From positions 1 to 64,000 of the forward strand of contig JAFXTO010000021.1 of the NCBI GenBank assembly GCA_017535725.1: 64,000 nucleotides of DNA, in the 5' to 3' direction. How positions within the stretch are numbered: the stretch's first letter is position 1; each line of letters begins with the position of its first letter. Source of the stretch: Bacteroidaceae bacterium. Lineage in GTDB: Bacteria > Bacteroidota > Bacteroidia > Bacteroidales > Bacteroidaceae. The notes beneath the pieces were generated by a model. The model had not been told where the DNA came from and did no database searches. It worked only from the letters and a program-made list of their open reading frames with translations. Position numbers and translations under genes: made by a program. Below are positions 1-64,000 of this stretch, in pieces.

Positions 1-50
1 ATATATAATAATAAAAATCTACTCCAACTATTTCCCCACTTAATGAACCA

Positions 51-98
51 CCTTAATGTCACAAAGTCACATGTCACAAAGTCACGTATCACACAAAG
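51..98. repeat. Left arm of 28-bp inverted repeat, with tandem GTCAC-N3-GTCAC words
   Basis: Positions 51-78 are the exact reverse complement of 11667-11694 (28 of 28). Inside, a 15-bp unit (ATGTCACAAAGTCAC) occurs twice in tandem at 56-70 and 71-85, followed by a degenerate third copy. The block sits upstream of the REP-type transposase gene. It could be an element end or a repeat family handled by that transposase; the sequence alone does not decide. Confidence 0.8.
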
Positions 99-116
99 TC
101 GCAACAATCTTCTCCC

Positions 117-173
117 TTTCACATTATTTAAATCGGGAGATGTAAGCCGTTTCGGAGAAAAACGCTAACTTTG
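117..173 (+). promoter_or_regulatory. Putative promoter with a 26-bp element shared with the mod promoter
   Basis: A Bacteroidetes -7 box TAACTTTG lies at 166-173. Upstream, 117-142 matches 1295-1320 in 25 of 26 positions (core CACATTATTTAAA then CGGGAGATG). In both places the element ends exactly 23 bp before the -7 box. The surrounding bases are not conserved, so the element and its spacing look selected. It may be an operator, an extended -33 region, or both. Confidence 0.65.
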
Positions 174-201
174 CGGGCGAAAACAAGAAAACCAATTGAC
201 A

Positions 202-1263
202 ATGAAGCAGGATACGAACGAGTCGAAGCGGCAGTTTGCCGGCGAGCTGAAGCCCTCGATGAAACGGCGGGCAGAGGATAACGACTACCACGGTCGGCAG
301 ATATACCTCATCACCATCGCCGTGGAGGGGCGGCGGCCGCTGCTGGGCCGTCTGATGGGGGATGTGCGAGCCGGGCGGGGCACGGCGGATTATCCGCATG
401 TCGTACGCACCCCCTTGGGGGAGGCCGTTGCCGAGGCGTGGTACGCCATTCCACGCTATCACCCCGAGATAGAGATCATCGCACTACAGGTGATGCCAGA
501 CCACATTCATGGCATCCTCTTCGTCAAGGAGTATTTTGAGGAAGGGCTGGGCAAGGCAGTCCTCGGCTTTAAACAAGGCTGCAACAAAGCCTACCGCAAG
601 CTGCTGGAACAAGTTAAGTACGATGCTGTACTACAGCATTCTACAGAACCGACAGGGCATCCAGCCCCGCCGCAGCCATCCCCGCCGCCCCCCGACCGCA
701 ACCACGGCCTCCTCTTTGAGCGGGGCTACAATGACAGGATTCTGCTGCGGGCAGGGCAACTTGAGACGATGAAGCGCTACCTCGCCGACAACCCCTACCG
801 CCTTGCGATGAAGCGGGCGCGGCCAGAGCTGTTGCGCGTGAGGCTGGGCGTGGATGTCTGCGGCAGGGTCTGCTCCGCCGTGGGCAACTTGTCGCTGCTC
901 ACGGCCGCAAGGAAACTGCGGGTGCGCATCTCGCGCAGCATGGATGCGTCGCTGCTGGCGATGGAGAAGGAGCGCCTGCTGACGGCTGCGCGCGAAGGTG
1001 CCGTGCTGGTCTCGCCCGCTATCAGTCCTGGCGAGAAGGCCATCACACGCGCCGCCTTCGACGAAGGCCTGCCGGTGATTGTGCTCTTGGACAACGGCCT
1101 CGACCCCATGTCGAAGCCCAGCGGCGAGCGTTTCCGGGCGTGTGCCGAGGGTCGCCTGCTGCTGCTCTCCCCTTTTCCTCACCGCAATGAGCGGCGACTC
1201 ATCTCCCGCGCCACCTGCGAACAGCTGAACGGGCTGGCGTGGGAGATCAGCGGCGGACAGTGA
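202..1263 (+). CDS. REP-associated-type Y1/HUH transposase with C-terminal DprA-like domain
   Basis: The N-terminal half is a Y1 (IS200/REP-type) HUH nuclease domain. It has the metal-binding H-I-H motif at residues 101-103 in the context MPDHIHGILF, and a candidate catalytic Tyr193 in KRYLADNPYR, the Y...NP context usual for REP-associated tyrosine transposases. Such enzymes nick and join single-stranded DNA at small palindromes. From about residue 225 a second domain follows with LVSPAISPGEKAI and VIVLLDN; I read it as a Rossmann-like DprA/SMF (SLOG) relative, which is less certain. A Pro-rich linker (about 155-170) sits between HUH and Tyr. The ATG at 202 is preferred over the TTG at 196. 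Transcribed separately from mod, but from a promoter carrying the same 26-bp element. 353 aa, longer than single-domain transposases of this class because of the extra domain. Confidence 0.75.
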   Translation: MKQDTNESKRQFAGELKPSMKRRAEDNDYHGRQIYLITIAVEGRRPLLGRLMGDVRAGRGTADYPHVVRTPLGEAVAEAWYAIPRYHPEIEIIALQVMPDHIHGILFVKEYFEEGLGKAVLGFKQGCNKAYRKLLEQVKYDAVLQHSTEPTGHPAPPQPSPPPPDRNHGLLFERGYNDRILLRAGQLETMKRYLADNPYRLAMKRARPELLRVRLGVDVCGRVCSAVGNLSLLTAARKLRVRISRSMDASLLAMEKERLLTAAREGAVLVSPAISPGEKAITRAAFDEGLPVIVLLDNGLDPMSKPSGERFRACAEGRLLLLSPFPHRNERRLISRATCEQLNGLAWEISGGQ

Positions 1264-1294
1264 CATACAACGATTATTCACTCCCTCGCTGCCT

Positions 1295-1351
1295 TTTCAC
1301 ATTATTTAAAGCGGGAGATGGGTGGAGTGTCAGGGAAAAGTTGTATATTTG
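1295..1351 (+). promoter_or_regulatory. Putative promoter of the type III RM operon with shared 26-bp element
   Basis: The -7 box TATATTTG is at 1344-1351, 25 bp before the mod ATG. The upstream element at 1295-1320 is a one-mismatch copy of 117-142, at the same distance from its -7 box. This suggests co-regulation of the transposase/DprA-like gene and the restriction operon. Confidence 0.7.
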
Positions 1352-1376
1352 CGGCGAAATAACAATTATTTAATCT

Positions 1377-3305
1377 ATGATACGGGATATAGTGAATGAT
1401 AATGAGATTGTGGTGCCTGCGAGCCGCGAGTTGTCAGGCTTGCGGGAACTATTCCCTCAGTGTTTCGATACGTCGGGGCACTTCGACATCGATAAGATGC
1501 GCGAGGCGCTGACGGACAAGGTGGATGTGGTGCGCGAGGGGCGCAGCTATGATTTTCTTGGCAAGTCGTATGCGCGGATGCTTGCTTCGATGGATACAAC
1601 CACGGTCATCCGCCCTGATACCGAGCACAATGCGCTGCCGGAGAATGCCGAGAGCGAGAATATCTACATCAGCGGCGACAATCTGGATGCGCTGCACCAT
1701 TTGGTGAAGAGCTATGCAGGTGAGGTGAAATGCATCTATATCGACCCGCCGTATAACACGGGTTCTGACGGTTTCGTATATAACGACCGTTTCCGCTTCA
1801 CAGCCGACTCGCTACAGGCAAAGCTGAGTGTAAGCGCCGAGGAGGCAGAGAAGATTGTGGCGATGACGAGCGGCCACCGTTCGAGTCACGCTGCCTGGCA
1901 GACATTTATGTTGCCTCGCCTGTTGCTGGCTCGCGACCTTCTCTCCAAGGATGGCGTCATCTTCATCTCCATCGACGACAACGAGCAGGCGTACTTGAAA
2001 CAGCTGTGTGACAATGTGTTCGGCGAGGATAACTTTGTGGCGCAATTAACCATTATTGTTAAACCCGAGGGGCGGCGTTATGGAGATTTTGCAAAAACCC
2101 ATGAATACGCACTTGTATATGCTAAGTCTATAGACAATGCTATTTTCAATGAAATTGAAGTAGAGGGAAGTACATATCAATATCAAGATGAAATAGGTGG
2201 ATTTAATTTAAAGGGACTTAGGAACCGTAATGTTATAGCATTTAATTCTAGCAATCGGCCAAATTTAAGATACCCCTTCTATGTTGATATATCTAACCCC
2301 GACGATAATGGGTTATGTAAAGTCTCAACGGAACCAATAGATGGCTATGAGAAAGTCATGCCTAGTACAATTGATGGACTTAAAAGTGTTTGGAGATGGG
2401 GAAAAGAGAAGGCTACAAATGAAATAGATAAGCTTGTGGCTTATCGAGGGAACGATGGAGAAATCCGAGTTTTCCAAAAAGAACGGAAATTGACTCAAAC
2501 ACCTAAGACTGTTTGGTTTGACAAAGACATCATTTCCAATAAAGGCACATCAGAAGTTGAAGCATTATTAGGTAAGGGAGTGTTTAATTTCCCAAAACCT
2601 ATAAGTTTGATAAAGAATATCTTATCCATAGGTTCTGATTCTGAGGACATAGTTATGGATTTCTTTTCAGGAAGTGCCACAACAGCAGAAGCTGTTATGA
2701 GACTAAATACAGAAACAGGGCTGCATCGTAAATTCATCCTCGTCCAACTTCAAGAGCCTATTTCAGAGGATAAAGAAGCATATAAGGCGGGCTACCGCAC
2801 GATAGACGAGATAGGTATGGAGCGCATACGTCGCGCAGCAGCGAAGATTCGCGAGGCGAATCCGCTGTTTGCCGGCGACTTGGGTTTCAAGCATTATGTG
2901 CTGGAGGATGTGCCGGAGAACACGCTGGACCAGTTGTTGGAGTTCGACCCCAACGTGCTGCTGACTACGGACGAGACGCTGAGTCTGTTTGGTCGCGATA
3001 CGGTGCTGACCACGTGGATGGTGCGCGACGGCTACGGCTTCTCGGCACCTACGCAGGAGCTGAACCTGGCGGGCTACAAGGCCACGCTGTGCGGACGCCA
3101 TCTCTACCTCATCGACCCCGACTTCACGGAGGACAGCATGGTGGCGCTGACGGACCTGTACCAGAGCGATGCGTCGTTCAACCCCGACAGCATTGTGGTG
3201 TTCGGCTACAGCTTCGGCCACAACGCGCTGGAGCTGCTGAAAAAGAACCGCCCCGTCATAGATGTGGTGAAGGACAAGAAACCGGTTATTGATGTGAGGT
3301 ATTGA
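1377..3305 (+). CDS. mod: Type III restriction-modification system methyltransferase (Mod)
   Basis: Site-specific DNA adenine methyltransferase of the beta class: the catalytic motif IV DPPYNTG is at residues 123-129 and precedes the AdoMet-binding motif I region DFFSGSATTA at 428-437. In type III systems Mod both methylates one strand of an asymmetric site and supplies target recognition to the Mod-Res complex. The segment between the motifs (about residues 220-460, DNA 2040-2760) is visibly AT-rich compared with the GC-rich flanks. This is where the target-recognition domain lies, so it may have been exchanged by recombination. Length (642 aa) is normal. res follows after 22 bp, so the two are co-transcribed from the promoter at 1344. 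Confidence 0.93.
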   Translation: MIRDIVNDNEIVVPASRELSGLRELFPQCFDTSGHFDIDKMREALTDKVDVVREGRSYDFLGKSYARMLASMDTTTVIRPDTEHNALPENAESENIYISGDNLDALHHLVKSYAGEVKCIYIDPPYNTGSDGFVYNDRFRFTADSLQAKLSVSAEEAEKIVAMTSGHRSSHAAWQTFMLPRLLLARDLLSKDGVIFISIDDNEQAYLKQLCDNVFGEDNFVAQLTIIVKPEGRRYGDFAKTHEYALVYAKSIDNAIFNEIEVEGSTYQYQDEIGGFNLKGLRNRNVIAFNSSNRPNLRYPFYVDISNPDDNGLCKVSTEPIDGYEKVMPSTIDGLKSVWRWGKEKATNEIDKLVAYRGNDGEIRVFQKERKLTQTPKTVWFDKDIISNKGTSEVEALLGKGVFNFPKPISLIKNILSIGSDSEDIVMDFFSGSATTAEAVMRLNTETGLHRKFILVQLQEPISEDKEAYKAGYRTIDEIGMERIRRAAAKIREANPLFAGDLGFKHYVLEDVPENTLDQLLEFDPNVLLTTDETLSLFGRDTVLTTWMVRDGYGFSAPTQELNLAGYKATLCGRHLYLIDPDFTEDSMVALTDLYQSDASFNPDSIVVFGYSFGHNALELLKKNRPVIDVVKDKKPVIDVRY

Positions 3306-3327
3306 GGTTTAAGGTATTGAGATTTAT

Positions 3328-6297
3328 ATGGAAATCATTCTCCAAAATAATCTGACGCACCAGCAGCTGCCCGTTGAGGCGGTGGGCGATGCCCTGCAAG
3401 GGTTGGTCTGGGATACTCCTTCGACGCAGTATGCCAACCCCGTTTTCCGCGACCCCGAGCACCGTCTGGGCGGCAACATCGTTGGTGTAAAGGAACGTCT
3501 GGCACCAGCCCACACCAAGCGCATCGTCCGTCCCGAGGCCGGCGGCCCCCTGAACTTGGATATCAAGATGGAAACGGGCACGGGCAAGACCTACGTCTAT
3601 ACGAAAACCATCTTCGAGCTGCACGCTCGCTACGGCTTGAACAAGTTCATCGTCTGTGTGCCTACGTTGCCCATCAAGGCGGGTGCCGAGCAGTTCATGG
3701 GCGACCTCTACGTGAAGCGTCATTTTGCCGAGGCTTGCAGCTACCATTGCGACCTGGAGCTGGGTGTCTTAGAGGCTATGAAGCCGAAGAAGGGCAAGCG
3801 CTACTACCCGAGTGTGGTGCGCGACTTTGTAGAAGGGTCTGCGTTTCAGCGCAATAAGGTGTATGTGCTGTTGCTGAACATGGCCTTGTTGACCAATGCC
3901 CAGATTTTGAAACGCGATGACTACGACCAGCCGGAAGCAGGCTTTTACCGCCCGTTCGACGCACTGCGAGCCACCCGTCCCGTGGTGATTATCGACGAGC
4001 CGCACCGCTTCACTCGCACACAGACGGCCTACCGCCAGATCCTGGCCGAACTGCAGCCACAGCTCATCATCCGCTATGGTGCCACCTTTCCTGATCGCAC
4101 GGTGGGCAAGGGTAAGCAGCGCGTGGTGGAAAAAGACTATCTGAACCTTCTCTATGACCTGAATGCCTGCGAGGCGTTCACGAGCAACCTCATCAAAGGT
4201 GTGGCGAAGGAACACTTCAACCCCATCGGCGGCTCGCATGAGCACATCGTGGTGAAGGCCATCGGCGAGCGCGACCGCAGCGTAACTTTTCAACTGGGCA
4301 CGCACATCGAGACGCTGCAGGCGGGCGACCGCATCACGCTGTCGCCGGAGATGCAGGACATCAGCGTGGATAGTGTGGAGAAAGGTTGTATGCAGCTCTC
4401 CAACGGCAAGACGCTGCACAGGGACGAATCGTTCAGCCCCGGCATCTACACAGACTCCTATCAGGAGGGCATGATGCGCCTGGCAATCCAGCGCCATTTT
4501 GAGACCGAACGCACCAACTTCAACCGCCCCGGCCGCATGAAGACGCTGGCCTTGTTCTTCATTGACAACATACGCTCCTATCGCGGCGAAGATGGCTCCA
4601 GCGGCTGGCTGGCCGAGCGCTTCGAGGCATTGCTGGCCGAACGTGTACGGCTGGAACTACGTGGCAAGAACAGCGAGGACTACCGCGCCTATTTAGAGGC
4701 CACGCTGGCCGACCTGCGCGCCGCCCACGGCGGCTACTTCGCCGAGGACAACGCTTCGAGCGACGAGGAGATAGGTCGTCAAGTGCGCGAAATCCTGCAC
4801 GACAAGAAACAGCTTCTGGCCTTCCGGAAGGACGACGGTTCATGGAACACGCGCCGCTTTATCTTCTCGAAATGGACACTGAAAGAGGGCTGGGACAACC
4901 CCAACGTGTTCACCATCTGTAAACTGCGCAGCAGCGGCAGCGAAATCAGCAAGCTACAGGAGGTGGGACGCGGCCTGCGCCTGCCTGTAGACGAATATGG
5001 TAACCGCAGCAGCGAGGACTTCCTCCTGAACTACATTGTGGATTACGACGATGCCGACTTTGCCGCCCGCCTCGTAGCAGAAATCAACGGCCAGTTGCCC
5101 AAGCAGATTACGATTACGGACAAGATACCGGCTTCGCTCATTGAGAGCGTGGCCCACAAGCGCGGCATGGATGAATGGGATTTGGTAAGCGACCTGCGCC
5201 AGCGTGGAATCATCAAGGATCTGGAGTACCACGTCAACGGCGAGAAACTGGGTGAACTCATGGAACTCTATCCCGAATTTGCCGACACGGGTCTGCCGAA
5301 GGGCAAGATACTCGACCGCAACAGCCACAATACCAACCGCGTGCACATTCGTCCGCAGGTCTTCGACCAGCTGCGCGACCTTTGGATGCGCATCAACCGC
5401 CGCTACATCATCTTCTTTGCACCCGCATTGGAAGAGGAACTGGAACAGGCATTGCCGATGCTGCTGCGTAGCGGAGCATTTGGCTATCAGGTGATGACGA
5501 GCGAGCGTGAGGTGGTAACTGTGGACAACGGGCAAATGGCAATGCTCGCCGAATCTGGCGTTCAGTACCAGACGCGCGGCAACCGCGTACCCTATAACGA
5601 GTTCCTGCAACGCATAAACCGCGCCACCAGCGTACCCATCCGTTCGCTACATCGTGCCCTGTGTGAGGTGGTCAGGGACCATCCGCACTTCGATGCCGAC
5701 ATGATTAACGACCAGTCGCTGGCACGAATTATCGCCAATATCAACAACTGGAAAATCGAGCACACGATGAACCAGTTCAAGTATAAGCAGACAACCTACG
5801 ACGTGAAGCGCACCCGCCTGACCGATGAGCACGGACGTCTGTATGACGACATCGTGCAGAATCTGATTGGCAACCATGTGGATTCTACACGCCCGTTGAG
5901 CAATTACCTTTACGATAAATACACCTACGACAGCGACCTGGAACAGCAAAATCTGCGTCATTCCGACATTGAGGAAGTCATCGTCTTCGGTAAAATACCC
6001 CGCAAGAGCATTGCCATCCCCACCACGACGGGCGAGACCTACAGCCCCGACTTCATGTACTTGGTGAAAAAGAAGGATGGCACAAAGGAGCTGAATATCA
6101 TCGTGGAGACGAAAGGCGTGGAACTGCCCGCCGACTTGCGCGATGTGGAGCGGAAGAAGATAGGTTGCGCCCATCGCTTCTTCGAGCAACTGCAAGCCGA
6201 GAACCCCGAGCTGAACGTTCACTTCCGCGACCAGCTGAACCGCCAGCAGATACATACCCTTATCGATGAAGTCATCCGGCAGACTGATGACGAATAA
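3328..6297 (+). CDS. res: Type III restriction-modification system endonuclease subunit (Res)
   Basis: DEAD/DEAH-type superfamily 2 ATPase with a C-terminal nuclease. Visible motifs are Walker A METGTGKT at residues 81-88, Walker B/DExH as DEPH at 223-226, a motif VI-like QEVGRGLRLP around 540, and a PD-(D/E)xK nuclease with Pro907-Asp908 and Glu927-x-Lys929 (context IIVETKG). All key residues are present, so the subunit should be active. It cuts DNA in complex with Mod after ATP-dependent translocation or diffusion from unmethylated sites. 989 aa is a usual Res length. The start at 3328 follows mod after 22 bp; the 3' end is followed 13 bp later by the next gene, so the operon has at least four genes. 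Confidence 0.93.
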   Translation: MEIILQNNLTHQQLPVEAVGDALQGLVWDTPSTQYANPVFRDPEHRLGGNIVGVKERLAPAHTKRIVRPEAGGPLNLDIKMETGTGKTYVYTKTIFELHARYGLNKFIVCVPTLPIKAGAEQFMGDLYVKRHFAEACSYHCDLELGVLEAMKPKKGKRYYPSVVRDFVEGSAFQRNKVYVLLLNMALLTNAQILKRDDYDQPEAGFYRPFDALRATRPVVIIDEPHRFTRTQTAYRQILAELQPQLIIRYGATFPDRTVGKGKQRVVEKDYLNLLYDLNACEAFTSNLIKGVAKEHFNPIGGSHEHIVVKAIGERDRSVTFQLGTHIETLQAGDRITLSPEMQDISVDSVEKGCMQLSNGKTLHRDESFSPGIYTDSYQEGMMRLAIQRHFETERTNFNRPGRMKTLALFFIDNIRSYRGEDGSSGWLAERFEALLAERVRLELRGKNSEDYRAYLEATLADLRAAHGGYFAEDNASSDEEIGRQVREILHDKKQLLAFRKDDGSWNTRRFIFSKWTLKEGWDNPNVFTICKLRSSGSEISKLQEVGRGLRLPVDEYGNRSSEDFLLNYIVDYDDADFAARLVAEINGQLPKQITITDKIPASLIESVAHKRGMDEWDLVSDLRQRGIIKDLEYHVNGEKLGELMELYPEFADTGLPKGKILDRNSHNTNRVHIRPQVFDQLRDLWMRINRRYIIFFAPALEEELEQALPMLLRSGAFGYQVMTSEREVVTVDNGQMAMLAESGVQYQTRGNRVPYNEFLQRINRATSVPIRSLHRALCEVVRDHPHFDADMINDQSLARIIANINNWKIEHTMNQFKYKQTTYDVKRTRLTDEHGRLYDDIVQNLIGNHVDSTRPLSNYLYDKYTYDSDLEQQNLRHSDIEEVIVFGKIPRKSIAIPTTTGETYSPDFMYLVKKKDGTKELNIIVETKGVELPADLRDVERKKIGCAHRFFEQLQAENPELNVHFRDQLNRQQIHTLIDEVIRQTDDE

Positions 6298-6310
6298 TAC
6301 AGGAGATTCT

Positions 6311-7570
6311 ATGATGCAACAGCGATACTTGTATATTTTCGAATTGCTCCGAGAAGGAATTCTTGATGCAGACAACGTCCAGTGGTACGAATGGAGACAG
6401 ATGAAGCAGGATGTGGAAACAATGCTCACCCAAGGATTTATGCAAGAAATCCATGAGCGCATGACAGGTTTCTATGAGGATTATCTGATGGGACGGATGC
6501 CTCGGCGTTCTTCCGCGTGGAACTTCATTGATTATGTGGCAAAACGTGATGACGAGCTGGGCTCGTGGGCTTCGGAAAGGATTGATCTCATGTCACTCGC
6601 TGAACGCTGGATAGAGCTGGGCGGCAGCCAGACACTGCTGGACATCCTCGCTCGGCTGGGACAGACGGGCTATGTAGCCGACTGGCAGTGCCTGCGTTCG
6701 ACAATGGATGAGAAACTTCGCCGTATGGAGGTGGACGGTACACGTAATGGCATGAAGGAAACAGGCTACTTCTATTGTCTGCTACATGCCTTCACCATGA
6801 TTATGATGGCAGAGGTGGATATTGAGAAGAAGATGAAACTGTTGGAACAGTTTTCCTCTCAATGGGGTTTCCTTCGCTATATGTACTGCGTAATGACCCG
6901 GACAATCATCGGTTTCGCATTTACGAATTATGCATCCGTGACGAATAATCTGACCAACAATAAGGAATACGAACCGTTCTATCATTTGTACCATAGTCCT
7001 TTGAAAGAACGATTCGATGAGTTGTGTGACAAGGGGACGAAGAAAGAAAAGCTGCTAAAGGCTCTTCAGAAGCTGGAACTGTGCATGAAGCAAGCCACGC
7101 CCTCCGATGAGCTAGACGAATTGTGTGAAGTGCTCTTCCCCGAAGAATTCCGTGATATGCTCAATCGGCACCGGCCGAAGAGTTACCGGGAGCTGGAGGG
7201 GGAAATCTGCAAAATAAAGCAGGAGATGCAGGGCACCATCGAAGTCCTCAACGAGCAGATTAATGAGCTGGCGGCACAGCTGAGTGCAGCCGTGAAAGCT
7301 TCAGTCCCCATCATAGAGATTGAGAATGAGCTTATGCGGTTCCCTGGGCAACAGGCTTGGCCAATCTTCATGCAGCTCAACACGCTGCTGATGGGCAATG
7401 AAGCATGGAGTCAGGCAGCGCTCGCCATCCGCAACAAGATTCGAGCAAAGCTGACTCAGGAATGGCAACTGAGCATGAACATCACGGCACAGGCGGGTTC
7501 CAACGTGAATGGAGTGGTGCAGCAACAGGCGAACTACAGCATAGAACCTAACAGACAGATTTCAGCATGA
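6311..7570 (+). CDS. Unknown protein co-transcribed with type III RM; C-terminal NIT...NG.V..Q.NY motif
   Basis: I do not recognise the 419-aa protein. The ATG at 6311 is chosen because AGGAG lies at 6301-6305; in-frame ATGs at 6266 and 6287 would overlap the end of res. The body is mostly helical, with a likely coiled coil around residues 295-345 (EGEICKIKQEMQ and onward) and no signal peptide or membrane segment. Near the C-terminus (about residues 390-410) is N-I-T-x3-G-x3-N-G-x-V-x2-Q-x-N-Y, which recurs without gaps near the N-terminus of the next protein. The stop overlaps the next start (ATGA), implying translational coupling. Placement in a restriction operon suggests a defence accessory or a passenger of the island; the function is unknown. 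Confidence 0.7.
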   Translation: MMQQRYLYIFELLREGILDADNVQWYEWRQMKQDVETMLTQGFMQEIHERMTGFYEDYLMGRMPRRSSAWNFIDYVAKRDDELGSWASERIDLMSLAERWIELGGSQTLLDILARLGQTGYVADWQCLRSTMDEKLRRMEVDGTRNGMKETGYFYCLLHAFTMIMMAEVDIEKKMKLLEQFSSQWGFLRYMYCVMTRTIIGFAFTNYASVTNNLTNNKEYEPFYHLYHSPLKERFDELCDKGTKKEKLLKALQKLELCMKQATPSDELDELCEVLFPEEFRDMLNRHRPKSYRELEGEICKIKQEMQGTIEVLNEQINELAAQLSAAVKASVPIIEIENELMRFPGQQAWPIFMQLNTLLMGNEAWSQAALAIRNKIRAKLTQEWQLSMNITAQAGSNVNGVVQQQANYSIEPNRQISA

Positions 7571-8220
7571 ACGAACCGAAAATCAACATAACAGTCATGC
7601 CCGGTGCACAAATGAACGGGTATGTGAAGGAACAGAACAACTACTTTGGGCCGGTACAGCAAATCGTCCAAGGCAACGCTCCCGTGGAAGGGAAGCCCAA
7701 AGCCGCCCGCAGAAAAAAGGAAGCTGGTGACAGGCCTCCGAAGCCTCGCGAGACGATGACTTTCAAGCGGAAAAGCGGGGTTACAGACGCTCACTTGTTA
7801 GTGCTCCTCATGAAGTTGACCAAGGAGCAGTGGATTGATGGCAACGAGGCTGATTTCAAGGCCTTGTTCTCAGGCAAACGGGACGAGGACTGCCAGTTGA
7901 CGTGGAAGGCTCCATTTGGCAAGGGGACGCTCGTGGGGCTGTTCAAAAGGTTGGCTGAAGAGGGATTAATAGTGGTACCACTAGGTTTCACGCTGCCAGC
8001 TATCCTCGAAGGGCACTTCGAAGACAAGAATGGACAATGGCTGACAGGGTTGGACAAGGGTGACAGCTGCAACGACAAGGCTTTGCCCTTCATTGATGAA
8101 TGTGTCAAATTGCTGAAAACAGACATCGAAAGGCTGGTCAGTGGAGTCTACGACGACGAGGATTTCCGTTCGGAATATGACCGATATGACCAACAGGACT
8201 TGCATTTGCACAAGAAATAA
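7567..8220 (+). CDS. Unknown protein with N-terminal NIT...NG.V..Q.NY motif and winged-helix-like body
   Basis: A 217-aa protein translationally coupled to the upstream gene (ATGA overlap). Residues 7-26 carry the same N-I-T-x3-G-x3-N-G-x-V-x2-Q-x-N-Y pattern as the upstream C-terminus, followed by FGPVQQIVQG. A basic linker (about 38-65, many K and R) leads to a compact domain (about 70-205) with TDAHLLVLLMKLTKEQWI and KGTLVGLFKRLAEEGLIVVP, which reads like helices of a small DNA-binding or adaptor fold. From memory, proteins with a similar N-terminal NYFG-type tag occur in Bacteroides mobile elements; I cannot verify that here. A terminator follows at 8280-8314, so this is the last gene of the RM operon. 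Confidence 0.7.
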   Translation: MNEPKINITVMPGAQMNGYVKEQNNYFGPVQQIVQGNAPVEGKPKAARRKKEAGDRPPKPRETMTFKRKSGVTDAHLLVLLMKLTKEQWIDGNEADFKALFSGKRDEDCQLTWKAPFGKGTLVGLFKRLAEEGLIVVPLGFTLPAILEGHFEDKNGQWLTGLDKGDSCNDKALPFIDECVKLLKTDIERLVSGVYDDEDFRSEYDRYDQQDLHLHKK

Positions 8221-8279
8221 ATCCCTTTCGGGAAATCCTTCGGGAACCTGAAACTTTTTTTGAATTTATTTTCGTTTAG

Positions 8280-8314
8280 CGGAATCTCTTTGAAACAGAA
8301 GAGGTTCCGTTTTT
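8280..8314 (+). terminator. Rho-independent terminator of the type III RM operon
   Basis: An 11-bp stem (CGGAATCTCTT at 8280-8290 with AAGAGGTTCCG at 8299-8309, one G.U pair) and an 8-nt loop are followed by TTTTT at 8310-8314. Confidence 0.85.
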
Positions 8315-8317
8315 CTT

Positions 8318-8347
8318 ATTCTTATGCCGCGAAGGTGACATAAGAAT
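8318..8347. other. Second hairpin downstream of the RM terminator
   Basis: ATTCTTATG (8318-8326) pairs perfectly with CATAAGAAT (8339-8347) around a 12-nt loop. It could be a backup terminator or part of the control region of the next gene. Confidence 0.5.
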
Positions 8348-8400
8348 GTCTCCCGAAAGCCTTCCCGAATGTTCTCCCGAAAAAATGGTGGCTGGGTCGG

Positions 8401-8443
8401 GGATTACGGATGCAGACTCTCCAGAGAGCACATCCGCTAATCC
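8401..8443. other. Strong stem-loop upstream of the BRO-N gene
   Basis: GGATTACGGATG (8401-8412) pairs with CATCCGCTAATCC (8431-8443) with one bulged base, and CTCT/AGAG can pair inside the loop. It lies 41 bp before the ATG at 8485. It may be a leader structure or attenuator; it would be inside the coding sequence if translation began at the in-frame ATG at 8410, which argues for the later start. Confidence 0.5.
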
Positions 8444-8484
8444 TTAAGACCCCGCCTAAGGAGCGGTTTTATCAAATCCAACAA

Positions 8485-9177
8485 ATGAAACAAACAAATT
8501 CACAGAATCCTATGGGGATTCAGGTGTTCAAAAACGAGATGTTCGGTCAGATCCGGACGATGACCAACGAGCAGGGCGAGACGTTCTTCATAGGCAAGGA
8601 CGTGGCAAAGGCACTGGGGTACACGAACAGCCGCAAGGCGCTGCATGACCATGTGGACGAAGAAGACAAGGGGGTAACAAAACGTTACACCCTTGGAGGA
8701 AGCCAACAGATGACCATCATCAACGAGTCGGGCCTCTACGCGCTTATCCTCTCCTCGCAGCTGCCGCAGGCGAAGGCGTTCAAGCGCTGGGTGACCTCCG
8801 AGGTGCTGCCGCAGATTCGCCGCACGGGACGCTACGAGCTGACCTCTGCCGAGCTGAAGCAGCTGGCCTCGTCGGCAGAGTATGCCGAGGAGGTGCTGCT
8901 GAGCGTGGATTGCCTGACGACGACGCAGGTGGCGAAGGAGATGGGCATGACGGGCTCGGAGCTCTACCGCTGGCTCGTGGCGTTGCAGATTGCGTACTGG
9001 CAGAGCGGACAGTACATGCTCTATGCCGACTACGCACGCGCCGGACTGGCAAAGAGCCGCACGCACTGCCGCCGCAACCGTATGGGACTGGTGCGCACAG
9101 AGACCTATCTGGTGTGGACCGAAGAGGGTCGCAAGTTCCTGCACGAAGTGTTTGGGCAGGCAATCGTAAAATCGTGA
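8485..9177 (+). CDS. BRO-N/KilAC-type antirepressor-like protein
   Basis: Residues about 9-115 form a BRO-N domain (MFGQIRTM, FFIGKDVAKALGY, INESGLYALILSS, AKAFKRWVTSEVLPQIR), the DNA-binding module of phage antirepressors. Residues about 140-228 (TQVAKEMGMTGSELYRWL ... RTETYLVWTEEGRKFLHEVF) match the antirepressor C-terminal (KilAC/ANT) type. Such proteins act on prophage or mobile-element repressors or bind DNA directly. The ATG at 8485 is preferred; an earlier ATG at 8410 would place a stable hairpin in the coding sequence. The gene sits between the RM operon and a primase-like gene and is typical cargo of Bacteroidales mobile islands; no phage structural genes are nearby. Confidence 0.85.
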   Translation: MKQTNSQNPMGIQVFKNEMFGQIRTMTNEQGETFFIGKDVAKALGYTNSRKALHDHVDEEDKGVTKRYTLGGSQQMTIINESGLYALILSSQLPQAKAFKRWVTSEVLPQIRRTGRYELTSAELKQLASSAEYAEEVLLSVDCLTTTQVAKEMGMTGSELYRWLVALQIAYWQSGQYMLYADYARAGLAKSRTHCRRNRMGLVRTETYLVWTEEGRKFLHEVFGQAIVKS

Positions 9178-9236
9178 AATCCGTCAAAATCGTCAAATAA
9201 AGATGATTGTCAAATCGTGAAATCGTAAACAGAACC

Positions 9237-11678
9237 ATGAGTGTACACATTATTTATTACAAGGATGGGGCGAAATGGATGCGCCCCGTCCTCTCGCGCC
9301 CGGAGTATCTGGTGCTGAGGAACAGCGGTGACCAGATTGCCAACGTAGCGGCTATCCGGGGTGGCGACGAGACGAGGAAGCAACGGCTGGTGCAGATGAA
9401 CTACAGCTGCCTGCCCAACGACGACGGTTCGCTGCGAGGTTCCACCCGCATGAGCACCACCGTGGGCATGGACATCGACCACATCGCTCCGGAAGAGATG
9501 CTGCCGCTGCGCCAGCGCATCCTCGCGAAGAAGGAGGAGCTGGGGCTGCTGATGCTGGAGCTGAGTGCCCGCGGACAGGGCTATCACCTGGTGTTCAAGC
9601 GCCGGACGGAGCTGTCGCAGGAGGAGAACCTGCGCTGGGCGAGTGAGCTGCTGGGCGTAGAGTTCGACAAGGGGGCCAAGGACATCACCCGCGTATTCTT
9701 CACCACAACGGGGAGTGAGGAGGATTTGTTTTTTCTGGAGGATGAGATATTCAAAGACCCTCCCCCCGCCCTCCCTTGTAGGGAGGGAGTGGTCACCAAT
9801 GCAGGGCATGCGCAAGGGGGACATACTTCACAGCCAGCAGCACACAACGCGGACACCCAGTCTAATGTCAGCAATGCAGGACATGCGCAAGGAAACGTGG
9901 TTGAGAATGACGGAGCGCACAACGCGGACGCCCAGTCTAATGATACCACTCCCTCCCTACAAGGGAGGGTGAGGGGAGGGTCTTTTAAAGGCATCCCCTA
10001 CTCCTTGATTATTCAGGAATTCTGGCGCAGAACGGGCGGTGAGCCGGAGGAGGGTGAGCGCAACGACAAGCTGCATAAGCTGGCAGCAAATCTGCGCGCC
10101 ATCTGCGATGACTCGGAGGAGTGGCTGCTGGAGCTGATGCCGCGCTACGGACTCTCGGAGCAGGAGATGCGAGCCATCATCTACTCCGCCTGCAAAGAAC
10201 CCACCAAGGGGTCGCGCATGATGACGCAGATCGTCAATGCACTAATGAGAAGAACCGAAGAAGTTGATTTCCTTGACATTGATGACAGCAACTCTGATGT
10301 GACTGCTCCCTCCCTAACAGGGAGGGCGGGGGGAGAGTCCGCAAAGGTGTTTCGCACGCTTCCCATCGGCTTGAAGGAATCCCTCTCGGGTGTGCCCGAA
10401 CGGATGCAGATGCCCGTGCTGTGCTCGGTGCTGCCCATTGCCGCGGCCTACGCCGACCAGGTGGAGGTGGAGTACAGCGACGGCTTCCGCCAGCACCTGG
10501 GACTGATGTCCATCATCCGCGGCGAGCAGGCCAGCGGCAAGAGCGTCTGCAAGGCGGCGGTGGACGTGTGGAAACGGCGGTTCGACGAGGAGGACGCCTT
10601 GGCTCGCAAGCGCGAAGAGGAATGGAAGGAACGCAAGAAGGGTCGCAAGGCCAACGAGAAGGCTCCCGACGACCCGCACGTGCTAATACGGATGGTGCCC
10701 GTGACCATCAGCTGTTCCACCCTCCTGAAGCGCTTCAAGAACGCCCCAGGACACACGCTCTACAGCTTCGGCGAAGAGCTGGACACGCTGCGCAAGACCA
10801 ACGGAGCAGGCTCGTGGTCAAGCAAGTACGACATCTACCGCCTCTCGTTCGACCGCGGAGAATGGGGTCAGGACTACAACAGCGACCAGGCCGAGTCGGG
10901 AGTGGTGCCGGTGGCCTACAATTGGACCATCCTGGGCACCAACGGGGCGATGGCGAAGTGCTTCAAGTCGGACAACATCGAGAACGGTCTCTCCTCGCGC
11001 ATCCTCGTGTCCGAGATGCCCGACAGCAGCTTCCAGCGGATGCCCCGCTTCGGACGCCGCACGGCGGAGGAAGAGGAACGGATACAGGAGGCCGTGAGCA
11101 GGCTCAGGAGCTACAGCGGGTTCATCGACACGCCACGGCTGCGGAAAGCCATCGCCGAATGGGTGGAGCAGAAGCGTGTGGAGGCTGCCAAGGACATCGA
11201 CCGCGTGAAGGACACCTACCGCAGGCGTGCGGCAGTCATCGGATTCCGCTGCGGAGTGGTACACTTCCTGCTGACGCAGGAAAGTGGAAAAGCAAGCACG
11301 AAGAATGACAGAATCAGGGAACCGAAGTCAACGATAGACTTTGCCCTGATGATGGCCGAGTACTGCCTGCAACAGCAGATAGCCACCTTCGGAGATACCC
11401 TGCTGAGTCAGTTCACAGAGGCACGGGAAGAGTGCCAGCGCTATGGCGCCAACCACAGCATCTACGACCAACTGCCACCCACCTTCACCCTGGAAGACCT
11501 GCGAACCCTGAAGCGCGGACTCTGCGGAGAATCGGCTCTGAGGAAAATCATCAGCCGATGGTACAAGGACCAATGGATAGAGAAGGCTGACCGCTACCAC
11601 TGGAGGAAATGCCCCACCCCCGACCATCATGGAGGGGAGAAGGCTGACGCTCAGGAATGTGGACATTGTGACATGTGA
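9237..11678 (+). CDS. VirE_N (BT4734-like)/DUF3987 primase-helicase-like mobile-element protein
   Basis: The N-terminal domain (about 1-170) has MDIDHIAPEEM and SARGQGYHLVFKRR, features of the BT4734/VirE_N primase-like family. Residues about 365-700 are DUF3987, with a P-loop GEQASGKS at 429-436 and downstream IRMVPVTISCSTLLKRF, YSFGEELDTL and LSSRILVSEMPD. This pair of domains is common in Bacteroidales phage-like and integrative elements, where it is thought to serve replication. The linker between the domains contains three translated R41 palindromic repeats and a 25-aa tandem duplication, so an unstructured linker tolerates insertions. The ATG at 9237 is chosen over a TTG at 9207. The 9165-9230 leader contains several AAATCGTGAAAT-like direct repeats. 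The stop codon lies inside the right 28-bp inverted repeat. Confidence 0.85.
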   Translation: MSVHIIYYKDGAKWMRPVLSRPEYLVLRNSGDQIANVAAIRGGDETRKQRLVQMNYSCLPNDDGSLRGSTRMSTTVGMDIDHIAPEEMLPLRQRILAKKEELGLLMLELSARGQGYHLVFKRRTELSQEENLRWASELLGVEFDKGAKDITRVFFTTTGSEEDLFFLEDEIFKDPPPALPCREGVVTNAGHAQGGHTSQPAAHNADTQSNVSNAGHAQGNVVENDGAHNADAQSNDTTPSLQGRVRGGSFKGIPYSLIIQEFWRRTGGEPEEGERNDKLHKLAANLRAICDDSEEWLLELMPRYGLSEQEMRAIIYSACKEPTKGSRMMTQIVNALMRRTEEVDFLDIDDSNSDVTAPSLTGRAGGESAKVFRTLPIGLKESLSGVPERMQMPVLCSVLPIAAAYADQVEVEYSDGFRQHLGLMSIIRGEQASGKSVCKAAVDVWKRRFDEEDALARKREEEWKERKKGRKANEKAPDDPHVLIRMVPVTISCSTLLKRFKNAPGHTLYSFGEELDTLRKTNGAGSWSSKYDIYRLSFDRGEWGQDYNSDQAESGVVPVAYNWTILGTNGAMAKCFKSDNIENGLSSRILVSEMPDSSFQRMPRFGRRTAEEEERIQEAVSRLRSYSGFIDTPRLRKAIAEWVEQKRVEAAKDIDRVKDTYRRRAAVIGFRCGVVHFLLTQESGKASTKNDRIREPKSTIDFALMMAEYCLQQQIATFGDTLLSQFTEAREECQRYGANHSIYDQLPPTFTLEDLRTLKRGLCGESALRKIISRWYKDQWIEKADRYHWRKCPTPDHHGGEKADAQECGHCDM
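9756..9796 (-). repeat. R41 palindromic repeat, minus orientation, in coding sequence
   Basis: A 41-bp copy running from GACCC to GTCAC, with core CCCTCCCT...AGGGAGGG. It is translated in frame as DPPPALPCREGVVT inside the VirE_N/DUF3987 protein. It pairs with the plus copy at 9942-9982. Confidence 0.85.
9798..9947. repeat. 75-bp tandem duplication inside the DUF3987 gene linker
   Basis: Two 75-bp units (9798-9872, 9873-9947) encode two 25-aa copies, each containing NAGHAQG and HNAD-x-QSN. It lies between an R41 minus and plus copy. Removing one unit restores a 70-bp spacer, the same as the other R41 pairs. Confidence 0.8.
9942..9982 (+). repeat. R41 palindromic repeat, plus orientation, in coding sequence
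   Basis: A 41-bp copy with core CTCCCTCCCT-ACA-AGGGAGGG, ending in GGGTC. It is translated in frame as TPSLQGRVRGGS. It is the partner of 9756-9796. Confidence 0.85.
10299..10339 (+). repeat. R41 palindromic repeat, single plus copy, in coding sequence
   Basis: A 41-bp copy beginning GTGACTGCTCCCTCCCT and ending GAGTC, translated as VTAPSLTGRAGGES in the linker before the DUF3987 domain. No minus partner is visible about 70 bp upstream. Confidence 0.85.
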
Positions 11679-11694
11679 CTTTGTGACATTAAGG
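11667..11694. repeat. Right arm of the 28-bp inverted repeat
   Basis: Exact reverse complement of 51-78. It overlaps the last codons and stop of the DUF3987 gene. Immediately after it, 11711-11726 has a tandem GACATTCC GACATTCC. It may mark an island boundary or be a dispersed repeat. Confidence 0.8.
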
Positions 11695-11751
11695 AGATTT
11701 CTATTTAATCGACATTCCGACATTCCGAAATTTCGACAAATCAAAAACCCC

Positions 11752-12174
11752 ATGGAACTGATAATGAAACGCATAGCAAAGCGAAAGACCTACACGATAG
11801 GTAAGTTGTATATAGACGGGGAGCCCTTCTGCGACACCCTGGAACCCACCTGGCGCGACTACGCCAACGGCGCCTACAAAATGAAGGGCAAGAGCGCCAT
11901 CCCCGACGGCAGCTACGCCGTGGTCATCTCCTACTCACCCAAATTCCAGGAGTGGCTGCCCCTGCTGCTGGGTGGTCCCGAGTTCAACCGGAAGTGGCAG
12001 GGCGTCCGCATCCACGCTGGCAACAGCGCCAAGGACACCGAAGGCTGCATCCTCGTGGGCGAGAACCGCGAAGTGGGACGCGTGCTCGACAGCCGCCGCA
12101 CGCTGGCCCGGCTCATGAAGCGGCTGGCGGAACGACCCGAAGGGGAGGCGGTGAGGCTGAGGATAGAGAGTTGA
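11752..12174 (+). CDS. DUF5675 family protein
   Basis: A 140-aa protein with IPDGSYAVVISYSPKF, GVRIHAGNSAKDTEGCILVG and a C-terminal charged helix, the pattern of DUF5675, a family often found near lysis and cell-wall genes of phages and integrative elements. The conserved H-A-G-N and E-G-C-I-L-V-G segments suggest a small catalytic or ligand-binding fold; the function is not established. The ATG at 11752 is used; the ATG at 11764 (MKRIAKRK) is equally possible. It follows the VirE_N/DUF3987 gene and is convergent with the Crp/Fnr gene, with only 4 bp between stop codons. It probably marks the right edge of the accessory island. Confidence 0.8.
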   Translation: MELIMKRIAKRKTYTIGKLYIDGEPFCDTLEPTWRDYANGAYKMKGKSAIPDGSYAVVISYSPKFQEWLPLLLGGPEFNRKWQGVRIHAGNSAKDTEGCILVGENREVGRVLDSRRTLARLMKRLAERPEGEAVRLRIES

Positions 12175-12178
12175 GAAT

Positions 12179-12880
12179 TTATCCTATCCTGCTTATTCGC
12201 TGCAATTTGGCCTCATCCATAATCTTTATCTTGCGACCGTCTATAGCCACGATACGTTCCGTAGCAAACATAGACAGCGTACGAATGGCATTCGAAGTTG
12301 TCATATTCGAGAGGTTGGCCAAATCCTCGCGACTCAGATAGATGCTGAGGGTACTGCCGTCCTCCTCCAGTCCGTAGTTGTCCTTCAGGAATAACAACGA
12401 TTCTGCCAGTCGGCCACGAATATGCTTTTGGGTCAGGCTCACGGTTCGCTCGTCGGCCTGACCCAAATTAGAAGACAACTGCTGGATGAAGAACCAAGCC
12501 AGGCGGGCATTCTCCTGAATCAGGCTGACCACAATCTTCACGGGAAAACGAACGATGACCGAAGGTTCAAAAGCGGCGGCACTCGTCACATACAGCTGAT
12601 TGGAGAAGGCCGAACGATAGCCAAAATACTCCACCGGTTTGACCACACGGATAATCTGAGCCCTGCCCCCGACCCCTTCCTTGTAGACCTTCACCTTTCC
12701 AGAGATGAGACATAGCAGATAGTGAGGCACCTCACCCTCCATATAGAGTAGCTGATTCTTCCGGTAAACCTGAATGTTCAGCTGCGGCAACAAAGCCTCT
12801 TTCTGCTCATCGGTCAGAAGATTCAGGACAGAAGCAAGTTTCGGACGCACATCCTCGATGGTTTGAGTTCTTTTTGCCAT
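12179..12880 (-). CDS. Crp/Fnr family transcriptional regulator
   Basis: A 233-aa protein with an N-terminal cyclic-nucleotide-binding-type beta barrel (about 25-140; YMEGEVPHYLLCLISGKVKVY, VEYFGYRSAF), a dimerisation helix (about 140-165) and a C-terminal winged helix (about 175-215; LSREDLANLSNMTTSNAIRTL). No cysteine cluster for an Fe-S centre is seen, so it is not a classical Fnr. It is divergent from the glycogen operon and shares its 185-bp intergenic region, so control of that operon is a reasonable inference. Its own promoter fits the Bacteroidetes consensus very well (12913-12944). Confidence 0.9.
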   Translation of the reverse strand: MAKRTQTIEDVRPKLASVLNLLTDEQKEALLPQLNIQVYRKNQLLYMEGEVPHYLLCLISGKVKVYKEGVGGRAQIIRVVKPVEYFGYRSAFSNQLYVTSAAAFEPSVIVRFPVKIVVSLIQENARLAWFFIQQLSSNLGQADERTVSLTQKHIRGRLAESLLFLKDNYGLEEDGSTLSIYLSREDLANLSNMTTSNAIRTLSMFATERIVAIDGRKIKIMDEAKLQRISRIG

Positions 12881-12912
12881 TCCTTTATAGATAAATATTA
12901 TGTTTTACGGCA

Positions 12913-12944
12913 CAAAAATACACAAATATTTTCATTTTGGCAAA
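12913..12944 (-). promoter_or_regulatory. Promoter of the Crp/Fnr gene
   Basis: Read on the minus strand: TTTG (12944-12941), 20-bp spacer, TATTTTTG (12920-12913). Both Bacteroidetes boxes are perfect. It lies 33 bp upstream of the start codon. Confidence 0.8.
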
Positions 12945-12971
12945 CGAAATACAACTTTTACTTCGAAAAAT

Positions 12972-13002
12972 TTTCATGAATGACAATTAATTGCTAAATT
13001 TG
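12972..13002 (+). promoter_or_regulatory. Promoter of the glycogen operon
   Basis: The -7 box TAAATTTG at 12995-13002 has a weak -33 box TTTC (12972-12975) 19 bp upstream. The roughly 55-nt leader contains GTAGAAATCTAC and CTAC...GTAG words that can fold. Confidence 0.65.
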
Positions 13003-13065
13003 GGACGCCTAACGTAGAAATCTACTCCTTTTAGGTAGTAAAATCAACCATTATAAACCTAACTT

Positions 13066-15009
13066 ATGAGCTATTTACAGTTTGACAAAACCCTGATGAC
13101 GAATCTGGAGGAAGCTCTGAAAAAAGAGGTGCTGCGAAGCAACCGCTCTGGCGCTTACTCGTGTTCGACAATCCTCGATTGCAACACGCGCAAGTACCAC
13201 GGAATGCTCGTAGTGCCCGTGCCCGAACTGGACGATGAGAACCATGTTCTCCTCTCCTCGCTCGATTGCACGGTCATTCAGCACGGCGCTGAATTCAACC
13301 TCGGCCTCCACAAGTATCAGGGCGACAACTTCAGTCCCCGCGGCCACAAGTACATCCGCGAGTATGACTGCCAACAAGTGCCCACGACCATTTACCGCGT
13401 CGGTGGCGTCATCTTGAAACGTGAACTGATGTTCCAGCATTTCGAAGACCGGGTCCTCGTGCGTTACACACTGCTCGACGCCCACAGCAAGACGACGCTG
13501 CGCCTGCAACCGTGGTTGGCTTTCCGCAGCGTACGTGAGTTCACACACGAGAACCCGCGCGCCAACCGCGACTACCAGGAAGTCAAGAACGGCATCAAGA
13601 CCTGCATGTACCCGGGTTATCCAGAACTCTTCATGCAGCTGAACAAGAAGTCCGAGTGGGTATTTCGTCCCGACTGGTATCGTGGTGTGGACTATCCGAA
13701 AGAGACGGAACGCGGCTACGCTTCCAACGAAGACCTCTACGTGCCGGGCTATTTCGAATTCGAAATCAAGAAGGGCGAGAGCGTGGTCTTCGCTGCAGGT
13801 ACCAAGGAATGTAACCCTTCGAAGCTGAAAGAACTGGCAGACTACGAAGTGAATATACGCACCCCGCGCGATAACTTCTACCACTGCCTCGTTAACAGCG
13901 CCCACCAGTTCCTGAACTACCGCGAAGGCGAGACCTATATCCTCGCTGGCTATCCTTGGTTCAAGTGCCGTGCCCGCGACATGTTCATCTCCCTGCCAGG
14001 TCTCACGCTGACGAACAATGAACTGGACCATTTCGAAAAGGTGATGGCCACTGCCGAAAAGGGAATTCGCGAATTCATCGCAGGCAAGCCCCTGAGCGTG
14101 CGTATCTATGAAATGGAGCATCCCGATATTCTCCTCTGGGCTGTATGGTGCATCCAACAGTACTGCAAGTTCGTAGGTATGGAGAAAGGTATCCAGAAGT
14201 ATGGACAGCTCCTGCGCGACATCATGGAATGGCTCATCGCCGGCAAACATCCCAACCTCTATATTCACGAAAGCGGACTCGTTTACTCCAATGGCCGCGA
14301 CAAGGCCATCACCTGGATGAACAGCAGCCAGAACGGCCGACCCATCGTGCCACGCTCTGGTTACATCGTTGAATTCAACGCCCTCTGGTATAACGCCCTG
14401 ATGTTCAGTGCCAACGTCTGTCGCACCATGAATGATGTCACAGAGGCCGAGCCTCTGGAGAAGATGGCCGAGAAGACCAAGAAGAGCTTCATCGACACCT
14501 TCCTCAACGATTTCGGTTATCTCCTCGACTACGTGGATGGCACCATGATTGATTGGAGCGTTCGTCCTAACATGATCTTCGCCTGCGCCTTCGACTATTC
14601 TCCGCTGGATGCCAAGCAGAAGAAGGGCGTCCTCGACATGTGTACAAAGGAGCTGCTCACTCCCAAGGGACTGCGCACCCTCTCGCCGAAGAGCGGAGGC
14701 TACAACCCCATGTACGTGGGCCCGCAGGTACAGCGCGACTACGCCTACCACATGGGTACAGCCTGGCCCTGGCTCGCCGGTTTCTACCTCGAAGCCTGCC
14801 TGAAGGTCTTCGGTTATTCCCGCGTCAGCTTCGTCGAGCGTCAGCTCGTGGGCTACGAAGAAGAACTCTTCTACCACTGCATCGGCACCCTGCCCGAAGT
14901 TTTCGACGGCAACCCGCCTTTCCATGGACGCGGTGCCATGAGCTTCGCCATGAACGTGGCCGAAATCATGCGTGTGGTCAAGTTGCTTGATAAATATATT
15001 ATGGATTAA
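13066..15009 (+). CDS. Glycogen debranching enzyme (amylo-alpha-1,6-glucosidase, GH133 type)
   Basis: A 647-aa cytosolic enzyme without a signal peptide. The N-terminal part (about 1-270; NRSGAYSCSTILDCNTRKYHGMLV is characteristic in position and content) is the GDE N-terminal domain. The C-terminal part (about 280-645; LAGYPWFKCRARDMFISLPGL, VDATWNSS-like AITWMNSSQNGRPIVPRSG, VEFNALWYNAL, GPQVQRDYAYHMGTAWPW) is the (alpha/alpha)6 GDE_C barrel. It hydrolyses the 1,6-linked glucose stub at branch points. It is the first gene of a three-gene operon with a glycosyltransferase (20 bp downstream) and a GH57 enzyme, the standard Bacteroidales glycogen cluster. Promoter at 12995. Confidence 0.92.
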   Translation: MSYLQFDKTLMTNLEEALKKEVLRSNRSGAYSCSTILDCNTRKYHGMLVVPVPELDDENHVLLSSLDCTVIQHGAEFNLGLHKYQGDNFSPRGHKYIREYDCQQVPTTIYRVGGVILKRELMFQHFEDRVLVRYTLLDAHSKTTLRLQPWLAFRSVREFTHENPRANRDYQEVKNGIKTCMYPGYPELFMQLNKKSEWVFRPDWYRGVDYPKETERGYASNEDLYVPGYFEFEIKKGESVVFAAGTKECNPSKLKELADYEVNIRTPRDNFYHCLVNSAHQFLNYREGETYILAGYPWFKCRARDMFISLPGLTLTNNELDHFEKVMATAEKGIREFIAGKPLSVRIYEMEHPDILLWAVWCIQQYCKFVGMEKGIQKYGQLLRDIMEWLIAGKHPNLYIHESGLVYSNGRDKAITWMNSSQNGRPIVPRSGYIVEFNALWYNALMFSANVCRTMNDVTEAEPLEKMAEKTKKSFIDTFLNDFGYLLDYVDGTMIDWSVRPNMIFACAFDYSPLDAKQKKGVLDMCTKELLTPKGLRTLSPKSGGYNPMYVGPQVQRDYAYHMGTAWPWLAGFYLEACLKVFGYSRVSFVERQLVGYEEELFYHCIGTLPEVFDGNPPFHGRGAMSFAMNVAEIMRVVKLLDKYIMD

Positions 15010-15029
15010 TAAATAGGAGGAAACAACGT

Positions 15030-16304
15030 ATGAAAGTTTTAATGTTCGGATGGGAGTATCCTCCTCACGTATTCGGTGGACTCGCCACTGCCAACTACGG
15101 AATCACCCACGGTCTTAAGGCTCAGGGAGACATAGAGACCCTACTCTGCCTGCCACGTCCTTTCGGCGACGAAGAGCAGGATGCCTGCAAGATCATCGGT
15201 ATGAATAGCGTGCCCATCGCGTGGCGCGACGTCAACTATGATTATGTCCAACAGCGCCTTGGCAATATCATGTCGCCCGAAGACTACTACCGCTACCGCG
15301 AGCACCTCTATGCTGACTTCAACTACATGCACGTCAACGACCTCGGCTGCATGGAGTTTGCCGGAGGCTATCCCAAGAACCTCACCGAGGAAATCAACAA
15401 CTACTCTATTATCGCAGGAGTTGTAGCCCGCACGGAACAATTCGACATCATCCACGCGCACGACTGGCTCACCTACCCTGCCGGCATTCACGCCAAGCAG
15501 GTCTCAGGCCGTCCTCTCGTCATCCACGTTCACGCCACCGACTTCGACCGCTCTCGCGGTAATGTGAACCCCACCGTCTATGGCATCGAGCGCAACGGTA
15601 TGGACAACGCCGACTGCATCATGTGTGTATCGGAACTGACGCGCCAGACGGTCATCAACCACTATGGTCAGGATCCCGCCAAGTGCTTCGCCATGCATAA
15701 TGCAGTCTATCCCCTCGCACCTGAGCTTCAGGAGATTGTGGACCAGCGTCAGCCCTACAAGGATCGCAAGGAGAAGGTCATCACCTTCCTCGGCCGTATC
15801 ACTATGCAGAAAGGTCCTGAGTACTTCATTGAAGCAGCCAAACGCGTCCTGCAACGTACCCAGAACGTCCGTTTCTGCTTTGCCGGTTCCGGCGACATGA
15901 TGAATGCCATGATTGACATGGCGGCCGCTTACGGTATTGCAGACCGCTGTCACTTCCCCGGCTTCATGAAAGGCAAGCAGGTGTTCGAGATCTTCCGCGA
16001 CTCGGATGTCTACGTAATGCCCTCTGTCTCCGAGCCTTTCGGTATCAGCCCATTGGAGGCCATGCAGAGCGGTGTGCCCAGCATTATCTCCAAGCAGAGT
16101 GGTTGTGCCGAAATCCTCGACAAGTGCATCAAGACCGATTACTGGGACATCGATGCAATGGCCGACGCCATGTACAGCATCTGCACCAACGACGCCCTCC
16201 ATGAATACCTACAAGTCGAAGGTAAGAAGGAAGTGGACGGCATCACCTGGGAGAAAGTAGGTGTGCGCATCCGCAAGCTCTATGACCAGTGTCTGCAAAA
16301 GTAA
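15030..16304 (+). CDS. Glycogen synthase-like GT-B glycosyltransferase (GT4/GT5)
   Basis: A 424-aa GT-B fold enzyme. The N-terminal GGLATANYGITHGL loop and IIHAHDWLTYPAG are typical of starch/glycogen synthase-like enzymes. The C-terminal half has ITFLGRITMQKGPEYFIEA and the donor-binding E-x7-E motif in SEPFGISPLEAM. It probably transfers glucose from a nucleotide sugar to an alpha-glucan. A clear AGGAGG lies 8 bp before the ATG, unusual in this window and consistent with high translation. It is the second gene of the glycogen operon. Confidence 0.9.
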   Translation: MKVLMFGWEYPPHVFGGLATANYGITHGLKAQGDIETLLCLPRPFGDEEQDACKIIGMNSVPIAWRDVNYDYVQQRLGNIMSPEDYYRYREHLYADFNYMHVNDLGCMEFAGGYPKNLTEEINNYSIIAGVVARTEQFDIIHAHDWLTYPAGIHAKQVSGRPLVIHVHATDFDRSRGNVNPTVYGIERNGMDNADCIMCVSELTRQTVINHYGQDPAKCFAMHNAVYPLAPELQEIVDQRQPYKDRKEKVITFLGRITMQKGPEYFIEAAKRVLQRTQNVRFCFAGSGDMMNAMIDMAAAYGIADRCHFPGFMKGKQVFEIFRDSDVYVMPSVSEPFGISPLEAMQSGVPSIISKQSGCAEILDKCIKTDYWDIDAMADAMYSICTNDALHEYLQVEGKKEVDGITWEKVGVRIRKLYDQCLQK

Positions 16305-16339
16305 CCACATTAAACGTTAAACTTTAAACATTAAACTAT

Positions 16340-17788
16340 ATGAAGACCATCTGTCTTTATTTCGAGATCCACCAGAACGTCCACCTAAAGCGCTATCGCT
16401 TCTTCGAGATTGGTAAGGATCACTATTATTTCGATGACTATGAGAACGAGCGCGGCATCACCGAGACCGCCGAACGTTCCTACATCCCCGCCATCAAGAC
16501 CTTCATCGAGATGGCCAAGACCTACGGCAAGGCTTTCAAAGTAGCCTTCTCTATCAGCGGCTGCGCCATCGAACTTCTGGAGCAGTATGCCCCCGAGGTT
16601 ATCGAGATGCTACAGGAACTCAACGAGACTGGCTGCGTGGAATTCCTCGCAGAGCCCTATAGCCACGGCCTCAGCTCCTTAGCCAGTGAAGACGTCTTCC
16701 GCGATGAAGTAGCTCGTCAGGCCAAGAAGATGAAAGAGCTCTTCGGCAAGAAACCCACCGTGCTCCGCAACAGCTCGCTCATCTACAGCGACGACATCGG
16801 CGGCCTCGTGGCAGATATGGGTTATAAGGGAATGATTGCCGAAGGCGCCAAGCACATCCTCGGCTGGAAGTCACCCCACTTCCTCTATCATTGTGCCCAG
16901 AACCCCAGTCTGAAGCTGCTGCTGCGCGACTACAAGCTCAGCGACGACATCTCTCTGCGCTTCAATGATTCTTCCTGGAACGAGTATCCGCTCTTCGCCG
17001 ACACCTATATGGACTGGATTGCCCAGTTGCCCGAGGAGGAGAAGGTTATCAACATCTTCATGGAGCTCTGCGCTCTGGGTATCTACCAGCCCCTGTCGAG
17101 CAACATCCTGGAGTTCATCAAGGCCCTTCCCGCCGTTGCCAAAGACCGCGGCATCACCTTTGCCACACCTTCCGAGATTATCTCCAAGTCGAAGAGTGTC
17201 GCTCCCATCGAAGTGCCCTACCCCATGTCGTGGAACGACGAGGAGCGCGACACCAGCTGCTGGCTGGGTAACGTCATGCAGCGCGAAGCCTTCCACAAGC
17301 TGTACAGCGTTGCCGAACGCGTGCTCATCTGCAAGGACCGTCGCATCACTCAGGACTGGGACCGCATCCAGGCGTCGAACAACTTCCGTTTCATGACAAC
17401 GAAGAACATGGGTGTTGGTTTCTATCGCGGCATCTACGATTCTCCCTACGATGCTTTCACCAACTACATGAACATCCTCGGCGACTTCATCAACCGCGTC
17501 AACTCACTCTATCCTCTTGACATCGAGAACGATGAGCTCAACGCCCTGCTGACCACCATCCGCAACCAGGCCGACGAGATTACGGTGAAGGACGCCGAAA
17601 TCGCCCGCCTCCAGGCCCGCCTCTCTAAGTTTGAACCCGTAGAGAAGGCCGAAGATAAGAAGGCAGAAAAGAAGCCCGCTGCAAAGAAAGCGCCCGCAAA
17701 GAAGGCGCCTGCAAAGAAAGAAGCTCCCGCGAAGAAGCCTGCCGCCAAAAAGGAAGCAACACCTGCCGCCAAGAAAACGAAGAAATAA
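16340..17788 (+). CDS. GH57 family alpha-amylase/glucanotransferase-like enzyme with Lys/Ala/Pro-rich tail
   Basis: A 482-aa protein. The first about 400 residues are a GH57 catalytic domain: the HQ dyad of conserved region 1 (FEIHQNVHL), an EFLAEPYSHGLSSL segment that likely holds the catalytic glutamate region, and DYKLSDDISLRF with candidate acid Asp. GH57 members hydrolyse or transfer alpha-1,4/1,6 glucan chains. No signal peptide, so it acts on intracellular glycogen. A short coiled coil (about 395-430) is followed by a 50-residue tail of repeated KKAPA, KKPAA units, like histone H1 or bacterial histone-like tails. The tail is not needed for GH57 chemistry and may bind polyanions or other proteins. 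It is the last gene of the operon, ended by the terminator at 17834. Confidence 0.88.
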   Translation: MKTICLYFEIHQNVHLKRYRFFEIGKDHYYFDDYENERGITETAERSYIPAIKTFIEMAKTYGKAFKVAFSISGCAIELLEQYAPEVIEMLQELNETGCVEFLAEPYSHGLSSLASEDVFRDEVARQAKKMKELFGKKPTVLRNSSLIYSDDIGGLVADMGYKGMIAEGAKHILGWKSPHFLYHCAQNPSLKLLLRDYKLSDDISLRFNDSSWNEYPLFADTYMDWIAQLPEEEKVINIFMELCALGIYQPLSSNILEFIKALPAVAKDRGITFATPSEIISKSKSVAPIEVPYPMSWNDEERDTSCWLGNVMQREAFHKLYSVAERVLICKDRRITQDWDRIQASNNFRFMTTKNMGVGFYRGIYDSPYDAFTNYMNILGDFINRVNSLYPLDIENDELNALLTTIRNQADEITVKDAEIARLQARLSKFEPVEKAEDKKAEKKPAAKKAPAKKAPAKKEAPAKKPAAKKEATPAAKKTKK

Positions 17789-17833
17789 AAAGCCTTTGAG
17801 CAAACAGGTTAAGCATACTTTTTAAACACCAGT

Positions 17834-17891
17834 TGTAGCAGTTGCCGTTTTGCCGTACCTCAGTACCCAAAACTGCAACTGCTACATTTTT
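17834..17891 (+). terminator. Rho-independent terminator of the glycogen operon
   Basis: A perfect 12-bp stem (TGTAGCAGTTGC 17834-17845 with GCAACTGCTACA 17875-17886), with inner pairing of CGTTTTG and CAAAAC, is followed by TTTTT. From here to 18083 I see no gene, only short TCATTTACG-like direct repeats near 18020-18055. Confidence 0.9.
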
Positions 17892-18083
17892 CATTATTAT
17901 ATTGGGCCGCGGCCAAAGATGACTGCATTTTTCTGGAATGACCAAAATGTAGCGTTTACGGAAAGGCTCATCCTATTTGGATAAATGGTACGACACCGCA
18001 TGCCCCTTAAATGACATCTATGGTCACTTACGGTCATTTACGTCATTTACGGCTCTTTTGATGAGTCTTTCTCTGCAATATGG

Positions 18084-19685
18084 TTACTCGTCAGGCCAAG
18101 GACACGGGTTGCCCGTAGCTTTTACTGTAGGTCGTTGTGCATTCATGGCTCTGAGACGTTTGCCCAGATGACGGGAGAGACGACGGACAAGCTTCGGTTG
18201 CTCGGCTGCGAGATTGTGTTCTTCGCCTATGTCATGCCGGATGTTGTAGAGTTCCTTCTGTCCTGTTTTATAGCTGTAGATAAGTTTCCAATCGCCTTCT
18301 CGAATGGCACAATTGAGGTCGATGCCAGGCCCCTTGTTGCCCCATACATGCGGATAGTTCCATACGAGGCAACGATCTTTTGACGGTTCACCCTTTCCTC
18401 GAAGCAAGGGTACAAAGCTACGGCCATCTATTGTCTGCGGAACTTGATAGCGACGGATGCCTGCCATCTCGAGGATGGTTGGGAAGAAATCCTCGATGAT
18501 GAGATAACTGTCGCAACGAGAGCCTGCCCTGGCGACGCCAGGCCAACGCACAATCATGGGTTCACGTATGCCGCCTTCGAGCAAGGAGCCTTTTCCGCTG
18601 CGCAAAGGAGCGTTCTGCGTGAAGAGAGGTTCGTCGCGCCATTCCAAGCCGGAAGCATATCCGCCGTTGTCGCTCATGAAGATGATGATGGAGTTATCCA
18701 CTTGACCGTTAAGTTCGAGCCAGTCGAGGATGTCGCCAAGGCTTTTGTCCATGCCTTCAATCAGCGAAGCGTAAGCCGCTTCTTTCTCTGAAAGACCCTT
18801 CCTGCGATACTTTTCATAGAAGCGCATGTCGCGGTCAATAGGGATGTGGACGGCATAGTGCGACAGATAAAGGAAGAAGGGGCGGAGTTCATTCTCCTCT
18901 TTCTCCTTGATTATCTCGTTATCTCGTAATGACGTTATTACGTTATAACGCTCATTCCAACTTTGCAGCGCCCCGAGTGCTTCCTGCGTCAGGGCTTCTG
19001 TGAGGAAAGTGCCTGTGCCCCAGTACTTCTGCAAGCCTGGGATGGCGAACTGGGCAGCCGGACGACCATCGGCATCGTGACCGAAGTTGCGTTCACTCAG
19101 GTAAGTTGCAGGACCTCCGGCTGCATGACCGGCGATGTTCACCTCGAAGCCGAAGTGCAGAGGCGATTCGCCTGGGGTGTCTTGAGCACCCCAATGTGCC
19201 TTGCCACAATGGATGGTGTGGTAACCTGCAGAATGAAGAATATCGACAAACGAGCGTGCAACGAAGGTGTTGGGTGTGCCCTCGACCTGACAGACACCGT
19301 TGTAGTTCCAATCGGGTGGAGCGAGCAGGTCGTCCTCACCATCGGTCATCTGGTCTTTACGGAATGTCCAGTTCGTCACACGATGTCGGGCGGCGTTACT
19401 TCCCGTCAGCAACGAGCACCGACTTGGCGAGCTGATGGCGCTGGCGTAGGCCCCGGAGAAGAGCATACCCTGCCGTGCCAAGCGCTCCATATTTGGTGTC
19501 TCGTAGGTATTGTTCAATGGCGTCGGCTTCGTCCAGAAAGGCAGCGACGTGTCTTGCCAACCCATGTCATCGACCATAAACAGAACGATGTTCGGTCTTT
19601 GCTGAGCCTGAACAGAAGCCGTAGCAGCCACCACTGCCGCCATCATCACAACGGGGAAATGGGAGTTTGACCGTGGCCTCATCAT
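18084..19685 (-). CDS. Secreted Ser-type sulfatase (S1 family)
   Basis: A 533-aa protein with an N-terminal signal peptide (VVMMAAVVAATASVQA, cleavage near residue 27). The sulfatase signature is S-x-P-x-R: Ser85-Ser86-Pro87-Ser88-Arg89 followed by CSLLTG, so the formylglycine precursor is serine and activation needs an anaerobic sulfatase-maturating enzyme (not in this window). Metal ligands Asp39-Asp40 (MVDDMGW) and a later DNGGYASG block are present. It likely desulfates host or plant/algal glycans in the periplasm. The start at 19685 overlaps the stop of the upstream nucleoside-hydrolase-like gene (ATGA), so the two are translationally coupled. At 18528-18542 the coding sequence contains a small GC palindrome (CCTGGCGACGCCAGG). 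Confidence 0.9.
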   Translation of the reverse strand: MMRPRSNSHFPVVMMAAVVAATASVQAQQRPNIVLFMVDDMGWQDTSLPFWTKPTPLNNTYETPNMERLARQGMLFSGAYASAISSPSRCSLLTGSNAARHRVTNWTFRKDQMTDGEDDLLAPPDWNYNGVCQVEGTPNTFVARSFVDILHSAGYHTIHCGKAHWGAQDTPGESPLHFGFEVNIAGHAAGGPATYLSERNFGHDADGRPAAQFAIPGLQKYWGTGTFLTEALTQEALGALQSWNERYNVITSLRDNEIIKEKEENELRPFFLYLSHYAVHIPIDRDMRFYEKYRRKGLSEKEAAYASLIEGMDKSLGDILDWLELNGQVDNSIIIFMSDNGGYASGLEWRDEPLFTQNAPLRSGKGSLLEGGIREPMIVRWPGVARAGSRCDSYLIIEDFFPTILEMAGIRRYQVPQTIDGRSFVPLLRGKGEPSKDRCLVWNYPHVWGNKGPGIDLNCAIREGDWKLIYSYKTGQKELYNIRHDIGEEHNLAAEQPKLVRRLSRHLGKRLRAMNAQRPTVKATGNPCPWPDE

Positions 19686-20734
19686 TTCATTTTGTTCATC
19701 GTCCTGATTTTCTCCAACATCATGGCGCTCCATTGGGCGTTACCTGACAGCTGGTAGCGCACGTTTCCTGTAGCAGACGGGGTGAAGATGGTGTTGGCCT
19801 GCGGCGTAATACGGATGGTGCCACGTTCGCTGAGGGAGAAGAGCGCATCACCCTCTACAGCCTGAATGACACACATCGTGTCCCACATCCTCTGTCCCGT
19901 ATTGCAGTTGCACGTCATATACACTTGCTTGATAGGATGACGGTCAGTCCACGACACGTCGGCGATGACCTGCTCGGGGGTGTATTCCACGGTCTGTCCC
20001 ACTTCCATGGGCGAGAAGACCATGTCCACATCCTTCGGCCACAGCTCGAAGAATGCTTGAGCAAACGTGATGCCCTGGGCAAAGTTGAAGTCAGGTTCTT
20101 CGGCATCACCGAAGACACCACCCTGCAAGTAGATACACTTCACCTTCTGGTGCACGAGTGCTGCGCCGCTCAGGGCAGAGTATTCATCTGCTTCTGACTG
20201 TAGCAACTGTGCCAGACAGGTAACGAAGCCTATTGACACGATGCTTACCGAGTGGTCGGGCTGCTGAGAAAGCAGACGACGATAGAGCTTATAGCCGTCG
20301 GGAATACGCTCGTTTGGGTCGAAGGTACGCGAGAACATCGGAGTGATGCCATCCGCCTCAGTCATATAGGCCACCTTTGCATAGTCTATCCATACCTTCG
20401 GATCCTTGATGCCATCCCGCACAAGTCCGACAGGAACATCCAGATGACCGAAATACGTGTTCATCACATCGACAAAATCAGCATTCGCTTCACCCTCACG
20501 ATCTACCACAACACCCAGCAACCGACACAATTGCTGTTCGTCATAGCGGTATAGCATCTCTAATGCGAAGAGGTCGTCGGTGGACGAAGCGATGTCGGTA
20601 TCGAGAATGACAAGCGGCACACCCTTGTACGCTTTGTCCTGTTCCGCAGGCTCGTCTTCGCTCGAGCACGAGACCTGCACCATATTACCGCAAATGAGGG
20701 CGACGGTAAGCACCCATTGCATCCATTTCTTCAT
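19682..20734 (-). CDS. Nucleoside hydrolase-like lipoprotein
   Basis: A 350-aa protein with a lipoprotein signal peptide (lipobox VSC, Cys23). The nucleoside-hydrolase superfamily calcium-binding motif appears as DTD (45-47) and DD (53-54) in VILDTDIASSTDDLFAL, the variant with a longer loop common in Bacteroidetes. SIVSIGFVTCLAQLL and YLQGGVFG fit the family core. Substrate unknown; a ribosidic or glycosidic bond is likely. Coupled to the downstream sulfatase, suggesting a shared degradation pathway. It may be read from upstream small genes on the minus strand; no clear promoter was found in the 47-bp gap. Confidence 0.85.
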   Translation of the reverse strand: MKKWMQWVLTVALICGNMVQVSCSSEDEPAEQDKAYKGVPLVILDTDIASSTDDLFALEMLYRYDEQQLCRLLGVVVDREGEANADFVDVMNTYFGHLDVPVGLVRDGIKDPKVWIDYAKVAYMTEADGITPMFSRTFDPNERIPDGYKLYRRLLSQQPDHSVSIVSIGFVTCLAQLLQSEADEYSALSGAALVHQKVKCIYLQGGVFGDAEEPDFNFAQGITFAQAFFELWPKDVDMVFSPMEVGQTVEYTPEQVIADVSWTDRHPIKQVYMTCNCNTGQRMWDTMCVIQAVEGDALFSLSERGTIRITPQANTIFTPSATGNVRYQLSGNAQWSAMMLEKIRTMNKMK

Positions 20735-20781
20735 TTTCTTACTGTCGTTGAATTATTAAGTAGGTATTGATAATCTGGTCA

Positions 20782-21009
20782 TCATCGGTTCGTCTCGTTG
20801 ATATATCTGATGATTTTTTTGCCGTTTTGGATATAGATACCCTTGCGGGGATGACTCACCCGACGGCCTTGCAGGTCGTAGAAAGGAGCATCGGCATCGG
20901 AAGTGTCGATGGTGCCGATGGCATTCGTGGTGCCCTCGGGGGTGACGATGGTGCCGGGCTTGATGTTAAGATCGAGCAACTTGGCAAAGACGAATTCGTT
21001 ATAGCCCAT
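20782..21009 (-). pseudogene. C-terminal remnant of a secreted Bacteroidales protein
   Basis: A 75-codon frame whose second half (FYDLQGRRV then GIYIQNGKKIIRY) is the C-terminal tail typical of large secreted Prevotella proteins, similar to the tails at 30240-30340 and 43200-43283. There is no signal peptide and no domain in front of the tail. The first codons overlap the end of the 54-aa gene. I read it as the 3' end of a deleted secreted enzyme, perhaps one that belonged with the sulfatase and nucleoside-hydrolase genes. It could instead be a short expressed fusion. Confidence 0.6.
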
Positions 21010-21163
21010 CTAATGATTCGTTTATGTAATTCTTGGTTATCATATCATAGTGCAGCGCCTCCAGCTCTTCGAGTGTGAGGCTACTGAGCGCGTGCTCAAT
21101 CTTGCGTATCAGTTCCTCGCGGCGGTAGTCGTCGGAACTGCTGAATGAATGATAGTAGCTCAT
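20999..21163 (-). CDS. 54-aa small protein of unknown function
   Basis: Reads MSYYHSFSSSDDYRREELI, then KIEHALSSLTLEELEAL, then HYDMITKNYINESLDGL. Two predicted amphipathic helices, no signal peptide. A complete ATG-to-TAA frame whose stop overlaps the next start by 11 bp. The S-L-T-L-E-E-L-E-A-L-H-Y-D-M helix resembles small helical proteins seen next to catabolic genes in Prevotella; that is an impression, not a verified match. It would be the first gene of a minus-strand operon with the nucleoside-hydrolase and sulfatase genes. Confidence 0.55.
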   Translation of the reverse strand: MSYYHSFSSSDDYRREELIRKIEHALSSLTLEELEALHYDMITKNYINESLDGL

Positions 21164-21189
21164 AGTCAAATTAATAGTATTTTATAATT

Positions 21190-21431
21190 CAAGTTTCGGA
21201 AACTCATGATGCACGTGCATAAATATGGTCTGAAAGGCCTAAAAGCCAACAGTATTGTGAGACGTCATGGAAACTTCGCCCTGTAAGGGCAAAAGCGCTG
21301 ACACAAGAAAGCTTTTGCCCTTTCAGGGCGAATATACCGCTGCATTTATCCCCAGGGCGATGCCCTGCGCTAAGTGCTTGATGGCCTTTCAGGCCGCTTA
21401 TATACAGCTGTAGCATATCTTCCGAAACTTG
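21190..21431. repeat. Palindromic MITE-like element P1
   Basis: Terminal inverted repeats CAAGTTTCGGA (21190-21200) and TCCGAAACTTG (21421-21431), flanked by TATAA-rich bases on both sides. Inside are CGCCCTGTAAGGGCAAAAG/CTTTTGCCCTTTCAGGGCG arms and GGCCTTTCAGGCC. A frame across it is a typical by-product of such repeats, not a gene. Confidence 0.75.
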
Positions 21432-21512
21432 GATTTATAAATTTTAAACTAATTGCGTCCAATTATGTATAATTGTCAACTCGCGTCATCCTCCTTGCAA
21501 ATTGTTTTGTAA

Positions 21513-21691
21513 AGGGGCAAAATAAGCCGTGAATAGGTCATTTTGTGCCCGATTCGAGTACAAAGCTAAACAAAAATCTATTATTAATAAGGTTCGGGCG
21601 CGTAAAAAAACCATAAATGGCATGAAAAAGTGGTCTTTTATCTATGAGCCAGCTTCAAATGGCATCAAAACATGCCTCGAAGGTGAGGAAA
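21513..21691 (-). repeat. Dispersed repeat D, copy 1
   Basis: About 179 bp, similar to the reverse complement of 58939-59120. A 35-bp core (21536-21570) is identical in the two copies (59062-59096). The minus strand of the core contains TAGCTTTG, a -7-type box. It lies outside the left composite array/palindrome locus, as copy 2 lies outside the right one. Confidence 0.8.
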
Positions 21692-21771
21692 TAGTATAGA
21701 TTTTCCCAGCCTTTGTTCTGTGGCTCTTCATATAAAGCAACTCAACTTTCGCAAGTAATGAGATACCAATG

Positions 21772-21974
21772 AATATACGGCCTGAAAGGCCATCAAGCAG
21801 CAAGCCCAAGGCATCGCCCTGGGTATAAGTGCGGCGGGTATATTCGCCCTGTAAGGGCAATAGCATTAAAAACAACAATGCTTTTGCCCTTACAGGGCGT
21901 GCTTTCTTTTGCATACAAATACCCAAGGCGATGCCTTGGGCTATATGCTTAATGCCCTTTCAGGGCGCTTATAC
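21772..21974. repeat. Palindromic MITE-like element P2
   Basis: Related to P1: CGGCCTGAAAGGCC and CCCAAGGCATCGCCCTGGG on the left pair with CCCAAGGCGATGCCTTGGG and GCCCTTTCAGGGC on the right. The centre has CGCCCTGTAAGGGCAA opposite TTGCCCTTACAGGGCG. It can fold as a long hairpin with side stems. Confidence 0.7.
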
Positions 21975-22038
21975 CACTTGTTAAACTTGAATATAGCAAT
22001 AAGAATCGAGGCTGCATCAGGATAATGTGACACATCCA

Positions 22039-22104
22039 GCTTGGGTCAAACCTGTGACAAACTTGGGAAAAACTTGTGAGAAGCTTGGGACAAACCTGGG
22101 AGAA
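22039..22104. repeat. 11-bp tandem array (6 units)
   Basis: Six contiguous 11-bp units of the form [GA]C[TC]TG[GT]G-N2-AA. The unit length is one helical turn, so every unit faces the same side of the DNA. It lies 37 bp before a perfect 20-bp palindrome. Confidence 0.75.
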
Positions 22105-22141
22105 GACAGTAGAGTCTTTGAAATGATATAGATGAGTGGAC

Positions 22142-22161
22142 CGTTTGACAATTGTCAAACG
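22142..22161. repeat. Perfect 20-bp palindrome CGTTTGACAATTGTCAAACG
   Basis: Self-complementary 10+10 bp sequence immediately upstream of the 22-bp array. It looks like a dimeric regulator site or a hairpin; the owner is unknown. Confidence 0.7.
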
Positions 22162-22168
22162 ATTCACT

Positions 22169-22445
22169 CGTCCGTACGTGTTGAGCATTTCGTCCGTACG
22201 TGTTGAGCTTGACGTCCATACGTGTTGGGCTTTTCGTCCGTACGTGTTGGGCTTCACGTCCGTACGTGTTGGGCTTTTCGTCTGTACGTGTTGGGCTTTT
22301 CGTCTGTACGAGTTTGACGATACGTCTGTACGAGTTTGACGATACGTCGGTACGAGCTTGACGATACGTCGGTACGAGCTTGACGATACGTCGGTACGAG
22401 CTTGACGATACGTCAGTATGTGTTTGGCTTAACGTCTAAACGTGC
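22169..22445. repeat. 22-bp tandem array, locus 1 (12.5 units)
   Basis: Twelve exact-period 22-bp units plus a partial one, consensus CGTC-N2-TACG-[TA]-GTTTG-like. Sub-families follow each other (GTTGGGCTTTT units, then GTTTGACGATA and GCTTGACGATA units), as expected from local duplication. No unique spacers, so not CRISPR. The core is shared with the array at 58375. Confidence 0.9.
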
Positions 22446-22474
22446 TATCGGTTCATCCTTCTCTCTCGTTCATA

Positions 22475-22813
22475 CGCGCGCGGGCACGAAAAGATAAAAA
22501 ATCCCGTCACTTCGTCACAGAAGGGGGTTAAGGGGGTATATTAAGATTGATTATTAGATGTTTATAATTGTGACGAAAAGTGTGACGGGGTGTGACGAAG
22601 TGACGAAAACGCCCAAATTTAGATAAATACATGGATAAATTTATCATGAATTAGGGCTGCGCAAAGTCGATTAAAGATATGAATTAGGGCGTTTTCGTCA
22701 CTTCGTCACGCTCCGTCACGGTCTTCGTCACAGTTTATTTCATTGGAATACAATGGACTATGAAAGAATGTGACGAAGTGACGAGATTTCCAGACTATTC
22801 GTGCCCGCGCGCG
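22475..22813. repeat. 339-bp imperfect palindrome, locus 1
   Basis: Nested inverted repeats: 16-bp ends CGCGCGCGGGCACGAA (22475-22490 and 22798-22813), CGTCACTTCGTCACA (22505-22519 with 22769-22783), and a 23-bp exact pair (22592-22614 with 22687-22709). Further GTGACG-rich words pair between them. The loop is 22615-22686. Arms are built from GTGACGAAGTGACG repeats. It should extrude as a cruciform or fold as a long RNA hairpin. Confidence 0.88.
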
Positions 22814-22823
22814 AACCTATTTT

Positions 22824-22922
22824 TTATATGGCTCTGTTTTCGGTCTGCCGAATGCCAAAGGATGCGAAGTCGATGAGGCGGTCGAGGTTGAAAGTAAGGT
22901 GCTGCGGAATTAGGTAGGTGCT
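22824..22922 (-). pseudogene. 3' remnant of a protein-coding gene
   Basis: The minus-strand frame ends ...YLIPQHLTFNLDRLIDF followed by ASFGIRQTENRAI and a stop. Its composition and codon use look coding, but there is no start codon upstream before a stop, and it abuts the long palindrome. Probably the tail of a gene disrupted when the repeat locus formed. Confidence 0.4.
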
Positions 22923-23004
22923 CAATAATTGTGCACTAAAAACATGTCGTTTAATTGTGATTCGTTATTTAGAAAAGTGTCAATAAGAGGCTTGGTTATT
23001 CACT

Positions 23005-23035
23005 AATATTCATCAATATTCATCAGTATTCAATC
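23005..23035. repeat. Three 10-bp direct repeats (AATATTCATC) upstream of the surface-protein genes
   Basis: AATATTCATC occurs twice in tandem (23005-23024), followed by AGTATTCAATC. It lies about 140 bp before the 23172 start and may be a regulator binding array. No perfect -7 box was found between here and the start. Confidence 0.4.
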
Positions 23036-23171
23036 ATTTTGCTACCAAATGAACAGAGATTAACATTTTTTCACTTTGAAGGGTTCATAATAAGTGTAGA
23101 AATTATTACCATTGTCTCGAATTTTTGTCTTTTAAAACACATTATATTCACATTTATTAAGCCTCTAAGTT

Positions 23172-23411
23172 ATGCAAAGAACCATTTTTATGAATCAACA
23201 GACGGCATGCAGTAAGCGGAAGGCTTATTGTAAACCAAAGATGAACGTGCATGACCTCACGTGCGAAGACAGCCTGCTGTTGTCAGGCAGTATTCTTGGT
23301 GGCAACGGCATCAACAATGGTGGCAACGCCAGCGAAAACGAAAATCCTCCCATGGACGTCAAGGGCGAATGGGGAGATATCTGGGACGATGACGACCAGA
23401 TCTATGAATAG
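23172..23411 (+). CDS. 79-aa conserved small acidic peptide upstream of BspA-like gene
   Basis: A small protein with a basic N-terminus (KRKAYCKPKMNVHDL), then SLLLSGSILGG, a Gly/Asn-rich stretch (GNGINNGGNASENE) and a very acidic C-terminus (GDIWDDDDQIYE). The K-x-Y-x-K-P-x-M-x-V-x-x-L...LL-x-GS layout is, to my knowledge, widespread in small Bacteroidales proteins of unknown function. No signal peptide; the LLSGSILGG part resembles a leader cleavage region, but there is no maturation enzyme nearby. It lies 45 bp before the giant LRR gene and is probably on the same transcript. Confidence 0.65.
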   Translation: MQRTIFMNQQTACSKRKAYCKPKMNVHDLTCEDSLLLSGSILGGNGINNGGNASENENPPMDVKGEWGDIWDDDDQIYE

Positions 23412-23456
23412 ACTCACTAAGCCCATAAGTAAACCGACATTTTAAATCACAATCTA

Positions 23457-26400
23457 ATGATACACACAAGGAAACTACACACTCGGTGGGTGGCGCTGCT
23501 GGCGCTGCTGCTGGTGCCCCTATGGTCACTGGCTGTCACCATCGACCTGGCCGACGCCAACGGCAATGTGCTGCGCTACTCGTACAGCGGCACGGGCTCG
23601 GCCTCTGTGAGCAGTCTGGTCTCCGTCAGCGAGGACTCCGAGTTGGCGGGACACCTTATCATTCCTGCCACCATCACGGATGCAGACGAGGTGGTACATA
23701 GTGTCACTTCCATCGCCTCGAATGCCTTCAGCGGCAAGACGGAAGTGCTCTCTGTGGCTATCGGCTCGAACGTCATCACCATCAATGATTATGCTTTCAG
23801 CGGTTGCTCCAGCCTGACGGAAGTCACGGGTGGTGTTGCCGTCACGACCATCGGCAGAGAAGCCTTCCGCAGCACAGGGCTGACCAAGGCTTTCCTGCCC
23901 AACGCCGTGCAGACCATTGGCACTTCGGCCTTCATCGGCTGTCCTCTGAAGGAAATCGTCTTCGGTCCTAATGTTCAGAGTATCAGTTACGGGCAGTTCC
24001 GCAACTATAGTTCTGACATCCTGAACGTAGAGCGCATCGTCTTCAACGGCACCTACACTTCTGTTCCGTCCAGTTTCTGCACCAATTTCCCGAAACTGAC
24101 GGAAATCGTGCTGGGCGACAACATCACGTCCATTGGGGGCAATGCCTTTCAGGGCACGCCTCTGACATCGCTGACCCTGCCTTCAGGCCTCACCTCCATC
24201 AGCAGCTCTGCCTTCGAGAACTGCGACCGCCTGAAGAGCGTGGTGATTCCCGATAATGTGACTTCGCTCAGCAACTATGCCTTCTGCAGTTGCGACAGCC
24301 TGCAGCAATTGGTCATCGGTTCAAAGGTGACATCCATTGGCGACTACGCTTTCAGTGGTTGTGTCCAGCTGACGGACGTCACGGGTGGTGAGTCTCTGAG
24401 GACCATCGGTTCCAGTGCTTTCCGCAGCACGAAGTTGACCAAGGCTTTCCTCCCCGATGCCGTACAGACCATTGGCAGTGGCGCCTTCATTGGCTGTCCG
24501 CTGAAGGAAATCGTCTTTGGCCCGAATGTTCAGAGTATCAGTTACGGCCAGTTCCGCAACTACAGTTCTGATATCCTGAACATCGAGCGCATCGTCTTCA
24601 ACGGCACCTACAGCTCAGTTCCCAGCAACTTCTGTGCGAATTTCCCGAAGCTGACGGAAATCGTGCTGGGCGACAACATCACGTCCATTGGGAGCAGTTC
24701 TTTCCAAGGCACGCCTCTGACATCGCTGACCTTGCCTTCTGGCCTCACCTCCATCAACAGCAATGCCTTCGAGAACTGCGACCGCCTGAAGAGCGTGGTG
24801 ATTCCCGATCATGTGACTTCTGTCAGCAGCTATGCCTTCTGCAATTGCGACAGTCTGCAGCAGTTGGTTATCGGCTCTGCGGTGACCTCCCTCGGCGACT
24901 ACGCTTTCAGTGGTTGTGTCCAGCTGACGGACGTCACGGGTGGTTCCTCTCTGAGGACCATCGGTACCAGTGCTTTCCGCAGCACGAAGTTGACCAAGGC
25001 TTTCCTCCCCGATGCCGTACAGACCATCGGCAGTGGTGCTTTTATCGGCTGTCCGCTGAAGGAAATCGTCTTTGGTCCTAATGTTCAGACTATCAGTTAT
25101 GGGCAGTTCCGCAACTACAGTTCTGATATCCTGAACGTAGAGCGCATTGTCTTCAACGGCACCTACAGCTCAGTTCCCAGCAACTTCTGTACGAATTTCC
25201 CGAAACTGTCGGAAATCGTGCTGGGCGAGAACATTACGTCGATAGGCTCATCGACTTTCCAGGGAACGCCTATCACGTCTGTCTCCCTGCCTTCAGGCCT
25301 CACCTCCATCGGCAGCACAGCCTTCAATAACTGCGACCGCCTGAAGAGCGTGGTGATACCCGACAACGTGACCAGCCTCGGCAGCTCTGCCTTTGAAAAC
25401 TGCGACAGCCTGACACAGGTGACGCTGGGTGAGAAGGTGGCAACCCTCAATGACCACGTCTTCTACAACTGCAGCCGCTTGACCACCATCATCGGTGGTG
25501 ATGCCGTAACGAAAATAGGCAACTACGCCTTCTACAACACCAAACTGACCAAGGCTTTCCTGCCTGATGCCGTACAGACTATCGGCTCGGGTGCGTTCCG
25601 CTACTGTCCGCTGAAGGAAGTGGTATTCGGCCCGAACGTCCAAAGTATCAGCTATGGAATATTCAAAAATAATACCTCGGATGTCATCAGCGTGGAGCGT
25701 TTGGTCATCAATGGCACTTTCACGGAGATTCCCAGCAATATGTTCTCTTACTGGAAGATCAAGGAAGTGGTGATTGGCGAGAACGTTCAGACCATCGGCA
25801 GCTCTGCGTTCTACAACTGCGACAGCCTGGTGAGCGTGACGATTCCCAACAGTGTCACCTCCATCGGCAGCTCAGCCTTCCAAGACCTAATGAAGTTGCA
25901 GACTGTGGCCCTCGGTTCGGGCGTGACCTCCATCGGCAGCACCGCTTTCACCAACTGCCAGCAGCTGACCACCGTCACAGGTGGCGAGTCGCTGAAGACC
26001 ATCGGCTCCTCCGCCTTCGAGAAATGCTATGCGTTGCAAGCCTTCGATGGCCACAACAGCCTGCAAACCATTGCTGAATATGCCTTTTATAATTGCTCCG
26101 GCCTGACGGAACTGACTGGCTTGGAAGCCGTGAAGACCGTCAACTACTACGCTCTGTACAATTGTTCGAAGCTGACGGAACTCACTTTCGGAACCGCCTT
26201 GACCTCTTTCAACTATCAGAGTAACTATACAGACCAATACGGTCCCTCCAACTTGCGCTACCTGACACTGCCCTGCGGTGCCGTTCCCTTTACCTCCAGT
26301 GGCACCAACGGCTTGCCCACGGGCTTGCTTATCTATGTGCCGGACAGCCTCTTGGAGACCTACCGCGCGGAATCGAAATATTCCCGCTTCCGCTTCATGG

Positions 26401-29400
26401 CCATCGGCGCTGCTGAGGACTATGCCGTCACCACCACTGAAGGTGGCCAGCTGCAGGAAAAGATTGAAGCCGACGGCGCTGCCGAGGAAGTGATGGAACT
26501 GAAGATTATCGGTCCCATCAACGGAACGGACATCGATTACATCCACCGCTACATGACCAATATCGAGGTGCTGGATCTGGAAGAAGCTGAAATCGTCAAC
26601 GACGGCGACTCGTACCACCGCTGGAAGCACGCCGGCAACACCTCCACGCAGTACCAGAGCAGCAGCTATAACACCCAGAACAACGTCGTGGGCAGCTTCA
26701 TGTTCGCCAACCTGACGGGTCTGCGCAAGCTGGTGCTCCCGGCTGGTGTAACCTCCATCGGCAGCTACGCTTTCTCGGACTGCGGTCGTCTGACGGAAAT
26801 CACGATTCCCGACGGCGTGACCTCCATCGGCAGCTATGCATTCAGCTACGCCTTCGACAGTAGCAAGTGCCCGCGTCCGACCACGCTGCATCTGCCCGCA
26901 CAGCTGACCAGCCTCGGCTCCTACGCGTTCTATTATATGAAGGCACCGCAGAGCATCGAGATACCGGAGGGCGTGGAGACCATCAACGAATACACCTTTA
27001 GTTATTGTGGCGCTCGCAACGTGACGCTGCCCGAGGGTCTGAAGACCATCAGCCAGTATGCCTTCTATTCCAGCAGCGTGCAGAATATCAACCTGCCCTC
27101 GACGCTGGAAACGATAGGGAATCGTGCCTTCTATTATTCTTCTGTGCGCTCCATCACCTTCCCCGATGCGCTGAAGACCATTCCGGAATACTGTTTCTAT
27201 AATTGTTCCAACCTGGGGGACGTCACTTTCAGCGAAGGTCAGGAGACCATTGGGCAATACGCTTTCCAAAGCTGCTCCAACCTGAAGACCATCACCTTCA
27301 GCGAAGGTCTGCAGACCATCAGCCAGTACGCCTTCTACGAATGCCAGAACCTGAAAGCCGTGCATCTGCCGCAGAGCCTGAAAACCATCAGCAACGACGC
27401 CTTCAACCGGTGCTACCGCCTGGAAGAAGCCACGTTGCCGGATGCCCTCGAGACCATGGGCAACTACGCCTTCAGCAACTGCGACTCGCTGACGACCTTC
27501 ACCTTCCCGGAAACCATTACCATCGTGCCGGAGTACGCCCTGGCATATAGCGACAAGCTCCAGACCATCAACCTCGCCTCGGGCGTTCGCCGCATATCCA
27601 GTTACGCCTTCGACGGCTGCTTCAACCTGAAATCCTTCGACTTCGACCAATACACGAAGCTGAACCAGATTTACGGTTACAGCTTCCGTGGAACGGGTCT
27701 GAAGGAAGTGGATTTGCCCGACCGCATAGACACGCTCTACGTTTCTGCCTTCAGGAATTGTAAATCGCTGAAACGGGCAAAGATGCCTACTGGTGTGGAT
27801 TACGTCGCCTCCGACCTCTTCAACGGCTGCGATTCGCTGGAGCAAGTGGTGATGCACGACGGCATCAACCGCATCAACAGCAATGCCTTCAACGGCTGTA
27901 AGTCCCTGCCTACGATAGCCCTGAACGACGGCATCACGCTCATTAGCGACGGTGCCTTCTACGGCTGTTCCACGCTGGAGCTTCCCAATCGCCTGCTGCC
28001 CCCCAACCTCACGACCATCAATAGCGAAGCTTTCTACGGCTGTTCGAAGTTGCAGCTCGACGCTTATCCCGAAGGGTTGCAGAACATCGAGAGCAGTGCT
28101 TTCAGGGAGTGCTCGTCGCTAACCAACGGCAATCTACCCGCAGGCCTGAAGAAGCTGGATAGCAACTCCTTCCGCGGCTCGGGTCTCACCAGCGTTGTCA
28201 TTCCCGAAGGCATCACGACCCTCGGCACCAGCGTCTTCGAGAGCTGTAAGTCGCTGGTCAACGTCACGTGGCCTGCCGACCAGAAGGTGATTCCCAATTA
28301 CACGTTCTACGGCTGCTACAATATGGCTGACCCGAACCTGCCCGATGTGGTAACGGAAATCGGCTACCAGTCATTCTATAACTGTAACTTCAAGACCTTC
28401 CACTTCCCGACATCGTTGGTGACCATCGGACAGCAGGCTTTCGAATATGCCTACGGCCTTACGGAAATCAGCCTCCCCATTTCGCTGCGCACCATCAAGC
28501 AGTATGCCTTCCGCGGTACCAAGCTGCGTCATGTGGAGATTCCCGACAGCGTCACCACCCTCGAAGGCTATGTCTTCTACGACTGCGACAGCCTGCGTAC
28601 GGCGTATCTTGGACGCTGCATGAACTATGGCGCCAGCACCTACTTCACCTATTTCTATGAGTGCGACAGCCTGAAACTTGTACGCATCTACGCCGGTACG
28701 CCGCCTACGATGTCCAGCAACTATTACATCAACCGCTACTACAGGAATTGCGTGCTCGAAGTGCCCGCTGGAGTTGATAGTCTCTACCGCGAAGCCGACA
28801 TCTGGAAGGACTTCAAGGAGATTCGCACCTTCCTCACCGGCGACAAGCTCGACGCCATCGACTACGCCATCCTCAAGCGGCTCTATGAGCTCTGGGACGG
28901 CGACAACTGGACCCACAAGTGGGATCTGGAGACCGACGACCGCTTCATCGGCAAGTGGTACGGCGTGACCTTCGAGGGCGACCATATCAAGACCATCAAT
29001 CTTACGAACAACAACCTGCGCGGCCCGCTCACCCACGATGTCTTCGACCTGCCAGCGCTGACGTCCCTCGACCTGGGCAACAACTACCTCTATGCGAAGC
29101 TTGATACCGTGCTGGCCGACGACTTCAGCGATTCGAAGATGACGCGCATCCAGTTCTACAGCAACCTTCTCGAAGGCGACCTTTATCCCTTCGTCTCGAA
29201 GTTCAGCGCACTCACTTACCTCAGCGTCTCCTACAACCAGCTGACAGCTATCTCACAGCCTATCTCGAAGGCCACGCTGCAAAGTGCTGGAAGCAACCTC
29301 TGGTTCAGCGACCAGTTCGTAAACTACAAGACGAACAAGCCCTTCGTCAGCGAGAAATATCCCGCCCGCCAACTGCAATTCGGCGAACCCTTCGAGGTCG

Positions 29401-30347
29401 AGTGGAACAGTCTGCAACTCTATGACCACAGCCGTCAGGACTACAGCCGCAGTAACACGAGTCTCTACCGGATGTACCACGACGGCAGCAATTGGACCTA
29501 CAACAGTTCTGCCTATTTCACGCTACAGAACGGTGAGTTCAGAGTCACCACCAGCAATGTGCTCTATCCGCAGCGTGGCGAGCCCATGTTGCTGATACCC
29601 TCTACCTCCAGTGCCTACATGACACCTATTGTCGTACAATTCGACTGGGCCGACGGCGACGTTAATGCCGACCTGACTGTTGACGTCACCGACCTGCAGA
29701 GCGTCGTGTACTACGCCATGAACTACAGCAAGCTCAGCGGCAAGACCTTCAACTACACGGCTGCCAACGCCAACAACGACCAGTATATCGACGTTCGCGA
29801 CGTGGTGTCCTGCGTCAACGGAATCCTGGCTTTCGAAGAGCCCGAGGTTCCCGCAGGCGTGCGCCCGTTCCTTATTAAAGAATATACTCAGGCCTGCAAC
29901 GGAGTGGCCATCGAGGGCGGCTGTCTGCGACTGGCCAACGAAGACGAGGTGGCAGCACTGCAGCTGACACTGCGTAACCAGGTGGCCGACGACCTCTCTC
30001 TGGGCTCCGACATCAGAGGCTTCCGTCTGGCAAAGAAGCAGGTGGGCAGTGACACCCGTGTGATTCTATACAACCTCGACGGCAACGTCATCAATGCAGG
30101 CGAACACGACCTGCTGACGGGCGTTTCACCAGAGGCTTACATCACCGCAGTACGTCTCACCGACAGCGAAGCCGACTACCTCGAAGTCGCCATCCGTGAG
30201 CAGGTGACCAGCATTTCTGAAATGGAAAATGAAGAATGGACTGAAGTGTACGATGTGCAAGGTCGCCGCATCACGTCTCTGAAGAACGCACCGTCAGGTG
30301 TTTATATCATCAAACAAGGTAATAAACAGTTTAAGATTAAGAAGTAG
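23457..30347 (+). CDS. Giant BspA-like LRR surface protein with dockerin-like tail
   Basis: A 2296-aa secreted protein with signal peptide MIHTRKLHTRWVALLALLL (cleavage near residue 26). Residues about 60-1790 are dozens of 23-aa type-5 (BspA/Treponema pallidum) leucine-rich repeats of the form IP..VTSIG..AF..C..L. Three near-identical 185-residue blocks (DNA 23817, 24372, 24927; exact 555-bp period) are followed by a related fourth block of 486 bp. Residues about 1800-1930 hold classical LRRs (INLTNNNLRGPL, SLDLGNNYL). Residues 2066-2130 are a dockerin-like pair of EF-hand-type loops (DGDVNADLTVDVTDL, ANANNDQYIDVRDVV). The C-terminus (VYDVQGRRI...GVYIIKQGNK) is a sorting-type tail. Likely an adhesin or protein scaffold on the cell surface. 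An R41 repeat begins at the stop codon. Confidence 0.92.
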   Translation: MIHTRKLHTRWVALLALLLVPLWSLAVTIDLADANGNVLRYSYSGTGSASVSSLVSVSEDSELAGHLIIPATITDADEVVHSVTSIASNAFSGKTEVLSVAIGSNVITINDYAFSGCSSLTEVTGGVAVTTIGREAFRSTGLTKAFLPNAVQTIGTSAFIGCPLKEIVFGPNVQSISYGQFRNYSSDILNVERIVFNGTYTSVPSSFCTNFPKLTEIVLGDNITSIGGNAFQGTPLTSLTLPSGLTSISSSAFENCDRLKSVVIPDNVTSLSNYAFCSCDSLQQLVIGSKVTSIGDYAFSGCVQLTDVTGGESLRTIGSSAFRSTKLTKAFLPDAVQTIGSGAFIGCPLKEIVFGPNVQSISYGQFRNYSSDILNIERIVFNGTYSSVPSNFCANFPKLTEIVLGDNITSIGSSSFQGTPLTSLTLPSGLTSINSNAFENCDRLKSVVIPDHVTSVSSYAFCNCDSLQQLVIGSAVTSLGDYAFSGCVQLTDVTGGSSLRTIGTSAFRSTKLTKAFLPDAVQTIGSGAFIGCPLKEIVFGPNVQTISYGQFRNYSSDILNVERIVFNGTYSSVPSNFCTNFPKLSEIVLGENITSIGSSTFQGTPITSVSLPSGLTSIGSTAFNNCDRLKSVVIPDNVTSLGSSAFENCDSLTQVTLGEKVATLNDHVFYNCSRLTTIIGGDAVTKIGNYAFYNTKLTKAFLPDAVQTIGSGAFRYCPLKEVVFGPNVQSISYGIFKNNTSDVISVERLVINGTFTEIPSNMFSYWKIKEVVIGENVQTIGSSAFYNCDSLVSVTIPNSVTSIGSSAFQDLMKLQTVALGSGVTSIGSTAFTNCQQLTTVTGGESLKTIGSSAFEKCYALQAFDGHNSLQTIAEYAFYNCSGLTELTGLEAVKTVNYYALYNCSKLTELTFGTALTSFNYQSNYTDQYGPSNLRYLTLPCGAVPFTSSGTNGLPTGLLIYVPDSLLETYRAESKYSRFRFMAIGAAEDYAVTTTEGGQLQEKIEADGAAEEVMELKIIGPINGTDIDYIHRYMTNIEVLDLEEAEIVNDGDSYHRWKHAGNTSTQYQSSSYNTQNNVVGSFMFANLTGLRKLVLPAGVTSIGSYAFSDCGRLTEITIPDGVTSIGSYAFSYAFDSSKCPRPTTLHLPAQLTSLGSYAFYYMKAPQSIEIPEGVETINEYTFSYCGARNVTLPEGLKTISQYAFYSSSVQNINLPSTLETIGNRAFYYSSVRSITFPDALKTIPEYCFYNCSNLGDVTFSEGQETIGQYAFQSCSNLKTITFSEGLQTISQYAFYECQNLKAVHLPQSLKTISNDAFNRCYRLEEATLPDALETMGNYAFSNCDSLTTFTFPETITIVPEYALAYSDKLQTINLASGVRRISSYAFDGCFNLKSFDFDQYTKLNQIYGYSFRGTGLKEVDLPDRIDTLYVSAFRNCKSLKRAKMPTGVDYVASDLFNGCDSLEQVVMHDGINRINSNAFNGCKSLPTIALNDGITLISDGAFYGCSTLELPNRLLPPNLTTINSEAFYGCSKLQLDAYPEGLQNIESSAFRECSSLTNGNLPAGLKKLDSNSFRGSGLTSVVIPEGITTLGTSVFESCKSLVNVTWPADQKVIPNYTFYGCYNMADPNLPDVVTEIGYQSFYNCNFKTFHFPTSLVTIGQQAFEYAYGLTEISLPISLRTIKQYAFRGTKLRHVEIPDSVTTLEGYVFYDCDSLRTAYLGRCMNYGASTYFTYFYECDSLKLVRIYAGTPPTMSSNYYINRYYRNCVLEVPAGVDSLYREADIWKDFKEIRTFLTGDKLDAIDYAILKRLYELWDGDNWTHKWDLETDDRFIGKWYGVTFEGDHIKTINLTNNNLRGPLTHDVFDLPALTSLDLGNNYLYAKLDTVLADDFSDSKMTRIQFYSNLLEGDLYPFVSKFSALTYLSVSYNQLTAISQPISKATLQSAGSNLWFSDQFVNYKTNKPFVSEKYPARQLQFGEPFEVEWNSLQLYDHSRQDYSRSNTSLYRMYHDGSNWTYNSSAYFTLQNGEFRVTTSNVLYPQRGEPMLLIPSTSSAYMTPIVVQFDWADGDVNADLTVDVTDLQSVVYYAMNYSKLSGKTFNYTAANANNDQYIDVRDVVSCVNGILAFEEPEVPAGVRPFLIKEYTQACNGVAIEGGCLRLANEDEVAALQLTLRNQVADDLSLGSDIRGFRLAKKQVGSDTRVILYNLDGNVINAGEHDLLTGVSPEAYITAVRLTDSEADYLEVAIREQVTSISEMENEEWTEVYDVQGRRITSLKNAPSGVYIIKQGNKQFKIKK
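23817..26036 (+). repeat. 555-bp tandem repeats within the LRR gene
   Basis: Anchor words ACGG[AC][AC]GTCACGGGTGG recur at 23817, 24372 and 24927, and a divergent anchor lies at 25482: spacing exactly 555 bp (185 codons). The next anchor is 486 bp on (25968), shorter by exactly one 23-codon LRR. Units 2 and 3 are nearly identical at DNA level, indicating recent duplication or gene conversion. Confidence 0.9.
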
Positions 30348-30387
30348 ACCCACCCCCCGCCCTCCCTGTGAGGGAGGGAGTGGTTAC
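30347..30387 (-). repeat. R41 palindromic repeat, minus orientation, at a stop codon
   Basis: A 41-bp copy from GACCC to GGTTAC; its first base is the last base of the LRR gene's TAG stop. Partner plus copy at 30457-30499; spacer 69 bp, with the next start codon inside it. The GC-rich hairpin could also limit read-through. Confidence 0.88.
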
Positions 30388-30426
30388 CAAAAGAATATGA
30401 ATTCAAACTATTAAAAGAAAAGTATT

Positions 30427-33400
30427 ATGAAAGCAATTAGTTCCTATTTGCAAAAGTATATACTCCCCTCCCTCATAGGGAGGGGCAAAGGGGTGGGTCT
30501 TCTGCTGCTGTTCTTGCTTATCAGCGGAATAGCCTTTGCCCAGACCAACGTATTGCGAATTGGCGAAGTGACCTATCCTGCCGGTAAGACGGCAACGGTG
30601 CCCATTGAGCTGGAGAACCAGAGCGACATTGTGGCAGCACAGTTCGTTATCTCTACGCCCTATCCGCTCAAGGCTTATACCGACGAACAGGGTAATGAGG
30701 TGGGTCTGATGAAGTTGAATCCACAGCGCGCTGGCAACCACGCCGTCAGTGTAGTGCAGACCTACAGCAGCGGCAATTGGCGTCGCTACCGCGTCATGAT
30801 TTACTCCGAGACGAACGAGAAGTTCAGCGGTAGCAGCGGCACCCTGCTCACCCTGCAGATGGAGATGCCCGAAACGCTGACCAACGGCCAGACGCTCAGT
30901 GTCTCGTTCTACGAGGACACCAACAACTACTACGTCTCCAGCCACGGCGTGACCATTCTCTCCGACCGCGAGGGAAACAATGTCGTCTCAAGCACCGTCA
31001 ACGGCAAGATCACCATCGAAGTCATCCCGCGGCCTGATATCATCCCGTCGGACGTGAAAGTAACTCAGACGCTGGCCCGTCCGGGCGATCAGCTGGACTT
31101 CACGTGGACTGTCGCCAACCAGGGCGACCTCGCTACGGGAGCAGGCTGGACCGAAAAGCTGTTCCTCGAGAACGAGAACAAGAACCGCGTATATATCGGC
31201 ACCACCGCCTACGAAGGAACCCTCGAAGTGGGAGCCAGCGTGCAGCGTTCCTGCTCCATCGACCTCGAAGAGTTTCCGGGCATCAGCGGAGCCTGCCGAC
31301 CCGTCGTGCAACTGGTGCCAGCAGCTAATTGCGGAGAAATCGCACTGGATCAGGACAACAACACCGCTGTAGGAACGGCCTACAGCCTGAACGTGCGCAA
31401 ATACCTGCAGCTGACCGCTTTCAAGAACGCCATCCCCGAGAAGAACGTCAACAACGGCTACGCCTGCGAGTTGCGCCGCTCTGGTGACCTCAGCGTCACG
31501 CAGACCTTCGCCGTCATCACCCGCGATGCAGCAGGAAACACCAACCGCCTGAAGGTAAACTCCGACGGCAGCGGAATGGTACGCTTCGACAAGAACGTCT
31601 CGAAGGTAAACTTCTACCTCTATCCCATCAACAACGACGATATCAACGTGGATCCGCGCGTGGCCATCATCGTCAATCAGGACAAGAACAATGGCTACGA
31701 CACCGTTACGGACACCGTTAGCCTTGAGGACGATGACCTCATTCCCCTCACCCTCGTCACCGATAAGGGTGAATACAACGAGGGCGAGAAAATCCGGGTC
31801 ACGGCCAGCGTGCCTGAACACTATTATCCGGGCGACATCTACGTCTATCTGAATGTGGAACAGCCCAAGCGATTCAAGCTGCCGCAGCGAATCGTCATTC
31901 CTGACGGCGAGATTTCGGGCTCGGCATACGTTGATGTCCTGCAGGACCAGACGCCCGCCAACGACTTGAACATCACCCTCACGGCCACTGCCGACCGACA
32001 CGCGAAAGCTTCGACCGTCTTCACCCTGAAGGACGACGACACGCCCGCAATCTCGTTGACCCTCTCGCCGACCACCGTCAGCGAGGGCGCCGGTCCCTCT
32101 GCCATCCTCGGCACCGTAACCCGCACCGGCGTGACCAACAACAAGATCACCATCAAGCTCTCTGACGACGGCAACAACGACATCTATTATTCCCAGACCA
32201 CACTAACAATGCCCGCCGGAACGACGACCATCAACTTCCCGTTGGGCGTTCGCGACAACGCCACCGTCGATGGCGACCGCGTGGTGAATATCCGTGCTGC
32301 CGTATATATCACGGACTGTAACTGTTCGGCAATCGGCGACAAGCAGGCCTCGGTCGAAGTGCCTATCACCATCACCGACGACGATGGTCAGGCACTCAGC
32401 CTGAGCCTCAACCGCAGCACGATCCTCGAAGGTGACGAAACGGGTGCCACGCTGACGGTAAGCCGCAACACGACGGAGAACAGCGAACCGCTGACGGTCA
32501 CCCTCGAGAGCGATGACCCGGATCTCGTCTTCCCCGCCACCGTCACGATACCCTCGGGCAAGACCACGACCACAGCCGTCATCAAGGCTCCTGCCAACAG
32601 CACCGAGGAAGGCGACCGCACCGTCAGCATTCTGGCCAAGGCTGCCAACTTCAGCAGCGGTTCGGCCTGGCTGCTCATCAGCGACCGCACGCTGCCTGAT
32701 GCCATCATCGAGAGTGCCACGCTGAGTCAGACGGAAGTGGCTGCCGGCAGTTCGGTCACCGTGACCATCGTCCTCAAGAATATCGGTGCTGCCGCCCTGC
32801 CAAAGGGTGCGCTGGTGCAGGTTCTGCAGAACGGCAGCGCCGTCAGCAGCATGAACACCACAGAGGCCATACCGCAGGGCGAGACGCGCACGATGACGGC
32901 TCATATCCAGGCCAGCGACGTTCCTGGCAGCTACACCATCAAGGCTGTCGTCAACCCGAAAAACGCCTTGGCCGAACTGCTCTACGTCAACAACTCGTCG
33001 GAGCAGCAAACACTCGCCGTCACATCGCTCTACAGCTTCACCATCGCCTCGGACAAGAGCGCCTACAAGGACGACGACATCATTACCCTCTCGGGCACCG
33101 TGACTGCTACGGGCAGCTCATCAGTAGCAGATGTGCGCGTGGAGCCGTACGTCATCTTCAACGGACAGCGCAAGGCCCTGGAATGCCTGACCGACGCCAC
33201 TGGCCATTTCAGCGCTATCTACGAGCGTCCCGAGGGATTCCGCGGACACTTCACCTACGGCGTTTGCAACCCGGACGAGAAGGTGAGCACCGCAATGGGT
33301 TCGTTTGACGTTTATGGCATGGAGCGCACCTCCACCAATTACATCAAACACGAGCTCTTCAAGGACGCACCCTACCAGGGCACTATCGGCATCAAGAACC

Positions 33401-36400
33401 TTAGCCCGCTGGCGCTGACGAACATCCATCCGGTCATCACGGGCGATACGGATAACTATGACATCACGGTGGGTTCCATCGACCTCCTCAAGGGGGACTC
33501 CACGGCCTACGTCAGCTACACCATTAAAGGCAACGCCGTCTCCACGGGTTCCAGCTGGGATCGCATCGCCATCACCTTCACTTCCGATGAGGGTGCTGAA
33601 CTGCTGGTCAACACCTATAACTTCACCCGTCTGCACACGCCTAAGCTCGTGGTCAGCCAGACCAGTATCAATACCTCGGTCACGAAGGGCGTCATCCGTA
33701 ACTACCCCATTGAGATTACCAACTCCGGTATGGCAGAAACGGGTCGCATCAGCATCGACTTGCCAAAGAGCATGGCGGACTTCGTCAGCCTGGCTACTCC
33801 GGCAGACATGCCCAGCCTGCAACCCGGCGACACAGCACAGGTCATCCTGCGCTTCAACCCTGGCGACTACGACGTCAATGTCATCCAGAAGGGTAACATC
33901 GCCATCAACTGCACCAACGGCAACGGCGTGGCGGTGTACTTCAACGTGAAGGTCGTCTCCGAGTCCAAGGGCAACCTCCGCGTCCGTGTCCAGGACGAGA
34001 ACACCATCTACGGTAACAAGGACGGCGAGAAGCCCTATGTCAAAGGCGCCACCGTGCAGCTGAAGGACTACAACACCGGCGCCGTCGTTGTCAGCGGCAA
34101 GACCCCCGACAACTCTGCCGACGGCATCCTCTTCGAGAACGTCAACGAGGGTGTCTATCAACTCTACGTCACTGCCGACAAGCACGACAGCTACCGTCAA
34201 AACATCCTCATCAACCCGGGCGAGACAACAGACCACACGGCCGTCATCTCCTACCAGGCTATCAGCGTCAGCTGGGATGTCGTGGAGACTGAGGTGGAGG
34301 ACGAGTACGAGATTGTCACCACCCTCTCCTACGAGACTCATGTGCCAGTGCCTGTGGTCCGAATGACAATGCCCGATACCATCGACTTCCACAAGATTGA
34401 CTACGGGCACTCCACAATGTTCAACATTGTGCTTCGCAACGACGGTCTGATTGCTGCGGAGGAATGTTATGTCAATATGCCCACGGTAAAGGGCTTCAGC
34501 TTCACCCCGCTCGTGGAGGCCAATGACTTCAAGATTGGCGCCCAGCAGAGCTACACAATTCCTGTTCGTATTGTCCGCACAGCCAAGAACGTGCAGATTG
34601 GCGGCACGCCTCCAAGTGACGATGACGAAGGTGGCAACAACGACCCAGGCGGTTCCGGCGGCGGAGGCGGCACTGGTGGAGGTGGCACCGGCGGCGAAGG
34701 CGGCTCTGGCGGAGGCAGCTCCGGCGGTGGAGGCGGCTCTGGCAGTGGTAGCGGAGGCTCCGGTGGCGGCGGCGAAGGCGGCGGTTCCGGCGAAGGCGGA
34801 AGCGGCTATGTGCCCTGCGGCCTCATGGTCGACGGCGGCTACTCCTGGCAATGCTCCATCTTCCATAAATCTGCAGGCCTGAGTGCTAATGTTGCTACGG
34901 GCGCCACAGGTTGTGGCAGCACTGGAGGTAGCGGTGGCCCTGGCTGGTACGGCGGTGGCGGCATCGGCGGAGGCGTCGGCAACCCCAAGACCGTAGAACC
35001 GAATCCCGCAGCAGCTGCCGGCGGACAACTCGCCGACTGGAGCAAGCTCCGAGTTCCCTGCCCGCCCGACAAGTGCGAGCCTTGGGACTGTCCCAAAGGC
35101 TTCCTGCCTTACTCTAGCTGTGCTGATGCCGCCGTGCGTGCCAGCCATGGAGACGACGCCGGTGCAGACCGTGCTGCTGCCGGTTGCTATGTGGGAGCCA
35201 AATACGGAGCCATAGGAACTGGACTCGCCGTAGAGAACTGCCTCGAAGTGGCATTCGACTGCCTCTTGGCTAGTATCTATCACCCCAAGGCACCCAGCCG
35301 CGAAGGAAGGAAGGCCGAATACAGCGCCGTCATTCCTCCACTGCTCGAGAGCTACTACAACAAACTGAAGACCTACAACGCCGTCATTCGCACGCACCTC
35401 AACTACGTAGAGGAACTCTACAATGCTCCTGAGATGCTCGATAACCTCACCGACGAACTCGCCAACGCACTCGTCCTCGTCGATGCACGCATCAACGAAC
35501 TCGCCGCAGAAGGTACCCTCTTCACCATGAATCCTCTCACCGAGATTCCCGACGCAGAGGCCGACGGAGTCACCGACCCCTATGGCATCCTGCCGCTTCT
35601 GCCCCAGAAGCAGGCTGTGTTCTATGACTTCGATGTACGTCAATATGTACAGCGCTGCATCAACACCCGTCGCATAGACCTCGGACAGACCGTTGACAGC
35701 GACAACTTCATCGACAACAACTACATCGAACGACTCATCGAACGCGAGGATTCCTGTAAGCTGGCACTCGTCAACATGGGCTTTGCCACCTGGGAAGATC
35801 TTGTCGAGAGCCTGAATGCCGACTACCTCGAATACAGCGAGGGCCTCTCGAAGAACGTCTGCGCCACCGTCAAGCTCGAGATTGAGCAGAAACTCGTACT
35901 CACCCGTCAGGCCTTCCGCGGCACGCTGACCATGGAGAACGGCACCGCTACCCAGCTTTCTGACATCAATCTCGCCGTCGTGGTATCAAACCTCCTCGGC
36001 GAACAGGCCACCAGCCACGAGTTCCAGATCAACTTCGAGAGCATCGAAGGCTTCGAAGGCACGGTAAACGGACCCTGGACGCTGCCCGGAAACACCAAGG
36101 GCGTGGCCACCATCCTCTTCATCCCGACGAAGTACGCCGCTCCAGACACGCTGACGACCTACAGCTTCGGTGGAACCCTGACGTGGTACGACGGCTCCAC
36201 CACACAGTCGCGCGAACTCTACCCCGTCAAGTTGCAGGTGAAGCCCTCGCCCGAGCTCAACCTCACCTACTTCATGCAGCGCGACATCTACGGCGACAAC
36301 CCGCTGACGAAGGATGTCGTAGAACCCATCGTGCCCGCAGAATTCAGCGTACTCCTTTATAATAAAGGCAAGGGCGACGCTACCAATGTGCGCATGTATA

Positions 36401-38784
36401 CCAAGCAGCCGCAGATTGTGGAGAACGAGAAGGGATTGAAGGTGGACTTCGCCATCGTCAGCTCCAGCCTCAACGGAGGTGAGAAGGCCATGGCCCTCGA
36501 CAGCACCATCGTCACCCAGTTCGGCGACATCAAGGCCGGCACCGGCAGCTACGCCACCTGGGACCTCACCAGCTCGCTGCTCGGTCACTTCGTGGCCTAC
36601 GACGTGCGCGTCAACCACGTCACCAGCTACGGTAACCCCGACCTCTCGCTGCTCGATGAGGTCAGCATCCATGAGCTCATCCACAGCGTCAACGTCCGCT
36701 TTGGCGACGTGCAGTACCGCGGCTGGCTCTGCAACGATGTGGAAGACGGCCACGCAGAACCCGACCACATCTACTTCAACAACGGCACCGACGAGGTCGT
36801 GAAGGTCCTCTCCACCAACACCACCGTCACCGCCCTCGGCGACTTCAAGTGGCGCATCACCCTGTCGGTGCCCCAGCGCGAGTGGTTCTACCTCTCCATC
36901 GCCGACCCGACGGGCGGAATCTCCAAGATTGTCGCCATCACCGACGAGACCACCGGCGAGAGCCTCGACCCACAGAACTTCTGGAAGACACAGTTCACCA
37001 TGAAAGATGGCTTCGACCCGCTGGCCGAGAACAAGCTCCACATCGTGGACTACGCCGACGCTCCCGTCACCAAGAAGTATGTTGTCGAGTTCGAGCCCAC
37101 ACCCGAGGTGCGGCTTGAGGTGGCCTCCATCGACACCATCCCCGATGATAAAGACATTGCCACGAAGGTCATCGAGCAACTGGCCGTACGCTTCAACAAG
37201 CCCATCCAGGCAGAGACCTTCACTCGCGAGGATATCATCCTGCGACTGGAAGGCGAGAAGCTGGACACCGACCTCCCCATCACCAAGGCAGAGGACAGCG
37301 ACAGCATCTTCTTCCTCGACACCAGCGCACTCACCGACAACGGTTACTACACCCTTCTCGTGAACACCGACAATGTCCGCGACCAGGAAGGATTCCTCGG
37401 CTACGAGGGCAAGCAGGTCAAGTGGATGTACTTCAAGGACGCCCTCGTGCAGTACAACGTCGCTCCGTGGCCTGGTGCCTGGGCTGGTGTCATCACCTCC
37501 AGCACTACAACGACGTCCGGTCATAGCACCTTTGGCAGCGTCATCACCCTCGGCGCCAAGGCCTCCAAGGGCTACTCCTTCGCTTATTGGGGCAAGCCCA
37601 TGGGAGCACTCAGCGGCTGGAGTCATGCCGCCCCTGCCCACCACACCACTCCAGCCCACCACACCACCTCCGGCGACCATAATGCCCTCACCCCCGCTAT
37701 CACCAGCCACAGTGCCCTCGGCGTCAGCCGAGGGACCCCCGCCTCTGCCCTGATCAACCTCACCGAGAGCCAAATCGAGCAGTTCTCCACCGATTCCATC
37801 ATCGAAGTGGAACTGAATCAGGCTCAGGACCTCGTCGCCGTCTTCAAGCCCGAGAAGTACACCGTCAATGTCGAGTGCGACGCCCTGGCCGGCACCATCA
37901 ACTTCGGCTCTGGTATCTATGACTTCGGCACCGTCGTCAACCTCGAGGCCGCCGCCAACGACGGCTACCGCCTCCTCGGTTTCGTCATCAACGGCACAGC
38001 AATCGACGATGAGGACGGCAGCTACGAGTACACCGTCAGCGGCAACGACAACATCGAAGTGCGCTTCAAGGACCTCAGCCCGCAGAACATCATCCTGCAG
38101 GACACCCGCGACTACACGCCCGAATACATCGAGGTCGCTAACGTCAAGCTGCAACGCTCCTTCCGCAAGGGAACCTGGAACACCATCTGTCTGCCCTGCG
38201 CCGTGGATGACCCGCAGGCCGTCTTCGGCAGCGGAACCCTCCTCGCACGCCTCACGGGACTCGAGCACGACGCCATGCAGTTCAGCCTCGTCAACCACAT
38301 GGAGGCCAACATCCCCTACCTCATCAAGCCCGGTAACCTCATGAGCTCCTCCATCATCGCCGACGGCGAAACCAAGAACGCCGTCTACGACATCCTCCTC
38401 ACCAGCATCGAAGAACCCGCTGCCGGAGGACCCATTGACGACACGGAGCAAGGCGTGCAGCTCATTGGCAGCTACTCCACGGCCCTCGTGCCCGCAGGAG
38501 CCGGATACTACTATATCTCCAGCGACCTCCTCTACTACATCGATGCCGACGCCCGCGTCTCCAGCGGCCGCTTCCGCGGATACTTCCACGCCGACGGCGA
38601 CAACCTCGTCAAGCGTCTGGGAGTACACATTGGCGACGAAGTACACATTGCAGACGTCGTCGTGCCTCAGACCGACGACATCTACAGTCTCGATGGCCTT
38701 CTCCTCCGCAAGGCTGGCGCAGGCACCCAAGGACTCGCCCCCGGCCTCTACATCATGAAAGGAAAGAAAGTGCTTATCAAGTAG
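30427..38784 (+). CDS. Giant secreted Calx-beta/CARDB multidomain surface protein
   Basis: A 2785-aa protein. The signal peptide has an R41 repeat at the n/h boundary (ILPSLIGRGKGVG, then LLLLFLLISGIAFA, cleavage near 38). Residues about 40-200 look cohesin-like (VTYPAGKTATVPIELEN; STVNGKITIEV). About 200-320: CARDB-like. About 325-760: Calx-beta-type repeats ending in DDD or EDDD loops (VSLEDDD, FTLKDDD, ITITDDDG). About 765-880: another CARDB (EVAAGSSVTVTIVLKNIG). A Gly-rich segment spans about 1397-1520. Two InlB-B-like repeats lie near 2338-2400 and 2476-2560. The C-terminus (IYSLDGLLLRKA...GLYIMKGKK) is a sorting-type tail. A His/Thr/Ala insert lies near 2400-2440. Probably an extended calcium-binding adhesin or filament. 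The cohesin-like start may pair with dockerin-like tails such as that of the preceding gene (inference). Confidence 0.88.
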   Translation: MKAISSYLQKYILPSLIGRGKGVGLLLLFLLISGIAFAQTNVLRIGEVTYPAGKTATVPIELENQSDIVAAQFVISTPYPLKAYTDEQGNEVGLMKLNPQRAGNHAVSVVQTYSSGNWRRYRVMIYSETNEKFSGSSGTLLTLQMEMPETLTNGQTLSVSFYEDTNNYYVSSHGVTILSDREGNNVVSSTVNGKITIEVIPRPDIIPSDVKVTQTLARPGDQLDFTWTVANQGDLATGAGWTEKLFLENENKNRVYIGTTAYEGTLEVGASVQRSCSIDLEEFPGISGACRPVVQLVPAANCGEIALDQDNNTAVGTAYSLNVRKYLQLTAFKNAIPEKNVNNGYACELRRSGDLSVTQTFAVITRDAAGNTNRLKVNSDGSGMVRFDKNVSKVNFYLYPINNDDINVDPRVAIIVNQDKNNGYDTVTDTVSLEDDDLIPLTLVTDKGEYNEGEKIRVTASVPEHYYPGDIYVYLNVEQPKRFKLPQRIVIPDGEISGSAYVDVLQDQTPANDLNITLTATADRHAKASTVFTLKDDDTPAISLTLSPTTVSEGAGPSAILGTVTRTGVTNNKITIKLSDDGNNDIYYSQTTLTMPAGTTTINFPLGVRDNATVDGDRVVNIRAAVYITDCNCSAIGDKQASVEVPITITDDDGQALSLSLNRSTILEGDETGATLTVSRNTTENSEPLTVTLESDDPDLVFPATVTIPSGKTTTTAVIKAPANSTEEGDRTVSILAKAANFSSGSAWLLISDRTLPDAIIESATLSQTEVAAGSSVTVTIVLKNIGAAALPKGALVQVLQNGSAVSSMNTTEAIPQGETRTMTAHIQASDVPGSYTIKAVVNPKNALAELLYVNNSSEQQTLAVTSLYSFTIASDKSAYKDDDIITLSGTVTATGSSSVADVRVEPYVIFNGQRKALECLTDATGHFSAIYERPEGFRGHFTYGVCNPDEKVSTAMGSFDVYGMERTSTNYIKHELFKDAPYQGTIGIKNLSPLALTNIHPVITGDTDNYDITVGSIDLLKGDSTAYVSYTIKGNAVSTGSSWDRIAITFTSDEGAELLVNTYNFTRLHTPKLVVSQTSINTSVTKGVIRNYPIEITNSGMAETGRISIDLPKSMADFVSLATPADMPSLQPGDTAQVILRFNPGDYDVNVIQKGNIAINCTNGNGVAVYFNVKVVSESKGNLRVRVQDENTIYGNKDGEKPYVKGATVQLKDYNTGAVVVSGKTPDNSADGILFENVNEGVYQLYVTADKHDSYRQNILINPGETTDHTAVISYQAISVSWDVVETEVEDEYEIVTTLSYETHVPVPVVRMTMPDTIDFHKIDYGHSTMFNIVLRNDGLIAAEECYVNMPTVKGFSFTPLVEANDFKIGAQQSYTIPVRIVRTAKNVQIGGTPPSDDDEGGNNDPGGSGGGGGTGGGGTGGEGGSGGGSSGGGGGSGSGSGGSGGGGEGGGSGEGGSGYVPCGLMVDGGYSWQCSIFHKSAGLSANVATGATGCGSTGGSGGPGWYGGGGIGGGVGNPKTVEPNPAAAAGGQLADWSKLRVPCPPDKCEPWDCPKGFLPYSSCADAAVRASHGDDAGADRAAAGCYVGAKYGAIGTGLAVENCLEVAFDCLLASIYHPKAPSREGRKAEYSAVIPPLLESYYNKLKTYNAVIRTHLNYVEELYNAPEMLDNLTDELANALVLVDARINELAAEGTLFTMNPLTEIPDAEADGVTDPYGILPLLPQKQAVFYDFDVRQYVQRCINTRRIDLGQTVDSDNFIDNNYIERLIEREDSCKLALVNMGFATWEDLVESLNADYLEYSEGLSKNVCATVKLEIEQKLVLTRQAFRGTLTMENGTATQLSDINLAVVVSNLLGEQATSHEFQINFESIEGFEGTVNGPWTLPGNTKGVATILFIPTKYAAPDTLTTYSFGGTLTWYDGSTTQSRELYPVKLQVKPSPELNLTYFMQRDIYGDNPLTKDVVEPIVPAEFSVLLYNKGKGDATNVRMYTKQPQIVENEKGLKVDFAIVSSSLNGGEKAMALDSTIVTQFGDIKAGTGSYATWDLTSSLLGHFVAYDVRVNHVTSYGNPDLSLLDEVSIHELIHSVNVRFGDVQYRGWLCNDVEDGHAEPDHIYFNNGTDEVVKVLSTNTTVTALGDFKWRITLSVPQREWFYLSIADPTGGISKIVAITDETTGESLDPQNFWKTQFTMKDGFDPLAENKLHIVDYADAPVTKKYVVEFEPTPEVRLEVASIDTIPDDKDIATKVIEQLAVRFNKPIQAETFTREDIILRLEGEKLDTDLPITKAEDSDSIFFLDTSALTDNGYYTLLVNTDNVRDQEGFLGYEGKQVKWMYFKDALVQYNVAPWPGAWAGVITSSTTTTSGHSTFGSVITLGAKASKGYSFAYWGKPMGALSGWSHAAPAHHTTPAHHTTSGDHNALTPAITSHSALGVSRGTPASALINLTESQIEQFSTDSIIEVELNQAQDLVAVFKPEKYTVNVECDALAGTINFGSGIYDFGTVVNLEAAANDGYRLLGFVINGTAIDDEDGSYEYTVSGNDNIEVRFKDLSPQNIILQDTRDYTPEYIEVANVKLQRSFRKGTWNTICLPCAVDDPQAVFGSGTLLARLTGLEHDAMQFSLVNHMEANIPYLIKPGNLMSSSIIADGETKNAVYDILLTSIEEPAAGGPIDDTEQGVQLIGSYSTALVPAGAGYYYISSDLLYYIDADARVSSGRFRGYFHADGDNLVKRLGVHIGDEVHIADVVVPQTDDIYSLDGLLLRKAGAGTQGLAPGLYIMKGKKVLIK
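30457..30499 (+). repeat. R41 palindromic repeat, plus orientation, in a signal peptide
   Basis: A 43-bp copy with core CCCCTCCCT-CAT-AGGGAGGGG, ending GGGTGGGTC. Translated as YILPSLIGRGKGVG, directly before the hydrophobic core of the signal peptide of the 2785-aa protein. Confidence 0.88.
37715..37734. repeat. N8-GTCA-N8 micropalindrome in coding sequence
   Basis: CCCTCGGC, loop GTCA, GCCGAGGG: a perfect 8-bp stem with a GTCA loop. It sits in a low-complexity His/Ala/Thr insert of the Calx-beta protein. Same geometry as 53458-53477. Confidence 0.7.
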
Positions 38785-38852
38785 CAGACAATACACACCA
38801 AGTGGCAGGAAAGTGCTTATCAAGTAGCACCCCGCCACAACCATTAAACAAT

Positions 38853-38888
38853 CCCGCACCTGTCGTCAATTCGGCAGGTGCGGGCGTT
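38853..38888 (+). terminator. Rho-independent terminator after the Calx-beta gene
   Basis: A 10-bp stem CCCGCACCTG (38853-38862) with CAGGTGCGGG (38875-38884), followed by CGTTTTG. Upstream, a 21-bp direct duplication of the stop-codon context occurs at 38766-38786 and 38809-38829. Confidence 0.85.
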
Positions 38889-38943
38889 TTGTAACCAGTA
38901 AATAATAAGTTGATATAGTTACCTACATATACCATTTATTATC

Positions 38944-40605
38944 CTATTTAGGCGTTATGCGATATTGCATAGGAGTCATCATGTATTGTTTTTTGAAAAG
39001 ATTCGAGAAGTAAGAGGTGTCGTCAAACCCGCATTCGTAAGCGATGGTGCTCACGGGCTTTTCTGTATCCTTCAGCAACCTGCACGCTTTCTCCAGACGG
39101 ATGCGATTGAGGAAGTTACTGGCAGGCATTCCGGCTGCAGCGCTCAGCCTGCGTGTGAACTGAGACCGGCTCATGCATAGTTCTGAAGCCAAATCGTCAA
39201 TACTCATGCGGTGGTGCTCTAAGTTCTGTTCATAGAGTTCTGCAACCTTGGCCAGGAATTCTCGGTCTTCACGTGCGTGAGCATTGTTTTTCTCGGAAGT
39301 TGTTGCAACGGCTATTTCTTCCGGCTCCGATATAAGTAATTGGGATTCATCAGTTACTGGCCTTTCGTTTTTCGCGCCCTCACTTTTCGTCCGCAACCTG
39401 CCCCAGAACCTTCCGATGCAGATGCCACAGGCTGCCGCCAGCGACAGCAGCAGGATTGTATGCCAGATGGATCGGGACGGGCTTGAAGGTGTGTCAGATA
39501 ATTCCTCAAGGGTATCGTTTTGGCTTTTTCGCACTTCTTCTGCCAACTGTTCTGCTCGCTGGCTGTGAAGGGTGTCGTTGAGCAAGAGGGCTTCGTGCAG
39601 GTAGGCAAAAGCTTTCTGTGGTGCCTGACCATGGTAAGCTTCAGCCAGTAGCCTGCAGGTCTGTTGCAGCGTGTAGCGGTTGTCCGTGGCACGACATATT
39701 TGTTCGCATTCTTCAAGCACCTGAATTGCTTCCTTTGTGCGATGTTGCCGCAGGTAGTTCTGTCCAAGTTGCTTCAGGTTGATGGCAAGCGATTTCTGTT
39801 CGTTTTCGGCACGTAAGACCTCGATGGAGCGGAGATAGAACTTTTCTGCGTTTGTGAGGTCTCCTTTTGCATCGTAGATATCTGCCATCTGTGCCAACCG
39901 TCGCGCCGTCCTCACCTCGTTCCCCGCTGTACGATCCAATTCGTAAGCCCGTTGTGCGAAGTCGAGCGCCTGTTCGTAATTCTTGTCTTTGGCATAGATT
40001 TCTGCAGCTACTCCATAACGAACGCTCAGGTGAGTACTGTCCTCGAGCGCGCGTTCCAAATTAATTGCTTTATGGATATACAGTTTTGCGTCTTCCATTC
40101 TTCCAGCTTGCAGGCTGAGACCCGCCAAGGTATTGTACGCCCTGGAAAGGTTCGGAAGGTTTTGTGAGAGGCTGTCCAGTCGCAATTCTTCGCGGGTGGC
40201 ATCGAGTGCCACATCGAGTCTTCCCATTCGTGATGCCGCCACCGCCTGATAGGCGAGGGCTTCTTCGATGGTGGCGGTGTCTCCTATGGCACGTGCCGCG
40301 GCCTCTGCACGGCGTGCGGCTTGCAATGTATGTACCATATTCGTGGCCTGTTCATAGAAGTGTGCAGCCATGTACAGATGTATCGTGGACAACATTGCTT
40401 CCTTTTCAGTATATTGGTCGAAATGGAAGAGGCTGTCTGTTGTTCCCTCGGCATCCAGCAGTAACATAAGTTGATTTGCTGAGGAAAGTTTGACTCGTTC
40501 TTGCCGTTCGATTTCGTGGTAGAGGCTGTCGATAGAGCTTGCCGAAAGTGCCGTCGGAAAGAACAGAATGTAGCTAAAGATTGTGATGAAGTGACATCTT
40601 TTCAT
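38944..40605 (-). CDS. Membrane-anchored TPR regulator with AraC-type DNA-binding domain
   Basis: A 553-aa protein. An N-terminal hydrophobic segment (HFITIFSYILFFPTALSA) serves as signal or anchor. Residues about 25-370 are TPR-like helical repeats (LDVALDATREELRLDSLS, YEQALDFAQRAYELDRTAGNE). A transmembrane helix follows (about 395-420; TILLLSLAAACGICIG). The C-terminal about 110 residues are an AraC-type double HTH (MSIDDLASELCMSRSQFTRRL, STIAYECGFDDTSYFSNLFKKQY). The sensor domain is therefore periplasmic and the HTH cytoplasmic, as in Bacteroidetes one-component membrane regulators. The start at 40605 is supported by the promoter at 40630-40661; a longer frame to 40728 would begin upstream of that promoter. 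Divergent from the Big-domain gene, a plausible target. Confidence 0.88.
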   Translation of the reverse strand: MKRCHFITIFSYILFFPTALSASSIDSLYHEIERQERVKLSSANQLMLLLDAEGTTDSLFHFDQYTEKEAMLSTIHLYMAAHFYEQATNMVHTLQAARRAEAAARAIGDTATIEEALAYQAVAASRMGRLDVALDATREELRLDSLSQNLPNLSRAYNTLAGLSLQAGRMEDAKLYIHKAINLERALEDSTHLSVRYGVAAEIYAKDKNYEQALDFAQRAYELDRTAGNEVRTARRLAQMADIYDAKGDLTNAEKFYLRSIEVLRAENEQKSLAINLKQLGQNYLRQHRTKEAIQVLEECEQICRATDNRYTLQQTCRLLAEAYHGQAPQKAFAYLHEALLLNDTLHSQRAEQLAEEVRKSQNDTLEELSDTPSSPSRSIWHTILLLSLAAACGICIGRFWGRLRTKSEGAKNERPVTDESQLLISEPEEIAVATTSEKNNAHAREDREFLAKVAELYEQNLEHHRMSIDDLASELCMSRSQFTRRLSAAAGMPASNFLNRIRLEKACRLLKDTEKPVSTIAYECGFDDTSYFSNLFKKQYMMTPMQYRITPK

Positions 40606-40629
40606 ACTAAGGGGGGGTGAATTGATGCA

Positions 40630-40661
40630 CAAAAGTAGGTAAAACTTCCCGAATGGCCAAA
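40630..40661 (-). promoter_or_regulatory. Promoter of the TPR-AraC regulator
   Basis: On the minus strand: TTTG (40661-40658), 20-bp spacer, TACTTTTG (40637-40630). Perfect Bacteroidetes boxes, 25 bp before the start codon. Confidence 0.8.
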
Positions 40662-40837
40662 TATTAAGACAATTTTTGTTGTTTTTCGGATTCACTCGGT
40701 ATTGTATTTTTAAATAATTGACATTCATTCATATATTTATCAATAATGACATATAATTACAATTATTTGCTTAAATAATGACCTAAAATTCCAAAAAAAT
40801 GCCCGAAAATAAAAATAATGGTATGCAGAAAATCGCT

Positions 40838-40845
40838 TATCTTTG
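40838..40845 (+). promoter_or_regulatory. -7 box of the Big-domain surface protein gene
   Basis: TATCTTTG matches TAnnTTTG and is followed by GCCCCC and a roughly 40-nt AT-rich leader. No clear -33 TTTG is seen, so an activator such as the divergent AraC-type regulator may be needed. Confidence 0.6.
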
Positions 40846-40889
40846 CCCCCAAAATAATAATCTAACACTAATTTAAAACCATTTTTAAC

Positions 40890-43286
40890 ATGAAACGACT
40901 ATTACTTTTACTAACGATGTTACTCAGCGGTGCCATGGCTTTTGCTGCTATCTGGACACCGACGATGACAACTGGTACTCATGAAACTCCTCTTTATGTG
41001 AGCGTGAAAGTCAACGGGAATCTGACATCCACTGGTTTGGAAGTTGCGGCTTTCATAGATGATGAGTGTCGTGCTGTTGCTACTACTGCGATGCAGTTGG
41101 GTAGTGGAACCACATCGACCTATGCCTATAGATTACGTGTTTGGGGCACGGCGGCAGATGTGAACAAGACCATCACCATCAAGGCCTTTTACAACAACCT
41201 GGTGTATAGATTCACGACGACACAGATTTTCGACAATGAGTCCGAGACTCACCAAGTGCCTATCATCCTGAATTTGGATGCAGTCATGGGCTTCACCCTG
41301 ACCAACCCTATTAACATTGTTGCGAATGTCCCTGCCGTGCATGACCTGACCACCGATGTCAGCATCACCTACGATGAGGTCAACAAGAAGAACGAATCGG
41401 TGCTGGAGAGCGCTCTGACCTACGAATGGGCACCCGGAGCTGCCGTGCTTAGTGTTACGGGTAATGTGTTGACGGCAGATGCCGTGACACCCCCCGATGG
41501 TTTATCCCTTGGACTGACGGTGAAAGGTCCCAAGTATGGTGGTTCTACTGCAGTGAAGCAGTACACCTTTGCGACGACGACCCAGGTGATTGTGACGGAA
41601 CCTGTCATTGCTGTCACAGGAATCACTCTCAGCCCGACCAGTATCACCGCTCATATCGGCGACAACTACCTGACTAAGATCAATGAATTGGTGACGGTAA
41701 CGATGACACCTTCCTCGGCCACGGATAAGAGCTGGAACGCCACCATAGCCGCTGCCAGCACGGCTACTGTAACTACCGCCCATATTATCGATGGTGCTGG
41801 TGTGCTGAATGTTATCATCTCCTCCGCTTCCAACCCGGAGGTTACGGCCAACCTGACCATCAACGTTCCTACGCCTGTGAGTTTCAATTTCCCTGCCAAG
41901 GTGACGTTGTCCAAGCTGCATGCGACGGCTGTTGCCTTCACGAACTTAGTCGGCGATGAGTTCGACAAGAGTCTGATAAACATTGTCTTCTCTAACACCA
42001 CTGCTGCCCAGCCCTGTGCCACCGCTTCGATGTCCGATGCCACAGGTATGAACTGGAACTTCACAGGCCAATATGTTGGCGACTATACCTATCAAGTCAT
42101 CTACAATGGCGTGGCTATGACGAGCACCACAGGCGGTAGTGCCGGTGCCATTCATATCCCAGCGGAGGTCGCTTTGCTGAATACGGGTTGGGAATGGATT
42201 TCGCTGTATGCTTACAAGAGTGGCCAGACCAGCCTGGCGCTGACGAACACCTCTGGTGATTACCTTGCTTGGATGAATACCGATGCCAACAACAAGGTGA
42301 TTGAAATTCGTTCACAGTCCGCCTTGCTTTACAACGATGCCACTTGGGGCTTCATCGGCGACATCACCGAGCTTTCGCCCGCAGGTGGTATGTATAAGGT
42401 AAAGGCAAAGTATGCCGATGCCAGTTCGTGTGTTCTGAATTTGGGTTCCGACTGTGTCCCCATCACTTCTACCACCGTTAGCTACAACACCATCCAGACA
42501 GGCTACACCTGGATCAGCTATCCGTTGGAGACCGCAACGACGATAGCAGAGACGCAGCTGGCCAGCAATGCCCTGTCGGGTGACATGATTATCGGCAAGA
42601 CCTCTTCCGCGACCTTCAATGGTACAATCTGGCTGCCCGCAGACTTCACCTTCCAACCCGGCAAGGGTTATATTTACTATACGGCAGGTGGCGGTGGCTT
42701 CCGTCCGAACTTCAATGCTCCCGCAGGAGGTGGCGTGAAGGGTTGGGCTGATGGTGGAGCGTTTGGGGACCGAACAGGAAAACCGTTCGGCACCAACGAT
42801 GGCGGAAAGGATGGCGATGGCCTTTGTGGGGCAGAAGAGGGAGGTATGGTTTCTCCGTGGAAGTACGATGCGAGTGCATTTGCTGACAATATGCCCGTTA
42901 TCGCAGCTCTCGAAGGCCTTGAGACCGGCGAGCGCTTCAGCATCGGCGCCTACGTTGGCGATGAATGCCGTGGCGAAGGCCGCGCCGTGGATGGTAACAT
43001 CTTCATCATCAACGTGGCAGGTCAGAGCGGTGAACTCGTTCACTTCCGCCTTTACAACAAGGCTACAGGCGCATTCACAGACCTCGACCAGTCCATCATC
43101 TACACGGCCATGCAAGGCTCATTGCGTGCTCCCGTACGTCTGAGTGGCAGCGGCGTGGTCGATGGCATCCAGAGCGTGGAGCAGACTCCTGCCAGCGCAG
43201 ATGCGATGTATAACCTCGCTGGTCAGAAGGTTGGCAAGAACTACCGCGGCGTGGTCATCACCAATGGACGCAAGGTCGTCAAGTGA
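40890..43286 (+). CDS. Secreted protein with Big (bacterial Ig-like) domain and sorting-type tail
   Basis: A 798-aa protein. Signal peptide MKRLLLLLTMLLSGAMAFA (cleavage near 19). Residues about 20-110 form a beta-rich domain (LYVSVKVNGNL, EVAAFIDDECRAVA) that returns near 670-735 (PVIAALEGLETGERFSIGAY, VGDECRGEGRAVDG). A Big_2-like domain lies at about 238-330 (VTGITLSPTSITAHIGD). Two related modules (NTGWEWISLYAYKSGQ; QTGYTWISYPLE) follow at about 425 and 530. The C-terminus MYNLAGQKV...GVVITNGRKVVK is a sorting-type tail. No catalytic motif is seen; an adhesin or structural surface protein is likely. First of a gene series (40890-58309) on one strand with short gaps. Confidence 0.82.
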   Translation: MKRLLLLLTMLLSGAMAFAAIWTPTMTTGTHETPLYVSVKVNGNLTSTGLEVAAFIDDECRAVATTAMQLGSGTTSTYAYRLRVWGTAADVNKTITIKAFYNNLVYRFTTTQIFDNESETHQVPIILNLDAVMGFTLTNPINIVANVPAVHDLTTDVSITYDEVNKKNESVLESALTYEWAPGAAVLSVTGNVLTADAVTPPDGLSLGLTVKGPKYGGSTAVKQYTFATTTQVIVTEPVIAVTGITLSPTSITAHIGDNYLTKINELVTVTMTPSSATDKSWNATIAAASTATVTTAHIIDGAGVLNVIISSASNPEVTANLTINVPTPVSFNFPAKVTLSKLHATAVAFTNLVGDEFDKSLINIVFSNTTAAQPCATASMSDATGMNWNFTGQYVGDYTYQVIYNGVAMTSTTGGSAGAIHIPAEVALLNTGWEWISLYAYKSGQTSLALTNTSGDYLAWMNTDANNKVIEIRSQSALLYNDATWGFIGDITELSPAGGMYKVKAKYADASSCVLNLGSDCVPITSTTVSYNTIQTGYTWISYPLETATTIAETQLASNALSGDMIIGKTSSATFNGTIWLPADFTFQPGKGYIYYTAGGGGFRPNFNAPAGGGVKGWADGGAFGDRTGKPFGTNDGGKDGDGLCGAEEGGMVSPWKYDASAFADNMPVIAALEGLETGERFSIGAYVGDECRGEGRAVDGNIFIINVAGQSGELVHFRLYNKATGAFTDLDQSIIYTAMQGSLRAPVRLSGSGVVDGIQSVEQTPASADAMYNLAGQKVGKNYRGVVITNGRKVVK

Positions 43287-43331
43287 CCATCGTTGACGAG
43301 TAGCCTAACACCCACGTACCTTTAATTATTT

Positions 43332-45095
43332 ATGTGTAAGCACGGCATCCTCCGCAGAGACCGATGGGGCTCATGGGACCAATGGGGCTCATGGGGACTG
43401 CGGCGGATGTCGTGCTTCTTTGTTGGTGTTCTGTTGATGGCGTTTCCTGCCTCTGCCCAGAACATCTCAGAAATTGCCAAGTCCGACCCGCTCATCATCT
43501 CCGGTGCCATCGGAACGCGCAACACCTACCGCTACACCACGGGTAGCACCTATTCCTCGCCATTGAGCAATGCCCTGTTCCTCGACCTGAATATCTCGCT
43601 CTACGGCTTCAACATGCCGTTTTCGCTCTACTACAGCAACTCCAACCTGGACTTCTCCTATCCCCAGCTGTCTCTGAGCTTGACCCCCCAGTACAAGAAC
43701 TGGACAGGTTATCTGGGTCAGAACAGCATGCCGTTTTCCAACTACATCATGAATATGTCGTTCATGGGAGCTGGTGTGGAGTACAACAGCAAACGATGGC
43801 ATGCCGGAATCTTCTACGGTCGTCTACACAAAGCCGTCAACGACGACCCCACCGATCCGCTGGCTCGCAGTCCGCAGTACAAGCGTATGGCGTGGGGTTT
43901 CAAGTTCGGCTACGGTAGCCGCAAGAACTATATTGACCTCTACCTCCTGAAAGCCTACGATGTCGATGGCTCCGTCAACGACTATTGGCGGACGAAAATC
44001 AACGCCAAGGACAACCTCATCATTGGTCTGAAAGGCGCACTCGCACCGTTAAAATGGATGTCGTTCACCGCCAATGCCGCGATGAGTATCTTCAGCACCG
44101 ACATCACCGCCGACCCCATCAAGACGGAGGAAGCCACGAAGTGGAACAACGTCTTCGATGTGCGCTATTCCTCGTTGATGCGCTTCGCCGGCGATGTCAG
44201 CATGAATCTGCGCCTTTCAGGCGTCTCGGCGCACCTCTCCTACAAGATGGTGCAGCCTGACTATACCTCGCTGGGACTCAACTACATGGCCAACAACTAC
44301 CACAGTCTGGGCATCAACCTGAGCACCAGCCTCTTCAAGATGATTTCCCTTTCCGCCACCTTCTCCGGGCAGGCGGACAACCTCACGAAACGTCAGATGT
44401 ACACCACGCGCGGGTTCATTTATGGAATACATGCAAACGCACGCTTAACCAATAATTTTAATATAGGTGCCAACTACAATGGCTACACGCAGGTACAGGG
44501 CAACGGTACCACCGTCGTCCCCGACAGCACCCGCATCCACCGTCAGATGTCCAGCTACAGTCTGACGCCCTCCTACTCCCTCGACCAGGAAAAGCTTTCA
44601 CATACGGCTTCTCTCTCCCTGAATCTCACCCAGAACCTCGACCGCAATCCCCACGCCACGGGCGAGAGCGACGTGACGACATTTGCCTTAGGTGCATCCT
44701 ATTGCATGGGCGTCAAGGACTGGGGTGTGGATTTCACCCTCAGTCTCAGTGACCAACAGACACGTGGCTACAACACCCGCTACCGCAGCGATATCGCCTC
44801 GTTGTCCGCCGGTCGCTCCTTCCTCGAAGAAAACAACCTGCACGTCTCCCTGACGGGCAATATCGTATATAATGAGGTATGGCATCAGTCCAAGAGCCTC
44901 TCCCTCGGCGGCAGTGCCTCTGCCAGCTATGTCCTCAAGAAAAATCATGCCTTCTCTGCCGCCATGAGCTTCAACAAGTACGGCGATGTCAACCTCTCGC
45001 GGTTGCGCAGTGATCTCGGCAACATCGACTTCTCCGCCAGCCTCAACTACACCTATACGTTTGAGTGGAAGGCTATAACGCGAAAAGAAAAGTAA
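43332..45095 (+). CDS. Outer-membrane beta-barrel protein
   Basis: A 587-aa protein. The hydrophobic core CFFVGVLLMAFPASA gives cleavage near residue 43. The mature part is rich in alternating aromatic/polar strands (LFLDLNISLYGFNMPFSLYY, YPQLSLSLTPQYKNW, VEYNSKRWHAGIFYGRL, ISLSATFSGQADN) and ends in YTYTFEW-K, consistent with a barrel in the outer membrane. The n-region is odd: an 18-bp duplication (43364 and 43382) encodes RWGSWDQWGSWG. A shorter start at the ATG 43407 would remove it but leave a signal peptide without a basic charge, so the long start is kept. Candidate export pore or anchor for the neighbouring giant secreted proteins. Confidence 0.78.
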   Translation: MCKHGILRRDRWGSWDQWGSWGLRRMSCFFVGVLLMAFPASAQNISEIAKSDPLIISGAIGTRNTYRYTTGSTYSSPLSNALFLDLNISLYGFNMPFSLYYSNSNLDFSYPQLSLSLTPQYKNWTGYLGQNSMPFSNYIMNMSFMGAGVEYNSKRWHAGIFYGRLHKAVNDDPTDPLARSPQYKRMAWGFKFGYGSRKNYIDLYLLKAYDVDGSVNDYWRTKINAKDNLIIGLKGALAPLKWMSFTANAAMSIFSTDITADPIKTEEATKWNNVFDVRYSSLMRFAGDVSMNLRLSGVSAHLSYKMVQPDYTSLGLNYMANNYHSLGINLSTSLFKMISLSATFSGQADNLTKRQMYTTRGFIYGIHANARLTNNFNIGANYNGYTQVQGNGTTVVPDSTRIHRQMSSYSLTPSYSLDQEKLSHTASLSLNLTQNLDRNPHATGESDVTTFALGASYCMGVKDWGVDFTLSLSDQQTRGYNTRYRSDIASLSAGRSFLEENNLHVSLTGNIVYNEVWHQSKSLSLGGSASASYVLKKNHAFSAAMSFNKYGDVNLSRLRSDLGNIDFSASLNYTYTFEWKAITRKEK

Positions 45096-45135
45096 AAAGA
45101 ACATACGATAAAGTAAAAAGACCACACAATATATA

Positions 45136-48100
45136 ATGAAACTAGTTCGACGTCTTCTTCACAAGTATATACTCCCCTCCTTGACAAGTAGTCCGATGAG
45201 GGAACCATTACGTGTTCCGTCTGGACGAGCTCGCAGGGGAGTGGGTCTGTTCTTTTTCCTTCTCCTTCAACTAACCCCTTTCCATACTCAGCTCTCAACC
45301 TGCCTTGCGCAGGATGTCATGGTCACGGTAACGCCCGTCCAGCAGGTTCTGCCGCCCCAGGTCTTCCTCTATATCTTCAACACGGGAGCTTATTTCAACA
45401 TCACGTTGACGAACCTCACAGACGAGGTGCAGGATGTCTATCTGGGGTTCCAGTTGGACCAGACCGTACCCGATGAAGGCCTCTCCATCTCCACGCCTCC
45501 CAAGCGCCAGCCTTCCAGACCTTATTCTATTCCTGCCAAAGGTGTCTATCAACTCTCGCTGGTTGAGATGAACGAGATGTTCAAGCACATCCCGCTGGCA
45601 GAGGTGAAAGCGCCGCAGGACCTCTTCACGAACTACGCCAACGGCAGTTTCGGCCTGCTGCCCGAAGGACTCTATCAGGTTCATCTGACGGCATATAAAT
45701 GGCACCAGCCAGCCTATGCCACGCCGCAACCTGCCAGCAGTCCGGAGGACGGCATCGGCTTTTTCAATATCTGCTACAACGCCCAGGCACCGAAATTCCT
45801 GACGCCCGTGAATATGGACTTCGGCAAGGACGATAGCGACATCGTGCCCGTCGATCCCATGTCCCCCATCTTCACGTGGATGCCGCCCGTGGTGGTCTGC
45901 AACCCCTCCGCTTCCAACTTTGAGTACACCTTCACCGTCGTGGAGTTGCTTCCTATGCAGGATCCCGACGATGCCGTACGGAAGGGTGCCAAGTTCTACA
46001 ATGCACCAGGGCTGACCCAGCCCCAGTGCGTCATTCCGCAGGATTACATCCGAAATATTAATCCTGCGAGCACGTACGTGGCTTTTGTGCAGGCCATCAA
46101 CAAGAACAAGTCCGGCGGCGAGATTTCCTATTTACAGATAGAGAACAATGGCCGCAGCGACCTGAAGCTCTTCCGCATCAAGACCTCAGACCAGGTGGAT
46201 GACAACAAGAAGGAGGACGAGGAGGAAGAAAAGGAGGATGACGAAGACAAGAAAGGGGACGAAGAAGAGGACATCGAAGGACTCTTCAGCTTCGGCGCCA
46301 TCCAGGCAGCCATCGACCCGACGAAGGAATACACCTACCGCGTACCCCAGATTACGACTCCTTACTTCTCCGACCTCACCACGGCACGCAAATTGTTTGT
46401 CAATGATGACATCAACGTGGAGTGGGACGGCGTCTATCACCTTGGCGGTTCCGGTCAGGAGCCGGACACGCTGGAGTTCGCTTATACCGTGCAGCTCTTC
46501 AATGGCGGACAGGTGATGGATAAGTCTGCCGCGCTGGCTAAGGAACCCGTCTTCAGCAAGGAAGTGAAAGAAGATGAGGACTATAGCCTGACCATCCCGT
46601 GGGAAGATATCGAGGAGGTCGTGAATCTCGGCGACTACATCGTTCTCCGCGTAGAACCCAAGTGCGTCAATAGCGAGTCAGTGGCGTTCTCCACCGACAC
46701 CATCAACGTGGTGGACCTTGCGATGGCGGAGCATTTGGCGAAGAAATACTTCCAGTGTTCCAGCCAGATAACCATCACCAACTTTAATCCGACCCACGAT
46801 GCTGCAAGCGGACTCAGGGACAAGGTGGTCGATATCGGACAATACAAACTGACCATCGACGAGATCAAGGGCTCCGCAGAAGAAGGCTTCGAGGGCAAGG
46901 GACGTGTGGAATGGAGCCCGCTGGGCTTCCCCGTGATGGTGTGTGTGCAGTTCAAGGGCCTGAAAATCAACACCGAGAACCGCGTCTATGAAGGCGTCTG
47001 CGAGAGTTATTCCAACGACCAACAGAGCGACATCTCTTGTGTCGATAAACTGTTCAGCGACTGGGGCATCGACAACCTCATAGGCGATGGCAAGATTTCA
47101 AACGCCGAATACCTGCAAGGTGCCAACGTGGATGTTGCCAGGGGGCTGGCGAAGAAGATTGACCTGAAGAAATACTATGGTTATGTCAAGACGGGCAAGA
47201 GCCTCCTTGACCTGGCACGCAAGGGCAGCATCGACCGTCTGTATATGCCGCTGGCATTGCCTAAGGACATCAACTCCTCGCCCGTGGATATCCAGATTGC
47301 GGGAATGAAGTTCGCTCCCGACCACGCCACGATGAATATCATCGGTGAGTTCGTGTTGCCGGAGAGCGACTACTTGGAGAACGACATCCTTGTGCTGGGT
47401 TGTCCGCGCGTCTGTATTTCTCCCGACCGTCTGTTGCCTGAGGGTGGTACCTTGGCACTCCTGTCGGACTTCACCATCAAAGATCCGAATACCACCTACA
47501 AGATGACCTTCAAGGCGCCGCAGAACCTCCTGCAACCCACCGACGGCTGCTATGTGGCGTGGAAGGACAACAAACTGGAAATCTTCGGCATCGATATGGA
47601 GATGACAATTCCCGGATTGGTGAAGGACGTCAATGGTATGCCTACCAACGAGAATCCCAAGTTGCGCATCGCTGCCAGCGTGGAGGACTGGAATGAGTTC
47701 ATGGTCGATCGTGTGACCATGGATCCCTTCCAGGTGGAAGACCTGCCGGGCTGGACCTTCACCGCAAAGGAGATTGTGGTGGATATGGCATCGCAGCGTA
47801 ACTCTCCGGCTATGGGTGCCTTCCCCAAAGACTACGACAAGAAGAAAGCAGGCATCGCCGGAAACGAAGTGGCTTGGCAGGGATGCTATATCAAGGAGAT
47901 TTCCGTGCAGTTCCCCACCAGTATGGAGTTCAGCAGCGGTCCTGCGTCAGAGGACGATGGTAATTCGGCTGGCGTCGAGGGCCGTCGTCTGAAGATTTCG
48001 GCTACGGATATGTTCTTCGACAAGAGCGGTGCCACGCTGACGTTGACTGCCGACCAGATACTCTCTGCTTCCGCCGAGGGAAAGTTGGGCGGCTGGTCGT

Positions 48101-51100
48101 TCTCCTTGGATCAGGTGGGACTCAGCATCCTTCAGAACGACTTCAAGGACTGTCATTTCAGCGGCACCTTTGGCGTGCCGGTGGTGGATGGCAAGATAGG
48201 CTACTCTTGTCAGGTCATGAAGCTGAACAAGGTGGATGAGAAGTCCAAGCAGGCGGGGAAGCAGTTTGCATATATCTTCAAGGTGCAACAGGTTGACAAC
48301 CTGAATTTCGACTTCTTCCTGGCGAAGGCGGACATCAACAAGAAACAGACGTACCTGCTGGTGGAGGCTGTGCCGGAGAAGGGTGAGCTGAAGACACGCG
48401 TGGAGCTGATGATGGGCGGCGTGCTGGATATCGGCAGCGGTGGTATGCTTAAGGATAAGAAACTGGACTTCCGGCTTCCCGGCATCGTGTTCAGTCAGTT
48501 CCGCATAGCCAACTGCAAGGCGTGGAAGTCCCAGTTCGAAGACGTGGCACAGATGCAGAAGGATGCCCAAGAACAGGTGACTCAGGTGAAGATCAACGGC
48601 AAGATGGAGAAAGTCAGTTACCTCATCTCTAATAAGGAATATGAGGTGAAGAAAGACCGTTGCTATATCAGCCGTGGTACGTGGGGACTGGCATCGCCGC
48701 CCAAGAAACTGGGACCGTTCGAGCTGACGCTGAACAGCTTCAACATGGAGTATAACAACGACCTGCTGAAGCTCGTCGTCGATGGCAAGGTGGCCATCGT
48801 TCAGGGCATCGACCTGAGTGCTCAGGCGAAGCTTACCATCCAGGCGGAAGTGAAGAACCTTGATGACTTCTCCAACCTCAGTATCAAATATAAGAAGACA
48901 GACCTCAACGACCTCGTCATCAAATCTACCTTCGCGGGTTGTACCTTCGACGGCACGTTGCATCAGGAGACCGGTGATGATGCGGGCTACAGCGGCAATG
49001 TGAAGTTCGTGCTGCCGGGCGAGTTCCTGATTGTTGAGGCGAGTGCCGCCTACTACGACTACGACGACGGCAAGGGTAACGCCTACACCTGGGGCTTCCT
49101 GAAAGCCAAAGTGGGCAGCAAGGTGGGTATTGAGATTACCCCTATCAAGATTACGAGCATCACGGGCGGTTTCTACTTCAACTGCCGTCGCAACGATCAG
49201 GACGAGAAGGGCGCTACGCGCGAGAAGGGACTGATAGGTGTGGTCGTCGGCATCGGACTGAGCACCACGGCGGGCGACAGTGCGCTGAAGGGCGACTTCG
49301 AGATGACGTGTATTTACGACAAGAACCTGAATAACGGCGATGGTGGCCTAACCTCCTTTGTCTTCAACGGACACATGGAGGCAGTCGATGGCATGGTGAA
49401 CGCCGATGCGTCTATCGTCTATCATCACGACAACACGGACCAGTACTTAGCACTCAATGTTACGGTGGATGCCAAGGCAGATGCTTCGGAGTTGGCTGAT
49501 AACATTCAGGCGATTACGAATAAATTCCAGGGAAAGCTCGACAAACTGAAGGAGAAAGGCTACAAGTTGGTCAAGGACGTGAAGGGCAGCCTGGACGATA
49601 AGATTGGCGATAATGACGGCGAGACCGAGGGGCATGAATCCAAAGCCAAGAAACCCGCAGAAGTCAAGGTGGGTGCTGAGGTTACCTTGGACTTCCGCAT
49701 CACCATGAAGGAGAAAGGCAAGAAATGTTCGCCCGTGAGGTGGCACGTCTATTTGGGTAATCCGGAAAGCGAGCAAAAGCGCTGCCGCTTCACGCTGATA
49801 GATTTCCAATCTCCCATCGTCAGTGTGAACATCGGCGCCAACGCCTACTTGTGCATCGGCAACGAGCTACCGAACAATGGCAAGTTGCCCGATATACCTT
49901 ATAAAGTAAGGAAGTTCCTCGACGGGAAGTCCGTTGGTGAGGGTGTGCAGAGTGCCAGCAAGAGCGAGGCCGACATAGCCCGCCAGAAAGCCAGGGAAGA
50001 GGTGCTGAACCAGGCAGCCTCCGGTTGCGGCGTCATGCTGGGTGCCACGGCCTACGGCTACATCGACCTCGACTTCGGACTCCTCTACGGCAGTTTTGGT
50101 GCCACCGCAGGCTTCGACATTGCGCTGACCAAGTTCAAGAACCCGCAGTGGTGCGCGAACTACAAGAGCAATATGGGCTTCCACGACTGGTACGGCAACG
50201 GTCAGCTCTATGCCTCCTTGGAGGCAGAGCTCGGCTTGCGGCTGAACCTCGGCTTCTTCAACGACAGCATCACCATCCTGAAGGCCGGTCTTGGCGGTTG
50301 CTTCAAGTTCCAAGGTCCCCGGCCCAGCTACTTCACGGGCGAGGCTCGCTGCTGCCTCTCGCTCTTCAACGGCCTGGTGGATATCGACCGCACCTACGAA
50401 TTCGAGTGCGGCACGTTCTGCAAGGCCTTCCACGGCAACCCGCTGGATGACTTCGAACTTTTCGGCGATTGCATTGGTTATGAGACAGGTGGAGAGGGAT
50501 GGAATGATGAGAAGAAGTACATAAACGCCAAACACATCCATAATCCCATCCTGCAAACCAATGCTGGCATCAAGCAACACTTCCGTCTGCTGGATGAGAA
50601 CGAACTCGACCGCATCGAAGAGAAGAGCGATGCCAGCCGCAGCCAGTTAGAAACAATGGCTACACGAACCTTTGTCTTCTATCTCAATTCGGCAACGCTC
50701 TACAAATATACGCTCAACGGCTATAGCGAGAAGTGGCCCGACGGCTACTATGGGAAGACTATCCAGTTCAAGGGCAACGTGTCTGGCGTGAAGCATGTGT
50801 TGGATATCTGCGACTTGGACCCCAACAAGAAATACCGGCTGTCAGTGAGGGGGTATGCTATGGAAATTGTGGATGGAAAAGCTGTAAACCCCGTCACCTT
50901 TAACGAGAAGACACACAAGTACGAAAACAAAGCTTGGTCTCAGACCAAGAACTACTACTTCCAGACGGGTCCGGAAGAGGAAATTGGCGACATCGTGGAC
51001 CTGCAGGAATACGTGGCCATCGCCTATCCGTCGTATTACAACCAATTGAAATATGACGGTGAATACATTAACGCTCACAAAAAGGACGTGATGCGTCCCC

Positions 51101-52515
51101 TCATCGCCCTAACCGATGATCTCTCGGGCAAGGTATTCCAGAATGGTACGTTCCAGTGGCGATGGAAGGCAGAGAGTGAGCAGTATCCCGTCACTCGCAC
51201 GGCAATCATCACCAAAACTCTCTATGCCGACCCCAGAGGGCCATCGGAGGGATATACCTCCTGCCATGTAGCTTCCAATTCTCCTATTACCTGCTCAAAG
51301 AATCAGAAGGGCCAACTTTGGCTGGAATACATCCAGACTCATTATGTCAACAACAAATACGTAAGCGACACCACGACGCTGGCCAGTCTTAAGTTGAATA
51401 TCGTTGATGAGGCTGACTGGCAGAGCTCTGTTATGGAATATGAGAAGCCTTTCATCGGACTGGTGGCCGATAAGATAAAACCTAAGGCAAAGCTTGAATA
51501 TTTTTGCTCCGACGAAAGTCTGGTTACGGGCGCAACGCTTAAGGATGAGAAGACGTTACATCGTCTGTCCGATGCGTATTGGTATATCGGCTATCTGTCG
51601 AATCTCGTTTTCCCCGGTGGCTATGAGATAGATAGCTATCGCTACAAGATGTATGGCACGACCTCCCAGACACTTATCTATTCAGACAAGGGAGGCCACT
51701 ACCATGGCAACCTCTCGAAGGAACCGGAACTGCATGGTCTCAGAATGGTGTCGAATACGCATGATCGTATCAAGAAGTTGTCTTGGTACACCTACGATAA
51801 CTTCAAGAATCTCACGCCCTATCCCTTGCCGTACCTGAATGACCATAAATACAACTATGTGCGTGGTGCTAACAACCGTATAGCAACCTTCACTCCTGCA
51901 AAAAATAGCAAAGATCGCCTCGAGAATCTGCTCGATGACTTGCGTGCCCCCTACTACGCAGCTTCCGATTTCCAGGGGCGTGTAAGTAATGCCTGCAAAG
52001 AGCTGGAGAGGTCATACAATTGGGGATATTCATCTGGTGCTTGGACGAAAGGCGTGAACGAAGTCGTGAAATGGAACAACAAATATCTGGGTTGTATGAT
52101 AACAGCTAAGAGTGGCAGCGCACGAATGGAGATGCCATATTACCAGATCACCATCGCTTGGACTGCCACTTGGGGCAATGGACTTTTCTGTAATATGTAT
52201 AATATGCTGCCCAATCTGGTTGACAGGAAAACTGATAAACACTGGCGTGCTGAGACAGAGAATGGAATTCCGATGTTCTACCGACTCTATGGCGGTAAAG
52301 GATATGCCGAGGATAAACTCGTAATCAATGTGGATAATATCACGGAACTCGAAGCACGTGCTTATCGCGTGAATGCCTACGATATCAATACAGGAACTTA
52401 TTTCCCGATGTCCCATGGGAACAAACTTGACTACAAAGTCATGGGAACAACGGAGAAAAATTATGTCGTATCACAACCCTTGTCAAATCGTTGTAAAGTG
52501 GAAAAAGAATTCTAA
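45136..52515 (+). CDS. Giant TANFOR-type secreted protein
   Basis: A 2459-aa protein with a signal peptide core GLFFFLLLQLTPFHTQLSTCLA preceded by an expanded R41-type insert. Residues about 60-355 match what I know of the Bacteroidetes TANFOR domain: paired beta domains (VTVTPVQQVLPPQV, FNITLTNLTDEVQDVYLGFQL, LLPEGLYQVHLTAY, SPIFTWMPP, YTFTVVELLP). A Asp/Glu/Lys-rich linker follows (about 355-382). The middle (about 560-1450) is a series of long beta modules with repeated GKVEWSPLG- and DIQIAGMKFAPD-like segments. A coiled coil lies near 1455-1505. The C-terminal third is fibronectin-like and unassigned. No enzyme motif. It is followed after 9 bp by a fibronectin-III protein, an arrangement I associate with TANFOR loci in other Bacteroidetes; function unknown. 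Confidence 0.75.
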   Translation: MKLVRRLLHKYILPSLTSSPMREPLRVPSGRARRGVGLFFFLLLQLTPFHTQLSTCLAQDVMVTVTPVQQVLPPQVFLYIFNTGAYFNITLTNLTDEVQDVYLGFQLDQTVPDEGLSISTPPKRQPSRPYSIPAKGVYQLSLVEMNEMFKHIPLAEVKAPQDLFTNYANGSFGLLPEGLYQVHLTAYKWHQPAYATPQPASSPEDGIGFFNICYNAQAPKFLTPVNMDFGKDDSDIVPVDPMSPIFTWMPPVVVCNPSASNFEYTFTVVELLPMQDPDDAVRKGAKFYNAPGLTQPQCVIPQDYIRNINPASTYVAFVQAINKNKSGGEISYLQIENNGRSDLKLFRIKTSDQVDDNKKEDEEEEKEDDEDKKGDEEEDIEGLFSFGAIQAAIDPTKEYTYRVPQITTPYFSDLTTARKLFVNDDINVEWDGVYHLGGSGQEPDTLEFAYTVQLFNGGQVMDKSAALAKEPVFSKEVKEDEDYSLTIPWEDIEEVVNLGDYIVLRVEPKCVNSESVAFSTDTINVVDLAMAEHLAKKYFQCSSQITITNFNPTHDAASGLRDKVVDIGQYKLTIDEIKGSAEEGFEGKGRVEWSPLGFPVMVCVQFKGLKINTENRVYEGVCESYSNDQQSDISCVDKLFSDWGIDNLIGDGKISNAEYLQGANVDVARGLAKKIDLKKYYGYVKTGKSLLDLARKGSIDRLYMPLALPKDINSSPVDIQIAGMKFAPDHATMNIIGEFVLPESDYLENDILVLGCPRVCISPDRLLPEGGTLALLSDFTIKDPNTTYKMTFKAPQNLLQPTDGCYVAWKDNKLEIFGIDMEMTIPGLVKDVNGMPTNENPKLRIAASVEDWNEFMVDRVTMDPFQVEDLPGWTFTAKEIVVDMASQRNSPAMGAFPKDYDKKKAGIAGNEVAWQGCYIKEISVQFPTSMEFSSGPASEDDGNSAGVEGRRLKISATDMFFDKSGATLTLTADQILSASAEGKLGGWSFSLDQVGLSILQNDFKDCHFSGTFGVPVVDGKIGYSCQVMKLNKVDEKSKQAGKQFAYIFKVQQVDNLNFDFFLAKADINKKQTYLLVEAVPEKGELKTRVELMMGGVLDIGSGGMLKDKKLDFRLPGIVFSQFRIANCKAWKSQFEDVAQMQKDAQEQVTQVKINGKMEKVSYLISNKEYEVKKDRCYISRGTWGLASPPKKLGPFELTLNSFNMEYNNDLLKLVVDGKVAIVQGIDLSAQAKLTIQAEVKNLDDFSNLSIKYKKTDLNDLVIKSTFAGCTFDGTLHQETGDDAGYSGNVKFVLPGEFLIVEASAAYYDYDDGKGNAYTWGFLKAKVGSKVGIEITPIKITSITGGFYFNCRRNDQDEKGATREKGLIGVVVGIGLSTTAGDSALKGDFEMTCIYDKNLNNGDGGLTSFVFNGHMEAVDGMVNADASIVYHHDNTDQYLALNVTVDAKADASELADNIQAITNKFQGKLDKLKEKGYKLVKDVKGSLDDKIGDNDGETEGHESKAKKPAEVKVGAEVTLDFRITMKEKGKKCSPVRWHVYLGNPESEQKRCRFTLIDFQSPIVSVNIGANAYLCIGNELPNNGKLPDIPYKVRKFLDGKSVGEGVQSASKSEADIARQKAREEVLNQAASGCGVMLGATAYGYIDLDFGLLYGSFGATAGFDIALTKFKNPQWCANYKSNMGFHDWYGNGQLYASLEAELGLRLNLGFFNDSITILKAGLGGCFKFQGPRPSYFTGEARCCLSLFNGLVDIDRTYEFECGTFCKAFHGNPLDDFELFGDCIGYETGGEGWNDEKKYINAKHIHNPILQTNAGIKQHFRLLDENELDRIEEKSDASRSQLETMATRTFVFYLNSATLYKYTLNGYSEKWPDGYYGKTIQFKGNVSGVKHVLDICDLDPNKKYRLSVRGYAMEIVDGKAVNPVTFNEKTHKYENKAWSQTKNYYFQTGPEEEIGDIVDLQEYVAIAYPSYYNQLKYDGEYINAHKKDVMRPLIALTDDLSGKVFQNGTFQWRWKAESEQYPVTRTAIITKTLYADPRGPSEGYTSCHVASNSPITCSKNQKGQLWLEYIQTHYVNNKYVSDTTTLASLKLNIVDEADWQSSVMEYEKPFIGLVADKIKPKAKLEYFCSDESLVTGATLKDEKTLHRLSDAYWYIGYLSNLVFPGGYEIDSYRYKMYGTTSQTLIYSDKGGHYHGNLSKEPELHGLRMVSNTHDRIKKLSWYTYDNFKNLTPYPLPYLNDHKYNYVRGANNRIATFTPAKNSKDRLENLLDDLRAPYYAASDFQGRVSNACKELERSYNWGYSSGAWTKGVNEVVKWNNKYLGCMITAKSGSARMEMPYYQITIAWTATWGNGLFCNMYNMLPNLVDRKTDKHWRAETENGIPMFYRLYGGKGYAEDKLVINVDNITELEARAYRVNAYDINTGTYFPMSHGNKLDYKVMGTTEKNYVVSQPLSNRCKVEKEF
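45166..45247 (+). repeat. Expanded/interrupted R41 copy in a signal peptide
   Basis: The left half TATATACTCCCCTCCTT and the right half GGGGAGTGGGTC are those of the 30457 copy. Between them is about 45 bp of unrelated sequence, translated as TSSPMREPLRVPSGRA. It occupies the n-region of the TANFOR protein. Distance from ATG to repeat (30 bp) is identical to that at 30427. Confidence 0.7.
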
Positions 52516-52524
52516 AAACAGAAA

Positions 52525-54921
52525 ATGCCTATGCGCAGCAAACGAACCATACTTCATCTTTTATTCTTCCTCCTCGCATCCGCACCGCTGTTAGCTCAGG
52601 AGGAGCAGGATGAGATTCCTGCCGACCTGCCCGAAGGCACGGTGTTCAACGACTCCTTGGAAGTTGTCGTGGACAGCACGCAGATGGAGGTGGGCATTGT
52701 CGATACGAAGATTCACCTGCTCTCGCGCACCTACGGCGATAGCATCGTCCTGCGCTGGGCGCCGGAGGACTATGCCACGTGGCGCTATGTGAACCGCGTG
52801 GGTATGGACGTGCTGCGCTACAGCGAGGACCGTCCTTTCGACGCCGACACCCTCGCTCATTGCCTGCGCCCCTACACCCTGGAGCAGTTCCGCCAGCGCT
52901 ATCCCACCACGGACACCCTCGCCATGACGGCGGCAGGACTGCTCTACGACGAGAACCGCACACGCCCCACCGCCACCAAGAACCCACCGGGCTCCCTCGG
53001 CTCGCTCTATGAGATTTATCAGGAACAGCAGATGCGCTACGCCTTCGCCCTGTTGACCACCGAATGGCGGCGCGACTTGGCAGATGCGCTGGCGATGCGC
53101 CTGGTAGATAAGACCGCCAAGCGGGGCAAGACCTACGAGTACATCGTCCGACCCTCGGAGATAGACACCACCGGCCAGATGATTGTCCGTACAGGACACA
53201 TCCCAGAACTGAAGAACGAGCGCTACAAGCCCGAAGCATTCACGACCACCCTCACCGACACCACCATCGCCGAAAACAGCGTCCAGCTAACATGGAACCG
53301 CGGTCGCTATTCCACCTTCGAAGTAGAGCGCCGCGGCCCCCTCTCCCCCTCCGGCGCCCCCTTACCCCCCTCCACCTCCTCCCTCTCCCCCGCTTCCCCC
53401 GCTTCCGCCTCCCCCTCTGGCACCCCCGCCTCCCCCTCTACTTCCAAGGCCACTGTGCCCGACGGGTCACCGTCGGGTAACTGGACCCGCGTCACCCCCA
53501 AACCCTACATCGACATGTCGCCCAACACCCAAGGCCAGCCGGACACCCTCTATACGATGACCGACCAGGTGCCGCAAGTGGGCCTCTATGACTACCGCCT
53601 GCTGGCACATGATGCCTTCGGCGACCTCACCGAGCCGACAAAGCCCTTCCGCGTCTGGGTGCGCGACATCACACCGCCTTCGCCGCCTGCCATCACCCTC
53701 ATCACCATCGACCGCCGCGACTCCACAGACCTCTCCAAGGGCGTCTTCGCCACCTTCCACCTGCGCAAGGACACCATGGAGGCGGACTACACGGGCTGGC
53801 ATCTCGTCTATTACCACGAGAAGGACACGGAGAAGCAATGGCGACGCCTCTCGCCGCAGCAGACACCTGCCGACACGCTGTTGACCCTCGACGTGACGGG
53901 AATCTCCACGGGAATGGTCGCCGTGGCGGCTTCGGACACGGCCAACAATACCTCTTATTCCATCGCCACGATGTTGCGCCTCGAAGACCTGAAGGCACCG
54001 GGCGTGCCTCAGAACCTGCGGGCGCAGGGCAATCCCCTGCAGGGAACCATCACTCTGGACTGGGATGCACCCGAAGACCTCGATATCGACTACTATGAGG
54101 TGGCATACGCCAACGACTCCACGCACCGCTGGGTGCTCGCCACGGAGCAGAAGCTGCACGACACCCACTTCGTCGACACCATCGACGTCACCGCCAACCA
54201 GAAATATATATATTATAAGGTACGCGCGATAGACTACAGCACCAACGAGGGATTCTACTCCCCCGTGCTGCAGGTCATCCGTCCGACGCTGATTCCGCCC
54301 GTCGTGGCGCACATCGATAGTACTTGGGTCGATGACAATGGCATCCACATGCGGTGGATTACTTCGGCAGAACATTTCGTATCGCACCACCTCGTCTGGC
54401 GACGCCTGCATACCGACAAGGAGTGGACGCTGCTGGCCGTGTGCAACGCCGACTCCCTGGCAGACTACGACTATGAGCTTACGCTGCACGACAAACCCGA
54501 ATACAACCGCGAGGCACGCTACGACTACGCCATAGAAACGATCTCCTACTCCGGCGTTAGCAGCGAAAAGAGCCTGGCCTACAGCGTCCGCTGGGAGGGA
54601 GATGCCGTGTTCTCGCTGCCCCTGAAGCTCTACGGCGAATACCTCGAAGACAAGCAGGAGACGCGCCTCGTGTGGGAGATGCCGCAGGAGCCGCCCTACA
54701 AGGGACGCTGGTACTTCTGTATCTTCCGGCAGGGACCTGATGACAAGGCTCCCACCTTCCTGATATCTGCCGCCAAGGACGACCGCATCTTCAGCGACCA
54801 CCTCCTCGACCCCGGTCAGCAAGCTTCCTACTTCATCCGCGTGAAGTACGCCGACGGCCGCCAGAGCGAGGACTCCAATACGGTGACGGTGAAGAGACCC
54901 ACCTCCACCTCCACCCAGTAG
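52525..54921 (+). CDS. Secreted fibronectin type III repeat protein
   Basis: A 798-aa protein with signal peptide (TILHLLFFLLASAPLLA, cleavage near residue 25). The mature part has several fibronectin-III-like beta sandwiches: RTYGDSIVLRWAPEDYATW near 65, TIAENSVQLTWNRGRYSTFEV near 250, QGTITLDWDAPEDLDIDYYEV near 505, and GIHMRWITSAEHFVSHHLVW near 605. A Pro/Ser-rich low-complexity insert (about 272-310) carries an in-frame palindrome (53458-53477). A DITPPSPPAIT linker precedes the later repeats. It starts 9 bp after the TANFOR-type gene, so co-translation is likely. It probably forms part of a surface complex with that protein. The last codons and stop lie in a degenerate R41 minus copy. 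Confidence 0.82.
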   Translation: MPMRSKRTILHLLFFLLASAPLLAQEEQDEIPADLPEGTVFNDSLEVVVDSTQMEVGIVDTKIHLLSRTYGDSIVLRWAPEDYATWRYVNRVGMDVLRYSEDRPFDADTLAHCLRPYTLEQFRQRYPTTDTLAMTAAGLLYDENRTRPTATKNPPGSLGSLYEIYQEQQMRYAFALLTTEWRRDLADALAMRLVDKTAKRGKTYEYIVRPSEIDTTGQMIVRTGHIPELKNERYKPEAFTTTLTDTTIAENSVQLTWNRGRYSTFEVERRGPLSPSGAPLPPSTSSLSPASPASASPSGTPASPSTSKATVPDGSPSGNWTRVTPKPYIDMSPNTQGQPDTLYTMTDQVPQVGLYDYRLLAHDAFGDLTEPTKPFRVWVRDITPPSPPAITLITIDRRDSTDLSKGVFATFHLRKDTMEADYTGWHLVYYHEKDTEKQWRRLSPQQTPADTLLTLDVTGISTGMVAVAASDTANNTSYSIATMLRLEDLKAPGVPQNLRAQGNPLQGTITLDWDAPEDLDIDYYEVAYANDSTHRWVLATEQKLHDTHFVDTIDVTANQKYIYYKVRAIDYSTNEGFYSPVLQVIRPTLIPPVVAHIDSTWVDDNGIHMRWITSAEHFVSHHLVWRRLHTDKEWTLLAVCNADSLADYDYELTLHDKPEYNREARYDYAIETISYSGVSSEKSLAYSVRWEGDAVFSLPLKLYGEYLEDKQETRLVWEMPQEPPYKGRWYFCIFRQGPDDKAPTFLISAAKDDRIFSDHLLDPGQQASYFIRVKYADGRQSEDSNTVTVKRPTSTSTQ
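53458..53477. repeat. N8-GTCA-N8 micropalindrome in coding sequence
   Basis: CCCGACGG, loop GTCA, CCGTCGGG: perfect 8-bp stem. Translated as PDGSPSG at the end of the Pro/Ser insert. Same geometry and loop as 37715-37734 but a different stem sequence. Confidence 0.7.
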
Positions 54922-54942
54922 GGAGGGGTGCAAATACCTGAC
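54896..54942 (-). repeat. Degenerate R41 copy spanning a stop codon
   Basis: Begins GACCC, contains GGGAGGGG and ends TGAC, with a CCACCT-rich left arm. The TAG stop of the fibronectin gene is inside it. Partner plus copy at 55013-55053; spacer 70 bp. Confidence 0.6.
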
Positions 54943-54970
54943 AAGATTTGCATACTTATAAGAATAGAAT

Positions 54971-55708
54971 ATGAAACGACTCTATACACGACTGAAAGCG
55001 CTACTCACAAAAGTGACTGCTTCCTCCCTAACAGGGAGGGCGGGGGGAGAGTCTGTTCTTTTTCTGATCCTGCTCCTTTCCTCCTGTGGCCTCATCGACG
55101 TGGAGCCCGACTCGGAGGCACGGGTGCCGACGAAGATGTACTTCTCGCCCGACACCGTCTTTGTCATGGTGGGCGACACCTTCGTGGTGCGTCCCACCTT
55201 TGAGCCGGACACCATCAACAACAAGTCCTGTTTCTGGACTTCCCTTGATATGGACATCGTAAGCCTGAAGAACGACACCCTCATCGCCGAACAGGAAGGC
55301 TGGGCACGCATCGTGGCAGCTTCCGTCGCGGCGCTCATGACCGATAGCGTCGATGTCTATGTCATGGAGCCCTGGGTGATGTCCGAGACCAAGTACCCCT
55401 ACGAAATGGTGGTCTATGCCGACGTCAGCGTCCACGGCGAGCCCGTGACGGAGGATATGACCCTCGCCGCCTTCAGCGGCACCAGCCTGCGCGGAGTGGG
55501 CACGCCCATCACTGTAGGGCCGAAAACCCTCTGGCGCTTCCGCGTCTACAACGACTTCGAGTTCACCCTACCCTACGCCGAGACCCCCATCACCTTCTGG
55601 GTCTATGACCGAAAAACCCTCCTGCGCGAGATGTTCCCGGCCTACATCATCTACAACGGCGAGACCTACAGCACCCCGTCCGAGCCGTTGGAGTTGAAGA
55701 TTGAATAA
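54971..55708 (+). CDS. Surface-locus lipoprotein (245 aa)
   Basis: Lipoprotein with lipobox LSSC at residues 36-39 after the hydrophobic core VLFLILLLSS. The n-region is unusually long because it contains a translated R41 repeat (VTASSLTGRAGGES). The mature part (about 40-245) is beta-rich: FVMVGDTFVVRPTFEPDTI resembles a Big-type fold, and the second half (VYADVSVHGEPVTEDMTLAAFSG, FTLPYAETPITFWVYD) resembles the repeated beta module of the 40890 protein. Function unknown; likely anchored in the outer membrane near the barrel and the giant proteins. Flanked on both sides by R41 minus copies near stop codons. Confidence 0.78.
   Translation: MKRLYTRLKALLTKVTASSLTGRAGGESVLFLILLLSSCGLIDVEPDSEARVPTKMYFSPDTVFVMVGDTFVVRPTFEPDTINNKSCFWTSLDMDIVSLKNDTLIAEQEGWARIVAASVAALMTDSVDVYVMEPWVMSETKYPYEMVVYADVSVHGEPVTEDMTLAAFSGTSLRGVGTPITVGPKTLWRFRVYNDFEFTLPYAETPITFWVYDRKTLLREMFPAYIIYNGETYSTPSEPLELKIE
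55013..55053 (+). repeat. R41 palindromic repeat, plus orientation, in a lipoprotein signal peptide
   Basis: A 41-bp copy beginning GTGACTGCTTCCTCCCT and ending GAGTC, translated VTASSLTGRAGGES. It starts 42 bp after the ATG. Almost identical to the 10299 copy. Confidence 0.9.
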
Positions 55709-55748
55709 GCCCCCACCCTACCCTCCCTTAGAGGGAGGGAGCAATGAC
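55709..55748 (-). repeat. R41 palindromic repeat, minus orientation, directly after a stop codon
   Basis: A 40-bp copy beginning right after the TAA of the 54971 gene, with core CCCTCCCT-TAG-AGGGAGGG and ending ATGAC. Partner plus copy at 55820; spacer 71 bp. Confidence 0.88.
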
Positions 55749-55777
55749 CAGACAAGATTTGCAAAACATAGAGCCCC

Positions 55778-58309
55778 ATGAAACTTATGATACGACATAT
55801 CCGAAGACTGCTTGCAAAAGTGACCGCTCCCTCCCTCACAGGGAGGGCAGGGGGTGGGTCTGTCCTTCTTCTCTTGGCTGCTTTGCTGCCAATGAGTTGT
55901 GTCCTCACCATGGAGGACTACACGCTGATTCCCGAGGAGGAGCGAGGAGTGGGCCAACCCTATACCTATGAGGATAGCCTCGTCACCTGCACCTACCAGT
56001 ACCGCGAGGGTGTTGTGCCTATCACCGAACGCTGGTTACCCTACGTACTGGGTTCCCAGGACTCTACCGTTTATATTTCCGACAATATCCCTGAGGACTG
56101 GTTGCCGAAGCCCGGTGAGTGCGTCAGTGCCGGCTGTACCCGCACCTTCCCATACGGTCTCTGCCACCGGGTGCTCTCCATGGAAAGAGGCAATGGCATG
56201 ATTGCAATGAACCTCACCGATGCCACCGTGGACGATGTGTTCAAAGAACTGGATATTGAGCTGAATATGGACAACTACGAAGTGCCAGAGATGGACCTTA
56301 GTGAAGACTCCACAGACAATCCCTCCTACGTGCCACGCGTCACCCGTGGAGGTGTCGAAGACCCGCATATCGTGATACTGTCCGATGGCAGCATCATGGA
56401 TTTTACGTATGTTGATGCAGCACAGGCCTCTCCTGAACACAAATACCTTAAGCCACGTACACGTGACGGTAGTTTCGATGACGGCGACCATTCCATCAAC
56501 GATACCACGCGGGAATACAACAAGGTACATTGGCAATTCACATTCAATCACGAAGATGGAATAGAGTTGGGAAAGAGTTCGGGCTTCGCCATCAAGCCGT
56601 CATTTGAATTTAACTTAGATAAGAACATCGTGATCAATGCCCACAAAGAGTCGTGGAAGTCAAAGGAGGAGAGTGTGGAATGGTCTGAGAAATACGTAAC
56701 GTCCACTTATCAGTTAAGGGGAAAAGTATCTGCCGAATATAATCCGTTAGAGCGAGAAAAGAATAGAAACAAAATTTCTCAAAAGGAATGGAGGATACTT
56801 TCTGCGATGGCCAAGAAAGTGAGACAAGGCTTAAACAATAGAACCAGGTTACATTCATTCGATCCCAGAAATTTGTATATCAGTTTTCCACCTCCTATTC
56901 CTGCTGCCATTCGTATACATCTTGGCGTTAACTTGAGTGTCAGCTTCGGAGGCTTTTCCGATTTGATTTACAAAGATGTAGAGAAGGTAGAGCGTGTTAC
57001 GACCAAGCGTAAGGGCAATACGGCTGTACAGACCTCGGAATTGATTAGAGAAGCCACGAGAACTTCGTCTGGACTCTTTGGAGGTGCGGCAGAAGGCACG
57101 ATAGAGGGGCGCATTGGTATAGGTTTCCTCATAGGGAAATTAGGAACTGGCGTGGGATTAGATGTTGGTGGAGGCCTCGAAGTGAAAGTGACATTTGACT
57201 GCTTGACCGATGCCATCGGCAAGGACGATAATCCCGTTGACACTATTTACAATAAGTCTGGCTTTCACTTTTCTGTTACCGGATTTATCGATTTCGAAAT
57301 CTTTGCAGACTTCAAGGGAGAACCTTACATCAGTACACGTGTAGCACCAGAAGATTTGCGCTGGACCCTGAAAGAAACTAATTGGTATATCTTTCCGCAA
57401 GTTGATAACAGGGCTTCTACTGGTATCTACAAATACGACTATAGCGACAAAGACAACCCTGTCGTCCACCATTCCCGTAAACTGTCGTTCCGCTCCGGCT
57501 ATGGATTCTCGGCTTTCAATGATATTGTCTATCCATTGTTAATGGTTTATGAGAACGACCTAAAGACATCTGTTCCCAAGCAATTAGCACCGCGTAGCTA
57601 CACCGGCAAACAGGCGAAGAAAGATAACCTCTATCCACTCGAGCCGAAGGAAGTCTATTACTTTGACTATGATTCAGACCCAAGGAAGGCCCAAACAATA
57701 TGGTTCGTACCAGCCCTCAAGCATGCCGATGGCTCCATTGACGAATATCGCTCTTTGGTGACGAAGTGGGGAAGCAGTTCTGTTCTTGATGAGCCTATCA
57801 TGAAGCACATCGAACTCTACCAGTATAGCTCCAATGAGAAGGACGATACCAAGCACCTCTTTGATAAGGACTGGGACTTCTACCACATTGAAGACATCCT
57901 TGAGATTACCAGTGTTCCGCAAGAATATCTCAAGGTAGGATACATCATCGACGTCGTGGATGCCAAGAACCGCAATGTCATCAAGAAATCGGACGTGTAT
58001 GTGATGGGGCATACCCTGCAATCTACAGGAACGCAGGTCGTAAAGCCTGGTATCTACAAGGTCTATTTCGACATAGGCATACCTTCCGACGGACGTGGGC
58101 CTGTCACGCATCCCCTCGTCCCCAGCGTCAAGGCATATCCCATCCTTACCGTGCAGCCCTACTACGAATTCTACGATGTTGGAGAAGGCAAATACAAGAA
58201 AGTCACCTGCAAGGAGAAGTGCATCAGTCTCAAGTTCCCTTACACCACTGACTACAGCTACAAGAAGGCGAATTTCACCACCGAAATCAGTCAGCCCGTG
58301 CGGCAATAA
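55778..58309 (+). CDS. Surface-locus lipoprotein (843 aa)
   Basis: Lipoprotein with lipobox LPMSC (Cys41) after SVLLLLAALL. The n-region again includes a translated R41 copy (VTAPSLTGRAGGGS). The mature protein is not recognised: an Asp/Glu-rich part (about 170-240), a Lys/Arg-rich helical part (about 280-370; KESWKSKEESVEWSEKY), a Gly-rich beta stretch near 425-465 (GIGFLIGKLGTGVGLDVGGG) and a long beta-rich C-terminal half. DNA from about 56500 on is less GC-rich than the start. In frame after the TAA stop, the sequence continues with 16 sense codons (VYGYNVEKTDFTFEGE) to a TAG, so the present stop may be a recent truncation. Last gene of the surface series. Confidence 0.75.
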   Translation: MKLMIRHIRRLLAKVTAPSLTGRAGGGSVLLLLAALLPMSCVLTMEDYTLIPEEERGVGQPYTYEDSLVTCTYQYREGVVPITERWLPYVLGSQDSTVYISDNIPEDWLPKPGECVSAGCTRTFPYGLCHRVLSMERGNGMIAMNLTDATVDDVFKELDIELNMDNYEVPEMDLSEDSTDNPSYVPRVTRGGVEDPHIVILSDGSIMDFTYVDAAQASPEHKYLKPRTRDGSFDDGDHSINDTTREYNKVHWQFTFNHEDGIELGKSSGFAIKPSFEFNLDKNIVINAHKESWKSKEESVEWSEKYVTSTYQLRGKVSAEYNPLEREKNRNKISQKEWRILSAMAKKVRQGLNNRTRLHSFDPRNLYISFPPPIPAAIRIHLGVNLSVSFGGFSDLIYKDVEKVERVTTKRKGNTAVQTSELIREATRTSSGLFGGAAEGTIEGRIGIGFLIGKLGTGVGLDVGGGLEVKVTFDCLTDAIGKDDNPVDTIYNKSGFHFSVTGFIDFEIFADFKGEPYISTRVAPEDLRWTLKETNWYIFPQVDNRASTGIYKYDYSDKDNPVVHHSRKLSFRSGYGFSAFNDIVYPLLMVYENDLKTSVPKQLAPRSYTGKQAKKDNLYPLEPKEVYYFDYDSDPRKAQTIWFVPALKHADGSIDEYRSLVTKWGSSSVLDEPIMKHIELYQYSSNEKDDTKHLFDKDWDFYHIEDILEITSVPQEYLKVGYIIDVVDAKNRNVIKKSDVYVMGHTLQSTGTQVVKPGIYKVYFDIGIPSDGRGPVTHPLVPSVKAYPILTVQPYYEFYDVGEGKYKKVTCKEKCISLKFPYTTDYSYKKANFTTEISQPVRQ
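55820..55860 (+). repeat. R41 palindromic repeat, plus orientation, in a lipoprotein signal peptide
   Basis: A 41-bp copy GTGACCGCTCCCTCCCT-CAC-AGGGAGGG...GGGTC, translated VTAPSLTGRAGGGS. It starts 42 bp after the ATG, as in the preceding gene. I use it as the reference copy. Confidence 0.92.
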
Positions 58310-58360
58310 GTCTACGGCTACAACGTCGAAAAGACCGACTTCACCTTTGAGGGTGAATAG
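58310..58360 (+). pseudogene. In-frame 3' extension of the 843-aa lipoprotein after its stop
   Basis: Sixteen sense codons and a TAG directly follow the TAA in the same frame. The aromatic/charged pattern Y-G-Y-N-V-E-K-T-D-F-T-F echoes the preceding Y-S-Y-K-K-A-N-F-T-T-E. Likely the former C-terminus, separated by a nonsense mutation. Confidence 0.45.
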
Positions 58361-58374
58361 GTGCAGGTTCATCA

Positions 58375-58550
58375 CGTCCATACGTGTATGAAGCTACGTC
58401 CATACGAGTATGCAGATACGTCCATACGTGTATGAAGATACGTCCATACGTGTATGAAGATACGTCCATACGTGTATGAAGATACGTCCATACGAGTATG
58501 AAGATACGTCCATACGAGTATGCTGCTTCGTCCTTACGTGTTCGATGAAA
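58375..58550. repeat. 22-bp tandem array, locus 2 (8 units)
   Basis: Eight exact-period 22-bp units, consensus CGTCCATACG-[TA]-GTATGAAGATA. Same period and same CGTCC-N-TACG-N-GT core as the array at 22169, and same order relative to the long palindrome that follows. No spacers. Confidence 0.9.
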
Positions 58551-58572
58551 CGTGGGAGGATACCAAGATTAT

Positions 58573-58859
58573 CAGAAGAATCTTCGAAAAAGACCTAAGA
58601 CCTCATAATAATCTTTATAAATATTTATATATAAATATGTTATGAAGATTTGAGACCTCATAAAGACCTCATAGAACCTCATAAGACCTCATACTGAGCC
58701 TACCTGCACATCATGCTGCACGTAAGACGCTCACAATCCATGAGGTCTTATGAGGTTCAATGAGGTCTTCATGAGGTCTTGTCTCTCTGCAATATACTTA
58801 TAATAAACAAGTTATATCAAATTCCATGAGGTCTTAGGTCTTTTGCAAAAATTCTTCTG
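58573..58859. repeat. 287-bp imperfect palindrome, locus 2
   Basis: Outer arms 58573-58606 and 58826-58859 pair in 31 of 34 positions. Inner arms 58653-58691 and about 58742-58780 pair in about 37 of 39. The arms consist of AGACCTCAT repeats. The nesting and size resemble the palindrome at 22475, but the repeat word is different. Confidence 0.88.
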
Positions 58860-58938
58860 GTTTCGTTACCCTTGTTATTTTGCAAAAAAGCGCTCACCAG
58901 TACACAATCACGGATGTCGCAAACGTCAAATCAACCCC

Positions 58939-59120
58939 TTTTTCTTCTCCTTCGAGGCAAGTGTTGATACTTTTTGAAGCTAACTCAAAGGTAAAAATCC
59001 CCTTTTTAATGCCATTTATGGATTTTTCACGCGCCCGAACCTTATTAATAAAAGATTTTTCTTTAGCTTTGTACTCGAATCGGGCACAAAATGACCTTTT
59101 CTCGGCTTCTTTTGCCCACA
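58939..59120 (+). repeat. Dispersed repeat D, copy 2
   Basis: Reverse-complement relative of 21513-21691 with a 35-bp identical core at 59062-59096. It contains a -7-type box TAGCTTTG (59064-59071) pointing toward the defence genes that start at 59144, so it could act as their promoter. Confidence 0.8.
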
Positions 59121-59143
59121 TTTTGATGTACTGAATACAAGAT

Positions 59144-59653
59144 ATGAGTAAGATAGTTGCACGAGAGTGCCAAAACATAACACAAAGTGAGAGGAGAGCA
59201 AGTTTATTTGCTCTCCCGAACCAAAGCTATGTCAACGAAGTTAACATTGAATACAAGAGCATCTGCCATGCAGCAAGCCTCCCCATGCCCACGGTCGAGA
59301 ACTTCTGTGGTGGAGTAAGGGTGACATTCCAACGCGGTCTTGATATTGTTACAGGAAAGAAGATTGTCACTACTGATGTTACAGATAATGGCGGTAATAT
59401 TGGCGGTAAAGATGGCGGTGATGTGCCACTAAACGAACTAACTAAAATTCAAAAAGATATAATAGATTTAATCCGAGCAGATGATTCTATTTCCGTTAAC
59501 CAAATGGCGGTAAAGATGGCGGTAAAGAAACGCACGTTAGAAAGAGAAATCGCTAACATGAAACAGAAAGGCTATATTTCTCGAACAGGCTCTCCTCGTA
59601 ATGGCCAATGGGAAGTTGTTATCCCTCTCGATTGCATTATCGAGATTGCGTAG
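59144..59653 (+). pseudogene. 3' fragment of an ATP-binding (AlbA_2/HATPase_c_4-type) winged-helix protein
   Basis: Residues about 35-62 (NIEYKSICHAASLPMPTV, then GGVRVTFQR) match the end of the divergent ATP-binding domain, and residues about 95-165 (LTKIQKDIIDLIRADDSIS ... VKKRTLEREIANMKQKGYI) a C-terminal winged helix. The N-terminal DNA-binding and ATP-binding parts usual for this family (normally over 400 aa) are missing. The first 35 codons are unrelated and include a GAGAGCAA/TTGCTCTC hairpin. The truncated 5' end lies next to repeat D. A short stand-alone regulator is possible, but a decayed gene is more likely. Confidence 0.65.
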
Positions 59654-59715
59654 GTGTAGCATTGGTCTTCGTTTGGGTAATAAGATGAAGGTAAGAAGTA
59701 AACAAGAAACATAAT

Positions 59716-61737
59716 ATGGATATAAAAGAATTTGCACAAGAGTTCATTGAGAACGTCAAGATGTCGGTAGAGATGACTGGCAGCGAATACGATAAGGAAC
59801 TAGCCACAAGCATCCTTGAATACATCGAGGATAATGGTGAGGTAAACTCGCCTGAAATATGCTCTTTTCAAAAAACTAGAGCACGTATTACTGCCTACGA
59901 TTACAACGATGAAGCCGAATCTTTGGACTTGTTCTATCTCATAAAGGCAGAAACGCTTTGTGGAAAAGTAAACAACGGTACAGTCCAAAAAGGTTTTAAT
60001 TACCTCATGGCTTTTTATCGCGAAGCGATGGACGGCTCACTGTTTAAGAACCAGGACATAAAAGCCAGCGATGAAATTGTGGAGGTTGCAAAGCTCGTAC
60101 AAAGTACTAAGGGTCTTATCAACCAACTTCGCATCTATGTAATCACCGATGGTCTTACAGATCCGTCGGCTGTGCCATCAGCGGTTGAAAGCGATGACGA
60201 TTTTGTCATCGAGTTCAATGTATGGGACATGCAGCGGGTATATCAGCAGCACAACCTTCGTGCGGGTAAGGAGAAAGTGGAAATAGATTTCCCAACTACT
60301 TACAATACAGAGCTGCAATGCTTGAAAATGACCGATCAAAATCTGTTCATAGACGCTTATCTTGCTATCATTCCTGGTTTGACGTTGGCTAAAATTTACA
60401 AGCAGTACCAGCAAATTCTTCTTGAAAAGAACGTCCGCACATTCCTTCAGTTCAAAGGCAAGGTGAACAAGCAAATCCGTAAGACACTACGCGAACAGCC
60501 AGATATGTTCTTCTCTTACAACAACGGAATCTCCACTACAGCCTCTGACATCGATACAAAGGAAATAGATGGTATGCTCTATATCACCCGCATCTATGAT
60601 TGGCAAATTGTCAACGGCGGTCAGACCACAGCTTCCATTGCTGCTTGTCTGTCAGACAAGGCCGTTGACCTGAGTAAAGTCTATGTCCCGATGAAGATTA
60701 GTGTCATACGAGACGCTGAGCACGATGATGAAATTGTACGGTCTATTTCCGTTTGTGCCAACAGTCAGACAGCCATCAAGAACTCAGACTTCTCTGCTAA
60801 TGACCCATACTTGGTTGACCTCGAAAAGTTCAGTCGTACAGAGTGGGTTCCCAATGGCAAGAATAAGCCCATTTGCAAGTGGTACTTCGAACGCACCAGG
60901 GGGCAGTATCTTGACCAATTGGCTCAGCTCAGTGGGTTCAATGAGAAGAGTTTCAAAATTGAATATCCCAAAAAACAGAAACTAACAAAGACTGACATCG
61001 CTAAATATGTCGCTTGCTGGAGCATGAGACCATACGATGTCTGTCGTGGTGCGGAGAAGAACTATGATCTATTCGTCAAAGATATTAAACGAGAGAAGCC
61101 TGTTATTACTGCAGCATATTTCAAGAAAATTGTTGCAGAGGGAATTCTGTTTAAGACCATTGACTCTCTTGTAAAAGCCCATAATCTTGGAGGATATAAA
61201 GCAAACATGAATGCCTACATCATGGCTGCTATTTCTTTCCTGTCTAAAGGAAATTTAGACCTTACATATATATGGGAAAATCAGAGCGTTCAACAAGAGG
61301 TAATTGACAAGATTGAAGAACTAGTTCCGGTAGTTTGGAGCCATCTTACAGGTTCGTCAACGGGAGGTAACCAGTCATCTAACGTAGGAGAATGGACTAA
61401 GAAACCGGAGTGTTGGAACAAATTAAAATTGAAGCTAAGTAGCTTTGATGAATTTGATGAGGATTTGATTCAGCCGGAAACGAATGATGATGGATCTTAT
61501 TTAAATGAGACACAACAGAGCCGTATTCAAGAGGCAGAATCAATTGAGCCAAACTATTGGTTTGCCTTGGCAAATTGGGCAAAAGCAAGAGACTTGCTTG
61601 CTCCTATCGAACGTAAAGCAGCGTTTAATTTTGGAACAATGCGTTCAAGAAACCGTTCCTTTGCTTCACTTAAGCAAGCTCTTTTTGCATTGAAGATTGT
61701 TGAGAAAGCTGAGGAACTGGGATTTGAAGGAGATTAA
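59716..61737 (+). CDS. AIPR family (abortive infection phage resistance) protein
   Basis: A 673-aa cytosolic protein. Residues about 225-520 carry the AIPR hallmarks: NVRTFLQFKGKVNKQIRKTL near 240, PDMFFSYNNGISTTA near 263, QIVNGGQTTASIA near 297 and SQTAIKNSDFSANDP near 353. The N-terminal region (LDLFYLIKAE near 75) may be a degenerate PD-(D/E)xK-like fold, as in some AIPR proteins. The family is linked to phage resistance and often sits with DNA methyltransferases. It starts an operon: the GIY-YIG gene follows after 3 bp and the methyltransferases after that. Codon use is more AT-rich than in the surface region, consistent with transfer. Confidence 0.87.
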   Translation: MDIKEFAQEFIENVKMSVEMTGSEYDKELATSILEYIEDNGEVNSPEICSFQKTRARITAYDYNDEAESLDLFYLIKAETLCGKVNNGTVQKGFNYLMAFYREAMDGSLFKNQDIKASDEIVEVAKLVQSTKGLINQLRIYVITDGLTDPSAVPSAVESDDDFVIEFNVWDMQRVYQQHNLRAGKEKVEIDFPTTYNTELQCLKMTDQNLFIDAYLAIIPGLTLAKIYKQYQQILLEKNVRTFLQFKGKVNKQIRKTLREQPDMFFSYNNGISTTASDIDTKEIDGMLYITRIYDWQIVNGGQTTASIAACLSDKAVDLSKVYVPMKISVIRDAEHDDEIVRSISVCANSQTAIKNSDFSANDPYLVDLEKFSRTEWVPNGKNKPICKWYFERTRGQYLDQLAQLSGFNEKSFKIEYPKKQKLTKTDIAKYVACWSMRPYDVCRGAEKNYDLFVKDIKREKPVITAAYFKKIVAEGILFKTIDSLVKAHNLGGYKANMNAYIMAAISFLSKGNLDLTYIWENQSVQQEVIDKIEELVPVVWSHLTGSSTGGNQSSNVGEWTKKPECWNKLKLKLSSFDEFDEDLIQPETNDDGSYLNETQQSRIQEAESIEPNYWFALANWAKARDLLAPIERKAAFNFGTMRSRNRSFASLKQALFALKIVEKAEELGFEGD

Positions 61738-61740
61738 AGT

Positions 61741-62688
61741 ATGGCAACAACAATATACACATACCTGCACAATGATGATTTGAACGGCTCACGAATAGTG
61801 AGTATGGACGATTGCATGTGCAAACTTTATAACATTATACGTGATGATTCTGATTTCTTAAAAGACTTCGAGAAAGATTTAGAATCACCTGCGTTGTATA
61901 TACTGATTAATAAAGAGAAATCTAAAGCTTATATTGGTGAGACCGATGATTTTATAAAAAGAATCTCTCAGCATATCATAAAAAAAGAGTTTTGGACTGA
62001 GGTTATGGTGTTCCTTGGGACTAATGAGGATACATTAAGCAAGACGGAGGTTCAATACTTGGAGTATTTAGCGCTTGAAAAAGCAAAACAGGTCAAATCG
62101 TATGACTTGTCTGAAAACACCCAGTGTGGCAAAATTCCACACATGAATGTGATGCAGAAGGGAAAGACAGACAAATTCTTCAAGTATGTTCAGTTCCTTG
62201 CTAAATTCGTCGGATGTGATATTTTCGAGAAGCGCCCAAACGTTATCCTTCGTACTTCGTTAGAAGCAGGACAAGCAAAAGTTATTCCTGTTCCTGTTAA
62301 TGTAACGCCCGAAGATCTGAAAGGAAAGGTCTTGCTATCTCTGAATGGTGAAGGAAAATATACTAAACGAGAGTTCGTTTGGCATGTTGTTGATGAATTT
62401 TTGAAAAATTATCCGGAAACAACTTTTGCAGAGTTAAAGGCAACATTTAAGAGAGACTTTCTTCTTAGGTTCTCCCAATTTGAATTTCTGAATGATGATG
62501 TCAATGCCGCTAGGAACTGGAAGGATTTGGGATTTGACCATTGTTCATTCTTCGTGAAAGAAGGAGAGATTCTTAGAAGTGGAGATGGAGTTGACTTCGT
62601 CGTTTGTGTTGAATGGGATAAAAATAATATAATCAAGGTTCTTGGTATAGTTCAAGCGCTTGGTTGGAAATTTGAAGTGATAAAATAA
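61741..62688 (+). CDS. GIY-YIG nuclease family protein
   Basis: A 315-aa protein. Residues about 50-80 hold the GIY-YIG core as ALYIL ... AYIGETDDFIKRISQH, with Tyr and Gly of both half-motifs and the following basic/His residues; a glutamate expected further on fits TEVQYLEYLALE near 103. The rest (about 130-315) is unrecognised and could be a DNA-recognition domain. GIY-YIG restriction enzymes exist (Eco29kI, Hpy188I types), so with the adjacent cytosine methyltransferases this could be the restriction subunit. It starts 3 bp after the AIPR gene and ends 2 bp before the first methyltransferase, a tight operon. Confidence 0.82.
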   Translation: MATTIYTYLHNDDLNGSRIVSMDDCMCKLYNIIRDDSDFLKDFEKDLESPALYILINKEKSKAYIGETDDFIKRISQHIIKKEFWTEVMVFLGTNEDTLSKTEVQYLEYLALEKAKQVKSYDLSENTQCGKIPHMNVMQKGKTDKFFKYVQFLAKFVGCDIFEKRPNVILRTSLEAGQAKVIPVPVNVTPEDLKGKVLLSLNGEGKYTKREFVWHVVDEFLKNYPETTFAELKATFKRDFLLRFSQFEFLNDDVNAARNWKDLGFDHCSFFVKEGEILRSGDGVDFVVCVEWDKNNIIKVLGIVQALGWKFEVIK

Positions 62689-62690
62689 GC

Positions 62691-63851
62691 ATGTCCGTTA
62701 ATACGAATATACAGAATTCTCCATCAAATATCGACACTTCAGGTCCATCCTGGGTTGACAAAAAGTTCTCCCATCCAGAGAGAACCATAAGACTAGCTAC
62801 ATCTTTCAGTGGTATTGGCGCAATTGAATACGCTTTCAAACGGCTCGGTTTAAGGAGTAAGATAGTATTTGCTGGTGATATTAATCCCAAATGCAAAGAA
62901 GCATACTTTGCTAATTACAACATAGCAGAAGAACAATGGCATACAGATATACATGATTTTGATGCAAGGTCTTATCGCAACAAAGTCGATATATTTGTGG
63001 GTGGAGCACCATGTCAAGCGTTCTCTATTGTTGGCGACCAAAGGGGCTTTGAAGACACAAGAGGGACGCTATTCCGAGAGTTCGCCCGAGTGGTTAAAGA
63101 ATGTCAGCCTAAAGTGTTCATCTTTGAAAATGTTCAAGGACTCTTCAAGCATGACAGTGGCCGCACATGGGATGTCATTAGAAAAACATTCGAGGATTAC
63201 TGCGGGTATGATGTCCATTATCAACTGTTGAATGCACGAGACTATGGTATTCCACAGACTAGAGAAAGATTATATTGTATTGGATTTAGGAAGAAGACGG
63301 TCTTCAAATATCCAGCTCCTATTCCATTAAAGTATCGAATGTATGATTTTTTGGAAGATTATTCTGAAACACCGTTCTTCTCAGGTGGATATAAATACCT
63401 ATCGAATAACGAAGAACACAGAATTGCGCTCATCAAGGGAATAGAACAAGAACGGTTTAACGATTTTGTGTTTAGGGTTAAGGATATTGAGGATAAATAT
63501 TACCTATCTGAAAAGGTCGCTAAATATGTATTGGCTGGAGGAACCAAGACATTCAAGACTTCAACTAAGACAGACCTTGATATAGCTAGGCCTCTCCTAC
63601 AATCCATGCACAAAATGCATAGAGCAGGCGTTGACAACTACGTTACATACAGAAAGGATAAAGGTATCAACGGGATCCGTAAACTGACTCCAAGGGAGTG
63701 TCACCGGTTAATGGGTTTCCGTGATGATTACCAAATAGTATCAGCTGACACTGCAGCTTATATGCAAGCTGGTAATAGCATCGTCGTTGATGTATTGATG
63801 GCAATACTTAAACAATTAGATATTACGAAATACGGAGTAAATGCAGAATAA
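62691..63851 (+). CDS. DNA (cytosine-5-)-methyltransferase, first of a tandem pair
   Basis: A 386-aa C5 methyltransferase with motif I FSGIGAIE (39-46), motif IV GGAPCQAFS with nucleophile Cys108 (PCQ 107-109), ENV motif VI (FIFENVQGL), motif VIII PQTRERLY, motif IX RKLTPRECHRLMGF and motif X QAGNSIVVDV. All catalytic motifs are intact. The variable region between VIII and IX is short to moderate. The N-terminal tail (SGPSWVDKKFSHPERTIRL) is closely matched in the next gene, showing tandem duplication. It is likely the protective methylase of the operon; with its paralogue it could cover the two strands of an asymmetric site. Confidence 0.93.
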   Translation: MSVNTNIQNSPSNIDTSGPSWVDKKFSHPERTIRLATSFSGIGAIEYAFKRLGLRSKIVFAGDINPKCKEAYFANYNIAEEQWHTDIHDFDARSYRNKVDIFVGGAPCQAFSIVGDQRGFEDTRGTLFREFARVVKECQPKVFIFENVQGLFKHDSGRTWDVIRKTFEDYCGYDVHYQLLNARDYGIPQTRERLYCIGFRKKTVFKYPAPIPLKYRMYDFLEDYSETPFFSGGYKYLSNNEEHRIALIKGIEQERFNDFVFRVKDIEDKYYLSEKVAKYVLAGGTKTFKTSTKTDLDIARPLLQSMHKMHRAGVDNYVTYRKDKGINGIRKLTPRECHRLMGFRDDYQIVSADTAAYMQAGNSIVVDVLMAILKQLDITKYGVNAE

Positions 63852-64000
63852 ATATCAAGATATACAAAATACTAGAGCCAATATTGACACCACAAATTGG
63901 CAAGGTAAGCCTTTCTCTCATCCAGAGCGAACAATCAGGCTTGGAACGTCATTTAGTGGAATAGGAGCAATAGAACATTCCTTTCAACGTCTCGGATTGA
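63841..64000 (+). CDS. Second DNA (cytosine-5-)-methyltransferase, partial (cut by window end)
   Basis: Starts with ATG at 63841, overlapping the previous gene by 11 bp in another frame. The first about 53 codons read MQNKYQDIQNTRANIDTTNW, then FSHPERTIRLGTSFSGIGAI, i.e. motif I of a C5 methyltransferase, nearly the same as the first enzyme over this stretch. The rest lies beyond the window. Tandem paralogues with overlapping frames suggest a functional pair rather than redundancy. Confidence 0.88.
   Translation, partial: MQNKYQDIQNTRANIDTTNWQGKPFSHPERTIRLGTSFSGIGAIEHSFQRLGL

Follow-up and report, generated by a model that had tools for sequence, protein, structure and literature searches.

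Bacterial mobile DNA is usually regarded as confined between genes. The window analyzed here, a stretch of 64,000 nucleotides (contig C28) from the Bacteroidaceae draft genome G000 (2,905,156 bases, 76% complete), contains several copies of a 41-nt palindromic repeat, R41, some of which are read in frame within predicted proteins (Table 1). What kind of element is R41, and how does it come to lie within open reading frames (ORFs)? Throughout the analysis, ORFs are our own coding-score calls rather than curated genes, and the compared genomes are incomplete drafts.

Table 1. Coordinates of the R41 arms and of the RAYT-like gene in the window
Feature	Position	Strand	Context
RAYT-like (Y1 HUH) protein, candidate unlinked mobilizer	202..1263	+	Pfam and NCBIfam scores below curated cut-offs
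R41 arm	9755..9795	-	in frame as DPPPALPCREGVV inside ORF 9207-11678
R41 partner arm of 9755..9795	9943..9983	+	in frame as TTPSLQGRVRGGS in ORF 9207-11678
Single R41 arm	10300..10340	+	in frame as TAPSLTGRAGGES in ORF 9207-11678
R41 arm	30346..30386	-	stop codon of BspA-like LRR gene 23457-30347; first bases of the arm complete TAG
R41 partner arm of 30346..30386, four-C variant	30458..30498	+	in frame from about codon 11 of ORF 30427-38784, preceding its hydrophobic stretch
Degenerate R41 arm	54895..54930	-	overlaps the ORF 52525-54921 stop codon; recognized by eye, scoring under the matrix cut-off
R41 arm	55014..55054	+	in frame, N-terminus of ORF 54971-55708 (hydrophobic stretch, then Cys)
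Diverged R41 arm	55707..55747	-	at stop codon of ORF 54971-55708
R41 partner arm of 55707..55747	55821..55861	+	in frame, N-terminus of ORF 55778-58309

A sequence-only reading of the window had located the R41 arms to within 1-2 nt and had correctly read the plus arms in frame at the beginnings of ORFs 30427, 54971, and 55778 and noted the abutment of minus arms on stop codons. Its minus arm at 54896 is visible by eye, but it is degenerate and falls below the cut-off of our matrix. Two generalizations from these copies, a fixed ~70-bp spacer and a location in signal peptides as a rule, do not hold for the family. ORF 9207-11678 has a weak DUF3987 match, below the Pfam cut-off.

The R41 core, CCTCCCTNNNAGGGAGG, occurs at 88 exact places in G000, and the reversed control pattern at none. 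Together with the orientation of neighboring copies (44 of 50 minus-then-plus, see below), this excludes chance as the origin of the repeat. Arms were counted in 47 stretches (376,464 bases, the window included) picked around exact oriented copies, a choice that misses degenerate copies elsewhere. In these stretches, a 41-column matrix derived from 82 exact copies recovers 119 arms; the 101 arms scoring 30 or more were used for the frame count, and the 18 below 30 were dropped. The column counts of the 82 copies place a sharp outer edge at GAGTC followed by T or C, with mixed columns beyond it, and inspection of the same counts by eye shows neither a GTAG nor a CGTC tag next to the palindrome.

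In a set of 150 genomes, the core is present in 56 of 91 genomes of the genus (G000 included), with up to 88 copies, and in 3 of 59 genomes of other genera, one copy each; the reversed control has one match in one of the 150 genomes. A stricter pattern was searched in a collection of 84,980 species. Among the 80 of 111 matching stretches listed, all come from Bacteroidales, Bacteroidaceae, Prevotellaceae, or Prevotella draft genomes, many of them from ruminants. A phage or plasmid carrier was considered and rejected: a long pattern matched one viral contig and no plasmid.

The arms form a regular structure. Of 50 neighbor pairs separated by under 500 bp, 44 are arranged minus-then-plus, with tails outward (p about 1e-20 against an expectation of 1/4). 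The inverted-pair, REPIN-like character proposed by the sequence-only reading is thus borne out, whereas the ~70-bp spacer proves to be one class among several: 12 of the 44 pairs have spacers of 45 bp or less, 18 of 46-90 bp, and 14 above 90 bp, with no single 70-bp peak genome-wide. One fixed spacing was accordingly dropped when the pairs were listed. The 70-bp class tends to be linked to gene junctions (14 of its 18 pairs do not lie in a single ORF; Fisher p = 0.06 for spacer class against gene context). The inner ends of the arms are of two kinds inside the palindrome, A (like TCAAATACATTCTGCTCC) and B (like GGTNACCGCTCC). For the 31 pairs in which both arms score 30 or more, the combinations are A+B in 18 cases, B+B in eight, and A+A in none, with one end unclassified in the remaining five. 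The short unit consists of an arm, a 33-36-nt core, and an inverted arm, and is mostly 113 or 116 bp long; the one unit that was folded forms a single long hairpin (-51.1 kcal/mol, z = -12.6). Such units resemble MITEs, having 41-nt terminal inverted repeats and a length that leaves no room for a transposase gene. When short units are used as queries, related genomes give dozens of scattered matches that span nearly the whole unit and its core, as expected of a transposing unit. Inspection of the arm flanks by eye reveals no consistent target-site duplication, and some arms stand alone, unpaired.

Coding DNA is only mildly avoided by R41, because the share of arms that fall entirely within ORFs of at least 200 aa is 64 of 101, compared with 77% under random placement in the same stretches. 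Within these ORFs, 59 of the 64 arms keep to one frame for each orientation (41 of 44 on the same strand and 18 of 20 on the opposite strand), with SAPSLTGRAGGES and DSPPALPVREG as typical peptide readings. A pair adds a multiple of three bases in 14 of 17 cases when it lies in an ORF, against 8 of 27 for other pairs. All 28 short units were tabulated, 12 from our own pairs with spacers of 45 bp or less and 16 from relatives (the unit in L354 was trimmed one base off); 24 have a length of 2 modulo 3, mostly 113 or 116, so that one flanking base completes whole codons. In 22 of the 28 units, at least one strand is free of stops in the frame in phase with GAC; of the 112 readings in the four remaining frames, 13 are open. 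Both strands are open in 11 of the 28 units, a low share that we count against the explanation preferred below.

The units of relatives come from 16 loci hand-chosen from the match list, 15 of which held full-length units, 16 units in all. They are found both ways round relative to reading, with either the A end or the B end first. Thirteen of these dispersed units are read in the GAC frame within ORFs that have at least 400 codons. The exceptions are L348, L353, and one of two units in L347; these three of 16 lie outside the usual frame in a long ORF and are likewise counted against the preferred explanation.

The hosts named by Pfam include CTP synthase (pyrG), UvrA, MutS2, and a transporter; tryptophanyl- (trpS), valyl- (valS), and Glu/Gln-tRNA synthetases and the glycine cleavage P-protein (gcvP); and Mfd, a TonB receptor, an S9 peptidase, a helicase, and a sensor kinase. 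A second R41-bearing UvrA was identified via solved structures. Judged from their sequences, essential proteins bear the R41 peptide in open frames, and the inserts predicted in CTP synthase, MutS2, or ValRS would include DSPPALPVREG or APSLTGRAGGES. In comparison with a solved structure, the G000 CTP synthase aligns at residues 3-129 and 170-602, leaving residues 130-169 as extra. These open frames suggest that the inserted peptides are translated.

Comparison of orthologous sites provides examples of empty, filled, and otherwise occupied positions. At the trpS junction, compared between G000 and 29 relatives, the same element is present in G174, G157, G180, and G197, with the right arm cut in the latter, and in G192 the arms of another palindrome type surround a related N-terminus. 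No such arms are seen in the other 24 relatives, in four of which only 100 nt before trpS were viewed; the stretch between the flanks is 11-200 nt in 20 of them. At the ispD junction (13 relatives), G174, G192, and G197 have arms, G179 has a decayed copy, and nine have none; by eye, the two genes overlap in G043 and others.

The pyrG gene contains two such sites. The unit found at the first site in G000 is present in none of 13 relatives. Seven of them have 12-34 nt there, and six (G197, G192, G194, G003, G174, and G018) have a different inverted insert in the same loop. Five length differences of these inserts, worked out by hand, are all multiples of three, and the 12 aligned PyrG proteins (G000 included) are open through the inserts, the 11 relatives being 77-90% identical to that of G000. 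The same loop may be used repeatedly because it is an insertion hot spot or because few loops tolerate an insert and selection retains the copies there; we favor the second reading. At the second site, R41 arms lie in two loops 151 nt apart and flank the conserved native segment GGTMRLGAYEC. This arrangement is shared by G174 and G194; arms of another type occupy the same two loops in G192 and G180; and in G197, G018, and G179 one of these loops holds another insert. None is found in G003, G041, G043, and G152, and G019 has other repeat-like DNA. A similar situation is probable for uvrA, where the pair encloses 105 nt, apparently of native origin, at a place where a solved protein has about 30 non-aligning residues. 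Since the arms of the second pyrG site flank native coding DNA, not every pair is one transposed unit.

Other copies are found at gene boundaries. A stop codon touches or overlaps the tail side of 21 of the 37 arms that are not wholly in ORFs, and the AG of the element can complete a TAG stop. Near gene starts, 25 arms are N-terminal: each covers a predicted start on its own strand or lies at most about 110 nt beyond it. A gene fusion is observed for an FGGY kinase and a NUDIX gene. The junction is readable in 11 relatives. In ten of these the kinase ends at its own stop before the NUDIX gene, several of them with the two genes overlapping as ATGA; in G000 and G157 an R41 element joins them into one ORF. 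Another candidate fusion, the tldD/pmbA-like ORF L038, was rejected, its frame also running on in the relatives examined.

Signal peptides are incidental to the family. The earlier description of R41 inside them is accurate for three copies of the window, yet only 11 of the 25 N-terminal arms precede a hydrophobic stretch, or nine of 23 without L039 and L058 (the latter before der), in which the real start is probably located just after the arm. N-terminal copies also occur in cytosolic enzymes, namely TrpS, ValS, the Glu/Gln-tRNA synthetase, and GcvP. The corresponding proposal that R41 is a cassette exchanging gene starts and secretion signals draws on the three window copies before hydrophobic N-terminal stretches and on the start codons carried by junction elements; with most arms not N-terminal and 64 of 101 intragenic, we regard it as very improbable.

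The best explanation, to which we assign a probability of about 80%, is that R41 makes up the arms of a miniature, transposing hairpin element that forms a cassette of 38 or 39 codons when inside genes and whose frame-preserving copies are retained. As far as the genomic comparison goes, R41 copies occupy sites that are empty in relatives, in-gene copies retain frame and length, junction copies end at the upstream stop and resume in frame after a start codon, and one copy fuses two genes. Within genes, the cassette would be read in a frame starting at GAC (DSPPALPVREG...SAPSLTGRAGGES) in either orientation. The unit would transpose as hairpin DNA, landing in many places, and selection would retain those copies that preserve reading, in loops, linkers, and gene junctions; such selection may have favored element variants open on either strand. 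Some pairs would represent two arms settled on either side of native DNA, as at the second site of pyrG and probably in uvrA. Mobility, also suggested by the sequence-only reading, is supported by the dispersed full-length relatives of the unit and with the empty orthologous sites at trpS, ispD, pyrG, and the kinase-NUDIX junction. However, simple clean insertion is not the whole story, because at the trpS, ispD, and kinase-NUDIX junctions the native start and a few codons are gone rather than displaced. Of the initial interpretation, the inverted-pair mobile family is supported, and the exchange of gene starts and secretion signals as its purpose is not.

The main alternative is a canonical REPIN family mobilized by a RAYT-like transposase of the genome, either gene 202-1263 or one of its three paralogs. 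The RAYT-like label of this gene is supported, its protein being 42% identical over 112 positions to a paralog that narrowly exceeds the Y1_Tnp cut-off at the DNA level but scores 21.8 against 23 as a protein, while a DprA domain, also suggested earlier, finds no support: the RAYT-like proteins have no Pfam match to it with E up to 10. The four RAYT-like genes of G000, with NCBIfam REP_Tyr_transpos matches below cut-off, the inverted pairs, and the hairpin all fit a REPIN. The R41 copy number is also higher in genomes with RAYT-like matches, with a mean of 20.2 in 51 genomes against 3.0 in 29 genomes without (p = 2e-4, not corrected for kinship and based on incomplete genomes). The genes and the repeat are nevertheless not linked: no R41 core is found at any of 30 RAYT-like loci (flanks to about 1.5 kb, shorter at contig ends) or beside the G000 genes on C22, C24, and C37, and 13 genomes with RAYT-like matches have no R41 copy, whereas three of the 29 without have 10 or more. 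Most arms, moreover, are intragenic. A RAYT acting on R41 in trans is possible; a canonical REPIN family is a tentative and somewhat doubtful reading. The absence of a linked mobilizer at these loci is counted against our preferred explanation as well. A palindrome inside the RAYT-like gene, TCTGCGGNNNNNCCGCAGA, was tried as a cognate REP and rejected, as G000, G043, and G018 have one copy each and none of 24 genomes has more than two.

The mobile unit could also be the single arm, with a second arm landing nearby in inverted orientation and short-core pairs later moving together. The second site of pyrG, with its arms around native sequence and the other-type arms of two relatives in the same loops, argues for this scenario, as do lone arms and, probably, uvrA. 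Independent arms, however, would not give the observed excess of minus-then-plus neighbors, and the short unit matches at full length at many dispersed places in relatives; we consider the scenario unlikely. If R41 were a structured RNA element, removed or acting at the mRNA level with coding as a by-product, the very stable hairpin would be explained, and abutment on stop codons is described as usual for REPs (PMC3733652); but lengths in multiples of three and a fixed frame in genes are as expected of translated inserts, and the window has no Rfam match, which makes this origin improbable. Gene duplication or an assembly artefact might be suspected from region L048 with its several near-identical copies. 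It is hardly credible for the family, as copies lie in unrelated genes, which duplication of flanking genes does not explain, and in many separately assembled genomes.

Several known systems share features with R41. Rickettsia palindromic elements, about 150 bp long, are described as lying in frame in unrelated genes and as tolerated by host proteins (PMC10969869, PMC3733652). R41, which the sequence-only reading rightly likened to them, also forms in-frame insertions in unrelated ORFs that stay open, a likeness by description. It differs in its phylum, its GC-rich arms, and a two-arm unit with two inner ends; in addition, R41 arms flank native DNA, and gene fusion and junction forms are seen. 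Intragenic REP dimers of Opitutus terrae, R. conorii, and others are reported in uvrA and tRNA synthetase genes, where they encode 20-30 aa; REP ends can supply TAG stop codons, and about the same site is occupied in two recB genes (PMC3733652). R41 resembles them in its dimers inside uvrA and tRNA synthetase genes and in ends supplying TAG, but most REPs are described as intergenic (PMC3733652), in contrast to the majority of R41 arms, and R41 lacks the GTAG/CGTC tag. REP insertions are also reported inside tnpA genes of subclass 2.4, which is abundant in Bacteroidetes (PMC6006769).

REPINs proper share with R41 the inverted doublets, the hairpin, and RAYT-like genes in the genome. They are extragenic, with 14 of 1,067 occurrences overlapping genes as given for SBW25 (PMC3116915), and RAYT-linked, whereas R41 is mostly intragenic and unlinked. 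R41 works like a REPIN and like a Rickettsia palindromic element, but it is not filed here as a REPIN because it shows neither the extragenic location nor the linkage to RAYT. In Nematomorpha mitochondria, coding palindromes are described with inverted-repeat arms inside essential genes, and these arms encode conserved protein, unlike the R41 arms, which are dispersed insertions in variable loops (PMC6649704). PARCELs are palindromic coding repeats thought to be mobile and many are in membrane-targeted proteins (PMC2996958); they are described as tandem 25-residue repeats, while R41 forms inverted pairs in housekeeping genes. Titles and abstract openings of the open-licence literature yielded no recognizable description of such elements in Bacteroidales.

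R41 is thus a variant of the intragenic palindromic mobile elements, a kind known mainly from Rickettsia. The strongest new points are the coding-compatible unit, the use of the same loops by different palindrome types, the enclosure of native coding DNA by arms, and a fusion made by the element of genes that are separate in relatives. A broader view, for and against which we see the balance as even, is that of a mobile family with coding sequence as its habitat. Its lengths would vary in steps of three, and its stop-free frame would often be open on both strands; it would colonize the loops and junctions of essential enzymes across the genus, beside rival palindromes, and would lengthen, re-start, and fuse proteins.

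In summary, the R41 family lives mainly inside genes, including those of CTP synthase, UvrA, and tRNA synthetases. Predicted N-terminal or loop peptides such as PSLTGRAGGES should be treated with caution, since they can be transposed DNA rather than conserved motifs. This genus of uncultured gut bacteria offers empty, filled, decayed, and differently occupied sites for comparison, which makes the conversion of repeats into protein, the lengthening of loops, and the fusion of neighboring genes open to test, as well as the question whether the reading frame selects the surviving variants of an element.

The roughly 75-bp tandem duplication that the sequence-only reading had placed in the spacer of the in-gene R41 pair (window 9755-9983) is recognizable by eye, in imperfect form. 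Tandem repeats of a shorter, 22-bp unit are found at two other places in the window (see the table).

The trpS junction is occupied in G043 (L120) and G175 (L121) by a different GC-rich repeat, around CGGGCCTCCCGCCC. In two relatives, G194 (L198) and G174 (L199), a third loop of CTP synthase is also lengthened in frame, by the insert FPAKTFVSPSGDERGA. IspD of the window's own genome, G000 (L049:5669-6500), contains further in-frame repeat peptides, LSPNPSPIREERSLTPNPSPRGEG, and also a long Ser/Pro stretch.

The RAYT-like genes of G000 (L336 and L335) contain either palindromes of their own (CACCTGCGGGAAAACCGCAGGTG and similar) or peptide repeats (ATVASGQAGAPSTP). A separate IS200-like protein is similar to TnpA subclass 1.2 as described in PMC6006769.

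Coordinates of the additional repeats, insert and protein
Feature	Position	Details
22-bp tandem repeats	window 22168-22453	ACGTCCATACGTGTATGAAGAT and relatives
22-bp tandem repeats	window 58352-58571	ACGTCCATACGTGTATGAAGAT and relatives
Third-loop pyrG insert	PyrG protein alignment (A1), columns about 320-345	FPAKTFVSPSGDERGA; L198 (G194), L199 (G174)
IS200-like protein	L083:6602-7141	179 aa; motif YIKGQKEHH
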